Assembly (NCBI RefSeq): GCF_900187125.1 | Contig: NZ_LT906468.1 | Span: 806,001 to 870,000, forward strand | Source: Sphingobacterium mizutaii | GTDB taxonomy: Bacteria > Bacteroidota > Bacteroidia > Sphingobacteriales > Sphingobacteriaceae | Direction of reading: 5' to 3' | DNA: 64,000 bases | In this document: in pieces, positions 1-64,000 of the stretch | Layout of the letters: the number at the start of each line of letters is the position of its first letter | Position numbering within the stretch: position 1 is the stretch's first letter | Program-made: the position numbers and the translations under genes | Notes under the pieces: model-generated | The model's database searches: none | What the model was told of the DNA's origin: nothing | Seen by the model: only the letters and a program-made list of their open reading frames with translations

Positions 1-424
1 ATAATTTCACCCTTATAGGGTGATAAGGGTAATATTTTTTTAACACCTTGGAAAACCCCATTAGGGGTTTAATTATTTTAGAAAATGATAGAATTGAAGG
101 ATTACCCCTTTAGGAGTTCAATTCTGGATTCCGGTAGTTTATTGACCTAATACCAATTCAACCCCTACAGGGGTAGTACAACTAAAAAATCTTTGCTAAA
201 ATAATTTCACCCATACAGGGTGATAGGGGTATTATTTTTTAACACCTTGGAAAACCCCATTAGGGGTTTAATTATTTTAGAAAATGATAGAATTGAAGGA
301 TTACCCCTTTAGGGGTTCAATTCTGGATTCCGGTAGTTTATTGACCTAATACCAATTCAACCCCTAAAGGGGTAGTACAACTAAAAAATCTTTGCTAAAA
401 TAATTTCACCCCCACAGGGTAATA
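1..424. repeat. Tandem ~200-bp repeat made of small GC palindromes
   Basis: Two nearly identical units (1-200 and 201-399) and the first ~24 bases of a third (from 400) lie head to tail; the array probably continues left of the window. Each unit holds four short palindromes about 45-55 bp apart, with cores such as ACCCCATTAGGGGT, ACCCCTTTAGGGGT and ACCCCTACAGGGGT in AT-rich DNA. One palindrome arm is mutated in unit 1 (GGAGT) but intact in unit 2. I see no gene in 1-534; a plus-frame reading from 424 has no recognisable product. Confidence 0.85.
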
Positions 425-481
425 TGTGCACTATAAGTTTTAATGTTGGAAATCAGATATTATTAATTATTGTTCATTCCC

Positions 482-525
482 AGATCTTGGTCCATCCTCT
501 CATCCTTGCCATCCTGGTTCAATTC
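482..525 (-). repeat. Dispersed intergenic repeat, copy 1
   Basis: Read on the minus strand this matches a phrase found again near 5728, 14520, 15003 and 29310: it opens with GAACCAGGAT, then a GGATG-rich stretch, and ends with GGACCAAGATC. It sits just beyond the stop codon of the first permease gene. Confidence 0.75.
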
Positions 526-534
526 CCCGTCTAC

Positions 535-2982
535 CTACTCCTCTTTCAAGCTATTCACAGGATTGATCCTTCCTATCCTAAGAGCATGATAACAGATGGT
601 TCCAAATGCAATCAGCAAACTTAAGCCTCCAGCTGCTAAGAATACCCAAGGATGGATATCAATTCTATAACTAAAATCTTGTAACCAATTATTCATAGCC
701 CACCAAGCTATTGGAGAAGCAATGAGAATGGCAACTAAAACCAGTTTTATAAAATCTGTAGACAACAATTTAATGATTCCTGGTAGGCTTGCCCCTAGGA
801 CTTTTCGGATACCGATTTCTTTAGTCCGTTGTTGGGTAACAAATGCCGCTAAACCGAACAATCCCAAGCAGGCAATGAAAATGGCGAATAGAGCAAAGGT
901 TGAAACGATCGCTTGAGTGCGTTGTACATCGGCATATAGTTTTTCAAAACCTTCATCTAAGAAGGTGTATTGAATTTTCTGATTGGGAGAGAAGCTGCTC
1001 CATACTTTATTGATTTCAGCAAGGGTCTGTTCAAGGTTGTTGGTATTTAGCTTAATGGAAATCATATTAGGGCTACCACCAATCATCAAAGCCAATGGTT
1101 TTACGGCTTCGCCTTTCATATCTCCAAAAATAAAATCTTCAACCACCCCGATAATGGTAAAGGTTGCGAAATTCCGAATCTTCGCTCCGATGGGATTGGT
1201 TATACCAAGTTCCTTAACCATACTTTGGTTAACGACGACAGCTGTTGAGTCTGTTGGCATTTCCATATTAAAGTTTCTACCTTCAATAAGTTTGATGCCG
1301 AATGTCTTTAGGTAATCCACATCAACCACCCAATTCTGTCCGCCAATTCCGACATCCTCATTCTGCCGGCCATCAATCCAATAGGCATTGCCATTCCGTC
1401 TTACCCCATCCATCATAACGGGTAAATAATCTCCAACGGAAACCGATGAAACGCTGGAAATACCTTTCAGTTCTTCCTTCATCGCCTTTTGTTTTCCATC
1501 CAAAGTACTCGTTCCGCGTAAAACCAAAACCTGTTCCTTGTCAAATCCTAAGTCTTTATGGAGTATATATTTTACTTGTTGATTGATGATTAATGTTCCG
1601 ATAATGAGGATAATGGATGTAGAAAATTGAAAGATTACTAATCCATTCCTGAACCAGTTGTTGCGAGATTTTAAATTTAATTTTCCTTTTAATACGGCAA
1701 TCGGTTTGAAGGATGATAGATATAATGCGGGATATACCCCTGAAATAATGCCTATAAAACAACCAAAAAGTAGGAGCGAGGGGATAAACACTAAGTTCTT
1801 CCAAGGGAAGGACAATGATTTTCCTGCAATTCCATTAAAAGAAGGTAAAAGTAAATAGGCAATGGCGATAGCAATCAATATTGATATTAAGGAATATAAT
1901 AAAGACTCGGTAATGAACTGCCAGATCAAAGACTTGCGATCTGACCCAATTGTTTTTCTTACACCCACTTCTTTGGCGCGGGTGTTGGCATTTGCAGTCG
2001 AAAGATTGATGAAATTAATGATAGCGATGATCAATATTAAAGCTGCTATTCCGGCAAAGATATAGACCAATTGGGCATCACCTCGATTCTGGTTTTCAAT
2101 CTTATTATTTTGAATGCCCTTTGAATGTAGGTGAATATCCTTTAAAGGTTGCAAGGTCATCTTTGCAGACCTCCATATTTCCTCATTCACTGCCATGCCG
2201 GCTTGCACGACCGCAGGACGATAATGATCATCAATATATGATCTGGTTAGTTTTTTCTCTAGTTCAGCGATGTCACTCCCATCTTTAACCTTGAAATAGG
2301 TCGAATAATTGGAAGCCAACCAATTCTGTTTCTCGCCAGGGTAAGGTTCATGGCCACTTAAGGTCATAAAGAAATCAAATCCGTAAAAATTCGAGTTCGT
2401 CGGGATATCATCGATTACAGCGGTAACAGTATAGCCCTTAGATTTATCATTGTTTAGATAAATAGTCTTTCCAGTAGGGTCTCCTTTGAATAGTTTCTCG
2501 GCCTTACTTTTAGTAATAACAACCGTACTGGGATTATCCAGAGCATGATTTAAAGTACCATATACTGTTTCCATCGGAAACATGTCCATTATGCCCTGGT
2601 CAACATAACAAAAACCTTCCTCACTAAACAATTCAGGGTTTTCATTCGTCGCAACCTGATTACTACCCGCACCAAAAAGCGGATTCGATAATACACGACC
2701 AAAAGCTGTAATTTCAGGGAACTCCTCCTTCAATTCAGGCCCAGCAGGTGCAGGCATAGAAACACCCTTCTGTACCACATTATCTCTTGTAATAACCCCT
2801 ACAACCCTGAAAATCTGATTAGAGTCCTTATAGAACTTATCATAACTCAATTCATGCTGTATATAAAGCACTATCAATAAGCAAATAGCCATGCTAAATG
2901 CAAATCCCCCAATCTTGATAAAGGAATAAAACCTCTGATTCTTAAGGTTCCTCCAAGCGATTTTTATATTGTTTTGAAACAT
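535..2982 (-). CDS. FtsX/MacB-type ABC transporter permease (paralogue A)
   Basis: Inner-membrane permease subunit of an ABC exporter of the MacB/LolCE/FtsX superfamily, 815 residues from the chosen ATG at 2982; an upstream in-frame start would run through a heptamer repeat. The layout is an N-terminal membrane helix, a large MacB-type periplasmic core (about residues 45-270), an FtsX domain with the coupling-helix motif KEVGVRKTIG, a second periplasmic domain, and a second FtsX domain with KEIGIRKVLGAS and the C-terminus NPVNSLKEE. Each polypeptide thus carries two permease halves. It follows paralogue B by 159 bp on the same strand, probably in one transcript driven from the sigma-54-type promoter near 5620. 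The family is certain, the substrate unknown. Confidence 0.9.
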   Translation of the reverse strand: MFQNNIKIAWRNLKNQRFYSFIKIGGFAFSMAICLLIVLYIQHELSYDKFYKDSNQIFRVVGVITRDNVVQKGVSMPAPAGPELKEEFPEITAFGRVLSNPLFGAGSNQVATNENPELFSEEGFCYVDQGIMDMFPMETVYGTLNHALDNPSTVVITKSKAEKLFKGDPTGKTIYLNNDKSKGYTVTAVIDDIPTNSNFYGFDFFMTLSGHEPYPGEKQNWLASNYSTYFKVKDGSDIAELEKKLTRSYIDDHYRPAVVQAGMAVNEEIWRSAKMTLQPLKDIHLHSKGIQNNKIENQNRGDAQLVYIFAGIAALILIIAIINFINLSTANANTRAKEVGVRKTIGSDRKSLIWQFITESLLYSLISILIAIAIAYLLLPSFNGIAGKSLSFPWKNLVFIPSLLLFGCFIGIISGVYPALYLSSFKPIAVLKGKLNLKSRNNWFRNGLVIFQFSTSIILIIGTLIINQQVKYILHKDLGFDKEQVLVLRGTSTLDGKQKAMKEELKGISSVSSVSVGDYLPVMMDGVRRNGNAYWIDGRQNEDVGIGGQNWVVDVDYLKTFGIKLIEGRNFNMEMPTDSTAVVVNQSMVKELGITNPIGAKIRNFATFTIIGVVEDFIFGDMKGEAVKPLALMIGGSPNMISIKLNTNNLEQTLAEINKVWSSFSPNQKIQYTFLDEGFEKLYADVQRTQAIVSTFALFAIFIACLGLFGLAAFVTQQRTKEIGIRKVLGASLPGIIKLLSTDFIKLVLVAILIASPIAWWAMNNWLQDFSYRIDIHPWVFLAAGGLSLLIAFGTICYHALRIGRINPVNSLKEE

Positions 2983-2990
2983 TATTATAG

Positions 2991-3018
2991 TATTGTGATT
3001 TGAGAATTGAGATTTGAG
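2991..3018. repeat. Heptamer-periodic array (4 units, WWTTGAG-like)
   Basis: Four consecutive 7-nt units of the form (T/A)(A/T)TTG(A/T)G lie directly before the start codon of permease A. The same motif family appears before permease B and, in the opposite orientation, behind four permease genes. Confidence 0.75.
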
Positions 3019-3088
3019 ACGCATAGTTTCAAATTCAATTCAACTAATTAATTTCCTGTTTTCAATAAGAATTATAAAGCTATACCTC

Positions 3089-3116
3089 TCTCATATCTTA
3101 CATCTCATATCTCATA
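3089..3116. repeat. Heptamer-periodic array (4 units, TCTCNNA)
   Basis: Four in-phase heptamers of consensus TCTCNNA (one TCTTACA) sit between permeases B and A, directly beside the stem-loop at 3121-3141. Confidence 0.8.
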
Positions 3117-3120
3117 TCCA

Positions 3121-3141
3121 TTCAAGGGCAAAGCCCTTGAA
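3121..3141 (-). repeat. Stem-loop directly after permease B
   Basis: Perfect 9-bp inverted repeat TTCAAGGGC / GCCCTTGAA with an AAA loop, abutting the stop codon. The same element follows permeases C, D and E. No T-run follows on the transcribed strand, so it may stabilise mRNA 3' ends or be a repeat element rather than an intrinsic terminator. Confidence 0.75.
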
Positions 3142-5535
3142 TCACTCATCCCTCAAGCTGTCCACAATATTGGCATTGGCGGCTCTAAAGGCTTGCCAAG
3201 CGATGGTAGACCAGGCAATGACAATGGCTAGGCCTGCTGCTAGTGCAAACATCCACCACTGTATATCGATGCGGTAGGCATAGGTCTGCAACCAATTATT
3301 CATGACCCACCATGCTAATGGTGCTGCCAGCAAAAAGGCGATAAGGACTAATCTTATAAAGTCTTTTGAAAGAAGTATAATGATACTGGATACCGAAGAT
3401 CCTAGAACCTTACGGATGCCAATTTCTTTAACCCTTGTATTAATAGTTAGTAAAGCTAGAGCGAATAAGCCTAAGCAAGATATAATAATAGCTATACTCG
3501 TTCCGCTAATGACAATTTTTGAAAATGTCCGCTCCGATTGATAGAGGTTCTGTGTGTTTTCGTCCAAATAGGATGGTTCGACCTTAGCCTTTGGATTTAC
3601 CTTTTTCCAAATTGCATTCACCTTATCTAAGGTTTCAGCTAGCTGTTGGGTTTCGACACGAACAAAGATGTATTCCACAGTGAAAACATTTGGATTCACA
3701 GAAATAGTTAAAGGTTCAACTTGGGCCCTAAGATCTTGAAAATTGAAATCATCCATAATGCCGATTACGGTACTTTTACCGTTCAGGTCGATTTCCTTAC
3801 CTAAGATTTTATCAGCACCGCCGAATTGTGCCGCCATCTGTTTGTTGATGACTACAGCATTCGTATCGGTCCCAAAGGAACGATCAAAATCCCTGCCTCC
3901 CAATAATTTGATGCCTAATGTATTTAGGTAATCATAATCTACACGCATGAAATTAGTTTGGATCTCTTTGTTCTCATACTCAAAACCAAAGATGCTCCTT
4001 TGTAAAGTGCCATCTCGTCCCTTACCAATATTTACATCCGCTGCACTGACATTCTTTACCCAGGTTTGTTGGCTTAACTCAGCACGCATCCTTTGCACCA
4101 TATCTTCTTTATTGACCCCAGCACCAATCGGAATACTGATGACTTCAGTCTTGTTAAATCCCAATGGTTTATTCGAGATATAATTCAATTGGGTGCTGAT
4201 TACAATGGTCGCTATGATCAAGATAATGGCGATCACAAATTGCAATACCGTTAATGAACTTCTAAGATTTGAAGTTTTTATTTTATTGGATCCCTTTAGA
4301 GACTGGATAATATTTGTCCGTGCAGCTTTAAAGGCTGGTAAACCGCCAGCAAGAAGAGAGATTAGCAGAAAAGCCACTAGGAAGATAACCAGGTTCTTGA
4401 TATTAAATAGATCCGTTATTTTCAATTGGTAATTCATGTTGGCATTGAACTGCGGTAAGACCAAATAGGCTATGATCAAACCAACCAACAAAGCAATAAG
4501 GCATAAGATAAAAGATTCTAGTGTCAACTGCTTTACAATATCCCAAGTCGTTCCACCTAATGTCTTGCGGGTGCCGATTTCTCTATTTCTACTGATAGCA
4601 TTAGCTAAGGAGAGATTGATGAAATTGGATGAAGCGATAAACATAATTAAACCCGAGATCAACAATAATATCCAAGGATAGTTGGATGATAAAGAGGACG
4701 CAGGACCAAAATCATTCAGGTGTACTTTTGCCATTGGCAATAGGTGAAAACTGAAATAACTTCCATTGATATCTGCTTTTCCGCCATCACGTTTCAAGCG
4801 GTCTATGTCATTTTTAAAGAATTGCTCCGTAAAAGCTTTGGTTTCCTTGCTGAAGGTCGCATCATTGACTTCAGCTTTCATTTTTACATAAACTTCATGG
4901 TCTGAGTTGTCCCATGCCTGCATCTGTTCCAGGTAACCAGGTCTGTTTTCAAATCTATAGAGTGAGTTAAATCGAAGGCTTGAATTGCTCGGTAAATCTT
5001 TCAGGACCGCGCCAACGGTTGCCGCCTTCCAAACTCCATTTAAATTAACCTCAATCTGTTTTCCTACAACATCGGTTGAGCCAAACAGATTCTTTGCCAT
5101 ATTCTCGGTCAAGACCATATTGTCAAGACCCGAAAGGACATTCTTATTACCTGAAATAAACGGGAAATCGAAAATCTTGAAAAAATCCTCATCTACAAAT
5201 CTATTGGTTGATGTAAATTCTTTATCACCATTTTTCAGGACTAATTTGCTATTGGCATAACGTGTAATACCTTCAATACTCGGAATATCCTTTTTCAACT
5301 GGGGAGCCAAGGGTGAAGGCATCGAAGAGTCCTCTCTTTTTCCAGTTTCCGGTTCTGAACTTTTATAAAGAAGCGCAATCCTCTCTCCATTAGGATGAAA
5401 ATTATCAAACGATAACTCAAACATTGCTGTCAAAAACAAAACCGTTGATGCTGCAATGGCAATAGCCAATCCTATGATGTGAATAGCACTTAAGGATTTG
5501 GTCTTTAATATCGATCTCCAAGCTGTTTTAAGCAT
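3142..5535 (-). CDS. FtsX/MacB-type ABC transporter permease (paralogue B)
   Basis: Two-half MacB/FtsX permease of 797 residues from the ATG at 5535 (MLKTAWRS). A longer reading from 5586 would have to translate the heptamer array at 5544-5564, so I reject it. It has an N-terminal helix, a MacB-like periplasmic core, an FtsX half with REIGTRKTLGG, a second periplasmic domain, and an FtsX half with KEIGIRKVLGSS ending in NIVDSLRDE. It is the first gene after the promoter at 5613-5629 and its operator pair, and is probably co-transcribed with paralogue A. It has no ATPase domain and must use the ATPase at 15146. The exported substrate cannot be told from sequence. Confidence 0.9.
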   Translation of the reverse strand: MLKTAWRSILKTKSLSAIHIIGLAIAIAASTVLFLTAMFELSFDNFHPNGERIALLYKSSEPETGKREDSSMPSPLAPQLKKDIPSIEGITRYANSKLVLKNGDKEFTSTNRFVDEDFFKIFDFPFISGNKNVLSGLDNMVLTENMAKNLFGSTDVVGKQIEVNLNGVWKAATVGAVLKDLPSNSSLRFNSLYRFENRPGYLEQMQAWDNSDHEVYVKMKAEVNDATFSKETKAFTEQFFKNDIDRLKRDGGKADINGSYFSFHLLPMAKVHLNDFGPASSLSSNYPWILLLISGLIMFIASSNFINLSLANAISRNREIGTRKTLGGTTWDIVKQLTLESFILCLIALLVGLIIAYLVLPQFNANMNYQLKITDLFNIKNLVIFLVAFLLISLLAGGLPAFKAARTNIIQSLKGSNKIKTSNLRSSLTVLQFVIAIILIIATIVISTQLNYISNKPLGFNKTEVISIPIGAGVNKEDMVQRMRAELSQQTWVKNVSAADVNIGKGRDGTLQRSIFGFEYENKEIQTNFMRVDYDYLNTLGIKLLGGRDFDRSFGTDTNAVVINKQMAAQFGGADKILGKEIDLNGKSTVIGIMDDFNFQDLRAQVEPLTISVNPNVFTVEYIFVRVETQQLAETLDKVNAIWKKVNPKAKVEPSYLDENTQNLYQSERTFSKIVISGTSIAIIISCLGLFALALLTINTRVKEIGIRKVLGSSVSSIIILLSKDFIRLVLIAFLLAAPLAWWVMNNWLQTYAYRIDIQWWMFALAAGLAIVIAWSTIAWQAFRAANANIVDSLRDE

Positions 5536-5543
5536 TTTAGTAG

Positions 5544-5564
5544 TATTGAGATTTGAGTATTGAG
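5544..5564. repeat. Heptamer-periodic array (3 units, WWTTGAG)
   Basis: Three heptamers (TATTGAG, ATTTGAG, TATTGAG) lie in the leader of permease B, eight bases before its ATG. Same family as 2991-3018. Confidence 0.7.
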
Positions 5565-5612
5565 ATATGGAGATAGCAAATTCCATATCATTTTTTTTGC
5601 TTTAAACAGCAA

Positions 5613-5629
5613 TTCAATTCGTTTGCCAT
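5613..5629 (-). promoter_or_regulatory. Sigma-54-type promoter for permeases B-A
   Basis: Minus strand reads ATGGCAAACGAATTGAA, matching TGGCAM-N5-TTGR, a variant of the sigma-54 consensus TGGCAC-N5-TTGC. It lies about 80 bp upstream of the permease B start and exactly 52 bp from the proximal palindrome core, a geometry shared with three other units here. Confidence 0.6.
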
Positions 5630-5681
5630 AATTGTAACATACTGATTATCTGATAATTGAGTATATCAATAAAGATTGATA

Positions 5682-5719
5682 TGTTCATTATCGGACGATT
5701 TGTTGTTCGCAAATGAACG
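5682..5719. promoter_or_regulatory. Paired palindromic operator upstream of permease B
   Basis: Two 16-bp sites, TGTTCA-N4-CGGACG (5682-5697) and TGTTCG-N4-TGAACG (5704-5719), begin 22 bp apart, so they lie on the same DNA face. They match the TGTYCG-N4-CGRACA motif at 14218, 19783 and 20122 and are the likely binding sites of the NtrC-type activator encoded at 21575. Confidence 0.6.
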
Positions 5720-5727
5720 TAATGGTT

Positions 5728-5995
5728 TGAACCAGGATTAAAGGGATGGGAGGATGGACCAAGATCATGGGTAAGAACCAGGATTGGGTTCGGCTCCCTT
5801 TCGGCGGTTAGGGAAGCCGAGATGTCGCTCAGGGAACAGCTCACCCACCGAGGATTGGAGGATGGACCAAATAAGTGATTCATTTCCCGCTTGAAAGATT
5901 TCCAGGTTGGTAGGGGCGTATCGCATACGCCCGCCGTATGAATTTGAACCAGAGTTCCTTCCACGGTCCGAAGGTCAAGGACCTGTTCGCCAATA
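5728..5995 (+). repeat. Composite intergenic repeat patch
   Basis: Between permeases C and B lies a patch of repeat modules: two GAACCAGGAT...GGACCAAG phrases, a palindrome GGGCGTATCGCATACGCCC (about 5915-5935), and a module with GGACCTGTTCGCCAATAC that recurs near 29533. Minus-strand readings through it give a 116-residue frame made of repeat sequence, which I do not call a gene. Confidence 0.75.
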
Positions 5996-6052
5996 CATTT
6001 TTTAAGAGATATCTAGTCTGTCAATTCCCCCCACAATAACCCACTATATAGG

Positions 6053-6120
6053 TCTTATGTCTATTGTCTTAAGTCTTAAAACCTTTCCACTCTCTCAAAT
6101 CTCATATCTCACATCTCATA
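6053..6120. repeat. Two adjacent heptamer arrays after permease C
   Basis: 6053-6080 holds four heptamers of the TCTTATG/TCTATTG type; after a 12-bp spacer, 6093-6120 holds four of TCTCNNA. The stem-loop at 6127-6143 follows. The same order (TCTNNNG array, spacer, TCTCNNA array, stem-loop, stop codon) recurs behind permeases D and E. Confidence 0.8.
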
Positions 6121-6126
6121 TCTTTC

Positions 6127-6143
6127 CAAGGGCAAAGCCCTTG
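6127..6143 (-). repeat. Stem-loop directly after permease C
   Basis: CAAGGGC / GCCCTTG with an AAA loop, a slightly shorter copy of the element at 3121, just beyond the stop codon. It has no T-run. Confidence 0.7.
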
Positions 6144-6145
6144 AA

Positions 6146-8557
6146 TTACTCATCCCTCAAGCTATCCACTGGATTTGCTTTGGCGGCGAAGTAAGTCCTG
6201 GAGGTCAGCACCAGTGTAGCAACTGCCGAAAGGCCTATTCCGGCGATCACAAAAATCCACCATGAAAGTTCGGTTTTATAGACAAAATCGTTCAGCCATT
6301 CATGCATAAAATACCAGGCAATTGGGAATGCAATAACAGAAGCGATAATAACAAGGAGCATTAGGTTCTTCAATAGCAAGAATATTATCTGGCTGATCGA
6401 TGCACCTAGAACTTTACGGATGCCGATTTCTTTTACACGCTGGTTGGTGATGAATACCGCCAAACCAAACAATCCTAGTGAAGCAATGCTGATGGAAAGC
6501 CATACAGCCCAACTCAATAGCTTAGATAGGTTCTGTTCGGTTTTATAGAAATTGGCAATAATATCATCGACGAATTTATAGTCAAAGGTTTCCTCAGGGT
6601 AGAGGCTTTTAAACTTGCTTTCGATTTTACTAATCGCATTTTTCCAAGATTCAGGGTGGTTTTTATCCAAAGCCACATGCATCATATAGCCCGAATTGCT
6701 GCTCCAGTACATCGTAGGTCTTACGGCTTCGCGGGCAGAAGAAATATTAAAATCCTTCATTACCCCAACAATGGTTGTTTGGCCATTATTGAATGTTTTG
6801 CCAATGGCGTCCTCAGGGTTTTTTAGACCCAGAAGTTCCAACATCTTGACATTGATAATACTTTCCGAAACAGAGTCAAGAACTCGGACGTTTCTACCAG
6901 TTATTAGCGGAATATTATAAACCTTAATAAAGTTCTCATCGCCGTTTCTAGCATCGAAGGTGACCATTTTCTTGTCCGAAGTGTTTTGGTCATACGCCAT
7001 TCCAGAGCTCATATAACCATTGAATGCCGGAGATTGATTGCCAAAACTAACCGCATTTACTTCAGCTAAATTTTCCAATTCAGTCTTTAGGACCTTTCCC
7101 TTTTGCTCACGGTCGAAATTTGGAACGAAAAAAGTCACTACAGCATCCTTATTGAAACCCATATCCATATTAACAGCATAATGGATCTGCTTGGATACCA
7201 CCAATACGGCAATCAAAAAAACTTGCGCCAAAACAAATTGGAAAATGGTCAATCCTTTTCTTACCCAGGCGCTTCTGCTCAGATTACTGTTTTTTGTGGC
7301 TTGATTTTTCAAGGCCATAATAGGAGAGTATCCCGTTAATACCCATGCCGGATAAAAACCCGCAATACAGGTAATAACCAGCAGTTGAAGAACCAAAAAT
7401 CCTATGATTTCCAAAATTGGAATAGATGAAACGGTAAATCCTTTAGGAAGAAATCCTGCGAAGGCCTGAGTCAGGATAGGAATTAATATTACGGATAATA
7501 TCGTAGCAAATCCTGCAACTAAAAATGTCTCCAATAGAAATTGTTTTACCAGATTTGACTTCTTTCCACCCAATGTTTTCCTGATTCCAATCTCTTTAGC
7601 ACGCTCTGTAGATTGAGCCGTAGAGAGATTGATAAAATTAATAGCTCCTAAAGTCAGTAGGAAGACCGCTAACAAAATTAAATTTCTTAAGGTGGATTCT
7701 TTTACAGCATTATAATTGAATTTAATGTCAAAATGGACATCCTTTAAGGGTTGAAGGATAAAATTATCCTTCCAATCATAATCATTTTGCTCTTTGTTCT
7801 TACTTAAGATCCCAGCAATTACCTTTTCAATATTTTTAGGCGAAGTTCCAGCTTTTAATAAGATAATACATTGATTGCCACCATTATAATTACTCCATTG
7901 ATCCCAAGATTTTATCACTTTCAAGGAAGCATTGTTTTCAACCGTTGAAACAGAAATAATTCCATCATACTTGAAATCAGAATTCTCTTTCATATCAGCT
8001 ACGACAGCTCCAACAGTCAATTGTATGCTATCCGCATATAAGATGTTTTTCCCTACCACTTCACTAGCATTAGCCTTTGGGAATAGAACCTCGGCCTTAC
8101 TTTGGGTAAGAACAATAGTATTAGGCTCTTTTAGGGAGTTGATATCTCCCGCTAAAGAAGCATGTGGAAATATGCTGAAGTATTTTTCATTGCTAAAGGT
8201 CAAACCTTCTTCATTTGGAAACACTTTTTCTTCCTGACCAGCTTCCTTTTCGATTTTCAACTTTGCAGTCCCTAATTCCAAATTCGGAACAACTGCCTCC
8301 ACACCCGTCAATTCCGTTTGCATGGCCCGTATCAATGGAACCAATACCGCGTCGCCTTTATAACCTCCATCACTTACAACCTTATATACACGGTCTCCAT
8401 ATGGCAAATGCTTGTCAAAACTAAAGTCATAGCGCACCATCAAAAAAATGATCAGGGTCGCACAGATCCCAATGGCCAAACTGATTACACTAATAGAGGT
8501 TACCAGTAAATTTTTCTTTAAAAATCTCCAAGCCGTTTTAAAATGATTTCTTAACAT
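6146..8557 (-). CDS. FtsX/MacB-type ABC transporter permease (paralogue C)
   Basis: Two-half MacB/FtsX permease, 803 residues from the ATG at 8557 (MLRNHFKTAW); a TTG three codons upstream is the alternative. It shows the N-terminal helix, a periplasmic core (about 45-270), FtsX half one with KEIGIRKTLGGKK, a second periplasmic domain, and FtsX half two with KEIGIRKVLGAS, ending NPVDSLRDE. No sigma-54-type promoter or operator pair is visible before it, so it probably relies on read-through from the D/E unit or an unrecognised promoter in the 182-bp gap. The substrate is unknown. It is the most divergent of the B-E group in its periplasmic core as judged by eye. Confidence 0.9.
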   Translation of the reverse strand: MLRNHFKTAWRFLKKNLLVTSISVISLAIGICATLIIFLMVRYDFSFDKHLPYGDRVYKVVSDGGYKGDAVLVPLIRAMQTELTGVEAVVPNLELGTAKLKIEKEAGQEEKVFPNEEGLTFSNEKYFSIFPHASLAGDINSLKEPNTIVLTQSKAEVLFPKANASEVVGKNILYADSIQLTVGAVVADMKENSDFKYDGIISVSTVENNASLKVIKSWDQWSNYNGGNQCIILLKAGTSPKNIEKVIAGILSKNKEQNDYDWKDNFILQPLKDVHFDIKFNYNAVKESTLRNLILLAVFLLTLGAINFINLSTAQSTERAKEIGIRKTLGGKKSNLVKQFLLETFLVAGFATILSVILIPILTQAFAGFLPKGFTVSSIPILEIIGFLVLQLLVITCIAGFYPAWVLTGYSPIMALKNQATKNSNLSRSAWVRKGLTIFQFVLAQVFLIAVLVVSKQIHYAVNMDMGFNKDAVVTFFVPNFDREQKGKVLKTELENLAEVNAVSFGNQSPAFNGYMSSGMAYDQNTSDKKMVTFDARNGDENFIKVYNIPLITGRNVRVLDSVSESIINVKMLELLGLKNPEDAIGKTFNNGQTTIVGVMKDFNISSAREAVRPTMYWSSNSGYMMHVALDKNHPESWKNAISKIESKFKSLYPEETFDYKFVDDIIANFYKTEQNLSKLLSWAVWLSISIASLGLFGLAVFITNQRVKEIGIRKVLGASISQIIFLLLKNLMLLVIIASVIAFPIAWYFMHEWLNDFVYKTELSWWIFVIAGIGLSAVATLVLTSRTYFAAKANPVDSLRDE

Positions 8558-8620
8558 TTTGGTCAATATTTAATTTAATATCTTCTTTATTTATCCCCCT
8601 AGCAATACCCCGCCAGAATT

Positions 8621-8695
8621 TCTGTTGTCTTATACCTATTATCTTATGTCTACAGCCATGTAGCCTTCCCTCTCTCTCAAATCTCACATCTCATA
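8621..8695. repeat. Two heptamer arrays after permease D
   Basis: Five TCTNNNG-like heptamers (8621-8655, one changed to CCTATTA), a 19-bp spacer, then three TCTCNNA heptamers (8675-8695). The phase is kept strictly within each array although positions 4-6 vary. Confidence 0.8.
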
Positions 8696-8718
8696 TCCAT
8701 TCAATCATCTCATATCCA

Positions 8719-8739
8719 TTCAAGGGCAAAGCCCTTGAA
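8719..8739 (-). repeat. Stem-loop directly after permease D
   Basis: Perfect TTCAAGGGC / GCCCTTGAA hairpin with an AAA loop abutting the stop codon, identical in stem and loop to those after permeases B and E. Confidence 0.75.
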
Positions 8740-11130
8740 TTACTCATCCCTCAAGCTATCCACAGGATTTGCTAGCGCAGCTTTTATAGATTGGAAACTA
8801 ATAGTTGCCAGAGAAATAAAGATGGCTGCTGCTCCTGCGATCACAAAATAGTACCATTCCATATGGATGCGGTATTCAAAATCTTGAAGCCAGTTGTTCA
8901 TTGCCCACCAGGCAATTGGTGAAGCAATTAAGATGGATATTAAAACCAGTTTGATAAAATCCATGGATAGGAGAGAAGTGATCTGAGGAACCGAAGCACC
9001 TAACACCTTTCTTACGGCAATTTCCTTCATTCTAGTTTCCGCCATATAGGCAATCAAGGCAAGAAGCCCCAAACAGGAAATAAAGATGGTCAGTCCAGCA
9101 AAGAGCATGGCAATTGTACCTATAGCTTGAGCTTCTTTGAATTTATTTTCAAATACTTTATCAATAAAGTGATAGGAGAAGGGATATTCTGGATTGTATT
9201 TTTTAAATATGCCTTCAATGGTTTTTAAGTTGTCACTAGTTGAATGCGCTGGATTAAGACGATAATGAATGACGTCAAACCAAGCATGAGGTCCTAAAAT
9301 AATGGTAGGTTTACTGTTGTCAAATGGGGAGTCCATGATAAAATCTTTGATTACTCCAACTACAGTCCATTTTCCTCCTACTCCCTCAATAATACTTCCA
9401 ATAGGATTTTCCAATTTCAAAGCTTTAACTGCAGATTCATCCAATATGATTGCTGAACTGTCCGTCGGAAACTTATATATGTCAATATCTCTACCAGAAA
9501 CTAAGCTAAACCCAATGTTTTTAATGGCATCAGCATCCGAACTAAACCAGAGATAATTTATTCTTTTGTCCTCTTCAGAAGAAGCGTTCGAAATTATTCC
9601 TTGACCGGATGAATAATAATCTGTAATTGGAGACATGTTCTTGGAAACAGAAATTACTGCTTGACTTGACAATAACTCATTCCTTATATTCAGATAATTT
9701 TTAGCAATATTTCCTTCTATTTCAGTGTATAACAAACCATTGGCTTGGTATCCCTGGTCACGCTCCTTACTATATTGAATCTGGTTTGTAACTACCACTG
9801 TCGCAATAATTAATATTATGGCGAATGAAAACTGAATGACAACTAAAACAGAACGAATATTTACACCTTTTTTACTGGCGTTAAATTTTCCCTTCAAGGT
9901 GCTGATGGGTTTAAATGCCGATAAGAAAAAAGCAGGATATGCTCCAGCCAATATTCCAGTTAATAACGCAAAGGCAATTAAAAAGAACCAAGTATTTACA
10001 GTAAAATAGCCAATACTAAGATTTTTTGAAACGAGTTCATTGAAATAGGGCAATGCAATGAAAATAATGATAATAGAAAGTACTAAGGCAAAGAAGCTTA
10101 TCAAAATACTTTCAGTTAAGAATTGGAATACAAGAGTTTTCTTGTTAGCTCCAATCACTTTTCTGACACCAACTTCTTTGGCTCTTCGTTCTGACTTTGC
10201 TGTGCTTAAATTCATGAAATTTATGCAGGCAACTAATAATATAAAACCACCAACCCAAGCAAAAAGCTTAACCAAATCTATCCGACCTGATTCATAATTC
10301 CCTCCCTTGCCATTATTATATAAGTAATAGTCCTGAAAAGGGAAGGCAAATAATTCGACTGTACTCTTAGAACCACTCCGAATCATATCTTTATCGGCAT
10401 TGATGTGATTTCTTGTGAAAGGTTTTATTTTTTCATTAAAACTAGCTAACGAAATTCCTTCTTTCAATAAGATGAAAGTCTTAATAGAATTATTACCCCA
10501 GTTTTCATCATAAAAACCTATATTTTTTCCATATTCCCAAGAAATTAAACCTTCAAAATCAAAACTTGAATTACTTGGATTGTCTTGAATTACAGCTTGA
10601 ACTTTTACTTGGTTGACAGAATCTATTTTGATAATCTTTCCAATGGGATTTTCTGAACCAAATAGAGCTTTTGCTTTTTTCTCTGTTAGTACGATTGAAT
10701 TCGGGTCTTTTAATAAACCAGTTTTATCACCTGAAATAAAGGAGAAACTGAACATCTCAAATAAACCAGAATCCACAAAAGCTAATTGCGATTTTAATTT
10801 TTTGTCCTGGTAAGTGGTTAAAAATAAGTGAAAATTACTATATCTTGAAAAAGATTCAATATCCGGAAATTCTTCCTTTATTGAGGGGCCAAGGATCTTT
10901 GGTGTGGCAGGCCAAGCATGTTTTGAACCTTGGTTTTCATCCCTGTTGCTCATGATATACAAGCGATCACTTTTCTCATGGTAGCGGTCCATGGTCAGCA
11001 TATTCTGCAGCCAAAGCATAATCATTAAAGCGCCGGCCATCCCAATCGCCAAACCGATAATATTTATGGCCGTAAACCCCTTATTCCTTAAGAGATTCCT
11101 CCACGCTATTTTGATATAGTTCTTAAGCAT
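8740..11130 (-). CDS. FtsX/MacB-type ABC transporter permease (paralogue D)
   Basis: Two-half MacB/FtsX permease, 796 residues from an ATG (MLKNYIKIAWRNL). An N-terminal helix (about 20-42) precedes a periplasmic MacB-like core. The first FtsX half carries KEVGVRKVIGANK, the second KEIAVRKVLGAS, and the end is NPVDSLRDE. It is closest to paralogue E: both start MLKNY.KIA.RNL and share INFMNLSTA.SE.RAKEVG in the first half. It lies 226 bp after E, in a gap filled by heptamer repeats, and likely belongs to the transcript that starts upstream of the 123-residue stub. Confidence 0.9.
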   Translation of the reverse strand: MLKNYIKIAWRNLLRNKGFTAINIIGLAIGMAGALMIMLWLQNMLTMDRYHEKSDRLYIMSNRDENQGSKHAWPATPKILGPSIKEEFPDIESFSRYSNFHLFLTTYQDKKLKSQLAFVDSGLFEMFSFSFISGDKTGLLKDPNSIVLTEKKAKALFGSENPIGKIIKIDSVNQVKVQAVIQDNPSNSSFDFEGLISWEYGKNIGFYDENWGNNSIKTFILLKEGISLASFNEKIKPFTRNHINADKDMIRSGSKSTVELFAFPFQDYYLYNNGKGGNYESGRIDLVKLFAWVGGFILLVACINFMNLSTAKSERRAKEVGVRKVIGANKKTLVFQFLTESILISFFALVLSIIIIFIALPYFNELVSKNLSIGYFTVNTWFFLIAFALLTGILAGAYPAFFLSAFKPISTLKGKFNASKKGVNIRSVLVVIQFSFAIILIIATVVVTNQIQYSKERDQGYQANGLLYTEIEGNIAKNYLNIRNELLSSQAVISVSKNMSPITDYYSSGQGIISNASSEEDKRINYLWFSSDADAIKNIGFSLVSGRDIDIYKFPTDSSAIILDESAVKALKLENPIGSIIEGVGGKWTVVGVIKDFIMDSPFDNSKPTIILGPHAWFDVIHYRLNPAHSTSDNLKTIEGIFKKYNPEYPFSYHFIDKVFENKFKEAQAIGTIAMLFAGLTIFISCLGLLALIAYMAETRMKEIAVRKVLGASVPQITSLLSMDFIKLVLISILIASPIAWWAMNNWLQDFEYRIHMEWYYFVIAGAAAIFISLATISFQSIKAALANPVDSLRDE

Positions 11131-11228
11131 AACTTTCTTATTTAGTGGTTAGCAATAGATTCACTGGCTCCCCGAAGAATCCCTCTAATTAATAACTCGT
11201 TTTTCCCCAGCAATAATCCACCAGAATT

Positions 11229-11331
11229 TCTATTGTCTTGTGTCTATTGTCTTATGTCTTGTGTCTTATGTCTATTGTCTACAGCCATGCAGCCTTTCCA
11301 CTCTCTCAAATCTCATATCTCAGATCTCATA
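11229..11331. repeat. Longest heptamer-periodic arrays (8 + 4 units)
   Basis: 11229-11284 is exactly eight heptamers of form TCTNNNG (TCTATTG, TCTTATG, TCTTGTG, ending TCTACAG) without a phase slip. After a 19-bp spacer, 11304-11331 is four TCTCNNA heptamers. The stem-loop of permease E follows. Confidence 0.88.
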
Positions 11332-11335
11332 TCCA

Positions 11336-11356
11336 TTCAAGGGCAAAGCCCTTGAA
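11336..11356 (-). repeat. Stem-loop directly after permease E
   Basis: TTCAAGGGC / GCCCTTGAA hairpin with an AAA loop next to the stop codon; the same element as at 3121 and 8719. Confidence 0.75.
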
Positions 11357-13717
11357 TTACTCATCCCTCAAGCTATCCACCGGATTAGCAATTGCAGCTT
11401 TAATCGACTGATAACTCACAGTTAAAATCGTGATCAGCAAAGCCAGTACGGCTGTAAAAGCAAAGATTTCCCAGCTGATATTGATTCTATAAGTATAGGA
11501 GTTGAGGTATTTATTCATGGCCCAATAGGCGATAGGGAAGGCGATCAAACAAGCGATTCCTACCAATAAAATAAACTCCTTAGACAATAACCTGGTTACA
11601 GAGAATACCGAAGCACCGAGGACTTTACGGACCCCGATTTCCTTGGTTCTGCTTTCTGCCATATAGGCTGCTAGTCCAAATAAACCAAGACATGAGATAA
11701 TGATGGTAAGGCCAGCAAATAGTGCTGCCAGTTTACCTGTTTTTTGAGTTTCCTTAAATTTCAATGCATAGGCCTCGTCTACAAATTTGTAGTCAAAAGG
11801 AAAGTCAGGATTGTATTTTTTGAAGATAGCCTCTGCTTTTTTCAGGGCGTCTGTTGTTGTCAAGTTTGGATTGAAGCGGATATGGATATTGTTCATCCAG
11901 CCACTAGCTCCTTCAATAACCAAAGGTTTGACAGGTTCAAATGGAGACTCTTGGATGAAATCTTTAATGACGCCGATGATTTGAAATTTCCTTCCTCCAT
12001 CATCGAAGATTTTGCCGATGGGGTCTTGAAAGCCCATGACCTTGGCCCCGGATTCATTGATAATGGCGGCCATCGAATCGGTAGGGAATTTAGTCAAATC
12101 AAAATCGCGACCTGCTATTAAGGTAAAACCTACCGTTTCAACAACTCTATCATCACCTGTTTGGCGATTAAAGTCGATAATGCTATTGGGGTCTTTTCCT
12201 TCCCAAGTGAAGCCATTCCAGCCGCTCCAACGTTCTGTCAATGGAGACATTAATCGACTAACGGATTGCGCCACATTTTGGTCTAATAGTTCCTGCTTGA
12301 TCAGTTGCACATTCTTAGTGATCTCACCGACCTCTGGAACATAGATCAGGTTCTCTTTTTCAAATCCAAAGTCGCGATCTTGGGCATGTTTGATTTGCTT
12401 TTGGATAACAACGGTACTTACGATCAATATCAAGGCTATACTAAATTGGGTAACAACCAGTACTTTCCTAGGGTTGATTTTTTGCTGTATGCTATGCAAT
12501 CGTCCCTTTAACACCTTGACCGGATTAAAGGAAGACAGAAAGAATGCAGGGTAAATGCCAGCTAGAAAGCCTGTGAACAAAACAAACCCAACAAATAGGA
12601 TCCAAAATCTAAAATCCTGAAATGGTATTTTGAATTTCATGCCCACCAAATCATTAAATGCAGGTAGGACCAAAATGACAATAATAAAGGCAATCAGACC
12701 TGAAAAGCAAGCCAGTAATAATGATTCAGAAAGGAATTGGAACACCAAACTTCTTTTTTGTGCGCCTACGACCTTTCGGATTCCAACCTCTTTCGCTCTC
12801 TTTTCACTTTGGGCAGTACTGAGGTTCATAAAGTTTATACAGGCAATCAACAGAATTAAAGCAGCGATAAGGGTAAATGTTTTCACCATTTCTATCCTTC
12901 CGCCAATTACTTTTCCGTTCTTGTATTTATTGTAAAGGTATATATCAGCAAAGGCTGTCAGAAAACTGACCGTCTTTACTTCGGAGTGTCTTGGAATCAA
13001 GTCTTTGATTTGCTCTTGGATTTTTGGGAGATGCTTTTTATCATTGATTTCTACGTATAAATCCACGGAACTATTTCCCCATTGGCTATCTGAAAACCCT
13101 AGTTTTTCCATTAAGGTCCATGGAACATAGTATTCATAGCCTTGGAATATAAAATTGGATTCTGTTTCCTTTATGACCCCAGTAACTGCTAGCACATTGG
13201 TGCTATCCAGTCTGATCGTTTTTCCAAGTACATCTGTAGTGCCGAATAGATTGTTAGCAAGTTTCTCAGATAAGACAATGCTGTTCGGGTCTTTTAATAA
13301 GGTGTTTCTATTCCCACTCAATAAGGGTAATTCAAACATGTTCAAAAAGGCTGAATCTACAAATACACCGGTTCCTGCCGGAACTTTTTTATCGCCAATT
13401 GTAAATAAAAAACCTCTGGTACCACTTAACCTGGAAACATTCAGCACTTCTGGAATTTCTTCCTTTACCACGGCTGCCATAGGTTTTGGAGTAGAAAACC
13501 ATGTTGCGGAATCCTGGTCTGTCGCTTCTTTAGAACCGACAGCATAGAGATTTTCGATTTTTGGGAAATTCTTGTTGAATCCATACTGAAAATTTACCCA
13601 TAACAAAATCAGCATTGCAGCCGCCATTCCAATGGCTAATCCAACTATATTAATTGCCGTAAAACCCCTGTTCTTCTTAAGATTACGAAAGGCTATCTTG
13701 AAATAGTTTTTGAGCAT
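11357..13717 (-). CDS. FtsX/MacB-type ABC transporter permease (paralogue E)
   Basis: Two-half MacB/FtsX permease, 786 residues (MLKNYFKIAFRNLKKNRGF). An N-terminal helix (about 20-42) is followed by a MacB-like core, an FtsX half with KEVGIRKVVGAQK, a second periplasmic domain, and an FtsX half with KEIGVRKVLGAS ending NPVDSLRDE. Its ATG lies one base after the TGA of the 123-residue stub (TGATATG), so the two are probably translationally coupled. The stub resembles its first ~70 residues. The operator pair and promoter near 14149-14255 drive this unit. Substrate unknown. Confidence 0.9.
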   Translation of the reverse strand: MLKNYFKIAFRNLKKNRGFTAINIVGLAIGMAAAMLILLWVNFQYGFNKNFPKIENLYAVGSKEATDQDSATWFSTPKPMAAVVKEEIPEVLNVSRLSGTRGFLFTIGDKKVPAGTGVFVDSAFLNMFELPLLSGNRNTLLKDPNSIVLSEKLANNLFGTTDVLGKTIRLDSTNVLAVTGVIKETESNFIFQGYEYYVPWTLMEKLGFSDSQWGNSSVDLYVEINDKKHLPKIQEQIKDLIPRHSEVKTVSFLTAFADIYLYNKYKNGKVIGGRIEMVKTFTLIAALILLIACINFMNLSTAQSEKRAKEVGIRKVVGAQKRSLVFQFLSESLLLACFSGLIAFIIVILVLPAFNDLVGMKFKIPFQDFRFWILFVGFVLFTGFLAGIYPAFFLSSFNPVKVLKGRLHSIQQKINPRKVLVVTQFSIALILIVSTVVIQKQIKHAQDRDFGFEKENLIYVPEVGEITKNVQLIKQELLDQNVAQSVSRLMSPLTERWSGWNGFTWEGKDPNSIIDFNRQTGDDRVVETVGFTLIAGRDFDLTKFPTDSMAAIINESGAKVMGFQDPIGKIFDDGGRKFQIIGVIKDFIQESPFEPVKPLVIEGASGWMNNIHIRFNPNLTTTDALKKAEAIFKKYNPDFPFDYKFVDEAYALKFKETQKTGKLAALFAGLTIIISCLGLFGLAAYMAESRTKEIGVRKVLGASVFSVTRLLSKEFILLVGIACLIAFPIAYWAMNKYLNSYTYRINISWEIFAFTAVLALLITILTVSYQSIKAAIANPVDSLRDE

Positions 13718-13718
13718 A

Positions 13719-14090
13719 TCAGATCAGGTAATTGATTTGTTTAATGAACTGCGGAAGGTTTGAAGCCTTACGCAAGACAACTATTACCCTATTTCCACTT
13801 GCAAGTGGTTTTATTCTAATAATGGTTTCCTTTTTGCATAATCTGCTCAGTTCCATTTCCGAACGTTCGATTCCAGCAACAACTTGCTTCTTAATTGAAA
13901 ACTCTTTCGTCTCAGCAGCATACCAAATCCCATCAGCGGGGATGTTTTTATTAAATCCATACTGCAGATTTAACATCAACAGAACCATCAAGCTAGATAG
14001 GCAACAGATGCCCCAAACTGAGTTTTTTCCCTTTAATCCTTTAACCTTCTTCAGAAGCATAAAGGTTTTATTTAAATATTGATTTTGCAT
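13719..14090 (-). CDS. Permease-like stub, single-helix small protein or remnant
   Basis: 123 residues. About residues 1-70 resemble the start of permease E: after a basic stretch and one hydrophobic helix, the stub has LNLQYGFNKNIPADGIWYAA where E has VNFQYGFNKNFPKIENLYAV. The rest is unlike a permease. It has its own ATG, sits first behind the sigma-54-type promoter (14149-14165), and ends one base before the ATG of permease E. It could be a leader or accessory membrane protein, or the decayed 5' end of a duplicated permease kept because it couples translation of E. I see no frameshift inside it. Confidence 0.6.
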   Translation of the reverse strand: MQNQYLNKTFMLLKKVKGLKGKNSVWGICCLSSLMVLLMLNLQYGFNKNIPADGIWYAAETKEFSIKKQVVAGIERSEMELSRLCKKETIIRIKPLASGNRVIVVLRKASNLPQFIKQINYLI

Positions 14091-14148
14091 GGCCTTTGAT
14101 TAGTGATAAGGTTATGAAACCATAATTTTTTCAACCCATAAATCAATA

Positions 14149-14165
14149 TCCAATTCATTTGCCAA
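14149..14165 (-). promoter_or_regulatory. Sigma-54-type promoter for stub-permease E
   Basis: Minus strand reads TTGGCAAATGAATTGGA (TGGCAA-N5-TTGG). It is 59 bp from the stub's ATG and 52 bp from the proximal operator core, the same layout as at 5613, 19714 and 20211. Confidence 0.65.
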
Positions 14166-14217
14166 AAATGTAAATAATTCATTATCAATTGATTGTTATT
14201 TATTCAGGTATTGTAGT

Positions 14218-14255
14218 TGTCCGTTATCGGACGGTTGTTTGTTCGGTAATGGACG
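14218..14255. promoter_or_regulatory. Paired palindromic operator upstream of the stub
   Basis: TGTCCG-N4-CGGACG (14218-14233) and TGTTCG-N4-TGGACG (14240-14255), 22 bp apart. The C/G change at the fourth base of the left arm is matched by the paired base in the right arm, so dyad symmetry is conserved, as expected for a dimeric regulator. Confidence 0.65.
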
Positions 14256-14264
14256 GGCTGTTAT

Positions 14265-14292
14265 AGTATTTAGTAGAGAGTATTTAGTATTT
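14265..14292. repeat. Heptamer-periodic array (4 units, AGTATTT)
   Basis: Four heptamers, three AGTATTT and one AGTAGAG, in one phase. The reverse complement of this family forms the array at 15111-15138. Confidence 0.75.
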
Positions 14293-14325
14293 AGACCTTG
14301 AACCGGGATGGGGTTAGTATATTAT

Positions 14326-14697
14326 CGCTTGAAAGTCCCCATACAAACCTAAATTAATATCATTTTCAGATTAAAGAAATTCTTCGATTTTAAAATTCTC
14401 GTGTGTAAAAATTCCACATCCCAATCTCCATTGGACATGAAATGTTTTTCAATTATTCTCTTCGTTACTATTGTAACCCAAATTAACCAAACCGACAAAG
14501 GAGCTCTGGTGTTATGGTTTGAACCAGGATTAAAAGGATGGGAGGAAGGACCAAGATTATGGTCAAATATAGCTTGAAAGTCCCGCATAGTGTAGGGGCG
14601 TATTGAATACGCCCGTCCCATACAAACCTAAAATAACATTATTTTCAGATTATAGAATTTCCTTGGTTTTCATATTCTCATGAATTAAATTTCCACA
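14326..14697 (+). repeat. Duplicated ~95-bp element, one copy carrying a palindromic insert
   Basis: Copy 1 (14326-14418) and copy 2 (14571-14697) share GCTTGAAAGTCCC, CATACAAACCTAAA, ATTTTCAGATTA and a TTCCACA end. Copy 2 has 34 extra bases (14585-14618) containing the palindrome GGGCGTATTGAATACGCCC between GAAAGTCCC and CATACAAACC, which are joined in copy 1. Between them (14513-14560) is a GAACCAGGAT...GGACCAAGAT module. The region 14091-15145 contains no convincing gene. Confidence 0.7.
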
Positions 14698-14757
14698 ACT
14701 CGAGACTATGCAAAAATCCTATTTTGTAAGCAGAAAAGAACGCATTGGCTTACAGTT

Positions 14758-14776
14758 CCATAATCGAAGATTATGG
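14758..14776. repeat. Short perfect stem-loop in gene-free DNA
   Basis: CCATAATC / GATTATGG with a GAA loop. Just upstream, TGTAAGC (14725-14731) and GCTTACA (14748-14754) form another possible stem. Function unknown. Confidence 0.45.
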
Positions 14777-14795
14777 ATGACAGGCAATTGTGTTA

Positions 14796-14836
14796 GAGAA
14801 CCGTACAGATTCTTCACTAATCGGTCAGAATTGGAA
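14796..14836 (-). repeat. 41-bp dispersed element, inverted relative to 29456-29496
   Basis: The reverse complement matches 29456-29496 over about 41 bp with three differences, including a 22-bp identical core (14796-14817 against 29475-29496). Confidence 0.75.
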
Positions 14837-14931
14837 GTTTCTAGAGAGGGGTTCAGAGTAAAATGAAGAATCTATTTTAAATTTTTTCGAAGAATAACAC
14901 CCTAAATTGCGATAATATTCATGGACAGATC

Positions 14932-15052
14932 AACGGCGGGCGTATTCGATACGCCCCTACCAACCTTGATTAATATATGGTTGAAAATAGGTAATCCGCC
15001 AATAATCTTGGTCTATCCTCCCATCCCATCCATCCTGGTTCAAATCCCAAAA
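14932..15052 (-). repeat. Dispersed intergenic repeat with palindromic module
   Basis: On the minus strand: GAACCAGGATGGATGGGATG..., a GACCAAGATTAT end, then the palindrome GGGCGTATCGAATACGCCC near 14937-14957. Same modules as 5728-5995 and 29310-29450. Confidence 0.75.
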
Positions 15053-15060
15053 CCTTACAC

Positions 15061-15085
15061 AAAAAAGCCGGCCTTTTAGGCCGGC
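15061..15085 (-). terminator. Intrinsic terminator of the hlyD-permease F-ATPase unit
   Basis: GCCGGCC / GGCCGGC stem with a 5-base loop, followed by a run of six T on the minus strand. It lies about 60 bp after the ATPase stop codon. Confidence 0.8.
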
Positions 15086-15110
15086 AGTTATATCAAAAGT
15101 TTAACAAAGT

Positions 15111-15138
15111 CTAAATACTAAATACTTTCTACTAAATA
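15111..15138. repeat. Heptamer-periodic array (4 units, CTAAATA)
   Basis: Four heptamers (three CTAAATA, one CTTTCTA) between the ATPase stop codon and its terminator. It is the reverse complement of the AGTATTT family at 14265. Confidence 0.75.
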
Positions 15139-15145
15139 CTAAACC

Positions 15146-15826
15146 CTACAATGCCGTTGTAGTCTCCAATATTACCTGACCATCCAGCATCCGGATCACG
15201 CGATCCGAAAACTTTGCATCATGCTCTGAGTGGGTAACCATAACGATTGTTGTGCCGCTTTCATTGAGTTCGGTCAATAGCTGCATAACTTCATTACCAT
15301 TGCTGGAGTCCAAGTTACCAGTAGGCTCATCGGCAAGGATCAGTTTGGGATTATTGACTACCGCACGGGCAACGGCAACACGTTGTTGCTGACCACCGGA
15401 AAGCTGTTGTGGGAAGTGATTACGGCGGTGCATAATCTGAACTTTCTCCAGTACCTCTTCCACGCGTTTCTTACGTTCTGCGGGAGGGACATTGGTGTAG
15501 ACCAAAGGAAGTTCCACGTTTTCAAATACGGTCAATTCATCGATCAGGTTGAAACTTTGGAATACAAATCCAATATTGTGCTTACGCAAATCCGAGCGTT
15601 TGTTTTCCTTGAAATGTGCCACCTCAATATTATTGAAAAGATAACTACCTTCATCCAAATCATCCAAAAGACCGATAATGTTCAAAAGGGTAGACTTTCC
15701 ACATCCCGAAGGTCCCATTACTGCAACAAATTCACCTTCCTTAACATGGATATTCACATTGTTCAAGGCAACGGTCTCTACCTCCTCGGTACGGTAGAAT
15801 TTTTGAAGATTGGTTATTTTTATCAT
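15146..15826 (-). CDS. ABC transporter ATP-binding protein, LolD/MacB type
   Basis: Cytoplasmic ATPase, 226 residues, the usual size for LolD/MacB N-domain proteins. Walker A GPSGCGKST is at 38-46, Q-loop Q90, signature LSGGQQQR at 142-149, Walker B LILADE at 162-167 followed by PTGNLD, and the switch histidine is H199. It is the only ABC ATPase in the block, so it presumably energises several or all of the six permeases, as separate LolD does for LolC/E. It follows permease F by 50 bp and ends the hlyD-permease F-ATPase transcript before a clear terminator. Confidence 0.95.
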   Translation of the reverse strand: MIKITNLQKFYRTEEVETVALNNVNIHVKEGEFVAVMGPSGCGKSTLLNIIGLLDDLDEGSYLFNNIEVAHFKENKRSDLRKHNIGFVFQSFNLIDELTVFENVELPLVYTNVPPAERKKRVEEVLEKVQIMHRRNHFPQQLSGGQQQRVAVARAVVNNPKLILADEPTGNLDSSNGNEVMQLLTELNESGTTIVMVTHSEHDAKFSDRVIRMLDGQVILETTTAL

Positions 15827-15876
15827 GTGTTTCTTTGTTTAAAATAAATAAATTTCAGTTTTATAATAGGTTAATG

Positions 15877-18261
15877 TTATTCGTTCCTCAATGTTTTCGT
15901 AGGGTTGCTCGTTGCTGCCCGCAAAGCTTGCGTACTGATGGTAAATAATGCAATGACTATGGCTAGACCTGCAACCATCAGGAAGATCATCCAAGGCATA
16001 TCCATGTGATAATTGTATCCCTTTAGCCAATCTTGCATAAACCACCAAGCGATGGGATAGGCTATTAAACATGAAATCCCAACTAAAATAATAAATTCTG
16101 TATTCAACATTCTCACCAAACGACCTACAGATGCACCCAATACCTTACGGATACTGACTTCTCGAGCTCTTTGTTCTGCCGAAAATGCAGCCAATCCCAA
16201 TAACCCTAGACAGGAAATAATGATGGCCAAAATAGAGAATAGGCTTGCCAACTTTTGCAGCATCATTTCTGAAGAAAAATAGTTGTTAAAATCATCATCC
16301 AAAAAGGTATAATTGAATGGGAAATCGGGGTTATACTTCTTCACGATTCCCTCAATCTCTTTCAATACCTTAGGAAAGTCCACCCCCGGTTTCGTTTTGA
16401 TGTTTAATATCCCTGCTTCTACGCCATAGGCTTTTCCTAAAGCTAAAGGTGCCAATACCAAAGGCTCTGCTTCATCATAAATACTGTTGTAGACATAATT
16501 TTTTACAACGCCTGCCACAGTTAATGCTTCCCCTTGAAACTTGATCAACTTCCCAGCCACCCTGCCATCGGGTTGAATCAGTTTCGCCATGCTTTCATTG
16601 ATTAATACCGAACTGCTATCGCCTAATAGGTTAGGTCTGAACGTCCTCCCATCCATGATTTTCATGCTCAAGGCATCTACGAAATCCTCATCTACAAAGG
16701 AAAAGCCAATCAAGATCGAAGACTTTGGATCTTTACCATCCCATTCGAATGAGGAGGTATTGGAACCAACTTGTAAAACACTTCCACGGCTCAATCCTAC
16801 TGTCTCCACATTGCCGGTGGCTTTCAATTCCTGTTTGATTACAGGGATGTGTTTGGACATATCCCCTAAAATATTCGTCATAATAACCTGGCTACGGTCA
16901 AAACCTAAATCCCGGTTCTTGGCAAACTGGATCTGAAGGTAAATGACAGAGGTACATATCATTAAGATAATGGCTGCTGTAAATTGGGTAATGACCAATC
17001 CTTTTCGGATAAGATTGCTGCTTCCGGCTTTTCTCTTGCCACCCTTCAATGTGGTCAATGGATCAAAAGAAGAAAGGAAAAAGGCTGGATAACTTCCGGA
17101 TATAATTCCAACCACTAAAATAATGGCGCTAATAAATCCAATTTGTTGCCAATTGCCAAAATCAATCGCAAGCTCTTTGTTGACCATGGTATTAAATGTC
17201 GGTAGACCTAATTTGACCATTCCGATAGCCAAAATGCCGGCAACAAATGCGAAAACAATGGATTCTCCCAAGAATTGCATGATCAAGGAGCCTTTCTTGG
17301 CACCAACAATCTTACGCATGCTAACTTCTTTTGCTCTTTTCTCAGACCTTGCAGTCGACAGGTTCATGAAATTGATACAAGCAATTAATAAGACCAACCA
17401 AGCGATTGAAGTAAATAATCGAACATTTTTTATTCTTCCATCCTTTTCAATGCCTTGTTCAAAACGATCGTACATGCGCCATCTTTCCATCGGGTAAAGG
17501 AAATTCTCCGAATTGGCTTCTTTATCATTGTTGATCTCGGCTATGTAATTCTTAACCTTCGCATTCACTGCATTTAAATCTGCATTTGGCTCTAATTGTA
17601 CAATGGTTTGTATACTGTTATTTCCCCAGAAATCATATCCAAAATCTTTATTGGCTTCCAGGATTTTGAAATTCAGGAGCCAATCATATCGAAAATTCGT
17701 ATTTTTTGGAAAATCCTTAGTAACAGCTGACACGGTATAAACTTGATTGTTGTCGAACTTTATGGTCTTTCCAACAGGGTTATCATCATTGAAGAAGCGT
17801 TTGGCAGTGGATTCACTCAAAACTATACTGCTTGGGTTATCTAAGGCTGTTTTTGCGTCTCCTGCCAAGAATTCCGGATTGAGGATACTGAGGATTTCTG
17901 GATCTACATAATTTCCAGATTGATAGATTTTCTTGTCTCCAACTGTAAATAGTTTAGTATTTCCCCAATCAATCCTGCCTGAATTGAGAATGCCTGGGAT
18001 ATCTTTTTTTAGGGCTTTGGCAAATGGACCTGGTGTAGCGCCAAATACATTGATATTTCCATCATAAGTCTGCTTTGACTTAGCTACATAGATGTCCTTT
18101 TTATTGCTGAAATAATCATTGTAGGATAGCTCGTCTTGAACCCAAAGGAAAATCAATGCTGTTACGGTTATCCCCAACGCTAAACCAAAAATATTCAAGA
18201 AGCTATATCCCTTGGTTTTCCAGAGGTTTCTAAAGGCGGATTTTATGAAGTTTTTGATCAT
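15877..18261 (-). CDS. FtsX/MacB-type ABC transporter permease (paralogue F)
   Basis: Two-half MacB/FtsX permease, 794 residues (MIKNFIKSAFRNLWKTKGY). An N-terminal helix, MacB-like periplasmic core, FtsX half with KEVSMRKIVGAKK, second periplasmic domain, and FtsX half with REVSIRKVLGAS ending NPTKTLRNE, the most different C-terminus of the six. Unlike the others it is directly linked to the ATPase (50 bp downstream) and HlyD-type adaptor (167 bp upstream), so hlyD-F-ATPase is likely the core exporter and the other permeases additional subunits. It lacks the 3' stem-loop found after B-E. Confidence 0.92.
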   Translation of the reverse strand: MIKNFIKSAFRNLWKTKGYSFLNIFGLALGITVTALIFLWVQDELSYNDYFSNKKDIYVAKSKQTYDGNINVFGATPGPFAKALKKDIPGILNSGRIDWGNTKLFTVGDKKIYQSGNYVDPEILSILNPEFLAGDAKTALDNPSSIVLSESTAKRFFNDDNPVGKTIKFDNNQVYTVSAVTKDFPKNTNFRYDWLLNFKILEANKDFGYDFWGNNSIQTIVQLEPNADLNAVNAKVKNYIAEINNDKEANSENFLYPMERWRMYDRFEQGIEKDGRIKNVRLFTSIAWLVLLIACINFMNLSTARSEKRAKEVSMRKIVGAKKGSLIMQFLGESIVFAFVAGILAIGMVKLGLPTFNTMVNKELAIDFGNWQQIGFISAIILVVGIISGSYPAFFLSSFDPLTTLKGGKRKAGSSNLIRKGLVITQFTAAIILMICTSVIYLQIQFAKNRDLGFDRSQVIMTNILGDMSKHIPVIKQELKATGNVETVGLSRGSVLQVGSNTSSFEWDGKDPKSSILIGFSFVDEDFVDALSMKIMDGRTFRPNLLGDSSSVLINESMAKLIQPDGRVAGKLIKFQGEALTVAGVVKNYVYNSIYDEAEPLVLAPLALGKAYGVEAGILNIKTKPGVDFPKVLKEIEGIVKKYNPDFPFNYTFLDDDFNNYFSSEMMLQKLASLFSILAIIISCLGLLGLAAFSAEQRAREVSIRKVLGASVGRLVRMLNTEFIILVGISCLIAYPIAWWFMQDWLKGYNYHMDMPWMIFLMVAGLAIVIALFTISTQALRAATSNPTKTLRNE

Positions 18262-18300
18262 AATCTATTTGTTGGTTGTTTTGTCTTTATGCCGAATTAC

Positions 18301-18416
18301 TGTGAGGCTTTCCTAGCCATCACAGCGCTTCGACATGCCTTTATTGTTTTATTTATTCATTTGGTTTTCTTTTCAATAACCGTCGCCTCGAATTAGCGGT
18401 TCACTGACGACGGTTA
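18301..18416 (-). other. Stem-loops between hlyD and permease F
   Basis: TGTGAGGCT / AGCC-A-TCACA (18301-18324) and TAACCGTCG / CGACGGTTA (18377-18416) can form hairpins. Neither has a T-run, so they may modulate relative expression within the operon rather than end it. Confidence 0.4.
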
Positions 18417-18428
18417 ATAGGCAAACAC

Positions 18429-19682
18429 TTATTGCTTTATGTTTAATTCCTGTATTTTATCATAAGTTTCATAACTCGAAACCACCACTTTATCACCAGG
18501 TTTCAATCCATTTAACACTTCATAATATTCAGGATTCTGCCTTCCTAGTTGTAAATCTGTGCGGTAAGCTGTTTTTCCATCCTTATCCAGTTTGAAAATC
18601 CAGTTTCCAGCGGTCTGTTGGTAGAAACCTCCTTTGGCTAATAGTATTGCCTTAGTTTCATCACTTAAGGCTAAGCGGATAGTTAAGGTTTGACCACGAC
18701 GGATGCCTTCTGGTCTTTCACCGACAAATTCCATATCCACTTGGAATCTTCCGTCTTTGACTTGGGTGTACACCTTTTTGATCCTTAGCTCATAGGTTTT
18801 ATTACCTATACTGAATTGTCCCTTAAGGTCAGGGAAGATGCGGTTGATATAGTGTTCATCAATTTCTGCACGAACCTTGAATCCAGTCAGTACGTCGATC
18901 TGGCCTAGTCGTTCACCTGGGTTCTTATTTTGTCCAACTTCCGCATCAAATGATGTCAATTGTCCGTCAACTGGAGCACGAAGGATCAAATCCCCAACTT
19001 TCTTGCGCATCAGATCCAATGCCTGTTGGGTACTTTGGTATGTCTTGCGGTCTTGACTCAATTTTTGGTTGTTGGAAATTTCATCCTGTTTCAAGATCTG
19101 CTTGGTCAATTCAACCCTTTCCTTTTGGTAGTTATATTCGTTCAGCGATTTCTGATATTCCTGAGAACCGATCGCTTTCTCTTCCAAAAGTTTTTTGTTC
19201 AATTCATATATACGTTTTGATTCCTTGTAGGCCTGTTCTACATCTGCCATTTGGTTTTTGTTGGAAATGGAAGCCTGTTGCGCATTGGTCTGTGCAATTT
19301 GAGCTTGTGTCAAAAGGTTCAAGACCTGAGTTTCGTTCTGAACTAAACTCAATTCCATATCTGTATTGGAAAGACGCATAATGGGATCTCCTTTATGCAG
19401 GTGTGCCCCATCTTCAACATACTTTTCTTCGACACGGCCTCCAACTGAAGCATCTAGATAGATACTGCTGATAGGAAGAACGGTACCATTTATAGGAATG
19501 AATTCTTGAAATGTATCTTCTTTAACTTCAAAGATGGAAATACGCTCTGCATCAACATTCAACTTGCTGTTTCCACTGGTATAGTAATAACTCGCACCGA
19601 TCAGCGCAACAATACCTGCAATTCCAGCTACAGTTAGGATCCTTTTGCTATTCCACTTCTTTTGTTCAATTGGTCTGTCCAT
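18429..19682 (-). CDS. HlyD-family periplasmic adaptor subunit
   Basis: Membrane fusion protein, 417 residues. A basic N-terminus and one membrane helix (about 16-34) anchor it in the inner membrane. Split lipoyl/barrel halves are near 65-115 (VGGRVEEKYVEDGAHLHKGD) and 230-265 (LRAPVDGQLTSFDAEVGQ), separated by a Gln/Lys/Glu-rich coiled-coil hairpin (about 115-225). A beta-barrel and membrane-proximal domain follow, with PGDKVVVSSYETYDKI near the end. It should connect the FtsX permeases to the TolC protein encoded divergently at 20252, as MacA does for MacB-TolC. It is the first gene behind the promoter at 19714-19730. Confidence 0.93.
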   Translation of the reverse strand: MDRPIEQKKWNSKRILTVAGIAGIVALIGASYYYTSGNSKLNVDAERISIFEVKEDTFQEFIPINGTVLPISSIYLDASVGGRVEEKYVEDGAHLHKGDPIMRLSNTDMELSLVQNETQVLNLLTQAQIAQTNAQQASISNKNQMADVEQAYKESKRIYELNKKLLEEKAIGSQEYQKSLNEYNYQKERVELTKQILKQDEISNNQKLSQDRKTYQSTQQALDLMRKKVGDLILRAPVDGQLTSFDAEVGQNKNPGERLGQIDVLTGFKVRAEIDEHYINRIFPDLKGQFSIGNKTYELRIKKVYTQVKDGRFQVDMEFVGERPEGIRRGQTLTIRLALSDETKAILLAKGGFYQQTAGNWIFKLDKDGKTAYRTDLQLGRQNPEYYEVLNGLKPGDKVVVSSYETYDKIQELNIKQ

Positions 19683-19713
19683 GTAATTCTATGTTCAAAT
19701 TTGCAATATGCAT

Positions 19714-19730
19714 ATACAAGGTTGTGCCAA
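19714..19730 (-). promoter_or_regulatory. Sigma-54-type promoter for hlyD
   Basis: Minus strand reads TTGGCACAACCTTGTAT. The -24 half TTGGCAC is perfect; the -12 half is weaker. It lies 52 bp from the proximal operator core and 31 bp from the hlyD start codon. Confidence 0.6.
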
Positions 19731-19782
19731 AGTTTTAAAATGATGAAAATCAATGTTTTAAATAAAGTATGCTAGATGTGAC

Positions 19783-19819
19783 TGTTCGAAAGCGAACAGT
19801 AATTGTGCGATGCTGAACA
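19783..19819. promoter_or_regulatory. Paired palindromic operator upstream of hlyD
   Basis: The proximal site is perfect: ACTGTTCG-AAAG-CGAACAGT (8-bp arms, 19781-19800). The distal site TGTGCG-N4-TGAACA (19804-19819) is degenerate and begins 21 bp away. They probably bind the activator encoded at 21575. Confidence 0.7.
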
Positions 19820-20121
19820 ATAAAAAAGCAGGCAATTATATAGTAGGGCTGATTTGGGTTTTCAAGGACTTAATTAAAAAGCTTAAAAATGTTGGGATTT
19901 ACTTTTGCACTGAAAAATAGGCTACATTTTATTGGTCTCATTCGACCCATGTTCGAGGCAGCTTCGAGAAAATATTCGACTTCATGCAGGGCATTTTGCG
20001 AAAATTCCGAATATGTCTCGAATTTGGTCAATTATTCATCCAGTCAGGCAAGATCCTTTATGCAAAATTTGAGGGATGCATGGCTAGTCTTCAAAAAATC
20101 ACCGCTGTTGATCGCTTTCAG

Positions 20122-20159
20122 TGTTCATAAGCGAACACTTTCATGTTCGGCTTCGAACA
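20122..20159. promoter_or_regulatory. Paired palindromic operator upstream of the tolC operon
   Basis: TGTTCA-N4-CGAACA (20122-20137) and TGTTCG-N4-CGAACA (20144-20159), 22 bp apart. The second is a perfect dyad. The 569-bp divergent gap thus holds separate operator pairs for each arm. In between (about 19970-20045) is a TTCGA/TCTCGAA-rich stretch that resembles 50150-50215. Confidence 0.7.
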
Positions 20160-20210
20160 GCTTATGCTTTCTTTAATTATTAATATGTTGATAAACAATG
20201 TTTTAATTAT

Positions 20211-20227
20211 TTGGCACAGCCTATGGA
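20211..20227 (+). promoter_or_regulatory. Sigma-54-type promoter for tolC-regulator-kinase
   Basis: TTGGCACAGCCTATGGA: perfect -24 half, spacer of 5, degenerate -12 half ATGG. It lies 51 bp from the proximal operator core and 25 bp from the tolC start. It makes the regulator operon autoregulated if the operators bind its own product. Confidence 0.65.
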
Positions 20228-20251
20228 ATGCAGTGGGAAATAAGATTTTAG

Positions 20252-21559
20252 ATGAAAAGAAATTACATATACGTAATCATAATTGTTTGTTGTTTAGTTA
20301 GCACGGCAAAAGGGCAGAGTGGTTCTCTGTCCTTGGCCGATTGCATTCAGCAAGCGATACAGAATAATCCTACTTTAAAAAGAAATGAACTGGTAATCGA
20401 TCGTGCAGATCTTCAGTACAAACAAGCCAAGTATGACCGTTTACCATCATTGAATGCCAATATCGGTCATGACATTTCTCAAGGTAGGTCCATCGATCCG
20501 ACTACCAATCAATATATAGATCAGAACAATAGCTCAGGGCGCCAATCCCTGAGCTTAAATGTTCCCATCTTCAATGGTTTCTATATTATCCATAATATCC
20601 GAATGCGGTCCAATGCGCTTGATGCTGGCAAACTGGAGTATGAAGGCTTTGTCAATGAACTGAAACTGGACGTTATAGAAGCTTATGTCAAGGTCTTGAC
20701 CGCACAAGATATGTTGATCCAGACGGAGGGACAATTGGCAGTAACTAAAGAGCAACTAAATAGACATGAGGTCTTGAATAGGGAAGGGGCTACCAATCCG
20801 GGTGATCTATATGATATCAAAGGACAATACAGCAGTGACCTGAACACCGTAGAATTAACGAAACAAACCTTGAACAATGCCCGGGTAGAACTGGCTGGTT
20901 TGATGAATGTGGACGTCAATAATGTAGGGTCATTAGAAGCTATCGATATCCCTACCGAAATCCAAGCGAAGAGTTCTGAGGAATTATTTCAGCAATCCTT
21001 GGATATCCTGCCTCAATATAAGGCCTTGGATTGGAGAATCAAAGAAATGGAGGAAGGCATAAAGCTGGCGAAATCTAATTATTGGCCTAGTGTTTCATTA
21101 AGCGGTGGAATGAGCTCCAACTATAGCAAAGAAGGCGGGGCAATATTCAATCAGATCAAGAATAACCTGAGTAAAGGGGTGGGATTGACTCTGTCCATTC
21201 CGATCTTTAATCAGTTCAAGAACAGAACCCAGGTTCGTTTGGCCCAAGTATCCTTAGATGATGCGAATTTTAGTAGGGATATTATGCGTAATGATCTAAG
21301 GATGAGGACGGCACAAGCGGTTTTCGATCTGAACATTACCCAAAAGAATGTACTGAATCTACGGGACCAAGAAATCAGTTATGCAGAGTCCTTTCGGATT
21401 GCAACCGTGCATTTCGAGGCCGGCAACAGCAATTCTGTCATTTATTTAACGGCTAAGAATAAATTAGATGCCACCCGTAGTCAATTGATCATTAGGCAAT
21501 ATGAATGGTTGATGCAAAAATATGTGAATGATTATTATGCAGGTTCATTGAATTTATAA
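20252..21559 (+). CDS. TolC-family outer-membrane efflux protein
   Basis: 435 residues with a signal peptide ending near STAKGQ (about residue 22). Two OEP-type repeats follow, each starting in a leucine/glutamine-rich helical region (SLADCIQQAIQNNPTLKRNE and ELFQQSLDILPQYKALDWRI), giving the TolC trimeric beta-barrel/alpha-barrel architecture. It forms the outer-membrane duct for the tripartite exporter with the HlyD protein encoded divergently. It is first in an operon with the sigma-54 activator (15-bp gap) and kinase. Confidence 0.93.
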   Translation: MKRNYIYVIIIVCCLVSTAKGQSGSLSLADCIQQAIQNNPTLKRNELVIDRADLQYKQAKYDRLPSLNANIGHDISQGRSIDPTTNQYIDQNNSSGRQSLSLNVPIFNGFYIIHNIRMRSNALDAGKLEYEGFVNELKLDVIEAYVKVLTAQDMLIQTEGQLAVTKEQLNRHEVLNREGATNPGDLYDIKGQYSSDLNTVELTKQTLNNARVELAGLMNVDVNNVGSLEAIDIPTEIQAKSSEELFQQSLDILPQYKALDWRIKEMEEGIKLAKSNYWPSVSLSGGMSSNYSKEGGAIFNQIKNNLSKGVGLTLSIPIFNQFKNRTQVRLAQVSLDDANFSRDIMRNDLRMRTAQAVFDLNITQKNVLNLRDQEISYAESFRIATVHFEAGNSNSVIYLTAKNKLDATRSQLIIRQYEWLMQKYVNDYYAGSLNL

Positions 21560-21574
21560 TTAACTTAGCTTTAA

Positions 21575-22930
21575 ATGAAAAAAGCGACCATTCTTGTTGT
21601 TGATGATGATCAAGATTTATTAACCGCCACACGAATATTATTAAGACCAAACGTCAAAGAAGTACTGGTAGAACATAATCCGGAGAGGTTAATGAATATC
21701 CTGGAAAAGAATCCAGTTGATATTGTTATGCTGGATATGAACTACAAAAGTGCCATCAATACAGGTAATGAAGGCTTGTTTTGGTTGTCCAAGATCAAGA
21801 CGCATTTTCCAAAGGTGAATGTGGTCATGATCACTGCCTATGGAGCTGTAGACCTTGCTGTGAAATCGCTGAAGCAAGGTGCTTCTGACTTCATCGTTAA
21901 GCCTTGGCAAAATGAACAGTTGCTCAATACCCTAAACAGTATTTACGAAGAAAATAAACCTAATCAAAAGGAGAAACAGATCGTCAGCCCCCGTGAACAT
22001 CATGGAATTATTGGGAATTCTCCCATTATGGAAGAATTGCAATATAAGTTGGATAAGGTTTCGCCTACTGAGGCTAATATCCTGATCTTAGGGGAGAATG
22101 GTACGGGTAAGGATTTGATCGCTAATGCCATCCATCAGCGTTCCTTACGGTCTAAGAAAGCTTTTGTCAAGGTGGATGTGGGTTCCCTGACAGAAACCTT
22201 ATTTGAATCTGAACTTTTTGGCTATAAGAAAGGTGCCTTTACCGATGCTCGGGAGGATCGTAAAGGTCGCTTTGAACATGCCGATTCGGGAACTTTGTTT
22301 TTGGATGAAATTGGAAACATCAGTTTGCAGCAGCAGGCAAAATTACTCAGTGTACTCCAAAATAGGGCCGTGGTTCCTCTAGGTTCCAGTCAAGCTATTC
22401 CGGTGGATATCCGTTTGATCTCGGCTACCAATGTACCCTTAAAAGTTTTGGCTGACGAGAGTCGGTTTAGGAAGGATTTAGTCTATAGGATCAATACCTT
22501 GGAAATCCAAGTTCCTGCATTGAGGGAACGGGTAGGTGATATCCCACTTCTCGCGGAGCATTTTCTGAAATTCTATAATGAAAAATACCATAAGAACATT
22601 GGCGGATTGGAAGCGGATGCTATAAATAAATTAAAAGGCTATCATTTCCCGGGGAATGTTCGCGAATTACAATACAGTATAGAACGGGCTGTGATCATGT
22701 CTGATCAGCAGAGTATCCGTCCTGAAGACATTTTGTTCTCACCCATAGAACAACAGTTGCCCGATAAACCTATAGTGGACGATTTTTCATCCCATAATCT
22801 CGAAGAGATGGAGCGTAAGGCCATCAAATCTGCCATTGAACGCTATAACGGTAATATCAGCAAGGCAGCAAAGGAATTGGGCCTTACTCGTGCGGCATTA
22901 TATCGTCGATTAGAAAAATATAACCTTTAA
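21575..22930 (+). CDS. NtrC-family sigma-54-dependent response regulator
   Basis: 451 residues. Receiver domain 1-120 has the acidic triad DDD at 10-12, phospho-acceptor D54 and K109. The AAA+ domain (about 145-375) has Walker A GENGTGKD (173-180), Walker B LFLDE (241-245) and the sigma-54 contact loop GAFTDA (220-225), where the usual GAFTGA glycine is aspartate. The C-terminal Fis-type HTH is about 420-451 (ISKAAKELGLTRAALYRRLE). It should hydrolyse ATP to open sigma-54 promoters. The four sigma-54-like promoters with paired dyads in this window are its obvious targets. Two bases separate it from the kinase gene. Confidence 0.95.
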   Translation: MKKATILVVDDDQDLLTATRILLRPNVKEVLVEHNPERLMNILEKNPVDIVMLDMNYKSAINTGNEGLFWLSKIKTHFPKVNVVMITAYGAVDLAVKSLKQGASDFIVKPWQNEQLLNTLNSIYEENKPNQKEKQIVSPREHHGIIGNSPIMEELQYKLDKVSPTEANILILGENGTGKDLIANAIHQRSLRSKKAFVKVDVGSLTETLFESELFGYKKGAFTDAREDRKGRFEHADSGTLFLDEIGNISLQQQAKLLSVLQNRAVVPLGSSQAIPVDIRLISATNVPLKVLADESRFRKDLVYRINTLEIQVPALRERVGDIPLLAEHFLKFYNEKYHKNIGGLEADAINKLKGYHFPGNVRELQYSIERAVIMSDQQSIRPEDILFSPIEQQLPDKPIVDDFSSHNLEEMERKAIKSAIERYNGNISKAAKELGLTRAALYRRLEKYNL

Positions 22931-22932
22931 TA

Positions 22933-24252
22933 ATGACCAAACTGGCTATAGCAGATTTTTTTAAGATGCTGTTCCTTATGGCTTTGGCCGTAGGTATAGC
23001 ATTTTTGATATTTAAGGGTTTTTATCTTTATGCCGGTCTAGGTTTTTTCTTTTTGCTGATCCTTTCCTATAGGATGTTCTCAAAGCATCGATTTCTTTTG
23101 AAACAGATGGTAGAATTTTCCGAAGCGGTGAAGTATCGTGATTTCACAAGAAGGTTTGTGGTGAAAAGGGAAAAATCTGTTGAAGGGCAGTTATATACTG
23201 CTTTCAATCAGATCAACGAGGTCTATAAGAATATCAGTATCGATCAGGCATTGCAACACCAGTACCTGAATAAGGTCATCAATATGTTGGATACCGCCAT
23301 CATATTTTACCATGCTGAATCAGGGAAGGTTATTTGGCTAAACGAAGCCTTTAAGGAGCTTTTTCAAGTTCCGCATCTGGGCAATATTTCAGGTATGCAA
23401 AAACGACATCCTGAACTTTATATCAAGACCATGCAGTTGCAGGTGGGCAAGCATCAAATGGAAACTGCCCATTCCAGTAAAGGCAAGATTAAGTTATTGA
23501 TGCAAAGCTCGGGCTTTGAAACGCAAGATGGCTCATTTCGCATTATCGTCTATCAGAATATCAATGAGGCCATTGATGAAACTGAAACTAGGGCTTGGCA
23601 TAAATTATTGCGGGTACTGACCCATGAAATCATGAACTCCATTGGTCCAATCAGCTCCTTGGCGGAAACCTTACATGATCGTTTAGAACATTGGGAAGGC
23701 GAACAGGATATTGAAGATTTAAAGTTGGGTATTTTTACCATCAAGCGCAGAAGTGAGGGGCTGTTGCAGTTTGCTAAGAGCTATCGGTTGATCAATAAGG
23801 TTGATCAGCCTCAGTTTTCCGAGATACTGGTCGTTCAACTTTTTGAAAATATTTATCAATTATTGGAGCCTACCTTGATCCAAAAAAATATAGATGTCGA
23901 CATTATCATCAAGAATACCCGGATGATATTGAGAGCGGATGTCAATCTGCTGGAACAGGTCATCATCAACTTATTATTGAATGCAATCGAAGCGGTAAAG
24001 GAGGAAGAGGAGCCTTATATCAGTTTGTCAGCCATCGAGACCAAGGACCATATCCAATTGAAGATCCAGGACAATGGCGCAGGGATGTCTCCGGAAATCC
24101 AAGAACAGATCTTTACGCCATTCTTTACGACCAAAAAGACAGGTACCGGTGTTGGTCTGACCCTTAGCAAGCAGATCATGTTAATGCATGGCGGCAATAT
24201 CTCTGTGGACAGTGTGGAAGGAGAAGGCAGTACCTTTACCTTGCAATTCTAA
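22933..24252 (+). CDS. Membrane-bound sensor histidine kinase (NtrB-like)
   Basis: 439 residues. Two closely spaced membrane helices (about 8-28 and 31-47) leave almost no periplasmic loop. A linker follows, then a PAS-like region (about 105-210, AIIFYHAESGKVIWLNEAFKELF), a DHp domain with phospho-acceptor H231 (LRVLTHEIMNSIGPI), and an HATPase_c domain with N-box (LLEQVIINLLLNAIEAV), DNGAGMS and a GTGVGL lid. It is the presumed partner of the regulator upstream. Because there is no sizeable sensor domain outside the membrane, it probably senses within the bilayer, through the PAS-like region, or through contact with the exporter. Confidence 0.93.
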   Translation: MTKLAIADFFKMLFLMALAVGIAFLIFKGFYLYAGLGFFFLLILSYRMFSKHRFLLKQMVEFSEAVKYRDFTRRFVVKREKSVEGQLYTAFNQINEVYKNISIDQALQHQYLNKVINMLDTAIIFYHAESGKVIWLNEAFKELFQVPHLGNISGMQKRHPELYIKTMQLQVGKHQMETAHSSKGKIKLLMQSSGFETQDGSFRIIVYQNINEAIDETETRAWHKLLRVLTHEIMNSIGPISSLAETLHDRLEHWEGEQDIEDLKLGIFTIKRRSEGLLQFAKSYRLINKVDQPQFSEILVVQLFENIYQLLEPTLIQKNIDVDIIIKNTRMILRADVNLLEQVIINLLLNAIEAVKEEEEPYISLSAIETKDHIQLKIQDNGAGMSPEIQEQIFTPFFTTKKTGTGVGLTLSKQIMLMHGGNISVDSVEGEGSTFTLQF

Positions 24253-24276
24253 AGCAATTTGTATTTTTGTGCCGCA

Positions 24277-24735
24277 ATGCGGTATTACTTCGACTATATC
24301 TATCATTTTTTGGTTTCCAACAGCAGGCATGGTACGCATTCCCCATTTGTGTATGCCTTGACGGAAAAGGTAATTTATAACCCTAGCTATAAAAGCCCAA
24401 ATTTTGTTGAATTTCCGGAAGGTTTCAATCCAAATTATTTTCCATTGTTAAAGAAGATCCTGAGTTTTTGGGAGGTCAATATGTTGAGTGATGATCTACA
24501 GAATCCAGATGCGCAATCTTATTTGGTAAATGGGAAGGAGGATTCTGAAGTTATCTTGCCATTGATAGATGCTGGGAAAATCATTGTTTTCCATGAGCCC
24601 TATAAACAAAAGAGGCAATGGAAAAAACTGATTGCCGACCAGCGAGTGACCGTATCTATCAATTTGTTCAATTTTGGTATCCTAATGAAAAGGGATGGGC
24701 AAAGAAAACAAGATTTCCTGCTGAGATATCTTTAG
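24277..24735 (+). CDS. Short protein resembling ends of a SAM-dependent methyltransferase
   Basis: 152 residues from the ATG at 24277 (MRYYFDYIYHFLVSNSRHG). The start RHGTHSPFVYALTEKVIY and the end VTVSINLFNFGILMKRDGQRKQDF resemble the N- and C-termini of a Bacteroidetes class I methyltransferase family (about 230-260 residues). The middle, which would hold the SAM-binding glycine-rich loop, is largely missing. It could be a remnant after internal deletion, or a non-catalytic derivative. It starts 24 bp after the kinase gene and may be read from the same transcript. Its role in the export system is unclear. Confidence 0.6.
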   Translation: MRYYFDYIYHFLVSNSRHGTHSPFVYALTEKVIYNPSYKSPNFVEFPEGFNPNYFPLLKKILSFWEVNMLSDDLQNPDAQSYLVNGKEDSEVILPLIDAGKIIVFHEPYKQKRQWKKLIADQRVTVSINLFNFGILMKRDGQRKQDFLLRYL

Positions 24736-24779
24736 GGCACTGATAAAATAAGTTTAACCCCTCTTTTTATTTTCTCTCA

Positions 24780-25931
24780 TTAAAAAGCCTCACTGATACT
24801 TAAGTAAAAGCCAGACTGTCTTTTCTCTCCCGGTCTCTGTTCGCCATAAGCATAGTCTAAACGGATGCTGCTATTGTGTTCAAGGCTGAAGAAATAGCGT
24901 AATCCAGCACCGTAGGACGGAATCAGGCGTATATCATGTTGTTTTGAAAAGGTGCTACCCGTACCTAGGAATGCATTGACGCCAATACGAGGGATGAAAC
25001 GGTATCGCAGTTCTGCTTGCGCAGTAAGGTAATTTTTGTCCTTGTATCGGCCCAGGTAATATCCACGCATGGTCATATCCCCACCCAGTTCACGCATGAC
25101 ATAGAATGGTACGTTTTTACCGTAGGTGCCACGGTACAGACCTTGGGCGGCGATGGTGAGTTTTTTATTGATCGGATAAAAGCCACGAACATCCAGTTCG
25201 ATTTGGTTTCCCGTGAAATTATCCTTCCCAAAGAAGTTAGGGGCAAAGCTATATTTTACCCGGCTATAAAATCCGTTGGTAGAGTATGTGGTGTTATTAC
25301 GGGTGTCATATAGGGCAGAAACACCAAGGGCTAGGTATTGGCCACCATCTTTACCATACACTTCTGGAGATTCAAAAACACCACCAGCTTCCATATCCTT
25401 GAATTCGAAGTTCTCGTAATTTAAATTGACACCGGCATAAAAATTAGGGGCGAATCTCTTTTCCCCATCCAGTTTGATGCGGTAGAGTTTTTGGTCCAGA
25501 TAATCTTCATCTGCTTTCCAGGTATCATTTCCGAGGCCATAGAAATTGAAAGGCCAATCTCTGAAGCGCATTTCGGTTAATATATGGTAGTCATTGTTCT
25601 TAGTCCAGATGTCGGAGGTCAGTTTTATATTCTTTTGTTTTTTGGTGGTCAAGGTACCGATTAGGGTAACGTTTGAGGTTCTGCTATCTAGGTTTTCTTT
25701 GTCGATATAGAAATTATAGGTACTTGCGATGCCGTATTCGAATCCAGTTTCCTGTGCATAACCGATGGCAGGCAGGACGACGAAGCTTCCGGATCGGGAA
25801 GAATCTTTCTTGGAGGAGACGAATTTTTGCATCAATTTTTGGATGATTCCAGGTTTTTCTTGGGCGTTTCCAAGCTTAGGGGAGATACAAAGGCCGATAA
25901 ATAGCGATATTAATAGCGAATATTTTTTCAA
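24780..25931 (-). CDS. Outer-membrane surface-antigen (Omp85/BamA-type) beta-barrel protein
   Basis: 383 residues from a TTG start (no better start is in frame and the signal peptide begins here: MKKYSLLISLFIGLCISPKL, cleavage near GNAQ). The mature part is a C-terminal 'bacterial surface antigen' barrel of alternating aromatic/polar beta-strands (for example RGYYLGRYKDKNYLTAQAEL) ending in SISEAF with a terminal phenylalanine. There is no room for a full POTRA array, so it is a barrel-only Omp85-like protein, not BamA itself. It is convergent with the preceding gene and lies alone; the promoter is in 25932-26040. Role unknown. Confidence 0.75.
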   Translation of the reverse strand: MKKYSLLISLFIGLCISPKLGNAQEKPGIIQKLMQKFVSSKKDSSRSGSFVVLPAIGYAQETGFEYGIASTYNFYIDKENLDSRTSNVTLIGTLTTKKQKNIKLTSDIWTKNNDYHILTEMRFRDWPFNFYGLGNDTWKADEDYLDQKLYRIKLDGEKRFAPNFYAGVNLNYENFEFKDMEAGGVFESPEVYGKDGGQYLALGVSALYDTRNNTTYSTNGFYSRVKYSFAPNFFGKDNFTGNQIELDVRGFYPINKKLTIAAQGLYRGTYGKNVPFYVMRELGGDMTMRGYYLGRYKDKNYLTAQAELRYRFIPRIGVNAFLGTGSTFSKQHDIRLIPSYGAGLRYFFSLEHNSSIRLDYAYGEQRPGEKRQSGFYLSISEAF

Positions 25932-26045
25932 AGCAATCCGAGTTATTTGTGCAAATATAGGGTATCCTTTGAAATGGAATATGAAAATTATTTACTTGCA
26001 TATCAATGATATGGTTTTCAGGAGCAAAAAAAATGACCAAATATT

Positions 26046-26075
26046 TTTGATATGTTCATGGAGTAGCTATCTTTG
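26046..26075 (+). promoter_or_regulatory. Bacteroidetes-type promoter of the tRNA/tuf unit
   Basis: TTTG (26046-26049), 18-bp spacer, TATCTTTG (26068-26075), fitting the Bacteroidetes consensus TTTG-N~19-TAnnTTTG. It lies about 160 bp before the first tRNA. The rest of 25932-26236 shows no gene. Confidence 0.65.
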
Positions 26076-26236
26076 CAACATCAAATCGGGAAAATGAGTA
26101 CCGAAAAGGGATTGTTCTTTAAGTAGAAAAAAAATTAAAAATAAAACTTGCGAATATCAGATAAATATTAGATTTTTGCACTCGCTATCCAAAGATAGCC
26201 GTTCTTTAAAACAGAAAGTTTTATTAAATAAAGCAC

Positions 26237-26309
<73 letters not shown>

Positions 26310-26334
26310 CAAAAACAACGCAAGTTGTAGGTCT

Positions 26335-26418
26335 GGAGGGGTTCCAGAGCGGTCAAATGGGACGGACTGTAAATCCGTTGCTTCGGCTTCGAAGGTTCGA
26401 ATCCTTCTCCCTCCACCA
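26335..26418 (+). tRNA. tRNA-Tyr (anticodon GTA)
   Basis: Class II tRNA with a long variable arm (TTGCTTCGGCTTCGAA region). Anticodon loop CTGTAAA lies between ACGGA and TCCGT, and acceptor GGAGGGG pairs with TCCCTCC with one G-U. A CCA tail is encoded at 26416-26418, unlike the neighbouring tRNAs. Confidence 0.95.
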
Positions 26419-26476
26419 AAAAGTTTTCATTCTTCTGGTTGTTAAAGGCCAGAATTCCTGAGTGTAAAACTGAAAA

Positions 26477-26549
26477 GCGGAAGTAGCTCAGTTGGTAGAG
26501 CGATAGCCTTCCAAGCTATAGGTCGCGAGTTCGAACCTCGTCTTCCGCT
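26477..26549 (+). tRNA. tRNA-Gly (anticodon TCC)
   Basis: 73 nt. Acceptor GCGGAAG pairs with CTTCCGC, the D-arm has AGCTCAGTTGGTAGAGC, the anticodon loop CTTCCAA lies in ATAGC/GCTAT, and the T-arm has AGTTCGAACCT. No encoded CCA. Confidence 0.95.
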
Positions 26550-26639
26550 CAATTTATAAAACAAATCTAAGTCTCTGTCTTCTTAACAATTTATTTTTGA
26601 AAGGGTAGAGGCTTATATCTGTAAATAAGCTTTTTGAAA

Positions 26640-26704
<65 letters not shown>

Positions 26705-26711
<7 letters not shown>

Positions 26712-26736
26712 CGAATACATAAGTTTTGTAACTTTG
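26705..26736 (+). promoter_or_regulatory. Probable tuf promoter overlapping tRNA-Thr
   Basis: TTTG (26705-26708, inside the tRNA-Thr acceptor stem), a 20-bp spacer and TAACTTTG (26729-26736), fitting the Bacteroidetes consensus. tuf starts 48 bp later. Confidence 0.6.
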
Positions 26737-26783
26737 TAAGATTAATTAAAAGAAATATTTTATAATTACTAATTCGCATAAAC

Positions 26784-27971
26784 ATGGCAAAAGAGAAATT
26801 TGACCGTAGTAAACCGCACTTAAACATTGGTACTATCGGTCACGTTGACCACGGTAAAACAACTACAACAGCTGCTATCACTAAAGTTTTAGCTGATAAA
26901 GGTTTTTCAGAGGCTCGTTCATTTGATTCAATTGACTCTGCTCCTGAAGAGAAAGAGCGTGGTATCACAATTAACACTTCACACGTAGAATACCAAACAG
27001 CTAACCGTCACTATGCACACGTTGACTGTCCAGGTCACGCCGATTACGTTAAGAACATGGTAACTGGTGCTGCACAGATGGATGGAGCTATCATCGTAGT
27101 TGCTGCTACAGATGGTCCTATGCCTCAAACTCGCGAGCACATCCTATTAGCTCGTCAGGTAGGTGTTCCTGCGTTAGTAGTTTTCTTGAACAAAGTTGAC
27201 TTAGTTGATGACGCTGAGTTATTAGACTTAGTTGAGATGGAAGTTCGTGAATTATTATCATTCTACGAATTCCCAGGAGACGATGTTCCAGTAATCAAAG
27301 GTTCTGCATTAGGTGCTTTGAACGGAGAGACTCAATGGGTTGATTCAATCATGGAATTGATGGATGCTGTAGATAACTACATTCCAATCCCTCCACGTTT
27401 GACAGATCTTCCTTTCTTGATGCCTATCGAAGACGTATTCTCGATCACAGGTCGTGGTACAGTTGCAACTGGTCGTATCGAAAGAGGTGTAATCAACTCT
27501 GGTGATCCAGTTGAGATCTTAGGTATGGGTGCTGAGAACTTGAAATCTACAGTAACAGGTGTTGAGATGTTCCGTAAGATCTTAGATTACGGTGAGGCTG
27601 GTGATAACGTAGGTTTATTGTTACGTGGTATTGAGAAAACTGATATCCGTCGTGGTATGGTTATCTGTAAACCAGGTTCAGTAACTCCACACACAGACTT
27701 CAAAGCTGAGGTTTACGTATTGTCGAAAGCAGAAGGTGGTCGTCACACTCCTTTCTTCAACAAATACCGTCCTCAATTCTATTTCCGTACAACTGACGTA
27801 ACTGGAGAGATCACTCTAGAAGAAGGTACTGAGATGGTTATGCCAGGTGATAACGTAACAATCACTGTTAAGTTGATCAACGCTATCGCTATGGAAAAAG
27901 GTCTACGTTTCGCTATCCGTGAAGGTGGTAGAACAGTAGGTGCTGGTCAGGTAACTGAAATCATTAAATAA
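26784..27971 (+). CDS. tuf: Translation elongation factor Tu
   Basis: 395 residues, the normal EF-Tu length. It delivers aminoacyl-tRNA to the ribosome in a GTP-dependent way. G1 is GHVDHGKT (19-26), the switch I region has [15 protein letters not shown]3 is [10 protein letters not shown]4 NKVD, and G5 GSALGAL. Domains II and III follow with [13 protein letters not shown] and the C-terminal [11 protein letters not shown]. Codon use is strongly biased, as expected for a highly expressed gene. It lies between the four-tRNA cluster and the tRNA-Trp/secE/nusG unit, the standard order in the phylum, and ends in a terminator at 27999. Confidence 0.99.
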
Positions 27972-27998
27972 TCCCAAAGGATTATCTAAATAAAAGAT

Positions 27999-28032
27999 AA
28001 GCTAATTGGCTCCGGCTAATTAGCTTATTTTT
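27999..28032 (+). terminator. Intrinsic terminator after tuf
   Basis: AAGCTAATT / AATTAGCTT stem with a 10-base loop, followed by ATTTTTTC. Confidence 0.88.
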
Positions 28033-28155
28033 TCTGAATTATTCGTTTTTGTTGAGCCTCAAATACTTAGCGAAGTAGGGGAGTTCGGTAGCTAAAAAAG
28101 AATAGTTTGACCAGAAAGAAATCTTGCGGAAATCGCAAATAAATTGAAATAATAT

Positions 28156-28187
28156 TTGCTGCAATGGGGTCTAAAGCCTATATTTGC
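28156..28187 (+). promoter_or_regulatory. Promoter of tRNA-Trp-secE-nusG
   Basis: TTTG (28156-28159), 20-bp spacer, TATATTTG (28180-28187): a textbook Bacteroidetes promoter, 17 bp before the tRNA. Confidence 0.75.
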
Positions 28188-28204
28188 AACATCAAAAAAA
28201 TCTA

Positions 28205-28277
28205 CACGGGCATAGTTCAATGGTAGAATAGAGGTCTCCAAAACCTTCGATCTGGGTTCGAATCCTAGTGCCCGTGC
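28205..28277 (+). tRNA. tRNA-Trp (anticodon CCA)
   Basis: Acceptor CACGGGC pairs with GCCCGTG, anticodon loop CTCCAAA, T-arm GGGTTCGAATCCTA. It is followed after 23 bp by secE, as in many Bacteroidetes. Confidence 0.93.
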
Positions 28278-28300
28278 TAATAAAAATAGAAACTTAAAAA

Positions 28301-28495
28301 ATGGCAAAAGTACTTGATTTTATTAAGGACTCTTATACAGAGGTTACTGAGAAAGTGACTTGGCCTACTTGGGCGCAATTACAAAGTCATGCGGTTATTG
28401 TACTTATTGCATCTGTTATTATTGCCTTGGTGATTTTTATAATGGATAAAGCATCAAGTAATGTAATGGAATTGCTGTACAATACAGCGTCTTAA
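28301..28495 (+). CDS. secE: Preprotein translocase subunit SecE
   Basis: 64 residues, the short single-helix form of SecE. An amphipathic helix (FIKDSYTEVTEKVTWPTWAQ) carries the conserved VTWPTW segment, followed by one membrane helix (about 32-49). It stabilises SecY in the inner-membrane Sec channel. It lies between tRNA-Trp and nusG, the conserved position. Confidence 0.96.
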   Translation: MAKVLDFIKDSYTEVTEKVTWPTWAQLQSHAVIVLIASVIIALVIFIMDKASSNVMELLYNTAS

Positions 28496-28515
28496 TTTTC
28501 TAATCCAACAGTATT

Positions 28516-29061
28516 ATGGCAGATCAAAGTTTAAAGTGGTACGTTGTGCGTGCTGTTAGCGGAAAAGAGAAGAAGGTAAAACAATACCTTGAAGCTGAAA
28601 TCAACCGCTTGGGCATACAACATTTGGTTACCCAAGTATTGATCCCTATGGAGAAATACTACCAAATGCGCGATGGCAAGAAAGTTGCCAAAGAACGTAA
28701 CTACTACCCTGGGTATGTTTTGATCGAAGCGGCATTGGACGGTGAGATCGAACACGCAATCAAAAACGTAAATAGTGTAATCGGATTCCTAGGTGATAAA
28801 GCAGGTAATGCAATCCCTCTACGTCCAGCTGAAGTTAACCGTATTTTAGGTAAGGTTGACGAAATGGCTGAGCAAGGTGAATCAATCAGCGTTCCTTATT
28901 ACGTTGGTGAGACCGTAAAAGTAAACGACGGTCCTTTCAACGGATTTACAGGTGAAATCGAAGAGGTACATGAAGATAAGAAGAAATTAACCGTAATGGT
29001 AAAAGTATTCGGTCGTAAGACGCCTCTTGAGCTGAATTATATGCAAGTTGAAAAAGAGTAA
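28516..29061 (+). CDS. nusG: Transcription termination/antitermination factor NusG
   Basis: 181 residues. The NGN domain (about 5-115) starts KWYVVRAVSGKEKKVKQYLE and includes YYPGYVLIEA, and the C-terminal KOW domain has GETVKVNDGPFNGFTGEIEE. It binds RNA polymerase to control pausing and links transcription to Rho or ribosomes. It lies 20 bp after secE. A strong terminator follows, so here it is not co-transcribed with rplK as it is in many relatives. Confidence 0.98.
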   Translation: MADQSLKWYVVRAVSGKEKKVKQYLEAEINRLGIQHLVTQVLIPMEKYYQMRDGKKVAKERNYYPGYVLIEAALDGEIEHAIKNVNSVIGFLGDKAGNAIPLRPAEVNRILGKVDEMAEQGESISVPYYVGETVKVNDGPFNGFTGEIEEVHEDKKKLTVMVKVFGRKTPLELNYMQVEKE

Positions 29062-29094
29062 GTTCTTTTTAGACAGCAAACAAAAGACATTAGA

Positions 29095-29126
29095 AGCCCT
29101 ATCCAGTTGGATAGGGCTTTTTTTTG
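29095..29126 (+). terminator. Strong intrinsic terminator after nusG
   Basis: Perfect 10-bp stem AGCCCTATCC / GGATAGGGCT with loop AGTT and a T8 tract. Confidence 0.95.
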
Positions 29127-29129
29127 TGG

Positions 29130-29450
29130 TTCGACTCCGCTCACCAACCAAGGATGGGCCAAGATCATATTCCGTTGGTTGGGCGGTGTCTCGGCTCCGC
29201 TAGATAACCGTTTGAGACCCGGCACAGGATTATTGGAAGAATATCATTCGGCTATAAATTTGTCAATTTTGGTAGGGGCGAATTGAATTCGCCCATTGGT
29301 ATTTGAACCAGGATGGAATGGATGAGAGGATGGGCCAAGATCATGGAATGAACCAGGATGGAAGGGATGTGAGGATGGACCAAGATCATATTCCGATGGT
29401 TGGGCGGTATCTCGGCTTCGCTAATTAGCTTTCTATTAATCCCTCTTTAA
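29130..29450 (+). repeat. Composite intergenic repeat patch between nusG and the acyltransferase gene
   Basis: Contains several repeat modules: TTGGTTGGGCGGTGTCTCGG (near 29174 and, varied, near 29398), two GAACCAGGATGGAA...GGACCAAGATCAT phrases, and a palindrome GGGCGAATTGAATTCGCCC (29277-29295), a compensated variant of the GGGCGTAT...ATACGCCC module. No gene is credible in 29127-29877. Confidence 0.78.
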
Positions 29451-29455
29451 CTCAT

Positions 29456-29551
29456 TTCCAATTCTGAACGAGTAGTGAAGAATCTGTACGGTTCTCTTCC
29501 ATCAGGCTCTGTCATCGTGCACCGAAAGGTGCAGGACCTGTACGCCAATGC
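29456..29551 (+). repeat. Dispersed repeat shared with 14796-14836 and 5967-5995
   Basis: 29456-29496 matches the reverse complement of 14796-14836. 29520-29551 (with GGACCTGTACGCCAATGC) matches the end of the patch at 5967-5995. So separate modules are combined differently at different loci. Confidence 0.75.
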
Positions 29552-29647
29552 AATCATTGTTAGTATGGTTCCGAGATCGTTCCTTCGTCACGATGACACC
29601 GGAATGGGAATAGGTCTTGGCCCATCCTCCAAACCCGACGGTTGAAC

Positions 29648-29800
29648 GTCATCTCGCCTCCGCTGATTGTCTCTCAACCTTTGTGAGTATGATCCCCGAA
29701 CGTCATCTCGGCTCTGCTCCTTTAGGATACTATTGTTGGTCATCTCGACTTCGATGATCCTTTGGACACTATTAATAGTCATCTCGGCTCCGCTATGATC
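29648..29800 (+). repeat. Four spaced copies of a GTCATCTCGGCTCCGCT phrase
   Basis: Copies start at 29648, 29702, 29739 and 29778 and differ at one to a few bases. The spacers are unlike one another and unequal (54, 37 and 39 bp start to start), so this is not a CRISPR array. Confidence 0.75.
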
Positions 29801-29877
29801 GTCTTAGACCCGGCTTACTCCATAGCATTCAAGTCCGATTCAATTTTGTATATTTAGGAATTGAATTACCTAAATTA

Positions 29878-31101
29878 ATGATGTCGAAGTCACCATCCAT
29901 TACTTCTTATCCGCCTGAACCTAAGAAATTACGGGTTCGTGCTATTGATATTATGCGAGGCTTGACCTTGTTCTTGATGTTGTTTGTCAATGATCTCTTT
30001 ATTCCTGGGGTACCGAAATGGCTGTTGCATACGGAAGCTGATATGGATGGTATGGGTTTGGCGGATTGGGTGTTTCCGGGCTTCCTTTTTATGGTGGGTA
30101 TGGCAATTCCTTATGCGGTGGCTGCTAGACGGAAAATAGGTGAACCGACCTGGCAGATCTGGTTTCATATCATCAGCAGGTCGATTAGCTTGATCATTAT
30201 TGGATTATTGGTGGTTAATTCCAGCAGCTTGAATCCGGAAATGACGGGCATGAACAAGTTGCTGTGGATAGGATTGGTCTATGTCTGTATCTTTTTGATC
30301 TGGAATAACTATCCAAAGGATAGAAATAAGAACCTATTTGTCGGGCTGAAGTTGTTGGGAATAGTAGGGCTGCTTGGTTTAGCCTATATATTTCGGGCTG
30401 GAACTCCAGAATCACCGGCTTGGTTTGAGAAGAGTTGGTGGGGCATTTTAGGGCAGATCGGTTGGGGATATCTGGTAGCAGGTTCGGTCTATCTGCTGCT
30501 TCGGGACAAGCTTTGGGCTGCATTCTTGGCCATTATCTTTTTCTTATTCCTGAATGTAGCATCCTTGAGCGGTTGGATTCCGCAGATGTTTTCTTTCCAG
30601 GAATTTTTTGATGTGGTCCTTCATGGGAATGTGCCGATGATTGTGCTTTCAGGAATGGCAGCGACCCTGATTGTTAAAAAATATTCAAAGGATTGGAAGA
30701 AGCTGGCTATTTATCTAGCCATGTATGGCCTTATTAGCTTGGTTGTGGGCTTGATATTCCATCAATGGTTCATCGTGTCCAAGATCCAAGCGACTCCATC
30801 CTGGGGCATGCTTTGCAACGGGATCAGCATTATGCTATTTGTCCTGGTCTATTACTTTATAGATGTCAGAGGGAATAATAAATATAGTCGACTTTTTGAA
30901 CTGGCGGGTCAAAATTCATTAACTACTTATTTGGCTCCCGACCTGATCTATTTCTTGGTTTGGGGATTCGGTATTCCCTTGTTTTTCTATAAGCAGCCTG
31001 ACCAGATGTGGTTAGCTGTATTGGGTTCCTTGCTATGGGCCTATTTAATGCTTTGGTTTGGCATCTTGTTGAACCGTTTTGGTATAAAACTTAAACTATA
31101 A
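29878..31101 (+). CDS. DUF5009 / HGSNAT-like membrane acyltransferase
   Basis: 407 residues with about ten membrane helices. The N-terminus LRVRAIDIMRGLTLFLMLFV, then GMGLADWVFPGFLFMVGMAI, is the hallmark of the heparan-alpha-glucosaminide N-acetyltransferase/DUF5009 family, which moves acetyl groups from cytosolic acetyl-CoA to a sugar on the other side of the membrane. Twelve bases separate it from the GH18 gene, so they are probably co-transcribed; a role in handling amino-sugar glycans fits but is inferred. It lies in the DNA that separates nusG from rplK. The start has two consecutive ATG codons. Confidence 0.8.
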   Translation: MMSKSPSITSYPPEPKKLRVRAIDIMRGLTLFLMLFVNDLFIPGVPKWLLHTEADMDGMGLADWVFPGFLFMVGMAIPYAVAARRKIGEPTWQIWFHIISRSISLIIIGLLVVNSSSLNPEMTGMNKLLWIGLVYVCIFLIWNNYPKDRNKNLFVGLKLLGIVGLLGLAYIFRAGTPESPAWFEKSWWGILGQIGWGYLVAGSVYLLLRDKLWAAFLAIIFFLFLNVASLSGWIPQMFSFQEFFDVVLHGNVPMIVLSGMAATLIVKKYSKDWKKLAIYLAMYGLISLVVGLIFHQWFIVSKIQATPSWGMLCNGISIMLFVLVYYFIDVRGNNKYSRLFELAGQNSLTTYLAPDLIYFLVWGFGIPLFFYKQPDQMWLAVLGSLLWAYLMLWFGILLNRFGIKLKL

Positions 31102-31113
31102 TATCATAATACT

Positions 31114-32130
31114 ATGAAAAGAAATCACACGAACAAGCTGATCCTAATGGCTCTAATTATGCTGTTTGCAGTTCCCTTTAGCTTGGTTGCCCAAGGGAAG
31201 AAGCCTGTAATCATCGCTTATGTTACTTCGGGGAAAGGTCCGATGCCTGACCCTAATTTGATCAGCCATATTAATTATGCCTTTGGCCATGTCAATGAGA
31301 CTTTCAATGGGGTGAAAATAGATAACCCAGCAAGGTTAAAGGAGATTGTAGCCTTAAGAAAGAATCATCCGGATCTTAAGATCTTGTTGTCGATCGGTGG
31401 CTGGACCTCCGGTCGATTCAGTGAAATGGCAGCAGACAAGAACAATAGATTGGGCTTTGCTAAAGATTGCCAAAAGATCGTAAAGGAATTTGATCTGGAT
31501 GGAATCGATATTGATTGGGAATATCCGACCAGTGATGAAGCGGGCATATCTTCCTCTCCCGATGATACCAAGAACTTTACCCTTTTAATGCAGGATATCC
31601 GTAAGGCAATCGGTCCGAAAAAATTATTGACCCTAGCGACCATAGCAGATGGAAAATATATTGATTTTAGAGCGATCGATAAGGATATTGATTTTGTGAA
31701 TATCATGATGTATGATGTCTCAAAACCTCCATTGCAACATAATAGTCTATATAAATCGGATCTTGCTGGACGTATTACCTTGGTAGAAGCCTTGCAAGCC
31801 CATATTGATGCCGGTGTTCCGAAGAACAAATTGGTGATGGGGATTCCATTCTATGGAAGAGGAGATAAAGTGCAGGTGAGTGATTTTGTGATGTTCCGAA
31901 ACATACCCAAGTTGACCCAGTTTGAAGAAAAATGGGATGATGAATCGAAAGTACCTTATTTAGTGGACAGCACCGGGAAGTTGGTGTTGACCTTTGAGAA
32001 TGAAAGGTCGATCCGGGAAAAAGCTGCCTATATCAAATCCCAAGGCATCCTAGGGGCCATGTATTGGGAATTTAAAGGGGATGATGATCAGCTGACCTTG
32101 AGCAAGGCGCTGTATGAAGGGCTGAAATAG
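31114..32130 (+). CDS. Secreted GH18 family glycosidase (chitinase-like)
   Basis: 338 residues. A signal peptide (about 1-26, ending SLVAQG) is followed by a single GH18 TIM barrel. The catalytic motif DGIDIDWE (DxxDxDxE) places the acid glutamate after FDLDG; SIGGW and a late YWEFKGDD (substrate tryptophan) match the family. It hydrolyses beta-1,4 N-acetylglucosamine bonds with a retaining, substrate-assisted mechanism. There is no carbohydrate-binding domain, so it could act on chitin oligomers, peptidoglycan-like material or N-glycans. It is paired with the acyltransferase gene upstream. Confidence 0.88.
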   Translation: MKRNHTNKLILMALIMLFAVPFSLVAQGKKPVIIAYVTSGKGPMPDPNLISHINYAFGHVNETFNGVKIDNPARLKEIVALRKNHPDLKILLSIGGWTSGRFSEMAADKNNRLGFAKDCQKIVKEFDLDGIDIDWEYPTSDEAGISSSPDDTKNFTLLMQDIRKAIGPKKLLTLATIADGKYIDFRAIDKDIDFVNIMMYDVSKPPLQHNSLYKSDLAGRITLVEALQAHIDAGVPKNKLVMGIPFYGRGDKVQVSDFVMFRNIPKLTQFEEKWDDESKVPYLVDSTGKLVLTFENERSIREKAAYIKSQGILGAMYWEFKGDDDQLTLSKALYEGLK

Positions 32131-32212
32131 GGTCTACAAACAAATGTTGCTGTAAACTGTTGATAATAAGTAGTTATAGACACAATTTCTGTAAACCTTA
32201 AAAAATAAGCTT

Positions 32213-33436
32213 ATGATTATTCTAAATTTTAAGCCCAAATATTTGGGCTATGCATTGATTTTTCTTGCCCTAAGCCAAGGACATACTGTTTTTGCACAGG
32301 ATAATGAGACCGCTTATTTTTCTGACGTTACAGAAGGCAGCATACCCCTGGATCCAAAGACGCATGCTTTGGATGTTGCTTTGGTAGATGTGAATGGAGA
32401 TGGCGCATTGGATGCCATCTTTGCGCTGGAAATGCAACCCAACCGTCTTTATATCAATGACGGCAATGGTAATTTCACTTGGAAGAAGGATGTTTTTGTG
32501 AATGAAAATAACGATACAGAGCATGTGCGTGTTGCCGATATGGACAATGATGGTTTTTCAGATGTGATATTCGTCGCTGAAGACAATAAAACCCATGAAT
32601 ATTATTTAGGAAATGGGGATGGCACCTTTCGGAATGTTTCAGACCCTTTGTTGGGCAAGAGTGAGGGCAATGGATTGGATATAGGGGATGTGAATGGAGA
32701 TGGGTTGCCGGATATCGTTATTGGTAATACCGGCGAAGGGGCAAGGACCTTTATTTGGTTAAATGATCCGAATAAACCGGGCTACCTGATTGATTCGGCA
32801 CCGGGAAGTCTGCCTGACAACAAGGACGAGGTGCAGTCGGTCAAATTATTTGATGCCGATGGCGATGGTGATTTAGATATGGTATTGGGTACCGAAACTC
32901 CACCGAGCCGATTGTATTTCAATGATGGTAAGGGAAAATTTACAGAACAGGAGGGTGCTTTGCAAACCACAGAGCCCTTGCATAGTCGGGAGGTCATCGT
33001 ATTCGATGCCGATAAGGATGGAAAGGATGATATTTTCTTTGCCAACCTGACCAGTAATGGTGGAAAGAAGGAGCGAAACCCTACGGGACGTTTATTTATT
33101 AATAAAGGTGAGGGAAAATTTGTTGATGAGACAGATGCCAGGATCCCTGCCTATGAATTTTCAACCTATGCCTGTAATGTGATCGACTATGATCGCGACG
33201 GGGATCTAGATATAATATTGAGTGCATTGAAGATTCCGCCATTTGAGGCGATGCAGGTCCAGGCCTTGAAGAATGACGGTTCGGGCAAGTTCAGTTTTGC
33301 CACAAAGGAGGCCATTCCGAAGGTGACGGTGGAGCGAGCCTGGGGGATCGATGTGGGGGATGTGAATGGGGATAAGATTCCGGACTTGATGATCGGTGCC
33401 TGGGGGGACCAAGTACGCTTATTACTAGGTAAATAA
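32213..33436 (+). CDS. Secreted VCBS/FG-GAP repeat protein
   Basis: 407 residues with a signal peptide (about 1-28, cleavage near VFAQ). At least seven calcium-binding repeats follow with the pattern D-x-[ND]-x-D-[GK]-x-x-D, for example DVNGDGALDAIFA, DMDNDGFSDVIFV and DADGDGDLDMVLG, which build an integrin-like seven-bladed propeller. The blade count suggests a complete propeller with no added catalytic domain. It is likely extracellular or surface-bound and may bind carbohydrate or protein. It lies 82 bp after the GH18 gene. Confidence 0.88.
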   Translation: MIILNFKPKYLGYALIFLALSQGHTVFAQDNETAYFSDVTEGSIPLDPKTHALDVALVDVNGDGALDAIFALEMQPNRLYINDGNGNFTWKKDVFVNENNDTEHVRVADMDNDGFSDVIFVAEDNKTHEYYLGNGDGTFRNVSDPLLGKSEGNGLDIGDVNGDGLPDIVIGNTGEGARTFIWLNDPNKPGYLIDSAPGSLPDNKDEVQSVKLFDADGDGDLDMVLGTETPPSRLYFNDGKGKFTEQEGALQTTEPLHSREVIVFDADKDGKDDIFFANLTSNGGKKERNPTGRLFINKGEGKFVDETDARIPAYEFSTYACNVIDYDRDGDLDIILSALKIPPFEAMQVQALKNDGSGKFSFATKEAIPKVTVERAWGIDVGDVNGDKIPDLMIGAWGDQVRLLLGK

Positions 33437-33451
33437 AAAAAGAAAAAATAC

Positions 33452-33482
33452 TTTTTTATTATCAGATATTTAGTTATCTTTG
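33452..33482 (+). promoter_or_regulatory. Probable promoter of the rplK operon
   Basis: A TTTT box (33452-33455), 19-bp spacer and TATCTTTG (33475-33482), then a ~105-bp leader before rplK. It shows that the ribosomal block has its own promoter behind the inserted genes. Confidence 0.6.
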
Positions 33483-33589
33483 CACCTCGTTTGGTTGCAA
33501 AACTATGTTTTGTTGCCATCGAGAATTAAATGTTACGTTATTGCTTCCAACTTACTAACAAACATTTAACAAATTAAATCACAGAAAAA

Positions 33590-34033
33590 ATGGCAAAAGA
33601 AGTCAGTGCGTTAGTAAAATTACAAGTGAAGGGCGGAGCTGCGAATCCATCTCCACCGGTAGGACCTGCATTAGGTGCTAAAGGTGTGAACATTATGGAT
33701 TTCTGTAAGCAATTTAACGCTCGTACGCAAGACAAACCAGGTCAAGTATTACCTGTTGTGATCACTGTATATGCCGACAAATCTTTTGATTTTATCATTA
33801 AAACTCCACCGGTAGCTGTTCAATTAAAAGATGCAGCGAAGCTTAAGAGCGGATCGGGAGAGCCTAACCGTAAGAAAGTTGCTTCCATTTCATGGGATCA
33901 AATAAAACAGATTGCGGAAGATAAGATGCCAGATTTGAATGCATTTACTGTAGAATCAGCTATGAGAATGGTTGCTGGTACAGCGCGTAGTATGGGTATC
34001 ACTGTATCTGGTGATGCTCCTTGGAAAAATTAA
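33590..34033 (+). CDS. rplK: 50S ribosomal protein L11
   Basis: 147 residues. The N-terminal domain has the proline-rich switch ([20 protein letters not shown]) and the C-terminal domain binds 23S rRNA in the GTPase-associated centre ([11 protein letters not shown]). First gene of the rplKAJL-rpoBC group, preceded by its own promoter rather than nusG. Confidence 0.98.
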
Positions 34034-34055
34034 TTAACGAAATCAGTTTAAGAAA

Positions 34056-34754
34056 GTGGCTAGATTAACAAAAAATCAAAAAGCGGCACTATCCAAAATT
34101 GAAGCTGGTAAAGCATACTCTTTGAAAGAAGCTGCGGCTTTAGTAAAAGAGATCACCAACACCAAATTTGATGCTTCTGTGGATATCGACGTTCGTTTGG
34201 GCGTAGATCCTCGTAAAGCAAATCAAATGGTTCGTGGTATTGCAACATTGCCACACGGTACTGGTAAGACAGTACGTGTATTAGTTTTGTGTACTCCTGA
34301 CAAGGAAGAAGAAGCTAAGGCGGCAGGTGCAGACTACGTAGGTCTTGATGACTATATCAGCAAAATCGAAGGTGGTTGGACTGACGTTGACATTATCATC
34401 ACAATGCCTAGTGTTATGGCGAAAGTAGGTAAATTGGGTCGTATTTTAGGTCCAAGAAACTTAATGCCTAACCCTAAAACAGGAACAGTAACTCCAGAAG
34501 TTGGAAAAGCTGTGACTGAGGTAAAAGCTGGTAAGATCGACTTCAAGGTTGACAAAACAGGTATCATCCACACTTCAGTTGGTAAAGTGTCTTTCGACGC
34601 AGATAAAATCTATGACAACGCATTAGAAGTGTTACAAACAATTTCACGTTTGAAACCGTCTGCAGCAAAAGGAACGTACTTCAAGAGTATTCACATTTCT
34701 TCAACTATGAGTCCTAGTATTCATATTGAAACTAAATCAGTAGCAGGAATTTAA
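34056..34754 (+). CDS. rplA: 50S ribosomal protein L1
   Basis: 232 residues, starting at GTG ([15 protein letters not shown]). It has the L1 stalk fold with [20 protein letters not shown], the family signature. It binds 23S rRNA at the E-site stalk; in other bacteria it also represses its own operon. It lies 22 bp after rplK, and two bases separate its stop from the rplJ ATG. Confidence 0.98.
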
Positions 34755-34756
34755 TC

Positions 34757-35275
34757 ATGAGAAAAGAACTTAAACATGAAATTGTTGAAGCTTTAGCAGA
34801 ACAGATTAAATCTTACGGTAATTTTTATATTGCTGACACTGCTAATCTGACTGTAGAAAAGGTGAATAATATTCGTCGTAAATGTTTCGAGCAGGGAATC
34901 GAGATTAAGGTTGTGAAAAACACCTTGATTAAGAAAGCGTTGTTAGAGGCGGGTGTAGATTCAGAAGAGATCTTTGGCGTATTAAAAGGAGCTTCAACCC
35001 TAATGTTTTCCGAAACAGGGAATGCTCCAGCGAAATTGATCAAACAATTACGTAAAGAAGGTGACAAGCCAGTATTAAAAGCAGCGTACATTCAAGAGAC
35101 TGCTTTTGTGGGCGACAACCAACTTGACGCATTAGTGACCCTTAAATCTAAGGAAGAACTTATTGCAGACGTTATTGCTTTACTTCAATCTCCTGCGAAG
35201 AATGTTATTTCTGCGCTTCAATCAGGCGGAAATACAATTTCAGGCTTAGTAAAAGCTTTAGAAGAAAGAGGCTAA
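34757..35275 (+). CDS. rplJ: 50S ribosomal protein L10
   Basis: 172 residues. The N-terminal domain binds 23S rRNA (FYIADTANLTVEKVNNIRRKC), and a C-terminal helix anchors L7/L12 dimers. It forms the base of the stalk with L11. Because it starts two bases after rplA, there is no separate leader of the E. coli L10 kind; any feedback site must be elsewhere. Confidence 0.97.
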   Translation: MRKELKHEIVEALAEQIKSYGNFYIADTANLTVEKVNNIRRKCFEQGIEIKVVKNTLIKKALLEAGVDSEEIFGVLKGASTLMFSETGNAPAKLIKQLRKEGDKPVLKAAYIQETAFVGDNQLDALVTLKSKEELIADVIALLQSPAKNVISALQSGGNTISGLVKALEERG

Positions 35276-35357
35276 CGAACCCTCAGTTTAATAACAAACG
35301 TTCGTTAAATTTTAATTAACAATTTTTTTAAAAGAACATTCAAAAATTCAAAATAAA

Positions 35358-35738
35358 ATGGCAGATTTAAAACAACTTGCTGAACAGTTAGTTAACTTAA
35401 CAGTAAAAGAAGTTAAAGAATTAGCTGATATCTTAAAAGACGAATACGGTATTGAGCCTGCTGCTGCTGCTGTAGCTGTTGCTGCTGCTCCAGGTGCTGG
35501 TGATGGTGCTGCTGCTGCTGAAGAGAAAACATCTTTCGATGTGATCTTGAAAGAAGCTGGTGGTCAGAAATTAGCTGTCGTAAAATTAGTTAAAGATTTA
35601 GCTGGTTTAGGCTTGAAAGAAGCAAAAGACTTAGTTGACGGTGCACCTAAAGAATTAAAAACTGGTGTTTCTAAAGACGAAGCTGAAGCTTTGAAAAAAC
35701 AATTAGAAGAAGCTGGAGCTGTTGTTGAGATTAAGTAA
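35358..35738 (+). CDS. rplL: 50S ribosomal protein L7/L12
   Basis: 126 residues. The N-terminal dimerisation helix comes first, then an Ala/Gly-rich hinge (about 33-55) encoded by near-repeated GCT codons, and the C-terminal factor-binding domain (about 60-126, [19 protein letters not shown]). It recruits translation GTPases to the ribosome. An 82-bp gap from rplJ may hold a separate start or processing site. Confidence 0.98.
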
Positions 35739-35762
35739 TCTCGCATAATGCACCAAAAACTT

Positions 35763-35845
35763 AGACTCTGATAGTCCAAATCTATCAGAGTCTATTCCTG
35801 TTTATAAATATAGTGTATGGATCAAGCCCCTGCTGATGCTTGATC
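35763..35845 (+). promoter_or_regulatory. Two stem-loops between rplL and rpoB (attenuator or processing site)
   Basis: A perfect 12-bp stem AGACTCTGATAG / CTATCAGAGTCT (35763-35793) is followed by GATCAAGC / GCTTGATC (35820-35845). The first lacks a clean T-run (TATTCCTGTTT), so partial termination or RNA cleavage is more likely than full stop, comparable in position to the E. coli rplL-rpoB attenuator. Confidence 0.65.
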
Positions 35846-35901
35846 GGAAGACGGAATCAGCAGATGTTAGCTCAGTTTTTTAAAACTAAATTCTTATTCC
35901 C

Positions 35902-38900
35902 TTGGCAAACAATAATATTCAAAAAGAAAGAGTAAATTTTGCGACAAGTAAGAAGGTGATTGATTATCCGGATTTCTTGGACGTACAATTAGAGTCTTTC
36001 AAGGAGTTTTTTCAATTAGAGACTACTTCTGACAACCGCCATCAGGAAGGGCTTTACAAGGTTTTCGCAGAAAACTTCCCTATTTCTGATTCAAGAAACA
36101 TCTTTGTGCTAGAGTTTTTGGATTATTTCATTGATCCACCGCGTTACGATATCCAAGAGTGTATTGAGCGTGGACTGACTTATAGCGTACCTTTAAAGGC
36201 TAAATTGAAGTTGTCTTGTAATGATGAAGAACACGAAGATTTCGAAACCATTGTACAAGACGTGTATTTAGGAACCATTCCGTACATGACTCCAAAAGGT
36301 ACTTTCGTGATCAATGGAGCTGAACGTGTTATCGTTTCTCAATTGCACCGTTCCCCTGGTGTGTTCTTTGGTCAAAGTAGACATACCAATGGTACTAAAC
36401 TTTATTCTGCTAGGGTTATTCCTTTTAAAGGTTCTTGGATCGAGTTTGCAACAGACGTGAACAACGTGATGTATGCTTATATCGACCGTAAGAAAAAATT
36501 CCCAGTTACTACCTTGTTACGTGCAATCGGTTTCGATTCGGATAAGGAAATCTTAGAGCTTTTCGACCTTGCAGATGAAGTTAAAGTTAGTAAATCTGGA
36601 TTGAAGAAATACGTTGGCCGTCGTTTAGCGGCTAGGGTATTGAACAAATGGACAGAGGATTTCGTGGACGAAGATACAGGTGAAGTAGTATCGATCGACC
36701 GTAACGAGATCATCCTTGAACGTGAAACCATATTAGAAGAAGACCACATTGACCTGATCATCGACGCTGGAGTGAAATCCATTATCCTGACCAAGGAAGA
36801 TGAGTCAAACAATGCGGACTATTCGATTATATATAACACTTTACAAAAAGATACTTCCAACTCAGAAAAAGAAGCGGTAGAGCATATCTATCGTCAATTG
36901 CGTAACGCAGAACCTCCTGATGAGGAAACTGCACGTGGTATCATTGACCGTTTGTTCTTCTCGGATAAACGTTACGATTTAGGAGATGTGGGTAGATACC
37001 GTATCAACCGTAAATTGAAACTTGATACACCGTCGGATACAAAAGTATTGACTCGTGAAGATATCATCGCTATCGTGAAGTACTTGATCAACTTGATCAA
37101 CTCGAAAGCTGAGGTGGATGATATCGACCACTTATCTAACCGTCGTGTTCGTACGGTAGGTGAGCAATTATATGCGCAATTCGGTGTAGGTCTGGCTCGT
37201 ATGGCTCGTACTATCCGTGAGCGTATGAACATTCGTGATAACGAGGTGTTTACGCCTACTGATTTGATTAATGCTCGTACATTGTCATCAGTGATCAATT
37301 CATTCTTCGGAACGAACCAGTTATCACAGTTCATGGATCAAACCAACCCATTGGCTGAGATTACGCACAAACGTCGTCTATCAGCTTTAGGTCCTGGTGG
37401 TCTTTCAAGAGAGCGTGCCGGTTTCGAGGTACGTGACGTTCACTATACGCACTACGGTCGTCTGTGTACAATTGAAACTCCTGAGGGTCCAAACATTGGT
37501 TTGATTTCTTCATTGTCTGTTCATGCGAAAATCAATAACCTAGGATTTATCGAAACTCCATACCGTATCGTTTCTGATGGTAAGGTTGTGGTTGATAAAC
37601 CAGTTGTTTATTTGTCTGCTGAAGATGAAGATGATAAGACAATTGCGCAAGCAAATGCTCTATATGATGATAAAGGTAATTTCTTAGATGCTAAAGTAAA
37701 AGCTAGATATGAGGGTGACTTCCCGATTATCGAGCCTGAGAAATTAGACTATATGGACGTTTCTCCGAACCAGATTACATCAATCGCGGCTTCATTGATT
37801 CCTTTCTTGGAGCATGATGATGCCAACCGTGCATTGATGGGTTCGAACATGCAACGTCAAGCAGTTCCATTGTTGCGTCCGCAAGCACCGGTTGTAGGTA
37901 CTGGATTGGAAGCTCGTGTAGCGAAAGATTCACGTACATTGATCAATGCTGAAGGAAACGGAACAGTAGAATATGTAGATGCACAAGAAATTCACATCCG
38001 TTACGATAGAAACGACAACGATCGTTTGGTATCATTCGACGATGATGTGAAAGCATATAAATTGACCAAGTTCAAGAAAACCAACCAGAATACTTGTATC
38101 AACTTGAAACCGATCGTTACGAAAGGACAGAGGGTTGAAAAAGGTCAGGTATTATGTGAAGGCTATGCAACCGAGGACGGTGAATTGGCTTTAGGTAGAA
38201 ACTTGAAAGTGGCATTCATGCCTTGGCAAGGATACAACTTTGAGGATGCGATCGTAATCTCTGAGCGTGTAGTATCACAAGATTTATTCACTTCATTACA
38301 TATTGAAGAGTTCGAACTTGAAGTTCGTGACACCAAACGTGGTGAAGAAGAATTGACTGCTGATATTCCGAACGTTTCTGAAGAAGCTACGAAAGACCTT
38401 GATGAAAACGGTATTATCCGTGTTGGTGCTGAGGTTGGCGAAGGTGATATCTTAATTGGTAAGATTACTCCAAAAGGAGAGTCTGATCCTTCACCAGAAG
38501 AGAAGTTATTACGTGCGATCTTTGGTGACAAAGCTGGTGACGTGAAGGATGCTTCATTGAAAACTCCACCATCAATCAAAGGTGTGGTTATCGATACGAA
38601 GTTGTTCTCTCGTGCGAAGAAAATGTCTAAAGAAGTTGAACGTAAAGCTTTAGAGAAACTAGAAGTTGCTCATGATAGAAACATCAAGATTCTTAAAGAT
38701 CGTTTAGTTGAGAAATTATTCACGATCGTAAATGGTAAGACCTCACAAGGTATTTACAATGTTTACAAAGAGTTATTGGTAGCTAAGGGCGCTAAGTTTA
38801 CTCAAAAGATCCTTACTGATCTTGACTATAACAACGTTAATCCTACAGGATGGACAACTGATGATGACAAGAATGACATGATCAAACTTGCATTGCACAA

Positions 38901-39711
38901 CTACAACATTAAAGTTAATGAGGAGTTAGGTGCATTCAAGCGTGAGAAATTTGCAATCTCTGTCGGTGATGAGCTTCCATCGGGTATCGTTCAAATGGCG
39001 AAAGTATATGTTGCCAAAAAACGTAAGTTGAAAGTAGGTGACAAAATGGCGGGACGTCACGGTAACAAAGGTATTGTTGCACGTATTGTACGTGATGAAG
39101 ATATGCCTTTCTTAGAGGACGGAACTCCAGTTGATATCGTGTTGAACCCACTAGGGGTACCTTCGCGTATGAACCTTGGACAGATCTATGAAACTGTATT
39201 AGGCTGGGCAGGACAAAAATTGGGCGTTAAATTTGCTACTCCAATCTTCGACGGTGCTGAAATGGACCAAGTAGAAGAGTGGGTGGAAAAAGCAGGTTTG
39301 CCTAAGTCAGGTCGTACTTACCTATACAATGGATTGACAGGTGATCGTTTTGACCAACCTACAACAGTTGGAGTAATCTACATGTTGAAATTAGGACACA
39401 TGGTTGATGATAAGATGCACGCACGTTCAATTGGTCCATACTCGTTGATTACTCAACAACCATTAGGTGGTAAGGCACAGTTCGGTGGTCAGCGTTTCGG
39501 TGAGATGGAGGTTTGGGCGTTAGAGGCATTCGGTGCATCCAACATCCTACAAGAGATCTTAACTGTAAAATCTGATGATGTAGTAGGTCGTGCGAAAACT
39601 TACGAGGCAATCGTAAAAGGTAACAACCTGCCAACTCCATCGGTACCAGAATCGTTCAACGTATTGGTACACGAGCTACGCGGATTAGGTTTAGATATCA
39701 CATTAGATTAA
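35902..39711 (+). CDS. rpoB: DNA-directed RNA polymerase subunit beta
   Basis: 1269 residues, usual for Bacteroidetes. It starts at TTG ([18 protein letters not shown]); no in-frame ATG is near, and family proteins begin with the same MANNN sequence. The rifampicin region contains [20 protein letters not shown] and [19 protein letters not shown], with wild-type-looking residues (Q, D, H and S where sensitive enzymes have them). The C-terminal clamp has [17 protein letters not shown]. It catalyses RNA synthesis with RpoC. It is preceded by the attenuator-like stems. Confidence 0.99.
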
Positions 39712-39784
39712 TCAAGCAAATTAAGCTTAAGAGGGTGAATAACCTTCTTAAGCTTTCACATACAGCTTTAACTTTTTACTAAGT

Positions 39785-42700
39785 ATGTCTTACAAAAAAG
39801 ATAACAAAATCAAAAGTAACTTTACATCGATTACGATCAGCTTAGCTTCTCCAGAGACTATTTTGGAGCGTTCAAGTGGTGAGGTTACTAAACCAGAAAC
39901 TATCAACTACCGTACTTATAAACCAGAACGTGATGGTCTATTCTGTGAGCGTATTTTCGGTCCAGTAAAAGACTACGAATGTCACTGTGGTAAGTACAAG
40001 CGTATCCGTTATAAAGGGATCGTTTGTGACCGTTGTGGTGTTGAAGTTACAGAGAAGAAAGTACGTCGTGAGCGTATGGGACACATCAACTTGGTGGTTC
40101 CGGTTGCTCATATCTGGTACTTCCGTTCTCTACCTAACAAAATTGGTTATTTATTAGGCCTTCCAACGAAGAAGTTGGATATGATCATCTACTACGAAAG
40201 ATACGTGGTTATCCAAGCTGGTATCAAAGAAGAAGATGGTATTTCATACATGGATTTCTTGACAGAAGAGGAATATTTAGATATTTTAGATACTCTTCCG
40301 AAAGAAAACCAATACTTGGATGACAACGATCCTCAGAAATTCATCGCTAAGATGGGTGCAGAGGCATTGGAAGATTTATTGAAACGTCTAGACTTAGACC
40401 AATTGTCATACGATCTTCGTCACCAAGCAGCTAACGAAACTTCCCAACAACGTAAAAACGAGGCGTTGAAACGTCTTCACGTTGTAGAGGCTTTCCGTGG
40501 TGCTAATGATCATATCGAAAACCGTCCGGAATGGATGATCGTTAAGATTGTACCTATTATCCCACCAGAGTTACGTCCTTTAGTTCCTTTGGATGGTGGT
40601 CGTTTTGCGACTTCAGACTTAAATGACCTTTACCGTCGTGTAATTATCCGTAACAACCGTTTGAAGCGTTTGATCGAGATCAAAGCGCCAGAGGTAATCT
40701 TACGTAACGAGAAACGTATGCTTCAAGAAGCAGTTGACTCGTTATTCGATAACTCACGTAAGGTAAATGCGGTTAAGACTGAAGGTAACCGTGCTTTGAA
40801 ATCTTTATCGGATATCCTTAAAGGTAAGCAAGGTCGTTTCCGTCAGAACTTATTAGGTAAACGTGTTGACTACTCGGCTCGTTCGGTAATCGTCGTTGGT
40901 CCTCACTTGAAATTACACGAGTGTGGTCTTCCTAAAGATATGGCTGCTGAGCTTTATAAACCGTTCATCATCCGTAAGATGATCGAAAGAGGAATCGTAA
41001 AGACAGTGAAGTCAGCGAAGAAAATTGTAGATCGCAAAGATCCAGTAGTATGGGATATCCTTGAGAACGTATTGAAAGGTCACCCAGTATTACTAAACCG
41101 TGCACCTACGCTTCACCGTTTGGGTATCCAGGCTTTCCAACCGACTTTGGTTGAGGGTAAAGCTATCCAATTACACCCATTAGTGTGTACAGCGTTCAAC
41201 GCCGATTTCGACGGTGACCAGATGGCAGTTCACTTACCTTTAGGTAATGCTGCAATTTTGGAAGCCCAAATCTTGATGTTGGCAGCACATAACATTCTTA
41301 ACCCTGCAAACGGTTCTCCAGTTACAGTACCATCACAAGATATGGTATTGGGTCTTTACTATATTACTAAAGGCCGTAAAACTGACGATAGCCTCGTGAT
41401 GAAAGGTGAAGGAAGTACTTTCTATTCAGCAGAAGAGGTAATCATTGCCTTGAATGAAGCAAAAGTAGATCTTCACTCGTTTATCAAAGTTAAAGCTCGT
41501 GTTAAGACTAAAGAAGGAGAATTCAAAGATCAAATCATTGAAACGACTGTGGGTCGTGTGATCTTCAACCAAATCGTTCCAGAAGAGGTAGGTTACATCA
41601 ATGAATTATTGACTAAGAAATCACTTCGTAATGTCATTGGAGAGATCGTAAAGAACACGGGTATGGCTCGTGCAGCGAAATTCTTGGATGACATGAAAGA
41701 ATTAGGATTCCAAACAGCATTCAAAGGTGGTCTATCGTTCAACCTTCAAGATTTGAACATCCCTGCTGCGAAAGCTGATTTGATCACTCAAGCTACAAAC
41801 GAAGTTGAAGAAGTAATGAACAACTATAACATGGGTTTCATTACGAACAACGAACGTTATAACCAAATCATCGATATCTGGACACGTATCAACAACAAGT
41901 TGACAGCGCACGTTATGGATATCCTTTCGAACGACAACCAAGGTTTCAACTCTGTTTACATGATGTTGGATTCAGGAGCTCGTGGTTCGAAAGAGCAGAT
42001 CCGTCAGTTATGCGGTATGCGTGGTTTGATGGCGAAACCTCAGAAATCAGGTACTTCAGGTGGTGAGATTATCGAAAACCCGATCCTTTCAAACTTCAAA
42101 GAAGGTTTGTCAGTATTGGAGTACTTTATCTCTACCCACGGTGCGCGTAAAGGTCTTGCCGATACAGCGTTGAAAACAGCCGATGCGGGTTACTTAACTC
42201 GTCGTTTACATGACGTTGCTCAAGATATGATTGTTGTTGAGCAAGACTGTAACGGTTTACGCGGTATCTATACAACAGCGCTTAAGGATAATGACGATAT
42301 CGTTGAACCATTGTACGACCGTATTTTAGGACGTACGCCATTGAACGATGTTGTACATCCTGAGACAGACGAATTGATCGTTGCTGCAAATGATGATATC
42401 ACTGAAGAAATTGCTGAGGCAATCGAGAATGCAGGAATTGAAGGAGTTGAAATCCGTTCTGTATTAACTTGTGAGTCTAAGCGTGGAGTTTGTGCATGTT
42501 GTTACGGACGTAACTTAGCGTCAGGTAAACGTGTTCAATTAGGTGAAGCGGTTGGTGTAATTGCTGCTCAATCAATCGGTGAGCCGGGTACACAGTTGAC
42601 ACTTCGTACATTCCACGTCGGTGGTACGGCATCTAACATTGCTGCTGAATCTTCGATCATCTCTAAATACGATGGTAAAATCGAATTTGAGAACGTTCGT

Positions 42701-44062
42701 ACAGTAGAAAAAGAAGGTGAATTTGGTCCTTACCAAGTTGTATTGGGTCGTTCAGGAGAGATTAAAGTTGTAAATGACGACAAGAAAGTCCTTTACCAAC
42801 AAATCATTCCTTATGGATCGAACCTATACGTTAAAGAAGGAGAGAAAGTTGATAAAGGAACTAAGTTGGTTGACTGGGATCCATACAACGCTGTAATTAT
42901 CTCTGAATTTGCAGGTAAGGTAGAATTTGATGCGATTATCGAAGGTATTACTTACCGTGAGGAATCTGATGAGCAAACTGGACACAAAGAGAAAGTGATC
43001 ATTGAGACTCGTGATAAGACTAAAAACCCGATGATCAAAGTATTGGATAACAAAGGCGAAATCATCCGTTCATATAACATTCCAGTAGGAGCACACGTTT
43101 CGGTATCTGATGGACAAAAAGTAAAAGAAGGTGCGATCTTAGTTAAGATCCCTCGTTCTACAGGTAAGACCCGAGATATTACGGGTGGTCTTCCTCGTGT
43201 AACGGAGTTGTTCGAGGCTCGTAATCCTTCAAACCCAGCAGTTGTTACTGAAATCGATGGTGTTGTAACTTTAGGTGGTGTTAAACGTGGTAACCGTGAG
43301 ATCTCTATTGAGTCCCGTGACGGACAGGTGAAGAAATACTTAGTTCCACTTTCGAAACACATCTTGGTACAGGATAATGACTTTATCAAAGCGGGTATGC
43401 CGCTTTCAGATGGTCAGATTTCTCCTTCAGACATCTTATCGATCAAAGGTCCTTCTGCAGTTCAAGAATACATTGTGAATGGTATCCAAGAGGTTTACCG
43501 TCTGCAAGGTGTGAAGATCAACGATAAACACTTTGAAACCATCGTTCACCAAATGATGCAAAAAGTGAACATCGAAGATCCAGGAGATACTCGTTTCTTA
43601 GAAAAAGAAGCTGTAAACAAATGGGACTTCATGGAAGAAAACGATTCACTTTACGACAAGAAAGTGGTTGTAGATGCAGGTGATTCTAAATCATTGCGTC
43701 CAGGACAGATCGTAAATCTTCGTAAATTACGTGAAGAAAACTCTAGCTTGAAACGTCAAGACTTGAAATTAGTGGAAGTGCGCGATGCCATTCCAGCTAC
43801 TTCTAGTCCATTGTTGCAAGGTATTACAAGAGCTTCATTAGGTACGAAATCGTTTATCTCTGCTGCTTCCTTCCAGGAAACTACCAAAGTGTTGAACGAA
43901 GCTGCTATCGCAGGTAAACGTGATAACTTATTAGGATTGAAAGAAAACGTTATTGTTGGACACTTAATCCCTTCAGGTACAGGTTTACGTCAATACAGCA
44001 ACATCATCGTTGGTTCTCGTGAAGAATACGATCAGTTGTTGGCTTCTAAAGAAGAAGATTAA
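39785..44062 (+). CDS. rpoC: DNA-directed RNA polymerase subunit beta'
   Basis: 1425 residues. The N-terminal zinc ribbon contains [20 protein letters not shown], the catalytic magnesium motif is [12 protein letters not shown], the bridge helix/trigger loop has [24 protein letters not shown], and the second zinc site has [13 protein letters not shown]. It lies 73 bp after rpoB and ends the operon at a strong terminator. Confidence 0.99.
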
Positions 44063-44106
44063 TACAGAAAGATTTAGGAATTAAACTTCCTAATGGAAAT
44101 AAAAAA

Positions 44107-44134
44107 AGCTCGGCTCCTGTAGCCGAGCTTTTTT
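44107..44134 (+). terminator. Intrinsic terminator after rpoC
   Basis: AGCTCGGCT / AGCCGAGCT stem, five-base loop, T-rich tail; an A-run on the 5' side would make it bidirectional. Confidence 0.93.
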
Positions 44135-44194
44135 GTTTTTGGATGAATTAAAGATTTTTATTAACAATTTCATCTTATATTTGTTCCTCTGATT

Positions 44195-44875
44195 ATGACT
44201 GACATCGCATCTATCGACTTTATTATCAATCAATTTGTTTGGGATTGGAATGACTTGTTGAAAGCCGTATTGTCACTCTGTGCTGGATTCGTATTGGGAT
44301 TTGAGCGCGAGTGGAAGGATAAATCGGCGGGCTTCAAGACCATTTCTATTATCTGTCTGGGGAGTACCCTGTTTTCTTTGCTGTCTTTCAAGTTGGGAGC
44401 TGGGGAATCTGAGGACGCTACCCGTATAGCCTCCTATGTGGTTTCAGGGATTGGTTTTTTAGGTGCAGGGGTAATCTTTAAGGATGGCGTGAATGTGAAT
44501 GGGTTGACTACTGCCAGTATTATCTGGATGTCTGCAGCCATTGGGATGGCCATCGGCTTTGGCGTATATGTGATCGCTGCCATTTTCCTTTTGGCTTGTT
44601 TTGCCATTATCGTATCAGGTCCTTTATTGAATAAATATGTGATCCATAACATCGTGCGATTGGTGAGTGTCAGTATGAAAAGAGAAGACCTGGATGCCAA
44701 AGATCAATTGTTGTCTGAAATCAAGCCACTTGCCAAGCATGTCAAAATAAAAAAGCAGACCATGTCTGCAGATTTATTGACGATTGATATTGAGGTTCTG
44801 ATCGATAAAAGGAATATCAGGAAGTTCGAAAGATCTATCCTTGAAAACAAGCAGTTGGTAGAGATCAGTCTTTAA
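44195..44875 (+). CDS. MgtC/SapB family membrane protein
   Basis: 226 residues. Five hydrophobic helices occupy about 15-150, with the family pattern LCAGFVLGFEREWKDKSAGFKT and GIGFLGAGVIFKDGVNVNGLTTAS; a soluble C-terminal ACT-like part follows. MgtC proteins affect magnesium homeostasis and F1Fo ATPase activity in pathogens, while the function in environmental bacteria is less clear. It lies behind the rpoC terminator and converges with eda, with only 4 bp between stop codons. It probably has its own promoter in 44135-44190. Confidence 0.85.
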   Translation: MTDIASIDFIINQFVWDWNDLLKAVLSLCAGFVLGFEREWKDKSAGFKTISIICLGSTLFSLLSFKLGAGESEDATRIASYVVSGIGFLGAGVIFKDGVNVNGLTTASIIWMSAAIGMAIGFGVYVIAAIFLLACFAIIVSGPLLNKYVIHNIVRLVSVSMKREDLDAKDQLLSEIKPLAKHVKIKKQTMSADLLTIDIEVLIDKRNIRKFERSILENKQLVEISL

Positions 44876-44879
44876 CAGA

Positions 44880-45530
44880 TCAAACCTCTCTTTTTGCCCA
44901 GGTCAATAGTTTGCTGCAGCTTTCAGCAATCTGTCCATATTCATAATTTCCACCCACTTTTACAAACAATTTAGAACCTAATCCTACGGCACTTACTCCG
45001 GCTTCAAACCATTTGTTGATGCTTTCTTCCGTACAATCCACACCACCTGTAGGCATAAATCTCAATTTAGGAAAGATAGGCTTGATGCTTTTCAGAAAGC
45101 CAGGACCAAGAGTTTCACCCGGGAATAATTTCACAAAGGTACAGCCGGCTAACTGAGCCTCTGCAATCTCGGTAGGAGTCATGCAGCCCGGAATCCAAAG
45201 GATGTTATTCTTATTGGCACTACTTGCGACACATTCTGAAAAAATAGGACTGACCAAGAAGTCGGCTCCCAGTTCGATAAATCGATCTGCATCATCCGCA
45301 TGCATTATCGTCCCAATACCTAGTCTTAGATCCGGAAAATGCTCTTCCTTATAGTTTCGCAGAGCTTTAAAATTCTGTTCGGCTTCATTTCCTCGGTTCA
45401 CAAACTCAAATACCCGAATACCGCCTTCATAACAACTTTTTAGAATCTGAATACAGGTATTGACGTCATCATGATAGAAAACAGGAATGACCGGATTTCG
45501 AATGATATCTTTGATAATTTCTTCTTTCAT
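44880..45530 (-). CDS. eda: 2-keto-3-deoxy-6-phosphogluconate aldolase (KDPG aldolase)
   Basis: 216 residues from the ATG at 45530. A longer frame reaches 45599 but would overlap kdgK; the chosen ATG lies one base after the kdgK stop (TAAGATG), a coupled start. It cleaves 2-dehydro-3-deoxy-6-phosphogluconate to pyruvate and glyceraldehyde-3-phosphate through a Schiff base. Visible motifs are NPVIPVFYHDD, VFEFVNRG (catalytic glutamate), GIGTI, and GCTFVKLFPGE with the Schiff-base lysine, then MPTGGVD. With kdgK it completes hexuronate breakdown. Confidence 0.95.
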   Translation of the reverse strand: MKEEIIKDIIRNPVIPVFYHDDVNTCIQILKSCYEGGIRVFEFVNRGNEAEQNFKALRNYKEEHFPDLRLGIGTIMHADDADRFIELGADFLVSPIFSECVASSANKNNILWIPGCMTPTEIAEAQLAGCTFVKLFPGETLGPGFLKSIKPIFPKLRFMPTGGVDCTEESINKWFEAGVSAVGLGSKLFVKVGGNYEYGQIAESCSKLLTWAKREV

Positions 45531-45531
45531 C

Positions 45532-46524
45532 TTAGTTTGCTTTTCCATTTCCAAAATCTCCTTCCACAAATAACTTTTGATAACCTGCTCCGGTAGCAAA
45601 GTTAATGATTTCCTGCGCAGAGAATCCTTTTCTCAAAGCATGGATCAATCCCGCCATAAAAGCATCGCCACTACCGATCCTATCAACCACAGCTTCCGTC
45701 TCAAAAGTCTCTGAGATGCTGTCTTCATTTCTGCTATGGTAGGTGCCATAAAACAGGTTATGTTTTGAATGGTCCATGAACCGAAAGGTATTGGCGATAT
45801 GTTTCGCCTTAGGGAAAGTTTCAAAAATATGCTTTGCAGATATTTGGGAACTGTTAAAATAAATTTCTTTGGTTGTTTGTCGGTTTAATCCTATTTCAAC
45901 GGGGCTATCGAGCATGTTTTGCGCAGCCCAAATATTTCCCATGATAACATCGCAATACGCAGCCAATTTCGGCATGATTTCCAAGGGCTCCTTGCCATAT
46001 TTCCAAAGCTTGCTGCGGTAATTAAGGTCTACAGAAATAGTAATCCCTCTTTGATCCGCTTCCTTCAGCACTTGCTTCATCAGGTCTGCCATATCTTGGG
46101 AAAGCGCTGGTGTCAATGCCGACCAGTGAAACCAATCTACATCTTGAAAGAGGAGATCAAAATCGATATTCTCAGGCTTTAACTGGCTAAAGCTGGAATA
46201 CTTTCGGTCATATACCACCTCACCGCTACTCAATCCATTAGCAGAAAGCAGGATATAGCTCCCAATACGATCCCCAAAGCGGATCGCCTTAGAGCAATCC
46301 ACTCCTAAATTCTGGATACTATCTTTAAGCTCATTTGCTAAGGTATTATCCGGAAATGCAGAGCAGAACTGGACCTGATCTCCCATTTGGGCCAAACCAA
46401 CGGACACATTGGCTTCTGAACCACCGGGGAAAACTTTTAGACGATTATTTCCCCCTTCAAAAATGGACTCACTGAGGCTTTGAAGGCGGTACAATACTTC
46501 ACCGAATGTTAATATCTGTGGCAT
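45532..46524 (-). CDS. kdgK: 2-keto-3-deoxygluconate kinase, PfkB family
   Basis: 330 residues. The start has LTFGEVLYRLQSLSESIFEGG, PfkB signature one is GGSEANVSVGLAQMG, and the C-terminal signature RIGSGDAFMAGLIHAL contains the catalytic aspartate in GSGDA. It phosphorylates 2-keto-3-deoxygluconate for the aldolase encoded directly downstream. It is transcribed away from the reductase-uxuA-transporter arm, sharing a 141-bp divergent promoter region. Confidence 0.93.
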   Translation of the reverse strand: MPQILTFGEVLYRLQSLSESIFEGGNNRLKVFPGGSEANVSVGLAQMGDQVQFCSAFPDNTLANELKDSIQNLGVDCSKAIRFGDRIGSYILLSANGLSSGEVVYDRKYSSFSQLKPENIDFDLLFQDVDWFHWSALTPALSQDMADLMKQVLKEADQRGITISVDLNYRSKLWKYGKEPLEIMPKLAAYCDVIMGNIWAAQNMLDSPVEIGLNRQTTKEIYFNSSQISAKHIFETFPKAKHIANTFRFMDHSKHNLFYGTYHSRNEDSISETFETEAVVDRIGSGDAFMAGLIHALRKGFSAQEIINFATGAGYQKLFVEGDFGNGKAN

Positions 46525-46582
46525 AGGTCAAACTGAACAACAATATAATAGTTTTTGATGGATTGTTGCAGCGTTTTTACGA

Positions 46583-46590
46583 AAACGTTT
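46583..46590. promoter_or_regulatory. LacI-type operator core between kdgK and the SDR gene
   Basis: AAACGTTT, the palindromic core typical of LacI/GalR-family sites, in the short divergent region 46525-46665. One site could repress both arms until the uronate intermediate accumulates. No regulator gene is in the window. Confidence 0.4.
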
Positions 46591-46665
46591 AAGTAATAAT
46601 CCTGTTTACATTGCCGATTTTTCGCTATAATTTCTGTATTATTGGATAATAATCAACTATAAACT

Positions 46666-47487
46666 ATGAGTATTCTAGATAAATTCTCCCTAAAAGATAA
46701 AGTTATCGTTATTACAGGAGGCACTGGGATTTTAGGCAAATCCTTTGTCAAAGCATTGGCTGAGGCCGGCGCTAAAATCTGTATTATCGGGAGAAACCAA
46801 GAAAAAATCAATGAACGTATCAGCATGGCCAATGACCTCGGTGCAGAGGCAATAGGCATTGTTGCCGATGTGATGGATGAGCAGTCTGTTAAAGATGCCA
46901 AACAACTGATCGTAAATCGCTATGGCAGCATTGACGGCCTGATCAATGCCGTGGGAGGTAACATTCCAGGTGCCACGATCGCTGATGATCAAAATATATT
47001 TGACAATAAAATCCAAGATACCATCAAAGCGATTGAGCTTAACCTTTACGGTACCATTATTCCAACCTTGATCTTTGGGGAACTCATCGCAGTAAAAGGC
47101 AAAGGTTCCATCATCAATATATCCTCCTTGGCTGCGTCAAGACCATTGACCCGCGTTTTGGGCTATACCGTTGCCAAGCATGCTATTGATGGATTCACGA
47201 AGTGGATGTCCACCGAATTGGCGCTTCGCTATGGCGATAAGGTGCGTGTCAATGCGATTGCACCTGGAGTCTTCTTGACCGAGCAAAACAAAACTTTACT
47301 GACCAATCCAGATGGTAGCTATACCGATAGGGCACAGAAATTCATCAATGGAACACCATACAGAAGGTTAGGGGATCCATCAGAATTAGAAGGAACCTTA
47401 GTCTATCTACTCAGCGATGCATCGGCATTCGTATCTGGAGAAATAATCTTTGTGGACGGTGGCTTTAACTCTTGGTGTGGCGTATAA
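46666..47487 (+). CDS. SDR oxidoreductase, probable D-mannonate oxidoreductase (fructuronate reductase)
   Basis: 273 residues, a classical short-chain dehydrogenase. The cofactor motif is TGGTGILG at about 18-25, with NAVGG, a catalytic serine in NISSLAA, YTVAK (Tyr-xxx-Lys) and the family end SGEIIFVDGGFNSWCGV. Position next to uxuA and kdgK/eda indicates reduction of D-fructuronate to D-mannonate. This is the SDR-type enzyme found in Bacteroidetes rather than the long-chain E. coli UxuB. Its stop is one base before the uxuA ATG. Confidence 0.85.
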   Translation: MSILDKFSLKDKVIVITGGTGILGKSFVKALAEAGAKICIIGRNQEKINERISMANDLGAEAIGIVADVMDEQSVKDAKQLIVNRYGSIDGLINAVGGNIPGATIADDQNIFDNKIQDTIKAIELNLYGTIIPTLIFGELIAVKGKGSIINISSLAASRPLTRVLGYTVAKHAIDGFTKWMSTELALRYGDKVRVNAIAPGVFLTEQNKTLLTNPDGSYTDRAQKFINGTPYRRLGDPSELEGTLVYLLSDASAFVSGEIIFVDGGFNSWCGV

Positions 47488-47488
47488 T

Positions 47489-48658
47489 ATGGAAAACAAA
47501 AAATTCTTAGAACAAACTTGGCGATGGTACGGACCTAACGATCCGGTATCCTTGCAAGATGTGAAGCAGGCTGGAGCTACTGGCATAGTTTCGGCATTGC
47601 ATCATATCCCCCACGGTGAGGTATGGCCTCTAGAGGACATACAGGAAAGGAAAAGGATTATTGAAGAAGCTGGACTGACTTGGTCCGTTGTTGAATCGGT
47701 ACCGGTCCATGAAGCCATTAAAACAAGATCTGCAGATGCAGACCAATATATCGAACGCTACAAGCAATCCTTACAAAATCTAGCCTCCTGCGGCATCAAG
47801 ACTATCTGTTATAATTTTATGCCTGTTTTGGATTGGACCCGCACGCAATTGGATTTGATCATGAAAGATGGATCTAAGGCGCTCTATTTTGATTGGATCG
47901 ATCTTGCGATCTTCGATATCTATATCTTAAAAAGAGAGGCAGCGGCCCAAGACTATAGCCAAGAGATCCAACAGTTGGCTGAAGAGAAATTCAGCAAGAT
48001 GACTGAGGAAGAGAAAACGGATCTACAGTTCAATATCCTGATGGGAATTCCCGGGGAAGGGGATATCAGCTTAGAATCCTTACAAAACAGCATCAATATT
48101 TATAAAAATATTGGAAGGGAAGGATTGAAACAGAACTTGCTCCATTTCCTAGGTGCCATTGCGGACACCTGTGAGGCCAATGGAATCAAGATGACCATTC
48201 ACCCCGACGATCCGCCTTACGCTATCCTGGGGCTTCCTAGAGTGGTCAGCAACGAAGAGGATTTGGTCTACATCATTTCAGAGCAACCAAGGGATTTCAA
48301 TGGGATTTGTTTCTGTACCGGTTCTTTAGGAGCTGGACCTCAAAACAATCTCCCACAGATCTTGGACAAGGTGAAGCACCGCGTATACTTTGCCCATCTG
48401 CGCAATGTGAAGCGCGATGCCCTAGGCAGCTTCTATGAAGCAGACCACTTGGATGGGGATGTGGATATGTATGCGATCGTTAAGGGCTTAAGTGAAGAAA
48501 ACCAACGCAGAGATTTGGCGATTCCATTTAGACCCGATCATGGGCATCAAATGCTTGATGACATCAATAAAGTGACCAATCCAGGCTATTCAGCCATTGG
48601 AAGGCTTCGTGGCCTTGCAGAATTGCGAGGTTTAGAATTAGGAATTTTGAGATCTTAA
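47489..48658 (+). CDS. uxuA: D-mannonate dehydratase
   Basis: 389 residues from the ATG at 47489 (MENKKFLEQTWRWYGPNDP); a longer frame would overlap the SDR gene. It dehydrates D-mannonate to 2-keto-3-deoxygluconate with Fe2+ or Mn2+. Family motifs are TGIVSALHHIPHGEVW, ICYNFMPVLDWTRT, MTIHPDDPP, CTGSLGAGPQNN, FAHLRNVKR and PFRPDHGHQM, holding the metal-binding Cys/His residues. Its product feeds kdgK, encoded divergently. Confidence 0.96.
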   Translation: MENKKFLEQTWRWYGPNDPVSLQDVKQAGATGIVSALHHIPHGEVWPLEDIQERKRIIEEAGLTWSVVESVPVHEAIKTRSADADQYIERYKQSLQNLASCGIKTICYNFMPVLDWTRTQLDLIMKDGSKALYFDWIDLAIFDIYILKREAAAQDYSQEIQQLAEEKFSKMTEEEKTDLQFNILMGIPGEGDISLESLQNSINIYKNIGREGLKQNLLHFLGAIADTCEANGIKMTIHPDDPPYAILGLPRVVSNEEDLVYIISEQPRDFNGICFCTGSLGAGPQNNLPQILDKVKHRVYFAHLRNVKRDALGSFYEADHLDGDVDMYAIVKGLSEENQRRDLAIPFRPDHGHQMLDDINKVTNPGYSAIGRLRGLAELRGLELGILRS

Positions 48659-48688
48659 CCAAGGATCTACCCACATAAACAACAAATT

Positions 48689-50131
48689 ATGGATACAAGT
48701 AAACCTACGAAATATAGGTGGACGGTTTGTGCACTGATATTTTTCGCAACGACCATCAATTACCTGGATAGGCAAGTGCTTTCTCTGACCTGGAAAGACT
48801 TTATTGCCCCAGAATTTCATTGGACCAACAATGACTATGGTAACGTTGCGGCCATTTTCTCCATTGTCTATGCCATTTCCATGTTGTTGTCCGGTCGATT
48901 TATCGATAAGCTTGGAACAAAGAAAGGCTATTTATGGGCGATTGCGATCTGGTCGGTAGGTGCTATCCTACATGCATTCTGTGGCATGATCACTTCAGGG
49001 GTATTAGCAGGAGAATGGTTGGTTACTTTCGGACGGGCCAAGGAAATCATCGCTGGTATCGAGGATGTCACCAAAGTGGTTAACATCTCGGTCACTGTCT
49101 TTATCTTTGCGCGTATCATTTTGGCATTAGGGGAGGGCGGAAATTTTCCGGCAGCCATGAAGGCCTGTGTAGAATACTTTCCAAAAAAAGACAGGGCATT
49201 TTCCACATCCATCTTTAATTCGGGCACTACCATTGGGGCACTTTTGGCTCCTTTGATCATTCCGGTTATTGCAGCCAAATACGGCTGGGAAATGTCGTTT
49301 ATTATAATTGGAGCCTTAGGTTTCATTTGGATGGGTTTCTGGCAGTTTATGTACAAAAAACCAGAAGAAAACCCACGCGTCAATGCCGCTGAGTTGGCTT
49401 ACATCAAACAGGATGTCGATCATGGAGAAGTAACCGAAGCGGATAAGCCCGTAAAAGCCAAGGTCTCCATACGAGAATGCCTAAAGTTCAAACAAACCTG
49501 GGCACTCATCTTTGGCAAGTTCCTGACCGATGGCGTATGGTGGTTTCTTTTGTTTTGGTTCCCGGCCTATTTAAGTTCGGTTTATGATATTAAATCCTCG
49601 GATATAGAAGGACAGGTTGCTATATTTGTTCTGTATGCCATTACCATGTTGTCCATTATCGGCGGCTGGCTACCCACCTATTTTGTGGAAAAGAAAGGGA
49701 TGGAAGTGTATGCAGGACGTATGAGAGCCATGCTGATCTTTGCTTTCTTCCCCTTATTGATCCTTTTTGCACAACCATTGGGCGAATATTCGTATTGGTT
49801 TCCAGTTATCCTGATCGGTATCAGTGCAGCAGCTCATCAATCATGGTCTGCAAACATATTCTCAGCCGTAGGTGATATGTTCCCAAAGAAAGCTATTGCC
49901 ACGGTGACAGGTATCAGTGGTCTTGCTGGCGGAGTTGGTTCTTTCCTGATCAATAAAGTTTCAGGGGTATTGTTCGATTATGCCGAACAAACCAATATGA
50001 AAGTTTTTGGATTCGAGGGGATTGAATCGGGTTACTTTATCATCTTTGCAGTCTGTTCGATCGCCTATTTATTGGCTTGGACAATTATGCGAATATTGGT
50101 TCCAAAAATGAAACTTATTCACCTTTCTTAA
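48689..50131 (+). CDS. MFS transporter, hexuronate/anion symporter (ExuT-like)
   Basis: 480 residues, 12 predicted helices of the ACS/anion:cation symporter branch. It starts with RWTVCALIFFATTINYLDRQVLS, the typical first helix, and has GRFIDKLGTKKG in the loop between helices 2 and 3 and LGEGGNFPAAMKACVEYFPKKDRA. It lies 30 bp after uxuA, so glucuronate or galacturonate is the likely substrate. An enzyme for the first step (uronate isomerase, uxaC) is not in the window. Confidence 0.88.
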   Translation: MDTSKPTKYRWTVCALIFFATTINYLDRQVLSLTWKDFIAPEFHWTNNDYGNVAAIFSIVYAISMLLSGRFIDKLGTKKGYLWAIAIWSVGAILHAFCGMITSGVLAGEWLVTFGRAKEIIAGIEDVTKVVNISVTVFIFARIILALGEGGNFPAAMKACVEYFPKKDRAFSTSIFNSGTTIGALLAPLIIPVIAAKYGWEMSFIIIGALGFIWMGFWQFMYKKPEENPRVNAAELAYIKQDVDHGEVTEADKPVKAKVSIRECLKFKQTWALIFGKFLTDGVWWFLLFWFPAYLSSVYDIKSSDIEGQVAIFVLYAITMLSIIGGWLPTYFVEKKGMEVYAGRMRAMLIFAFFPLLILFAQPLGEYSYWFPVILIGISAAAHQSWSANIFSAVGDMFPKKAIATVTGISGLAGGVGSFLINKVSGVLFDYAEQTNMKVFGFEGIESGYFIIFAVCSIAYLLAWTIMRILVPKMKLIHLS

Positions 50132-50151
50132 TAAAGGAATTTGCTTGATCT

Positions 50152-50193
50152 TATTCGAGACACATTCGGAATTTTCCGAATGTGTCTCGAATA
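50152..50193. terminator. Perfect 20-bp-arm palindrome between convergent genes
   Basis: TATTCGAGACACATTCGGAA and its exact reverse complement are separated by only TT. A further TCTCGAATA/AAGGTC copy trails to about 50211. It lies between the stop codons of the MFS gene and the 512-residue gene, and probably ends transcription from both sides, although T-runs are short. 50200-50338 holds nothing else clear. Confidence 0.65.
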
Positions 50194-50338
50194 TGTCTCG
50201 AATAAGGTCCGAATAAAACTGTTCAATCTTTGATCGAAATCTTACTGTTGCGCAGTAGAATAGATTCGATACTTCTTGCAAAAAATAAATTAACATTTTG
50301 CTCTTTTCCGAAGCAATAAATACTGATAAGAATTTCTT

Positions 50339-51877
50339 TTAATCCTTCCTGAACATAGCAGGCAATGCTGGTTTTTCACCTGCTTTTATAGCTTTGATAA
50401 AGGGTAAAAATTCATTCTTATACCACGGAATATTTTCTCTAAAACGGTCTGTCAATCGTCCTTCCATAGTGTCATAAATTTTCAGGGCTTCTTTTTCTTT
50501 ACCTTGTTGAATCAAGTTATAGATAAATAACGTGCTAATGGAATACAGGTCATTGATCAATAAGAAATCATCGATCGGTGTCATGGATTCGAATATTTTG
50601 ATATACGAAGCAAAGGACTTAGAAAAGAAAGCCTTTGGAAACTCTTTATTTATCCGGTCTAGATAGCCTGTGCCTAATCCATCAAGGTATTGCATGAATT
50701 TCTGGGTGGAGGTTGCGATTCTTTTCTCTGAAGATTTAAGTGGCAGAACCCATAAGCCTAAGAAGTTGAGGTTTTTTTCGACTTCATTATCTTCAATTAG
50801 CTCGAAAGGGTTAGTCTTAAATTGTGCATCTTCCAAATCCATACTAAGCGACTTGCCTTGCCATTCAAGTAGCAATGCATGCTGTATATATTGTTTGGCA
50901 AAAATAGAACTCAATTCTACATCTAAGCTTATTTCTGTGAAAATACGACTTGGTCTATTTGCTACGGAAAGATCTTTGTACCATACCCAATTGTATAAAC
51001 TTAATGGGCGTTCAATATTTTCACTTAAAAATGTCCAAGAACTTTTTTCCATGGCTTCCTTAACCACGGTTGAGATCGTCTCGATATGATGAGGTAATTC
51101 TAAGGTAGCCTTTTTTTCCTTTTGGTAGCTAGCATATATTTTTTCAATAGATTTTTTAGGGTCCATCAAAAAACTAACCTTGGCTCTTTCATCAGGATCT
51201 ACTAGCGTGGATAATTCATCTGACAGTCTTGGGACTTCAAAATCGGTATCTTTCTTCTTGATCTTTAGTAAATCATATTGGGTTAGGAGTTCATGTAACT
51301 TGATCAATTCAGGATTGTTGATCCATTGTTCAAAATCTTTTGCCAAGCCGTCCTCTGTACCTATATCAGCTTCTAGATAGGCATTGACAAAAGCCAAGTA
51401 AAAATTATGCATCAGTTGCTTGTCGTCTTGCTGCTTGGATAGTTCGATCATCTCAGCAATCAATTTAGGAATGGGGATATGCTCCAGTTTTTCAGGGGCT
51501 TCTTTCCAATGGCCAGCATCCAGCAATCTTTTCCAGGTTTCGGAACCATACTCAGGGAAAATATATCCATCCTCCTGAAAGACAACATCAGCCTCCTCAT
51601 TGTTGACATCACTGAGGATCCAGTCAGAATCTTCTAGGTTTTTGAAATATTCAGGGTTGTTTTTATAATCAGGATGTTGATCAATGGGAAGCTTCTTGAT
51701 AAAACCGATTTTTTCCAAATACGGGAAACAACGTAAAACCGTAAAACTCGTATCAAATCGATTTTGGAATTGGTAGAGATTGAAAATGATTTTACGTTGT
51801 TCCGCGGCAGGAAGATCAGTTCGTTCTAGGAGATGAACGGCATCTTCCACTAAATTTTCTATAGCATGATACGACAT
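50339..51877 (-). CDS. Unrecognised cytoplasmic protein
   Basis: 512 residues from the ATG at 51877 (MSYHAIENLVEDAVHLLER); the frame is open 20 codons further, but that stretch overlaps a promoter-like sequence. No signal peptide, membrane helix or known catalytic motif is visible. It is acidic, rich in helix formers and charged residues, and looks like an alpha-helical protein. Near the end, NLIQQGKEKEALKIYDTMEGR resembles a single TPR-type helix pair. It lies 93 bp after eboF with its own probable promoter, so a role in the ebo system is possible but not shown. Confidence 0.75.
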   Translation of the reverse strand: MSYHAIENLVEDAVHLLERTDLPAAEQRKIIFNLYQFQNRFDTSFTVLRCFPYLEKIGFIKKLPIDQHPDYKNNPEYFKNLEDSDWILSDVNNEEADVVFQEDGYIFPEYGSETWKRLLDAGHWKEAPEKLEHIPIPKLIAEMIELSKQQDDKQLMHNFYLAFVNAYLEADIGTEDGLAKDFEQWINNPELIKLHELLTQYDLLKIKKKDTDFEVPRLSDELSTLVDPDERAKVSFLMDPKKSIEKIYASYQKEKKATLELPHHIETISTVVKEAMEKSSWTFLSENIERPLSLYNWVWYKDLSVANRPSRIFTEISLDVELSSIFAKQYIQHALLLEWQGKSLSMDLEDAQFKTNPFELIEDNEVEKNLNFLGLWVLPLKSSEKRIATSTQKFMQYLDGLGTGYLDRINKEFPKAFFSKSFASYIKIFESMTPIDDFLLINDLYSISTLFIYNLIQQGKEKEALKIYDTMEGRLTDRFRENIPWYKNEFLPFIKAIKAGEKPALPAMFRKD

Positions 51878-51907
51878 AATAGCGCTGTATTTGTTTGAAT
51901 TAAAGAT

Positions 51908-51937
51908 GCAAAAGAATATCCTATTGATCTTTAACAA
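51908..51937 (-). promoter_or_regulatory. Possible promoter of the 512-residue gene
   Basis: On the minus strand a TTGTTAA box is followed about 19 bases later by TATTCTTTTG, close to the Bacteroidetes TAnnTTTG box with one extra base. Confidence 0.4.
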
Positions 51938-51970
51938 TTCATCTGCAGGCTATTTACATAACATCTACAT

Positions 51971-53356
51971 TTATTGAGAAACAACTGTTTCTTGCACTTT
52001 TTTATCTACAAAAATCTTGTTCAAGAGAATTTGCTTGATGGAAGTGGGTTCAACATTTTCCTCCAATCCATCAAAATCCCCAATTAAGATCGGGTAGTAT
52101 TCAGCGTCTACATCTACAATGCCATGAGAACCTTTCACCAATGAAGCATCTAATGGAGTAATATCCAAAACGGCTGCAAAGCCTATTTTCTTCAAGATAA
52201 GTTTACCGATTGCCCTAGACTTGGAGGTCATGAACATTTCCACCGGATCATAGCCCGGTTTTTTGTGGATGTCTACCATTCTCGCATAGTCCGGTGCCAC
52301 AGCATCATCTTCCCAGAAATAATAGGTAAACCAGGCGTTAGGATTTGCTAATAGGACCAAATCTCCTGAACGTTCATGGTCGATTTGATAAGCCTTTTGT
52401 TCTTCCTTATCCAATACTTTGGCTACGCCAGCGACCTTCGATAATAAGGTCTTGAGTTTATCTCTAGTTTCCTGTGTTTTAGTATATACATGTGCTATTT
52501 GATGGTCAGAGACCGCAAAAGCTTCAGATGCTCCAGCATCCAATAGTTCCAATCCTCTTTCAATTCGGATATCGATTAGTCCTTCTTTGCGAAGGATTCT
52601 GTTGATATGGATAGGTTGATCGACTGGGCCAATTCCGTATTCCGACAATAGGATCACTTCCACGTTTCTTTTTTGGAAGAAGGTGGTAAGCTTTTCAACC
52701 AAATGATCGATTTGTTTCAACTCTGCTGCTACACCTTCGCCTTTAGGACCATATTTCTGCAAACAATAATCCAAATGCGGGAGATAAATAAGGTTTAAAG
52801 TCGGTTGATGCTTCTCCTCCACATACATGGCCGCATCCGCGATCCAGTTGGAAGAGGTGATATTGGCATTGGGACCCCAAAAGTTGAATAAAGGGAATTT
52901 TCCGAATTTCTCCGTCAATTCATCGCGCAGGCTGCTGGGGTAAGCATAGCAATCCGGCATCTTCCGCCCATCGGCCAAGTAGTTTGGTCTTGGCGTAGCT
53001 GAGAAGTCCGCATCATTATACATATTGTACCACCAGAACATCTGTGCACAGGTAAATGCAGGATTCTGTTTCTTTCCGGTCACCCAGATGTTTTCTCCTT
53101 GCACCAATTTGTTGGATTGTTTCCAGAATTTTATCTCTGAATCGGTATGATCGTACCACCCATTTCCAACGATGCCATGTTCACTCGGTGCCACGCCCGT
53201 CAAATAGGTTGTTTGGGCAGATGTGGTCAATGCAGGCAAAACCGGTTTTATCTTACGTAGCTTATTCTGTTTAATGAATTTCTCAATGAACGGGGTATGT
53301 TCTCCAATTACGGAACTTGAAAGCCCAACAATATCAATAACAGCAATTCTCTTCAT
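51971..53356 (-). CDS. eboF: EboF: nucleotide pyrophosphatase/phosphodiesterase family protein
   Basis: 461 residues from the ATG at 53356, two bases after the eboE stop; the frame is open further upstream. Member of the alkaline-phosphatase superfamily (type I phosphodiesterase). The nucleophile threonine lies in LPALTTSAQTTYLTGVAPSE, and later metal-site regions include LLSEYGIGPVDQPIHINR and VKGSHGIVD. Last gene of the six-gene ebo cluster. In cyanobacteria ebo genes are needed to move the scytonemin precursor to the periplasm; the biochemical step of EboF is unknown. No signal peptide is apparent from the chosen start. Confidence 0.88.
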   Translation of the reverse strand: MKRIAVIDIVGLSSSVIGEHTPFIEKFIKQNKLRKIKPVLPALTTSAQTTYLTGVAPSEHGIVGNGWYDHTDSEIKFWKQSNKLVQGENIWVTGKKQNPAFTCAQMFWWYNMYNDADFSATPRPNYLADGRKMPDCYAYPSSLRDELTEKFGKFPLFNFWGPNANITSSNWIADAAMYVEEKHQPTLNLIYLPHLDYCLQKYGPKGEGVAAELKQIDHLVEKLTTFFQKRNVEVILLSEYGIGPVDQPIHINRILRKEGLIDIRIERGLELLDAGASEAFAVSDHQIAHVYTKTQETRDKLKTLLSKVAGVAKVLDKEEQKAYQIDHERSGDLVLLANPNAWFTYYFWEDDAVAPDYARMVDIHKKPGYDPVEMFMTSKSRAIGKLILKKIGFAAVLDITPLDASLVKGSHGIVDVDAEYYPILIGDFDGLEENVEPTSIKQILLNKIFVDKKVQETVVSQ

Positions 53357-53358
53357 AT

Positions 53359-54573
53359 TTAATCCCTTAATTTTTTCAATAACCAATTCAATTCCCTTGC
53401 GATGGACTCTTCAATGGGAGCCTGCAAGGATTTTGGCAATACGCCCCAAGTATAGGTTTCTACCTCGATATGATTTGTTCTTTCCTTTTCTTTATGCAGT
53501 TCTATGACCCTGATGATATCCTCTTGGGTGGAATCCAGTTCTCCATAGCTTTTCAAAAAGATAGGAACATGGAAGTGGCTCCGCCATTCCACATGGTTGG
53601 CATCATTGGGATCATTTAATGCTTCAGGAAGGTCCTTGTATTTGATGAGGTTGCCCTCGCTATCTTTAGCAATGACCTGATGCAAATAGATCGGCTCATT
53701 GAATTCTTTCAGTTTGTTTTTCTGGCTAACCCTTTTTTCTGGATCCTCTGCAAGGGACACCTTTAGGGCTGAACTAACTTGGAATTTACCTATTTTGATG
53801 TTCAGTTTTTCCAATTCATCCATGCTCTTTTGATGGTCCTCGTATTCCAGAGCAAAATGGCAGACATCGTAGCAGAGACAGATATATCTGTTGATGATCG
53901 CCTTGGCTTGATCGACGTCTAGTTTATATTTTTCCTTAAAGAACTCACTGGCCATCGGGATCAGCTCGTTTGTATACCAGGTGATAAATTCCCTGGAATC
54001 CTCTAACATACCGTCAGGTTCAGGTTCAATATCCAAATGCATATAGATCGAGCTATTAACCTCTGTTTGATACAGCTGTTCCGCGATCAATAGAATATGT
54101 TTGGTGCAAAGGTCACGCTTTTGCTGCCATTCAGGGGTGTTTTGTTCATGCCAAAAACGATAGGATAGAGGCGAAGTAGAAATTCCACCTTCCTGGCCTT
54201 TCGGCAGTAAATGCGCTAAGATGTCAAACAGATTCTTTGTATACTCAAATCGCTCTTTGCTTGTCCAATCAGGAGCATGCACTTTATCCTTCACCTCTTT
54301 GATATGGAAATCGCCATAGGGGAAACCATTCATGGTGAATACATAGATATGGTTTTGTTTCAACCAATCTTGAAATTCTTTTAGGGCTTCCGGTTCACTC
54401 AATTCTTTGGCTGCTTGAGCGGATAGGCGCAGGCCTAATCCAAAGTCTTGGTCAGCTGAAACCGCCGCTTTTATCTTCGGTAAATTTGTTTTTAGCTCGT
54501 GAAAATGGTCTTTCCAGGCTTCACCTGGATGGATATTGCTACAATAAGAAAGATGTGAATTAGCTAGCTTCAT
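53359..54573 (-). CDS. eboE: EboE: xylose-isomerase-like TIM-barrel protein
   Basis: 404 residues starting MKLANSHLSYCSNIHPGEAW, a signature start for EboE ('metabolite traffic protein'). It has a TIM-barrel fold with possible metal ligands in YMHLDIEPEPDG, YTWGVLP and CLCYDVCHFALEYED. Its first 15 bases overlap the end of eboD, showing translational coupling. It probably acts on a small polyol or sugar-like intermediate made by the EboD cyclase; this is inference from fold. Confidence 0.9.
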   Translation of the reverse strand: MKLANSHLSYCSNIHPGEAWKDHFHELKTNLPKIKAAVSADQDFGLGLRLSAQAAKELSEPEALKEFQDWLKQNHIYVFTMNGFPYGDFHIKEVKDKVHAPDWTSKERFEYTKNLFDILAHLLPKGQEGGISTSPLSYRFWHEQNTPEWQQKRDLCTKHILLIAEQLYQTEVNSSIYMHLDIEPEPDGMLEDSREFITWYTNELIPMASEFFKEKYKLDVDQAKAIINRYICLCYDVCHFALEYEDHQKSMDELEKLNIKIGKFQVSSALKVSLAEDPEKRVSQKNKLKEFNEPIYLHQVIAKDSEGNLIKYKDLPEALNDPNDANHVEWRSHFHVPIFLKSYGELDSTQEDIIRVIELHKEKERTNHIEVETYTWGVLPKSLQAPIEESIARELNWLLKKLRD

Positions 54574-55741
54574 AAACAGGGTTTTGATTTTGACTAAAGT
54601 TCTTTAAAAAATCAATAGCTTGGATAATCAGGTCATAATCTAACTGATGATAGTCTTTTCCTTTTCCCATTTTCTCTAAAAGAACTACGGTCAATTTTCC
54701 GCCTAGGTGTTCTTGGAAATCGAGCAGGCCGGATAGCAAAATAAATCTTGCCTCTTCGGAGTCCAAGATCGGATGATAAATTGGCAGACCAAGGTTACGG
54801 ATCAAACTGACCACTCGGGTAGCCTCTTCTTCTGTAATATTACCGATTAAATAGGAATAAAAGACATCCATCGCGATTCCAATGGCAACAGCTTCGCCAT
54901 GCAATACTTGGAAATCAGTCATCTGTTCTAGTTTATGGGCACTCCAATGGCCAAAATCCAATGGTCTGGAAGATCCTAATTCGAAAGGGTCACCATTTCG
55001 GATATGTTCCAGATGCTTATCGGCACAACGGAAAATCAAATCTTCCATTTCAACAGAATTCCTTTGTTTGATCTTACTGGCATTATTTTCTATCCATTCA
55101 TAGAATCCTAAATCCTTGATCAATGCAACTTTGATGGCTTCTGATACCCCAGCTACCCAAGACCGTTCATCTAAGGTTTGAAGGAATTCATAATCGTTGA
55201 AAACTGCCTTTGCAGGGGTAAATGTTCCTAGAAAGTTCTTTTTCCCTTTATAGTTCACCGAGTTTTTTACTCCCACACCTGAATCATTCTGGGATAGGAC
55301 CGTAGTCGGGATACGGATATGCTTGATGCCACGGTGCGAGATCGCAGCGGCATAGCCCACTAGATCTAAAATAGCTCCGCCGCCTATGCCAATAACATAG
55401 GAATGTCTATCGATCCCATACTGATCTACCGCTTGGATTATGGAGTCTAAGCAGGTCGTATCATTCTTGCAGATCTCTCCGCCGGGAAGGACCAATGGCT
55501 CGCTCGCTAAAATAAAATCTTCCGTTTCCATGAAATAATTATGGATCTGTTCCGTCAGATTAGGGTGTTTTTCCATAAATCCAGCGTCAATAACAAAGAG
55601 GATTTTCTGTTTGAATCCGGGGTTGCTGTGCTGGGAAAGAAAATCTTTCAATAGGTTGTTGCCTAAGGTGAAAAGACCTTTGGTGAAAAAGATATTATAT
55701 TGATATTCAATAGTGAATTTTTGTTCTAATACACGTTCCAT
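54560..55741 (-). CDS. eboD: EboD: 3-dehydroquinate synthase-like sugar-phosphate cyclase
   Basis: 393 residues from ATG 55741 (MERVLEQKF); an in-frame TTG lies two codons earlier. Sugar-phosphate cyclase family. The NAD site is GIGGGAILDLVGYAA, then PTTVLSQNDSGVGVKNSVNY, and metal ligands are a Glu in SEAIKVALIKD and His in LDFGHWSAHK and HGEAVAIGIAMD. The pocket sequence diverges from AroB: KNSVNYKGKKNFLG replaces the shikimate-type segment. It probably cyclises another sugar phosphate, as do EVS- and DOI-type synthases. The clustering with ebo genes supports EboD, not AroB. Confidence 0.9.
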   Translation of the reverse strand: MERVLEQKFTIEYQYNIFFTKGLFTLGNNLLKDFLSQHSNPGFKQKILFVIDAGFMEKHPNLTEQIHNYFMETEDFILASEPLVLPGGEICKNDTTCLDSIIQAVDQYGIDRHSYVIGIGGGAILDLVGYAAAISHRGIKHIRIPTTVLSQNDSGVGVKNSVNYKGKKNFLGTFTPAKAVFNDYEFLQTLDERSWVAGVSEAIKVALIKDLGFYEWIENNASKIKQRNSVEMEDLIFRCADKHLEHIRNGDPFELGSSRPLDFGHWSAHKLEQMTDFQVLHGEAVAIGIAMDVFYSYLIGNITEEEATRVVSLIRNLGLPIYHPILDSEEARFILLSGLLDFQEHLGGKLTVVLLEKMGKGKDYHQLDYDLIIQAIDFLKNFSQNQNPVYEAS

Positions 55742-55753
55742 ACTCAATAGGGT

Positions 55754-56626
55754 TTAGGTTACGGCAAATTTCTTAGCTAAGAAGATTGAAACCGGTAATA
55801 TGGCGCATACGGCCAATGCTAACAGCCAGTGGCCAGATATGGCAATCCAGCTAGCATTCATTAAAATCAGTGCGAGTACTCCAAATTTCACAGCCTTCCT
55901 GACATCTTGTGGCTGCAATGTTTTCAGGGCTTTGGAAACCGGTGAACCAATCATAACACTGAAAAGCAGGATGAAAACCAAGGCCAAGTAATTTTTGCTG
56001 CTATAGGTGAAGTAAAGTAAGGTTATTATAACAATGGAATACAAGCCAATGGAAACCAATAAGGCAGTCTTATTGCTTCCATAAACTTCACCACGGCTTA
56101 TATTTGTTACCGAGGCGATATAGATAATCGGGATGATGGCGATATACCAATAGCTCAAGGCATCTGGCAATACGGCCATTCCCAAAAGAAGGTTCAGACC
56201 TCTACAGGCTCCCATGACGATAGGGCCAGCTAGGAAATGATGTTTTGCTTTGCCATTGTACAATAAGCACATCAGCACGATGGCCAATGAAACATAGAAT
56301 GCGGTCATATTGACCTGATAGGCCAAAAAGGATCCAATGGCAAAGGCTAAGGTACCTAAAATGCTGGCAGCGGATTTTTTGATCCTACCGGAAGGGATAG
56401 GGCGTTCGGGACGCTCCACTTTATCCAAAGCGGCATCAAAGACATCATTAAAGACTATCCCGCCAGTATAGAGTAACATACTGGAAATGGTAATCCAGAT
56501 CAATGGATTGACCGGGGGTAAATCTTGTTGCAGAAACAAGCAGGCTAAAGCGACACCAGCTAAAACATCAGATATGGCTGTTAAAACATTGGACGGCCTG
56601 ATGATTTGGATCCATGGTTTCAACAT
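55754..56626 (-). CDS. eboC: EboC: UbiA-type prenyltransferase
   Basis: 290 residues from ATG 56626 (MLKPWIQIIRPSNVLTA); a TTG two codons upstream is the alternative. About nine membrane helices. First Asp-rich motif is NDVFDAALDKVERPERPIPS (NDxxDxxxD), which binds prenyl diphosphate through Mg2+. The second UbiA Asp motif is not evident; ISRGEVYGSNK occupies its position. This points to a membrane-bound prenyl or related transferase of altered specificity. It is embedded in the ebo operon with 12 bp or less on each side. Confidence 0.9.
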   Translation of the reverse strand: MLKPWIQIIRPSNVLTAISDVLAGVALACLFLQQDLPPVNPLIWITISSMLLYTGGIVFNDVFDAALDKVERPERPIPSGRIKKSAASILGTLAFAIGSFLAYQVNMTAFYVSLAIVLMCLLYNGKAKHHFLAGPIVMGACRGLNLLLGMAVLPDALSYWYIAIIPIIYIASVTNISRGEVYGSNKTALLVSIGLYSIVIITLLYFTYSSKNYLALVFILLFSVMIGSPVSKALKTLQPQDVRKAVKFGVLALILMNASWIAISGHWLLALAVCAILPVSIFLAKKFAVT

Positions 56627-56637
56627 ACGCAACGGTA

Positions 56638-57618
56638 TTAAGAAATAATAATAGAATCCTTATTTAACCTAGGTTGTTGACCACCACGAAGGATTGTATT
56701 ACCTTCAAATTTCTCATTCGGATCTGCAAATAAAGTCTTGTCCAGGGTATTTAAATCAAGATGGTCGCTGACCTTGAAAGCATCTAAAGCATTCTGATAG
56801 GTCACCTTGATGACATCTTCTTTTGAAACACCATGTTGCAGCATCAATGCAGCAGTTTTTGGCACTGCCAATGGATCTGAGATTCCCCAGTCTGCTGCTG
56901 AATTGACCATGATCCTATCAGAGCCGTATTCTTTGACGATGTCCACCATGCGCTCATTGCCCATTTTGGTAAATGGATAGATGGTGAATCCGGCATAGAA
57001 ACCACGGTCTAAAACTTCCTTAACCGTTTCTTCCGAGTTATGGTCAATGATGACGGTTTGAGGGTCTAGGCCATGCTCGATAGCGATATCCATACTGCGT
57101 GTGGTTCCGCGGGTTTTATCACGGTGGGGGGTGTGAACCTGGACAGGCAGTCCAGCTTCTTTGGCAAGCTCCAATTGAGCTCTATAGTATTTATCTTCAG
57201 CAGGAGTCTGGTCATCGAAACCAATTTCTCCAATCCCGACAACACCTTCCTTATAAATGAAATGAGGAAGTAATTCCATGACCTGTTCTGCTAAAGCTTC
57301 ATTGTTTGCTTCTCTAGAATTAAGACCGATGGTACAAAAATGTCTAATCCCAAATTGGGAAGCCCTAAATCTTTCCCATCCAATCAGGCTACTATAATAA
57401 TCCTTAAAGGTATCTATCCCAGTTCTTGGCTGTCCGACCCAAAAGGCAGGTTCGATCAGTAAAAGAACACCTGCATCAAACAGCGCTTGGTAATCATCCG
57501 TCGTTCGTGAAACCATATGAATATGTGGGTCCACAAATTTCATCCCTTTAATTAATTCAAAGTCTAACGACATTGGTCTCCCCATACTCGCTAGGTCTCT
57601 ATTTAATTCTGTGCACAT
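56638..57618 (-). CDS. eboB: EboB: TatD-family metal-dependent hydrolase
   Basis: 326 residues. The amidohydrolase metal site starts with KFVDPHIHMVSRTTDDYQAL (HxH), then GIGEIGFDD (Glu), VQVHTPHRD (His), IIDHNSEE (His) and SAADWGISDP (Asp), in TatD order. Length exceeds TatD nucleases by about 60 residues, as in EboB. It is probably a hydrolase acting on the ebo metabolite rather than a DNase. The start at 57618 is the ATG closest to the eboA stop; an internal Met at residue 12 is possible. Confidence 0.88.
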   Translation of the reverse strand: MCTELNRDLASMGRPMSLDFELIKGMKFVDPHIHMVSRTTDDYQALFDAGVLLLIEPAFWVGQPRTGIDTFKDYYSSLIGWERFRASQFGIRHFCTIGLNSREANNEALAEQVMELLPHFIYKEGVVGIGEIGFDDQTPAEDKYYRAQLELAKEAGLPVQVHTPHRDKTRGTTRSMDIAIEHGLDPQTVIIDHNSEETVKEVLDRGFYAGFTIYPFTKMGNERMVDIVKEYGSDRIMVNSAADWGISDPLAVPKTAALMLQHGVSKEDVIKVTYQNALDAFKVSDHLDLNTLDKTLFADPNEKFEGNTILRGGQQPRLNKDSIIIS

Positions 57619-57630
57619 TCCTGTCTGTTT

Positions 57631-58350
57631 TTAATTTTTCTCTAATAATTCTGGGCTAACGTTTTGCTGCTTCAAGATTTCTTTAGCGCGAGGAGGTAAG
57701 TGATCCTTCGCCAAAACCCATAGCATAGGGTGGATCTCTCGATTGGCAGAATCGCGTTCATAAATATAGTCGACAATGGAGTTTGCAAGATGGATGTTGT
57801 TGCGGTCGTAGAGACCATAAATCTTCTTGATATCCTTGCCGGTAAAAAAGCTCTTTAAAATCATTTGGTTCCAGGCTTCTTCATTTAAGTAGGTAGCAGG
57901 AAACTTGTTCTGCTCCATGATAGCGCCTTGAACCAGCCCAATATTATTCCGAATACCCTCTTGGCAACGGTCAATCCAGATTCTTGGGAACTGGAAAATG
58001 TTCAATGCCGAATACAAAGCTTCCTGCTCTTGCATATCAGCATAATTGAACAACTTCTCGATAAAAGTAAAATAGGGTTCTTGTTGATCTTCGATCAAAC
58101 TCAATAGGTATACCCGCGCAAGTCTAAGTACGGTCCAATTCTCGACAATCAAGGGATTGCTATCCTCTTGGACCATACTTACTGTTTTATCCTTGCTGGT
58201 ATTTAATTTCCTGCTTAATGAGGAAAATATCTTTACAAAACTTGTAGTGTAATTATCTGCAATCGTTCGCTCACATTCCTCTAAATAGCTTTTCTCCTCT
58301 GTTGTCAGCAGTTCGAATAAGGTATTTCGCACTTGTTCTTTCCATTCCAT
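57631..58350 (-). CDS. eboA: EboA-domain protein
   Basis: 239 residues, all helical by appearance, no signal peptide or membrane helix. The family core is visible in LYSALNIFQFPRIWIDRCQE and the WNQMILKSFFTGKDIKKIYGL region, and a C-terminal PMLWVLAKDHLPPRAKEI. The biochemical role is unknown; it is the first gene of every ebo cluster. Here it begins 19 bp after the stop of a DUF1080 lipoprotein gene, so the whole cluster can be read from an upstream sugar operon. Confidence 0.85.
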   Translation of the reverse strand: MEWKEQVRNTLFELLTTEEKSYLEECERTIADNYTTSFVKIFSSLSRKLNTSKDKTVSMVQEDSNPLIVENWTVLRLARVYLLSLIEDQQEPYFTFIEKLFNYADMQEQEALYSALNIFQFPRIWIDRCQEGIRNNIGLVQGAIMEQNKFPATYLNEEAWNQMILKSFFTGKDIKKIYGLYDRNNIHLANSIVDYIYERDSANREIHPMLWVLAKDHLPPRAKEILKQQNVSPELLEKN

Positions 58351-58369
58351 ATTGCAGTTTATATTATGA

Positions 58370-59167
58370 TTACTTTAAAATTTTAATCTGCATGTCTTTA
58401 TATTCAACTTTCATTGGTGGACCAACATGCACTTGCACACCAATCAATCCTTTCTCCTTGCGGTTTTCAGGATCATTGTCGATCACTTCAGCGATTACCT
58501 TTCCGTTGATAAAATGTGTTAGTTTATTGCCTTCAGCAACGATTTCCAGATCATTCCAATCATTCGGTTTTACTATGGTCTTTAATTCTTCATCGGTAGC
58601 TACAGAATCGATCACCTTCATATTTGTCCAGGCATTGCCTTTCGACTCGCCTTTATTTCCATCTGCAGGGTTCAATATTTCTGTTCGCTGACCACGGTAA
58701 GCTAAGGTTGTTCGCTTGCGTTCCTCATAGTTTTGACCAGTGTAATTATTCTTTCCATCAATGTCCGCTTGGTACCCCCGTAGGGCATTCGGCACCTCTG
58801 TGAAACGATCGCTTCTGTAATTTACACCACTATTTCCATTTTCGGAAATTTTAAATTTAGTTTTCAATGAAAAGTCAGCTACATCCCCACCGTTCCAGAT
58901 CAAAAATGTATTAGTTTTTAAGGGCTCTTGGTCTGCTCGGATCTCGCCCGATAGGACCCCATTTTCCATTTTCCAATAGGTGGTATCACCCTCCCAGCCG
59001 GATAAGGAATTCGGGTCAAACATGGCGATATAACCATCGTCTAACCCTACCGTATCGCTGGCGGTACTGTCCTGTTTGTTGTTCTGTTCTGCATTGCTTC
59101 CGTTGCATGATCCTAATAAAATAGTAGCACTGAGGCAGATACAGCTATATTTGAATAATTTTTTCAT
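58370..59167 (-). CDS. DUF1080 lipoprotein, 3-keto-glycoside hydrolase-like
   Basis: 265 residues. Lipoprotein signal with lipobox LLGSC (Cys about 21), then a laminin-G/concanavalin-like jelly roll: GYIAMFDPNSLSGWEGDTTYW, NSGVNYRSD, NDLEIVAEGNKLTHFINGKV and GLIGVQVHVGPPMKVEYKD. DUF1080 proteins act on 3-keto-glycosides in periplasmic or surface sugar-oxidation pathways. It lies after the Gfo/Idh gene (18 bp) and before eboA (19 bp). Likely exported and membrane-anchored. Confidence 0.9.
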   Translation of the reverse strand: MKKLFKYSCICLSATILLGSCNGSNAEQNNKQDSTASDTVGLDDGYIAMFDPNSLSGWEGDTTYWKMENGVLSGEIRADQEPLKTNTFLIWNGGDVADFSLKTKFKISENGNSGVNYRSDRFTEVPNALRGYQADIDGKNNYTGQNYEERKRTTLAYRGQRTEILNPADGNKGESKGNAWTNMKVIDSVATDEELKTIVKPNDWNDLEIVAEGNKLTHFINGKVIAEVIDNDPENRKEKGLIGVQVHVGPPMKVEYKDMQIKILK

Positions 59168-59185
59168 TTTGGATTTCTCTAAGAC

Positions 59186-60346
59186 TTATTTGTTCTTCCA
59201 ATCCACATGGGTATCTTCCCATTTTCTGTTTTTAGCCGAGTTGATAACGGCTTCGCAGACCTTCTGAGTTTCTAGTGCATCCCTAAAAGTTGGGTGACAT
59301 TCGGCTCCTGTTTCTAGCGTTTGTAAAAAATCTGCTACTTGATGGACAAAGGAATGTTCGTAGCCCAAAGATAGACCTGGAACCCACCATTTATCCATGT
59401 AAGGTTGGTCGCCATCTGTAACGTGAATGGACCTCCATCCTTTAACAATCGAATCATCGGCATTGTTGAAATACTCCAATCGGTTCATATCATGTAAGTC
59501 CCATTTCAAGGAACCCTTCTCACCATTGATCTCGAAAGTAAATAGGGCTTTGTGCCCACGGGCATAGCGCGTAGATTCAAACAATCCCAAAGACTCATTG
59601 TCGAAGTGACAATGAAATATACAGGCATCATCAATCTTTACATCTTCCATTTTGCCGGTTTCTTCATGCATGCGTTGCTTAACGAAGATTTCGGTCATGG
59701 CCGATACATCCTTGATACCACCATTGATCCACATCGCTAGATCTATACAATGCGCCAATAGGTCTCCGGTTACTCCTGAACCTGCAGCATCGGCATCCAT
59801 TCTCCAGAAAGCTGCTCCCCCTTGAGGAAGGTTTTCATTGATGGTCCAGTCTTGAAGGAAGTTACTGCGGTAATGGAAGATCTTGCCCAGTTTGCCGCTA
59901 TCTACGATCTGTTTCGCCAAGGTTACCGCAGGTAAACGACGGTAATTGTACCAGATCGTGTTTTTCACCTGATTGGCTTCTACGGCTGCCACCATTTTCT
60001 CGCCCTCTTCCAAGGTTCTTGAAAGCGGTTTTTCACAAAGGACCATTTTGCCGGCAGCGGCAGCAGCTACTGCGATCTCCATGTGCATATTGTTTGGGGT
60101 ACAGATATCGACAGCGTCGATATCATCCCTAGCGATCAGTTTCTTCCAATCGGTCTCGTAAGTTTCATATCCCCACTGTTCTGCAAATGCTTTCACTTTT
60201 GCTTCACTGCGTGAACATACAGCCTTTAACACGGGTGTATATTCCAGGTCAGGAAAGAAATTAGGTACACGTTTATATCCATTGGAATGGGTTCTTCCCA
60301 TGAAACCACATCCTATTAATCCAATTCTTAATTCTTTTTTGCTCAT
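59186..60346 (-). CDS. Gfo/Idh/MocA-family oxidoreductase
   Basis: 386 residues. Rossmann motif [17 protein letters not shown] at about 8-24, and the family EKP motif in [17 protein letters not shown]; the C-terminal beta-sheet domain has [20 protein letters not shown] and HCIDLAMW, with the His/Asp typical of catalytic sites. It oxidises or reduces a sugar with NAD(P). No Tat or Sec signal is seen, so it is cytoplasmic. Genes on both sides (TIM-barrel isomerase and DUF1080) suggest keto-sugar conversion. Confidence 0.92.
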
Positions 60347-60364
60347 GATTTTTTCTTTTGAAGA

Positions 60365-61405
60365 TTACTCTGACCATCCATTTACATCGCGCACCTCGAT
60401 CAAGGTCTTCAAGATCGAATCCCAGGTCTCTTGTTTGTGCATCACCTCATTTGGGAACATACATCCATCCCAACAGAAATGGTTGAAGGCCTTGGTTGGA
60501 TTTCCATTTTCATCCTTCATCCAGAAGCCTGCATCTTTAGCGATATCCAAACGTCCGTTAGGATCGGTTGGCAAGCAGTGTCTTCCTGTCTTATCGTGCG
60601 ATCCTGATCCGAATACCGTTCCATCGTTTTGAGCAACGTGGAAATCAATGGTCCAAGGGCGAAGTTTTGAGGTCAGGAACTTTAGCCCTCTTTCTAATTC
60701 TTCACGGTCATCCCATTGGAAGTCAGGTTTCAAGATGCGGTCTTCAGGTGCATTATAGCCTAAAAGATAAAGGAAAGTATGCGACATGTCCGCTTGGAAG
60801 CCCATATTATCACGGTCTACCATCTCTAGGGTATCCAGCATGGTTTTCCAGCTTTGCATACCACCCCAACAGATTTCACCTTCAGCAGCTAGGCGTTCGC
60901 CATATTCTGCCGCAGCATCACATGCCCTACGGAAGGTGTCTGCAATTAGTTTAGTGTTTTCAGTAGGGTTTTTTGACCATTCCTCTACACTGCTGGCAGA
61001 GTCTACGCGGATAACGTTGTTGGTCCTGATTCCTTCTTTTCTAAGTTTATATCCAAACTCAGCAGCTTTCCGGACTACTTCCACAAAGCGATCTCGGTCT
61101 GTTTGGGAACCCATTGCGGAACCGCCATCTGGTGGCCAAATAGGAGCTACTAATGTGCCTATAGCTAAACCATAGGTACCTCCAATCTTGTCTACAACTG
61201 ATTTTATATGATCGTCCGAAGGATCTAACTTGACATGTGGGTCAAATAAACCCAAGTCTATTCCATCGAATTTTACGCCGTTTACTTCTGCTTTGGCCGT
61301 TTTTTCCAATAACTCATCCAATGAAATGATGGGTTCATGGTCTCCTTTTCCTACAATGCCGGGCCATGTTGCATTGTGTAATTTTGGGAAATTGTTCTTG
61401 CTCAT
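60365..61405 (-). CDS. Sugar phosphate isomerase/epimerase, TIM barrel
   Basis: 346 residues of the xylose-isomerase-like TIM-barrel superfamily. Possible metal ligands lie in EGEICWGGMQ (Glu), GFQADMSHTFL (Asp/His), TIDFHVAQND (His) and the late CWDGCMFPNE. It probably isomerises or epimerises a keto-sugar made by the neighbouring oxidoreductase; exact substrate unknown. It is placed between the cupin gene (23 bp) and the Gfo/Idh gene (18 bp). Confidence 0.85.
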   Translation of the reverse strand: MSKNNFPKLHNATWPGIVGKGDHEPIISLDELLEKTAKAEVNGVKFDGIDLGLFDPHVKLDPSDDHIKSVVDKIGGTYGLAIGTLVAPIWPPDGGSAMGSQTDRDRFVEVVRKAAEFGYKLRKEGIRTNNVIRVDSASSVEEWSKNPTENTKLIADTFRRACDAAAEYGERLAAEGEICWGGMQSWKTMLDTLEMVDRDNMGFQADMSHTFLYLLGYNAPEDRILKPDFQWDDREELERGLKFLTSKLRPWTIDFHVAQNDGTVFGSGSHDKTGRHCLPTDPNGRLDIAKDAGFWMKDENGNPTKAFNHFCWDGCMFPNEVMHKQETWDSILKTLIEVRDVNGWSE

Positions 61406-61428
61406 AACAAAGTTTATTTATTCACTAA

Positions 61429-62640
61429 TTAACCTTTTACCACTAAATCCGGATTGTCTGGGCCGAAATGCTTCAGCATCACGATCGGATCTGTAGTGGA
61501 ATGGTTCTGAATGGTTACTCCTCTTTTTGCGGCTTCCTCTGATACAAAGTATTCATCAAAAGTCAATTGTCCGTAACGGATCAAGGCTGGGGTTTCGATC
61601 GTCCAATCATTCATCTTGCCATAACCTTGCATCATGATCAATCCATAGGCTGCAGCATCGGTAATGGTCACTGTCTGTCCAGGGAATACGGTCAATTCTT
61701 TGGCACTGAATGCGGTTGATTTATAACAAACCCATTTCTCGGAATAGCCTTCGCTTTCCATCGCTTTCTCATCTTTCACCGGCAAGGGAGCCATAAATCT
61801 GTTTTTCATCATGTCAGGATCAACGTTCAGATCCCAATCAATGATATCCATCAGAGCATCGTAATCACCTTTCATGTTCTCAGGAACGCCTTTCCACAAT
61901 AACTCTTCAGGGATGATCGCTTCGTTTACCAAAGATTGGTACATCGCAAATACATCCGAAGCTTTTTGCGGCTCATAGGTGCATAAACTTCCAGGGGCAT
62001 GCAATAAGCCTGGAGGAACATCCCATCCGGTTCCTGGTTCCAAGCGGTAGGCTTGTGAATAATTGGTGATCTTGTTGTCGCCTTTAGCAAAGTTCTCCAG
62101 ACATTCCTTGATGGTTTCTTTTGGTGTTCCCGGTGCAATTCCCATAAAGGTATACGGGAAATCGCCGCCATGGTTGTTCAACTGAGGTGGGAAGTAATAG
62201 GCTTCAGGTTTTCCTTGTTGTTCGATAAGTGCTGCCTTTTCATCATTGTGATGGATATGGTGGGGTAGAGGACCCATGTTATCAAAGAATTTTGAATACA
62301 TCGGCCAGCTTTGGTATTCATCCCAAAGACGGTTACCAATTAATTTTCCTTTTAGATGGTCTACGCAGTCAGCTAATAAAACCTGTTCTGTCTTGCCATT
62401 TTCTTCATAAACTACAAAACTCAATCCTTCAAATTCACCCGTCAAAGGACCATTTTTCGCAGGAGTGGTCGATGAAAACCAACGCTCATCAATACCGCCA
62501 CGTTCACCGCCTAATACATAGTAATCATCGGGATGAAGTTTTATCCTTTTACCTGGTACACAAAAAGATCTTGGCACCCAGTTAGGTGCTAATCTCAATA
62601 TTCCTTTTCCTTGTTCGAATGCCTTTTCAATGATTTCCAT
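61429..62640 (-). CDS. Cupin protein related to type I mannose-6-phosphate isomerase
   Basis: 403 residues. Likely zinc ligands are visible as in ManA: PHHIHHNDEKA (His-x-x-His), KPEAYYFPPQL (Glu) and DVPPGLLHAPGSLCTYEP (His). The C-terminal half has a second cupin (TVFPGQTVTITDAAAYGLIM). It is related to phosphomannose isomerases, but the operon points to a different sugar. Cytoplasmic, no signal. Confidence 0.75.
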   Translation of the reverse strand: MEIIEKAFEQGKGILRLAPNWVPRSFCVPGKRIKLHPDDYYVLGGERGGIDERWFSSTTPAKNGPLTGEFEGLSFVVYEENGKTEQVLLADCVDHLKGKLIGNRLWDEYQSWPMYSKFFDNMGPLPHHIHHNDEKAALIEQQGKPEAYYFPPQLNNHGGDFPYTFMGIAPGTPKETIKECLENFAKGDNKITNYSQAYRLEPGTGWDVPPGLLHAPGSLCTYEPQKASDVFAMYQSLVNEAIIPEELLWKGVPENMKGDYDALMDIIDWDLNVDPDMMKNRFMAPLPVKDEKAMESEGYSEKWVCYKSTAFSAKELTVFPGQTVTITDAAAYGLIMMQGYGKMNDWTIETPALIRYGQLTFDEYFVSEEAAKRGVTIQNHSTTDPIVMLKHFGPDNPDLVVKG

Positions 62641-62651
62641 TCTTATTATTT

Positions 62652-63725
62652 TTATAGGTTTATATACTTGTTTACAAATTCCGTAATGGAGTCCGGCTTA
62701 TTCAATATACTGATTTCTAAGTTATATTTCCGCTTTTCTCCGGGTTTCAGTTGGATTAATTCCCCACGTTCGCGCATCAGTTTCTGCCCTAGCGGTGGGT
62801 TGGTGCCAGGTTCCATTCCTGTTACATATTCACCTCTGCCCCAATGTTGCCAATTGGTCAACCAAGGCAGTTGCTTCTTGTTGAAGCTCAGTTTTAATGC
62901 AAAGCCTAACTTCTCGTTGTAAATTCCACAATCTACTTGGCCTTGCTCATCACTCTCCACATCTATCAAAGCTGCTTCTTCTCCTGAACCACTATGGTCT
63001 TCCCGTGGTTCTTGGCAGGTTCGGAAGTCCTGTCCTTCTTTGAATATCTTATTGTCTGCGCCGGTTTCGCGAGATTGCCAAGCGCCCTTCCAGAGCAATT
63101 TGGTTCCCGCATCAATGAAAGGCCACCCGAAGTTGAAATGGTATAAAATCATATGGGAAGAATAGATATTACCGATATTCTGGATTTCATCATCCAAATA
63201 AATGGTTGGATGACCTAGAATGCATCGTATTGTGCGCGTAATTTCGATGTTGTCTCCTAGGGGATGGCCTTGAAATATTTTTCCAGTAATGGACATTTCG
63301 TAATCGCCGTTGGCCAGATCAGGCTGCTTGATGGATATCAGTTCTGCTGGGCTGTTGCTGAATTGATCATGCAAGCCGCGTTTTCCATATTCATCTTGCT
63401 CCGGTCCTCCAACATGGGTTACCCCACAGGTCGTCAATAATCCGCCTCCAAAAGTTCTCAGCCAATCAATTCCCTTGTCTGAGAAGGGTTGCGGAGCTGT
63501 GACACCTAGGCGGCTTAGCCAACTCAAGTTAAACTGATTGAACGAAGCGTCCGCTATGTCCATACCACGGTCTATGACTACTTTAAAGCGTAGTCCTGCC
63601 CCAGTGTTGATCCAGGCAATACGCGTTCCTTTCCCCCTTCCATTATCCAAAATGGAAGTTTCTATGCCTCCAACTTGTGCTACATGGGAGACTTTGTTCA
63701 ACCAGTCTTGATTTGAGTTTTCCAA
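62652..63725 (-). CDS. Aldose-1-epimerase-like protein (DUF4432)
   Basis: 357 residues, starting at TTG (LENSNQDWLNKVSHVAQVGG); no in-frame ATG lies nearby and the start is 8 bp after the preceding stop. It has a galactose-mutarotase-type beta-sandwich with RGMDIADASFNQFNLSW and HMILYHFNFGWPFI (possible catalytic His), a DUF4432 pattern. It probably mutarotates or isomerises the sugar of this pathway. Confidence 0.85.
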   Translation of the reverse strand: MENSNQDWLNKVSHVAQVGGIETSILDNGRGKGTRIAWINTGAGLRFKVVIDRGMDIADASFNQFNLSWLSRLGVTAPQPFSDKGIDWLRTFGGGLLTTCGVTHVGGPEQDEYGKRGLHDQFSNSPAELISIKQPDLANGDYEMSITGKIFQGHPLGDNIEITRTIRCILGHPTIYLDDEIQNIGNIYSSHMILYHFNFGWPFIDAGTKLLWKGAWQSRETGADNKIFKEGQDFRTCQEPREDHSGSGEEAALIDVESDEQGQVDCGIYNEKLGFALKLSFNKKQLPWLTNWQHWGRGEYVTGMEPGTNPPLGQKLMRERGELIQLKPGEKRKYNLEISILNKPDSITEFVNKYINL

Positions 63726-63733
63726 TGCGTTAC

Positions 63734-64000
63734 TTATTTTTTGTTATAAACTTCACTTTTTTCATTTCCTCCAGACATCAGGTAGGCCATGATGTCTTTA
63801 ACTTCATCAGGACTCATCACATTCAATGTTCCCGGAGGCATGATCGATACCTCAGAACGGTTCATGGATTTCACTGAGTTTTTCGGAATGGTCTTGGTCA
63901 CTTGTGGTGCGTAAGGGTTTTGAGAAATCACATAATTGTGCTCATCCTCACTCATCAAACGGCCGAGGACGTTGGTTCCGTCTTTCAGGTTGAATACTTT
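63734..64000 (-). CDS. C-terminal part of a c-type cytochrome / haem-binding protein (partial)
   Basis: The frame is open to the window edge; 88 residues are visible. KDGTNVLGRLMSEDEHNYVI is followed by MPPGTLNVMSPDEVKDIMAY. The methionine in MPPG is the expected axial haem ligand of a cytochrome c domain, and the preceding LKDG...GRL pattern is typical of haem-binding domains of large Planctomycetes/Bacteroidetes membrane-bound dehydrogenases. The haem CxxCH motif would lie outside the window. It likely receives electrons during sugar oxidation in the periplasm. Its stop is 8 bp before the DUF4432 gene. Confidence 0.7.
   Translation of the reverse strand, partial: KVFNLKDGTNVLGRLMSEDEHNYVISQNPYAPQVTKTIPKNSVKSMNRSEVSIMPPGTLNVMSPDEVKDIMAYLMSGGNEKSEVYNKK

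Follow-up and report, generated by a model that had tools for sequence, protein, structure and literature searches.

Paired dyads at a near-constant distance from -24/-12-like elements mark a predicted sigma-54 exporter regulon in Sphingobacterium mizutaii

In NtrC/ZraSR-type regulons, a regulator with REC, AAA+ and Fis HTH domains is encoded beside a kinase, and paired dyads lie upstream of -24/-12 promoters, including that of the autoregulated operon. The locus studied here has the same features. However, it differs in its near-invariant 50-57 bp geometry over more than 100 promoters, in a palindrome built into these promoters, and in a regulon that in this genome is devoted to exporters. 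With DarBCD and MacAB-TolC it shares MacB_PCD/FtsX permeases, a DarC-like adaptor, a DarD-like ATPase and TolC, whereas the many permeases per adaptor and the predicted two-component sigma-54 control are unlike those systems. Scores were below the Dar equivalog cut-offs (DarD, 304 vs 375; DarC, 171 vs 450; DarB, 94-119 vs 700). The permeases also resemble ADOP permeases (TIGR03434), being two-domain proteins of about 800 aa present in many copies, but are tied by predicted regulation to an adaptor and ATPases. Because full-length-type members scored 235-323 bits against the TIGR03434 cut-off of 622, which was exceeded in 0 of 16 genomes, the permeases were considered ADOP relatives and not members.

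Sigma-54 control of COG0577 FtsX-like permeases has been predicted in Bacteroidia in a paper that claims the first evidence for this link (PMC12316311, PLoS One 2025). The link between sigma-54 promoters and FtsX-like permeases is common to that work and ours; the passages of it considered here name no regulator, operator or regulon, and the string 'sphingobacter' occurs 0 times in its main text. No description of the present regulon was found among open-licence PMC papers.

The window, that is, the whole analyzed stretch of 64,000 nt (GCF_900187125.1, NZ_LT906468.1, positions 806,001 to 870,000, forward strand), contains four units preceded by dyad pairs. Three are on the minus strand. The B-A unit comprises a MacB_PCD/FtsX two-domain (ADOP-like) permease (3142-5586) and a second permease (535-3024). 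The stub-E-D-C unit comprises a 123-aa ORF (13719-14090) and permeases E (11357-13717), D (8740-11130) and C (6146-8566), the last two of which were matched by MacB_PCD in the genome search; the ORF matched a window permease in BLAST and no Pfam or NCBIfam family, and is possibly a truncated permease. The hlyD unit encodes an HlyD/RND-type periplasmic adaptor (18429-19682; like DarC, below cut-off), permease F (15877-18261) and an ABC ATPase (15146-15826; like DarD/LolD, below cut-off). On the plus strand lie the genes for a TolC-like outer-membrane protein (20252-21559), the NtrC-type response regulator P0001 (21575-22930), which is the predicted activator, and a sensor histidine kinase (22933-24252), its predicted partner. 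Within units, the genes are co-directional with gaps of 1-226 bp, and operon membership of the downstream permeases is presumed.

The sequence-only reading had described two 16-bp dyads, TGTYCR-N4-YGRACR, at spacings of 22, 22, 21 and 22 bp before these four units, and the pairs were found as described. On the minus strand, they occupy 5682-5719 (proximal dyad 5682-5697, distal 5704-5719) upstream of B-A, 14218-14255 (14218-14233 and 14240-14255) upstream of stub-E-D-C, and 19783-19819 (19783-19798 and 19804-19819) upstream of hlyD; on the plus strand, the pair upstream of tolC occupies 20122-20159 (distal 20122-20137, proximal 20144-20159). These pairs are predicted regulator sites. The consensus was fitted by seven of the eight dyads, and the dyad at 19804 (TGTGCGATGCTGAACA) had one mismatch. 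Single dyads with at most one mismatch were enriched in the window (23 matches vs 5.2 expected), and none of 100 shuffles reached 23. At most three mismatches per pair being allowed, no additional pair was found inside the window operons.

The earlier reading had proposed a genome-wide search for the dyad pair plus promoter; the pair was searched for with the same tolerance. Of the eight places found, five had a spacing of 22 and three had one of 21; four lay inside and four outside the window. A reversed control pattern gave one match in the same genome. The four sites initially recognized are real, but they are half of the regulon predicted here. Permease genes followed six of the pairs, hlyD-permease-ATPase one, and tolC-regulator-kinase one. 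In the genome, 12 full-length permeases of the two-domain (ADOP-like) type were found, and every one is located downstream of these predicted promoters. Lone exact dyads occurred at five other places, among them 1983675, 3143134, 4005425 and 4060959, and no pair was found at the lone-dyad loci scanned (L012-L015). Compensated arms, which had been reported as frequent, are visible by eye at 14218. Among 54 non-redundant pairs (108 dyads), covariation at matched arm positions was absent and did not exceed chance (Fisher p = 0.61 and 0.10); the second value points in the direction opposite to compensation.

Each of the eight genomic pairs was accompanied by a -24/-12-like element, and the gap between the proximal dyad and the T of TGGC was 52-54 bp. 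In the window, these elements are TGGCAAACGAATTGA (5614-5628, minus strand; B-A), TGGCAAATGAATTGG (14150-14164, minus; stub-E-D-C), TGGCACAACCTTGT (19716-19729, minus; hlyD) and TGGCACAGCCTATGG (20212-20226, plus; tolC). The gaps are 53, 53, 53 and 52 bp, so the near-constancy noted previously stands, but each of the earlier values (52, 52, 52 and 51) was one too low. A TGGCAM-N5-TTGR-like element was likewise present beside all four pairs, but the hlyD promoter has N4 between TGGCAC and TTG, its spacer being one base shorter, and the -12 of the tolC promoter reads ATGG. Across 16 genomes, hlyD spacers were mostly 1 bp short and tolC -12 elements were not TTGC. That such constant spacing is hard to obtain by chance was borne out: an equally good element (score of at least 14) at an offset of 50-55 bp on either side arose in only about 0.2% of shuffles per pair.

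Conservation of the dyads and spacing was then checked in related genomes. In the 16 genomes with complete pair listings, 111 pairs remained after two duplicates from overlapping stretches were removed from 113. A promoter was located 50-57 bp from the pair in 102 of them (shuffle mean 3.9, maximum 7). Of 20 additional pairs, 19 likewise had it in place. Among the 92 N5 sites, 90 carried the G of the -12. The genes following the promoter sides encoded permeases (40), TolC (16), HlyD (13), ATPases (4) and other products (32). In several species, a single pair lies between divergent hlyD and tolC promoters, 52-54 bp from either. Nine of the 111 pairs had no promoter at the usual place. Two of these had a promoter that was nearer the pair by roughly one helical turn, at 44 bp; two had a weaker element at 64-65 bp; four, preceding a permease or hlyD, had a weak or unrecognized element; and at one (L147) nothing convincing was seen.

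A third conserved element, overlooked in the sequence-only reading, lies between the dyads and the -24. This element, the palindrome TAA-N4-YTG-N5-CAR-N4-TTA, keeps a fixed register relative to the -24. It was found at 5635-5659 (minus strand; 10 of 12 positions) in the B-A promoter, 14171-14195 (minus; 10/12) in the stub-E-D-C promoter, 19736-19760 (minus; 11/12) in the hlyD promoter and 20181-20205 (plus; 12/12) in the tolC promoter. The core of an IHF site is WATCAANNNNTTR, and the palindrome looks like two opposed halves of such a site. After removal of near-identical linkers, 82 and 75 were kept for the linker analyses. Of the 82 linkers, 14 contained the strict IHF core (shuffles: mean 0.8, maximum 7 of 300), as did 4 of 117 promoterless sides; the strict consensus alone is weak, and the aligned linker profile is stronger. 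The relaxed palindrome (at least 8 of 12 positions) was present in 64 of 75 linkers, a circular count because the palindrome was derived from those linkers, and in 17 of 19 hold-out sides, which come from relatives and are therefore not an independent test.

The palindrome persists in other genera although the dyad diverges. In hlyD promoters of other genera, a regular expression that proved too strict recovered 4 of 14 loci, and scoring was used instead. It placed the palindrome in exact register at 7 of 14 loci (12 of 1400 shuffles), and at 12 of 14 (40 of 1400 shuffles) with a one-base shift that was allowed only after the exact-register result was known. Since the palindrome is kept where the dyad diverges, a homodimeric IHF/HU-like protein is suggested as the candidate bender. 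A broader proposal is that every promoter of the regulon carries a symmetric IHF-type site locked to the -24 for such a protein, and that the palindrome plus -24 is a family-wide sigma-54 design with interchangeable activator sites. The divergence of operators between genera around a constant palindrome leads to this general promoter design, which we put forward tentatively, at somewhat below an even chance. If it is true, the palindrome would show which sequence a homodimeric IHF-like protein prefers. Bending of DNA at sigma-54 promoters, which are little studied in Bacteroidota, could then be described by a simple sequence rule.

Taken as a whole, the dyad pairs are very probably upstream activating sites of the regulator encoded at 21575-22930, driving a predicted sigma-54 exporter regulon. 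They could conceivably be repressor operators instead, with incidental or minor -24/-12-like elements and transcription from Bacteroidota housekeeping promoters, and the AT-richness of the intergenic DNA would allow this. However, the TGGC found at 50-57 bp in nearly all pairs, the almost invariant G of the -12 and the position of the dyads well upstream of the promoter, as expected for an activator, make this explanation very improbable. Still less credit is given to the idea that a single promoter-permease unit was recently duplicated and that the spacing reflects this rather than selection. The permeases are indeed paralogous, but the linkers vary freely outside the elements, and 75 promoters with linkers less than 70% alike retain both palindrome and -24. 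Moreover, the palindrome moves along with the -24 when the latter is shifted to 44 bp, and the same layout precedes unrelated genes, namely those for TolC, HlyD and, in other species, secreted proteins.

It is also unlikely, though less so than either of these, that the dyads belong to another sigma-54 activator or an unlinked regulator and that the NtrC-type regulator merely shares an operon. Among 60 congeneric genomes, the regulator orthologue was found in 49, all with pairs, and pairs were found in none of the 11 without it; the reversed control pattern at spacing 21 matched in two of the 60 (63 in G006 and 2 in G028). The genomes without the regulator also had no full-length ADOP-like permeases. 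Therefore, co-occurrence alone cannot separate regulator from exporters, and another regulator lost together with them could give the same pattern. In addition, the pairs are retained in G037, where the regulator gene is split. Against this, three further clear sigma-54 activators are encoded in the genome; four PF00158 matches of lower significance (E 3e-9 to 5e-4) were counted as non-activators. Orthologues of these three activators occur in pairless genomes: two in all seven whose activators were analyzed and the third in two of the seven. Thus, the window regulator is indicated by elimination. G004 has pairs with only the window regulator orthologue and two of the other three activators, and each of the 16 genomes examined has a pair ahead of its tolC-regulator operon. 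The earlier proposal that this regulator controls the permease and hlyD operons and its own tolC operon is therefore supported by sequence tests of specificity, spacing, co-occurrence and other activators, and by the single rpoN gene of the genome (PF04552 match, E 1.1e-56).

If the dyads are activating sites of this regulator, the adjacent kinase would sense a signal and the regulator would be phosphorylated. Two regulator dimers would occupy the paired dyads, whose starts are separated by 21-22 bp, or roughly two turns of the helix. The DNA would be folded by a bending protein bound to the palindrome, immediately upstream of the -24, and at the -24/-12 the AAA+ ring could then remodel sigma-54 RNA polymerase. 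A single signal would thus raise tolC, the regulator and kinase genes, hlyD-permease-ATPase and, along with them, every one of the scattered two-domain permeases. This arrangement would likely serve to feed one MacAB/DarBCD-like adaptor/ATPase/TolC exporter with many interchangeable permeases; envelope-active compounds are probably its target. Bacteroidota have a large group of MacB/FtsX-type permeases that are otherwise orphans; the findings offer a candidate regulator and a candidate operator for them, and suggest that many permeases may share one adaptor/ATPase/TolC set under one signal.

In the regulator, PF00072, PF00158 and PF02954 were all above cut-off. Among the best 25 of 88 NCBIfam matches, it was below every equivalog cut-off (for example, ZraR, 338.6 vs 760 bits) and belonged to no named equivalog NtrC, ZraR or AtoC. 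A wider-order search, which served only for choosing loci and may include paralogues, gave regulator matches at E 1e-120 or better in 244 of 300 genomes and 14 of 17 genera. Loci L192-L194 share genomes with L029-L031, and several of L016-L028 are from genomes also in the congeneric (G) set; these counts were kept separate. The textbook sigma-54 contact loop is GAFTGA. The window regulator has GAFTDA, as do all 21 relatives at related loci (L016-L036) and 19 of 20 wider relatives, L211 giving no match to the pattern used. The remaining activators read G[AS]FT[GS]A at this loop.

The 4.65-Mb, single-contig genome that carries the window (bases 806001-870000) was searched for the dyad pair, that is, two 16-bp TGTYCR-N4-YGRACR dyads with starts 21 or 22 bp apart, at up to three mismatches. 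Exactly eight pairs were found, at genome coordinates 805059, 811682, 820218, 825783, 826122, 1042872, 1387545 and 4559904; the reversed pattern, used as a control, gave one match. The best -24/-12-like element lay on one side of every pair, 52-54 bp from the proximal dyad, and flank shuffling produced an element of such quality and place in approximately 0.2% of trials per pair. When rechecked in the sequence, the four pairs in the window and their spacings were as the sequence-only reading had described them, and its promoter distances required small corrections, to 53, 53, 53 and 52 bp. The corresponding distances for the pairs outside the window were 53, 52, 54 and 53 bp.

Among 60 congeneric genomes, the spacing-22 pair was present in 46 (reversed control, 0/60) and the spacing-21 pair in 49, with control matches in two (63 in G006 and 2 in G028). 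The control matches in G006 suggest an unrelated repeat family. An orthologue of the NtrC-type regulator (window 21575-22930, plus strand) was found in 49 genomes, and the 11 genomes lacking it were the same 11 that lacked any dyad pair. Such an exact coincidence corresponds to one arrangement in C(60,11), or a chance of approximately 3e-12, ignoring shared ancestry. Full-length ADOP-like permeases (two-domain MacB_PCD/FtsX proteins resembling TIGR03434) were also absent from these 11 genomes, two of which (G011 and G020) had half-size matches only. Because regulator, pairs and full-length permeases were missing together, loss or absence of the entire system is indicated.

The dyads might instead serve another of the four clear sigma-54 activators of the genome. 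However, all 11 pairless genomes retained one to three sigma-54 activators, and in the seven for which activator sequences were available, orthologues of two of the other activators (L065 and L066) were found in every case and of the third (L064) in two. Genome G004 has dyad pairs, and besides the regulator it encodes just two activators, orthologues of L065 and L066. Therefore, by elimination, the dyads are the predicted sites of the window regulator. A dyad pair also precedes the regulator's own operon, whose promoter was present in each of the 16 genomes studied closely. The closest named relatives of the regulator belong to Sphingobacterium (S. cellulitidis, 92%; S. endophyticum, 90%), and its sigma-54 contact loop reads GAFTDA, not GAFTGA, as in 21 of 21 relatives checked. 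In one genome, the regulator gene is interrupted by stops and falls into two overlapping fragments (G037:C1:716545-717898), and eight pairs with promoters or permeases persist.

Promoter geometry was studied in 111 unique pairs, comprising 103 listed for 15 further genomes and the eight described here, after removal of two duplicates. A -24/-12 element was located 50-57 bp away on at least one side of 102 pairs, and on both sides of 3; in the shuffle comparison, 103 pairs were scored as positive against a mean of 3.9 and a maximum of 7. Among sides scoring at least 13, the best element lay at 51-56 bp in 99 of 106 (before the two duplicates were removed). In a further 15 genomes, the promoter was present at 19 of 20 pairs. 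The TolC promoters all had a distance of 52 bp and an N5 spacer (16/16). Of the HlyD promoters, 11/13 had an N4 spacer, making -24/-12 one base short (for example, window 19716-19729), which could give a weaker or delayed response.

Alignment on -24 of 75 linkers between dyads and -24, less than 70% alike, revealed a conserved element absent from the first description of these promoters: TAA-N4-YTG-N5-CAR-N4-TTA, at positions -31 to -7 counted from the T of TGGC. Its right half resembles the IHF core CAA-N4-TTR, and its left half mirrors the right. The eight promoters of the genome scored 9-12 of 12 palindrome positions. The mean score was 9.3 in register versus 3.0-5.3 in other registers, and in the hold-out set it was 9.5 versus at most 5.8, with 17 of 19 sides scoring at least 8. 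The bare pattern is not rare (3 matches in the window versus 1.2 expected); its evidential weight lies in its fixed position. At two loci (L134 and L165), -24 was 44 bp from the dyad and the palindrome was shifted along with it, so the length change, which is near one helical turn, falls between dyads and palindrome.

The comparison was extended to 20 loci of other genera or more distant relatives, and 14 of these had an hlyD match. At 12/14, a -24/-12 element was accompanied by the palindrome no more than one base out of register (versus 40/1400 shuffles); the register was exact at 7/14 (versus 12/1400). A Sphingobacterium-type dyad pair stood at the right place in L193, L196 and L207 (1, 2 and 3 mismatches, respectively). 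The hlyD promoters of L197-L200 and L208 appeared by eye to have, in place of the Sphingobacterium dyad, a different repeated dyad (of the TGTATCA..CCGYACA / TGTAACA..GCGTACG kind) at a similar position, hinting at operator-regulator co-evolution. The palindrome was thus more conserved than the dyad, which is what one would expect were the palindrome bound by a general bending protein and the dyad by a diverging regulator.

It is very likely that the regulator, the dyad sites and sigma-54 jointly control these promoters. The earlier interpretation in these terms was supported and extended by the eight pairs genome-wide, the conserved geometry and the co-occurrence with the regulator. The kinase would pass a signal to the regulator, which would engage the paired upstream dyads; the DNA would bend at the palindrome, and sigma-54 polymerase would then be activated. 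The bender is less certain than the other components: that the palindrome is the site of a homodimeric IHF/HU-like protein, as a family-wide promoter design, is proposed tentatively, with chances slightly below even. A homodimer is plausible because most bacterial HU proteins are homodimers, according to PMC5683647. No account of the present regulator, operator or regulon was found in the literature searched, the coverage of which was partial. By that literature, the predicted regulon is new; its promoter layout is unusual and rigid, and the mechanism is of a known kind.

The block in the window encodes several MacB_PCD/FtsX two-domain permeases, an HlyD-type adaptor, an ABC ATPase, TolC, the NtrC-type response regulator and a histidine kinase. 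Outside it, one pair (L008) is followed by a unit of three permeases and an ATPase, two (L009 and L010) by single permeases, and that at 4559904 by a permease whose sequence is divided between two reading frames of 276 and 544 aa (L011:5295-7794; G000:C1, about 4557295-4559795). All 12 full-length-type permeases among the 13 TIGR03434-like matches in the genome (E 1e-20 or better) sit in co-directional runs 3' of dyad-pair promoters, and we infer that these runs are co-transcribed. The thirteenth match (415 aa, at 4090738) is half-size and has no nearby dyad pair. Resemblance to MacAB/DarBCD suggests peptides, antibiotics or lipoprotein-like substrates as candidate cargo. Two papers report predicted sigma-54 promoters at FtsX-like permeases (COG0577), enriched in Bacteroidia and self-described as first evidence (PMC12316311), and a link of sigma-54 with the cell exterior (PMC3162934).

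The genes behind 105 promoter sides encoded permeases (40), TolC (16), HlyD (13), ATPases (4) and other products (32). Of the latter, 23, across 7 genomes, belonged to a secreted family with a common RVDYITL motif, one member of which matches Lumazine_bd_2 (PF12893); many copies of this small family lie behind the same layout (L122-L126, L129-L132, L186-L191 and others). The remaining products of this group include, in other species, a secreted beta-lactamase-family protein (L148) and a secreted DUF4932 protein (L110), and the products of L111 and L171 are apparently further serine hydrolases, judged by eye only. Directly 3' of promoter E, a 123-aa ORF (window 13719-14090) is similar to a window permease, lacks a family match and is perhaps a truncated permease.
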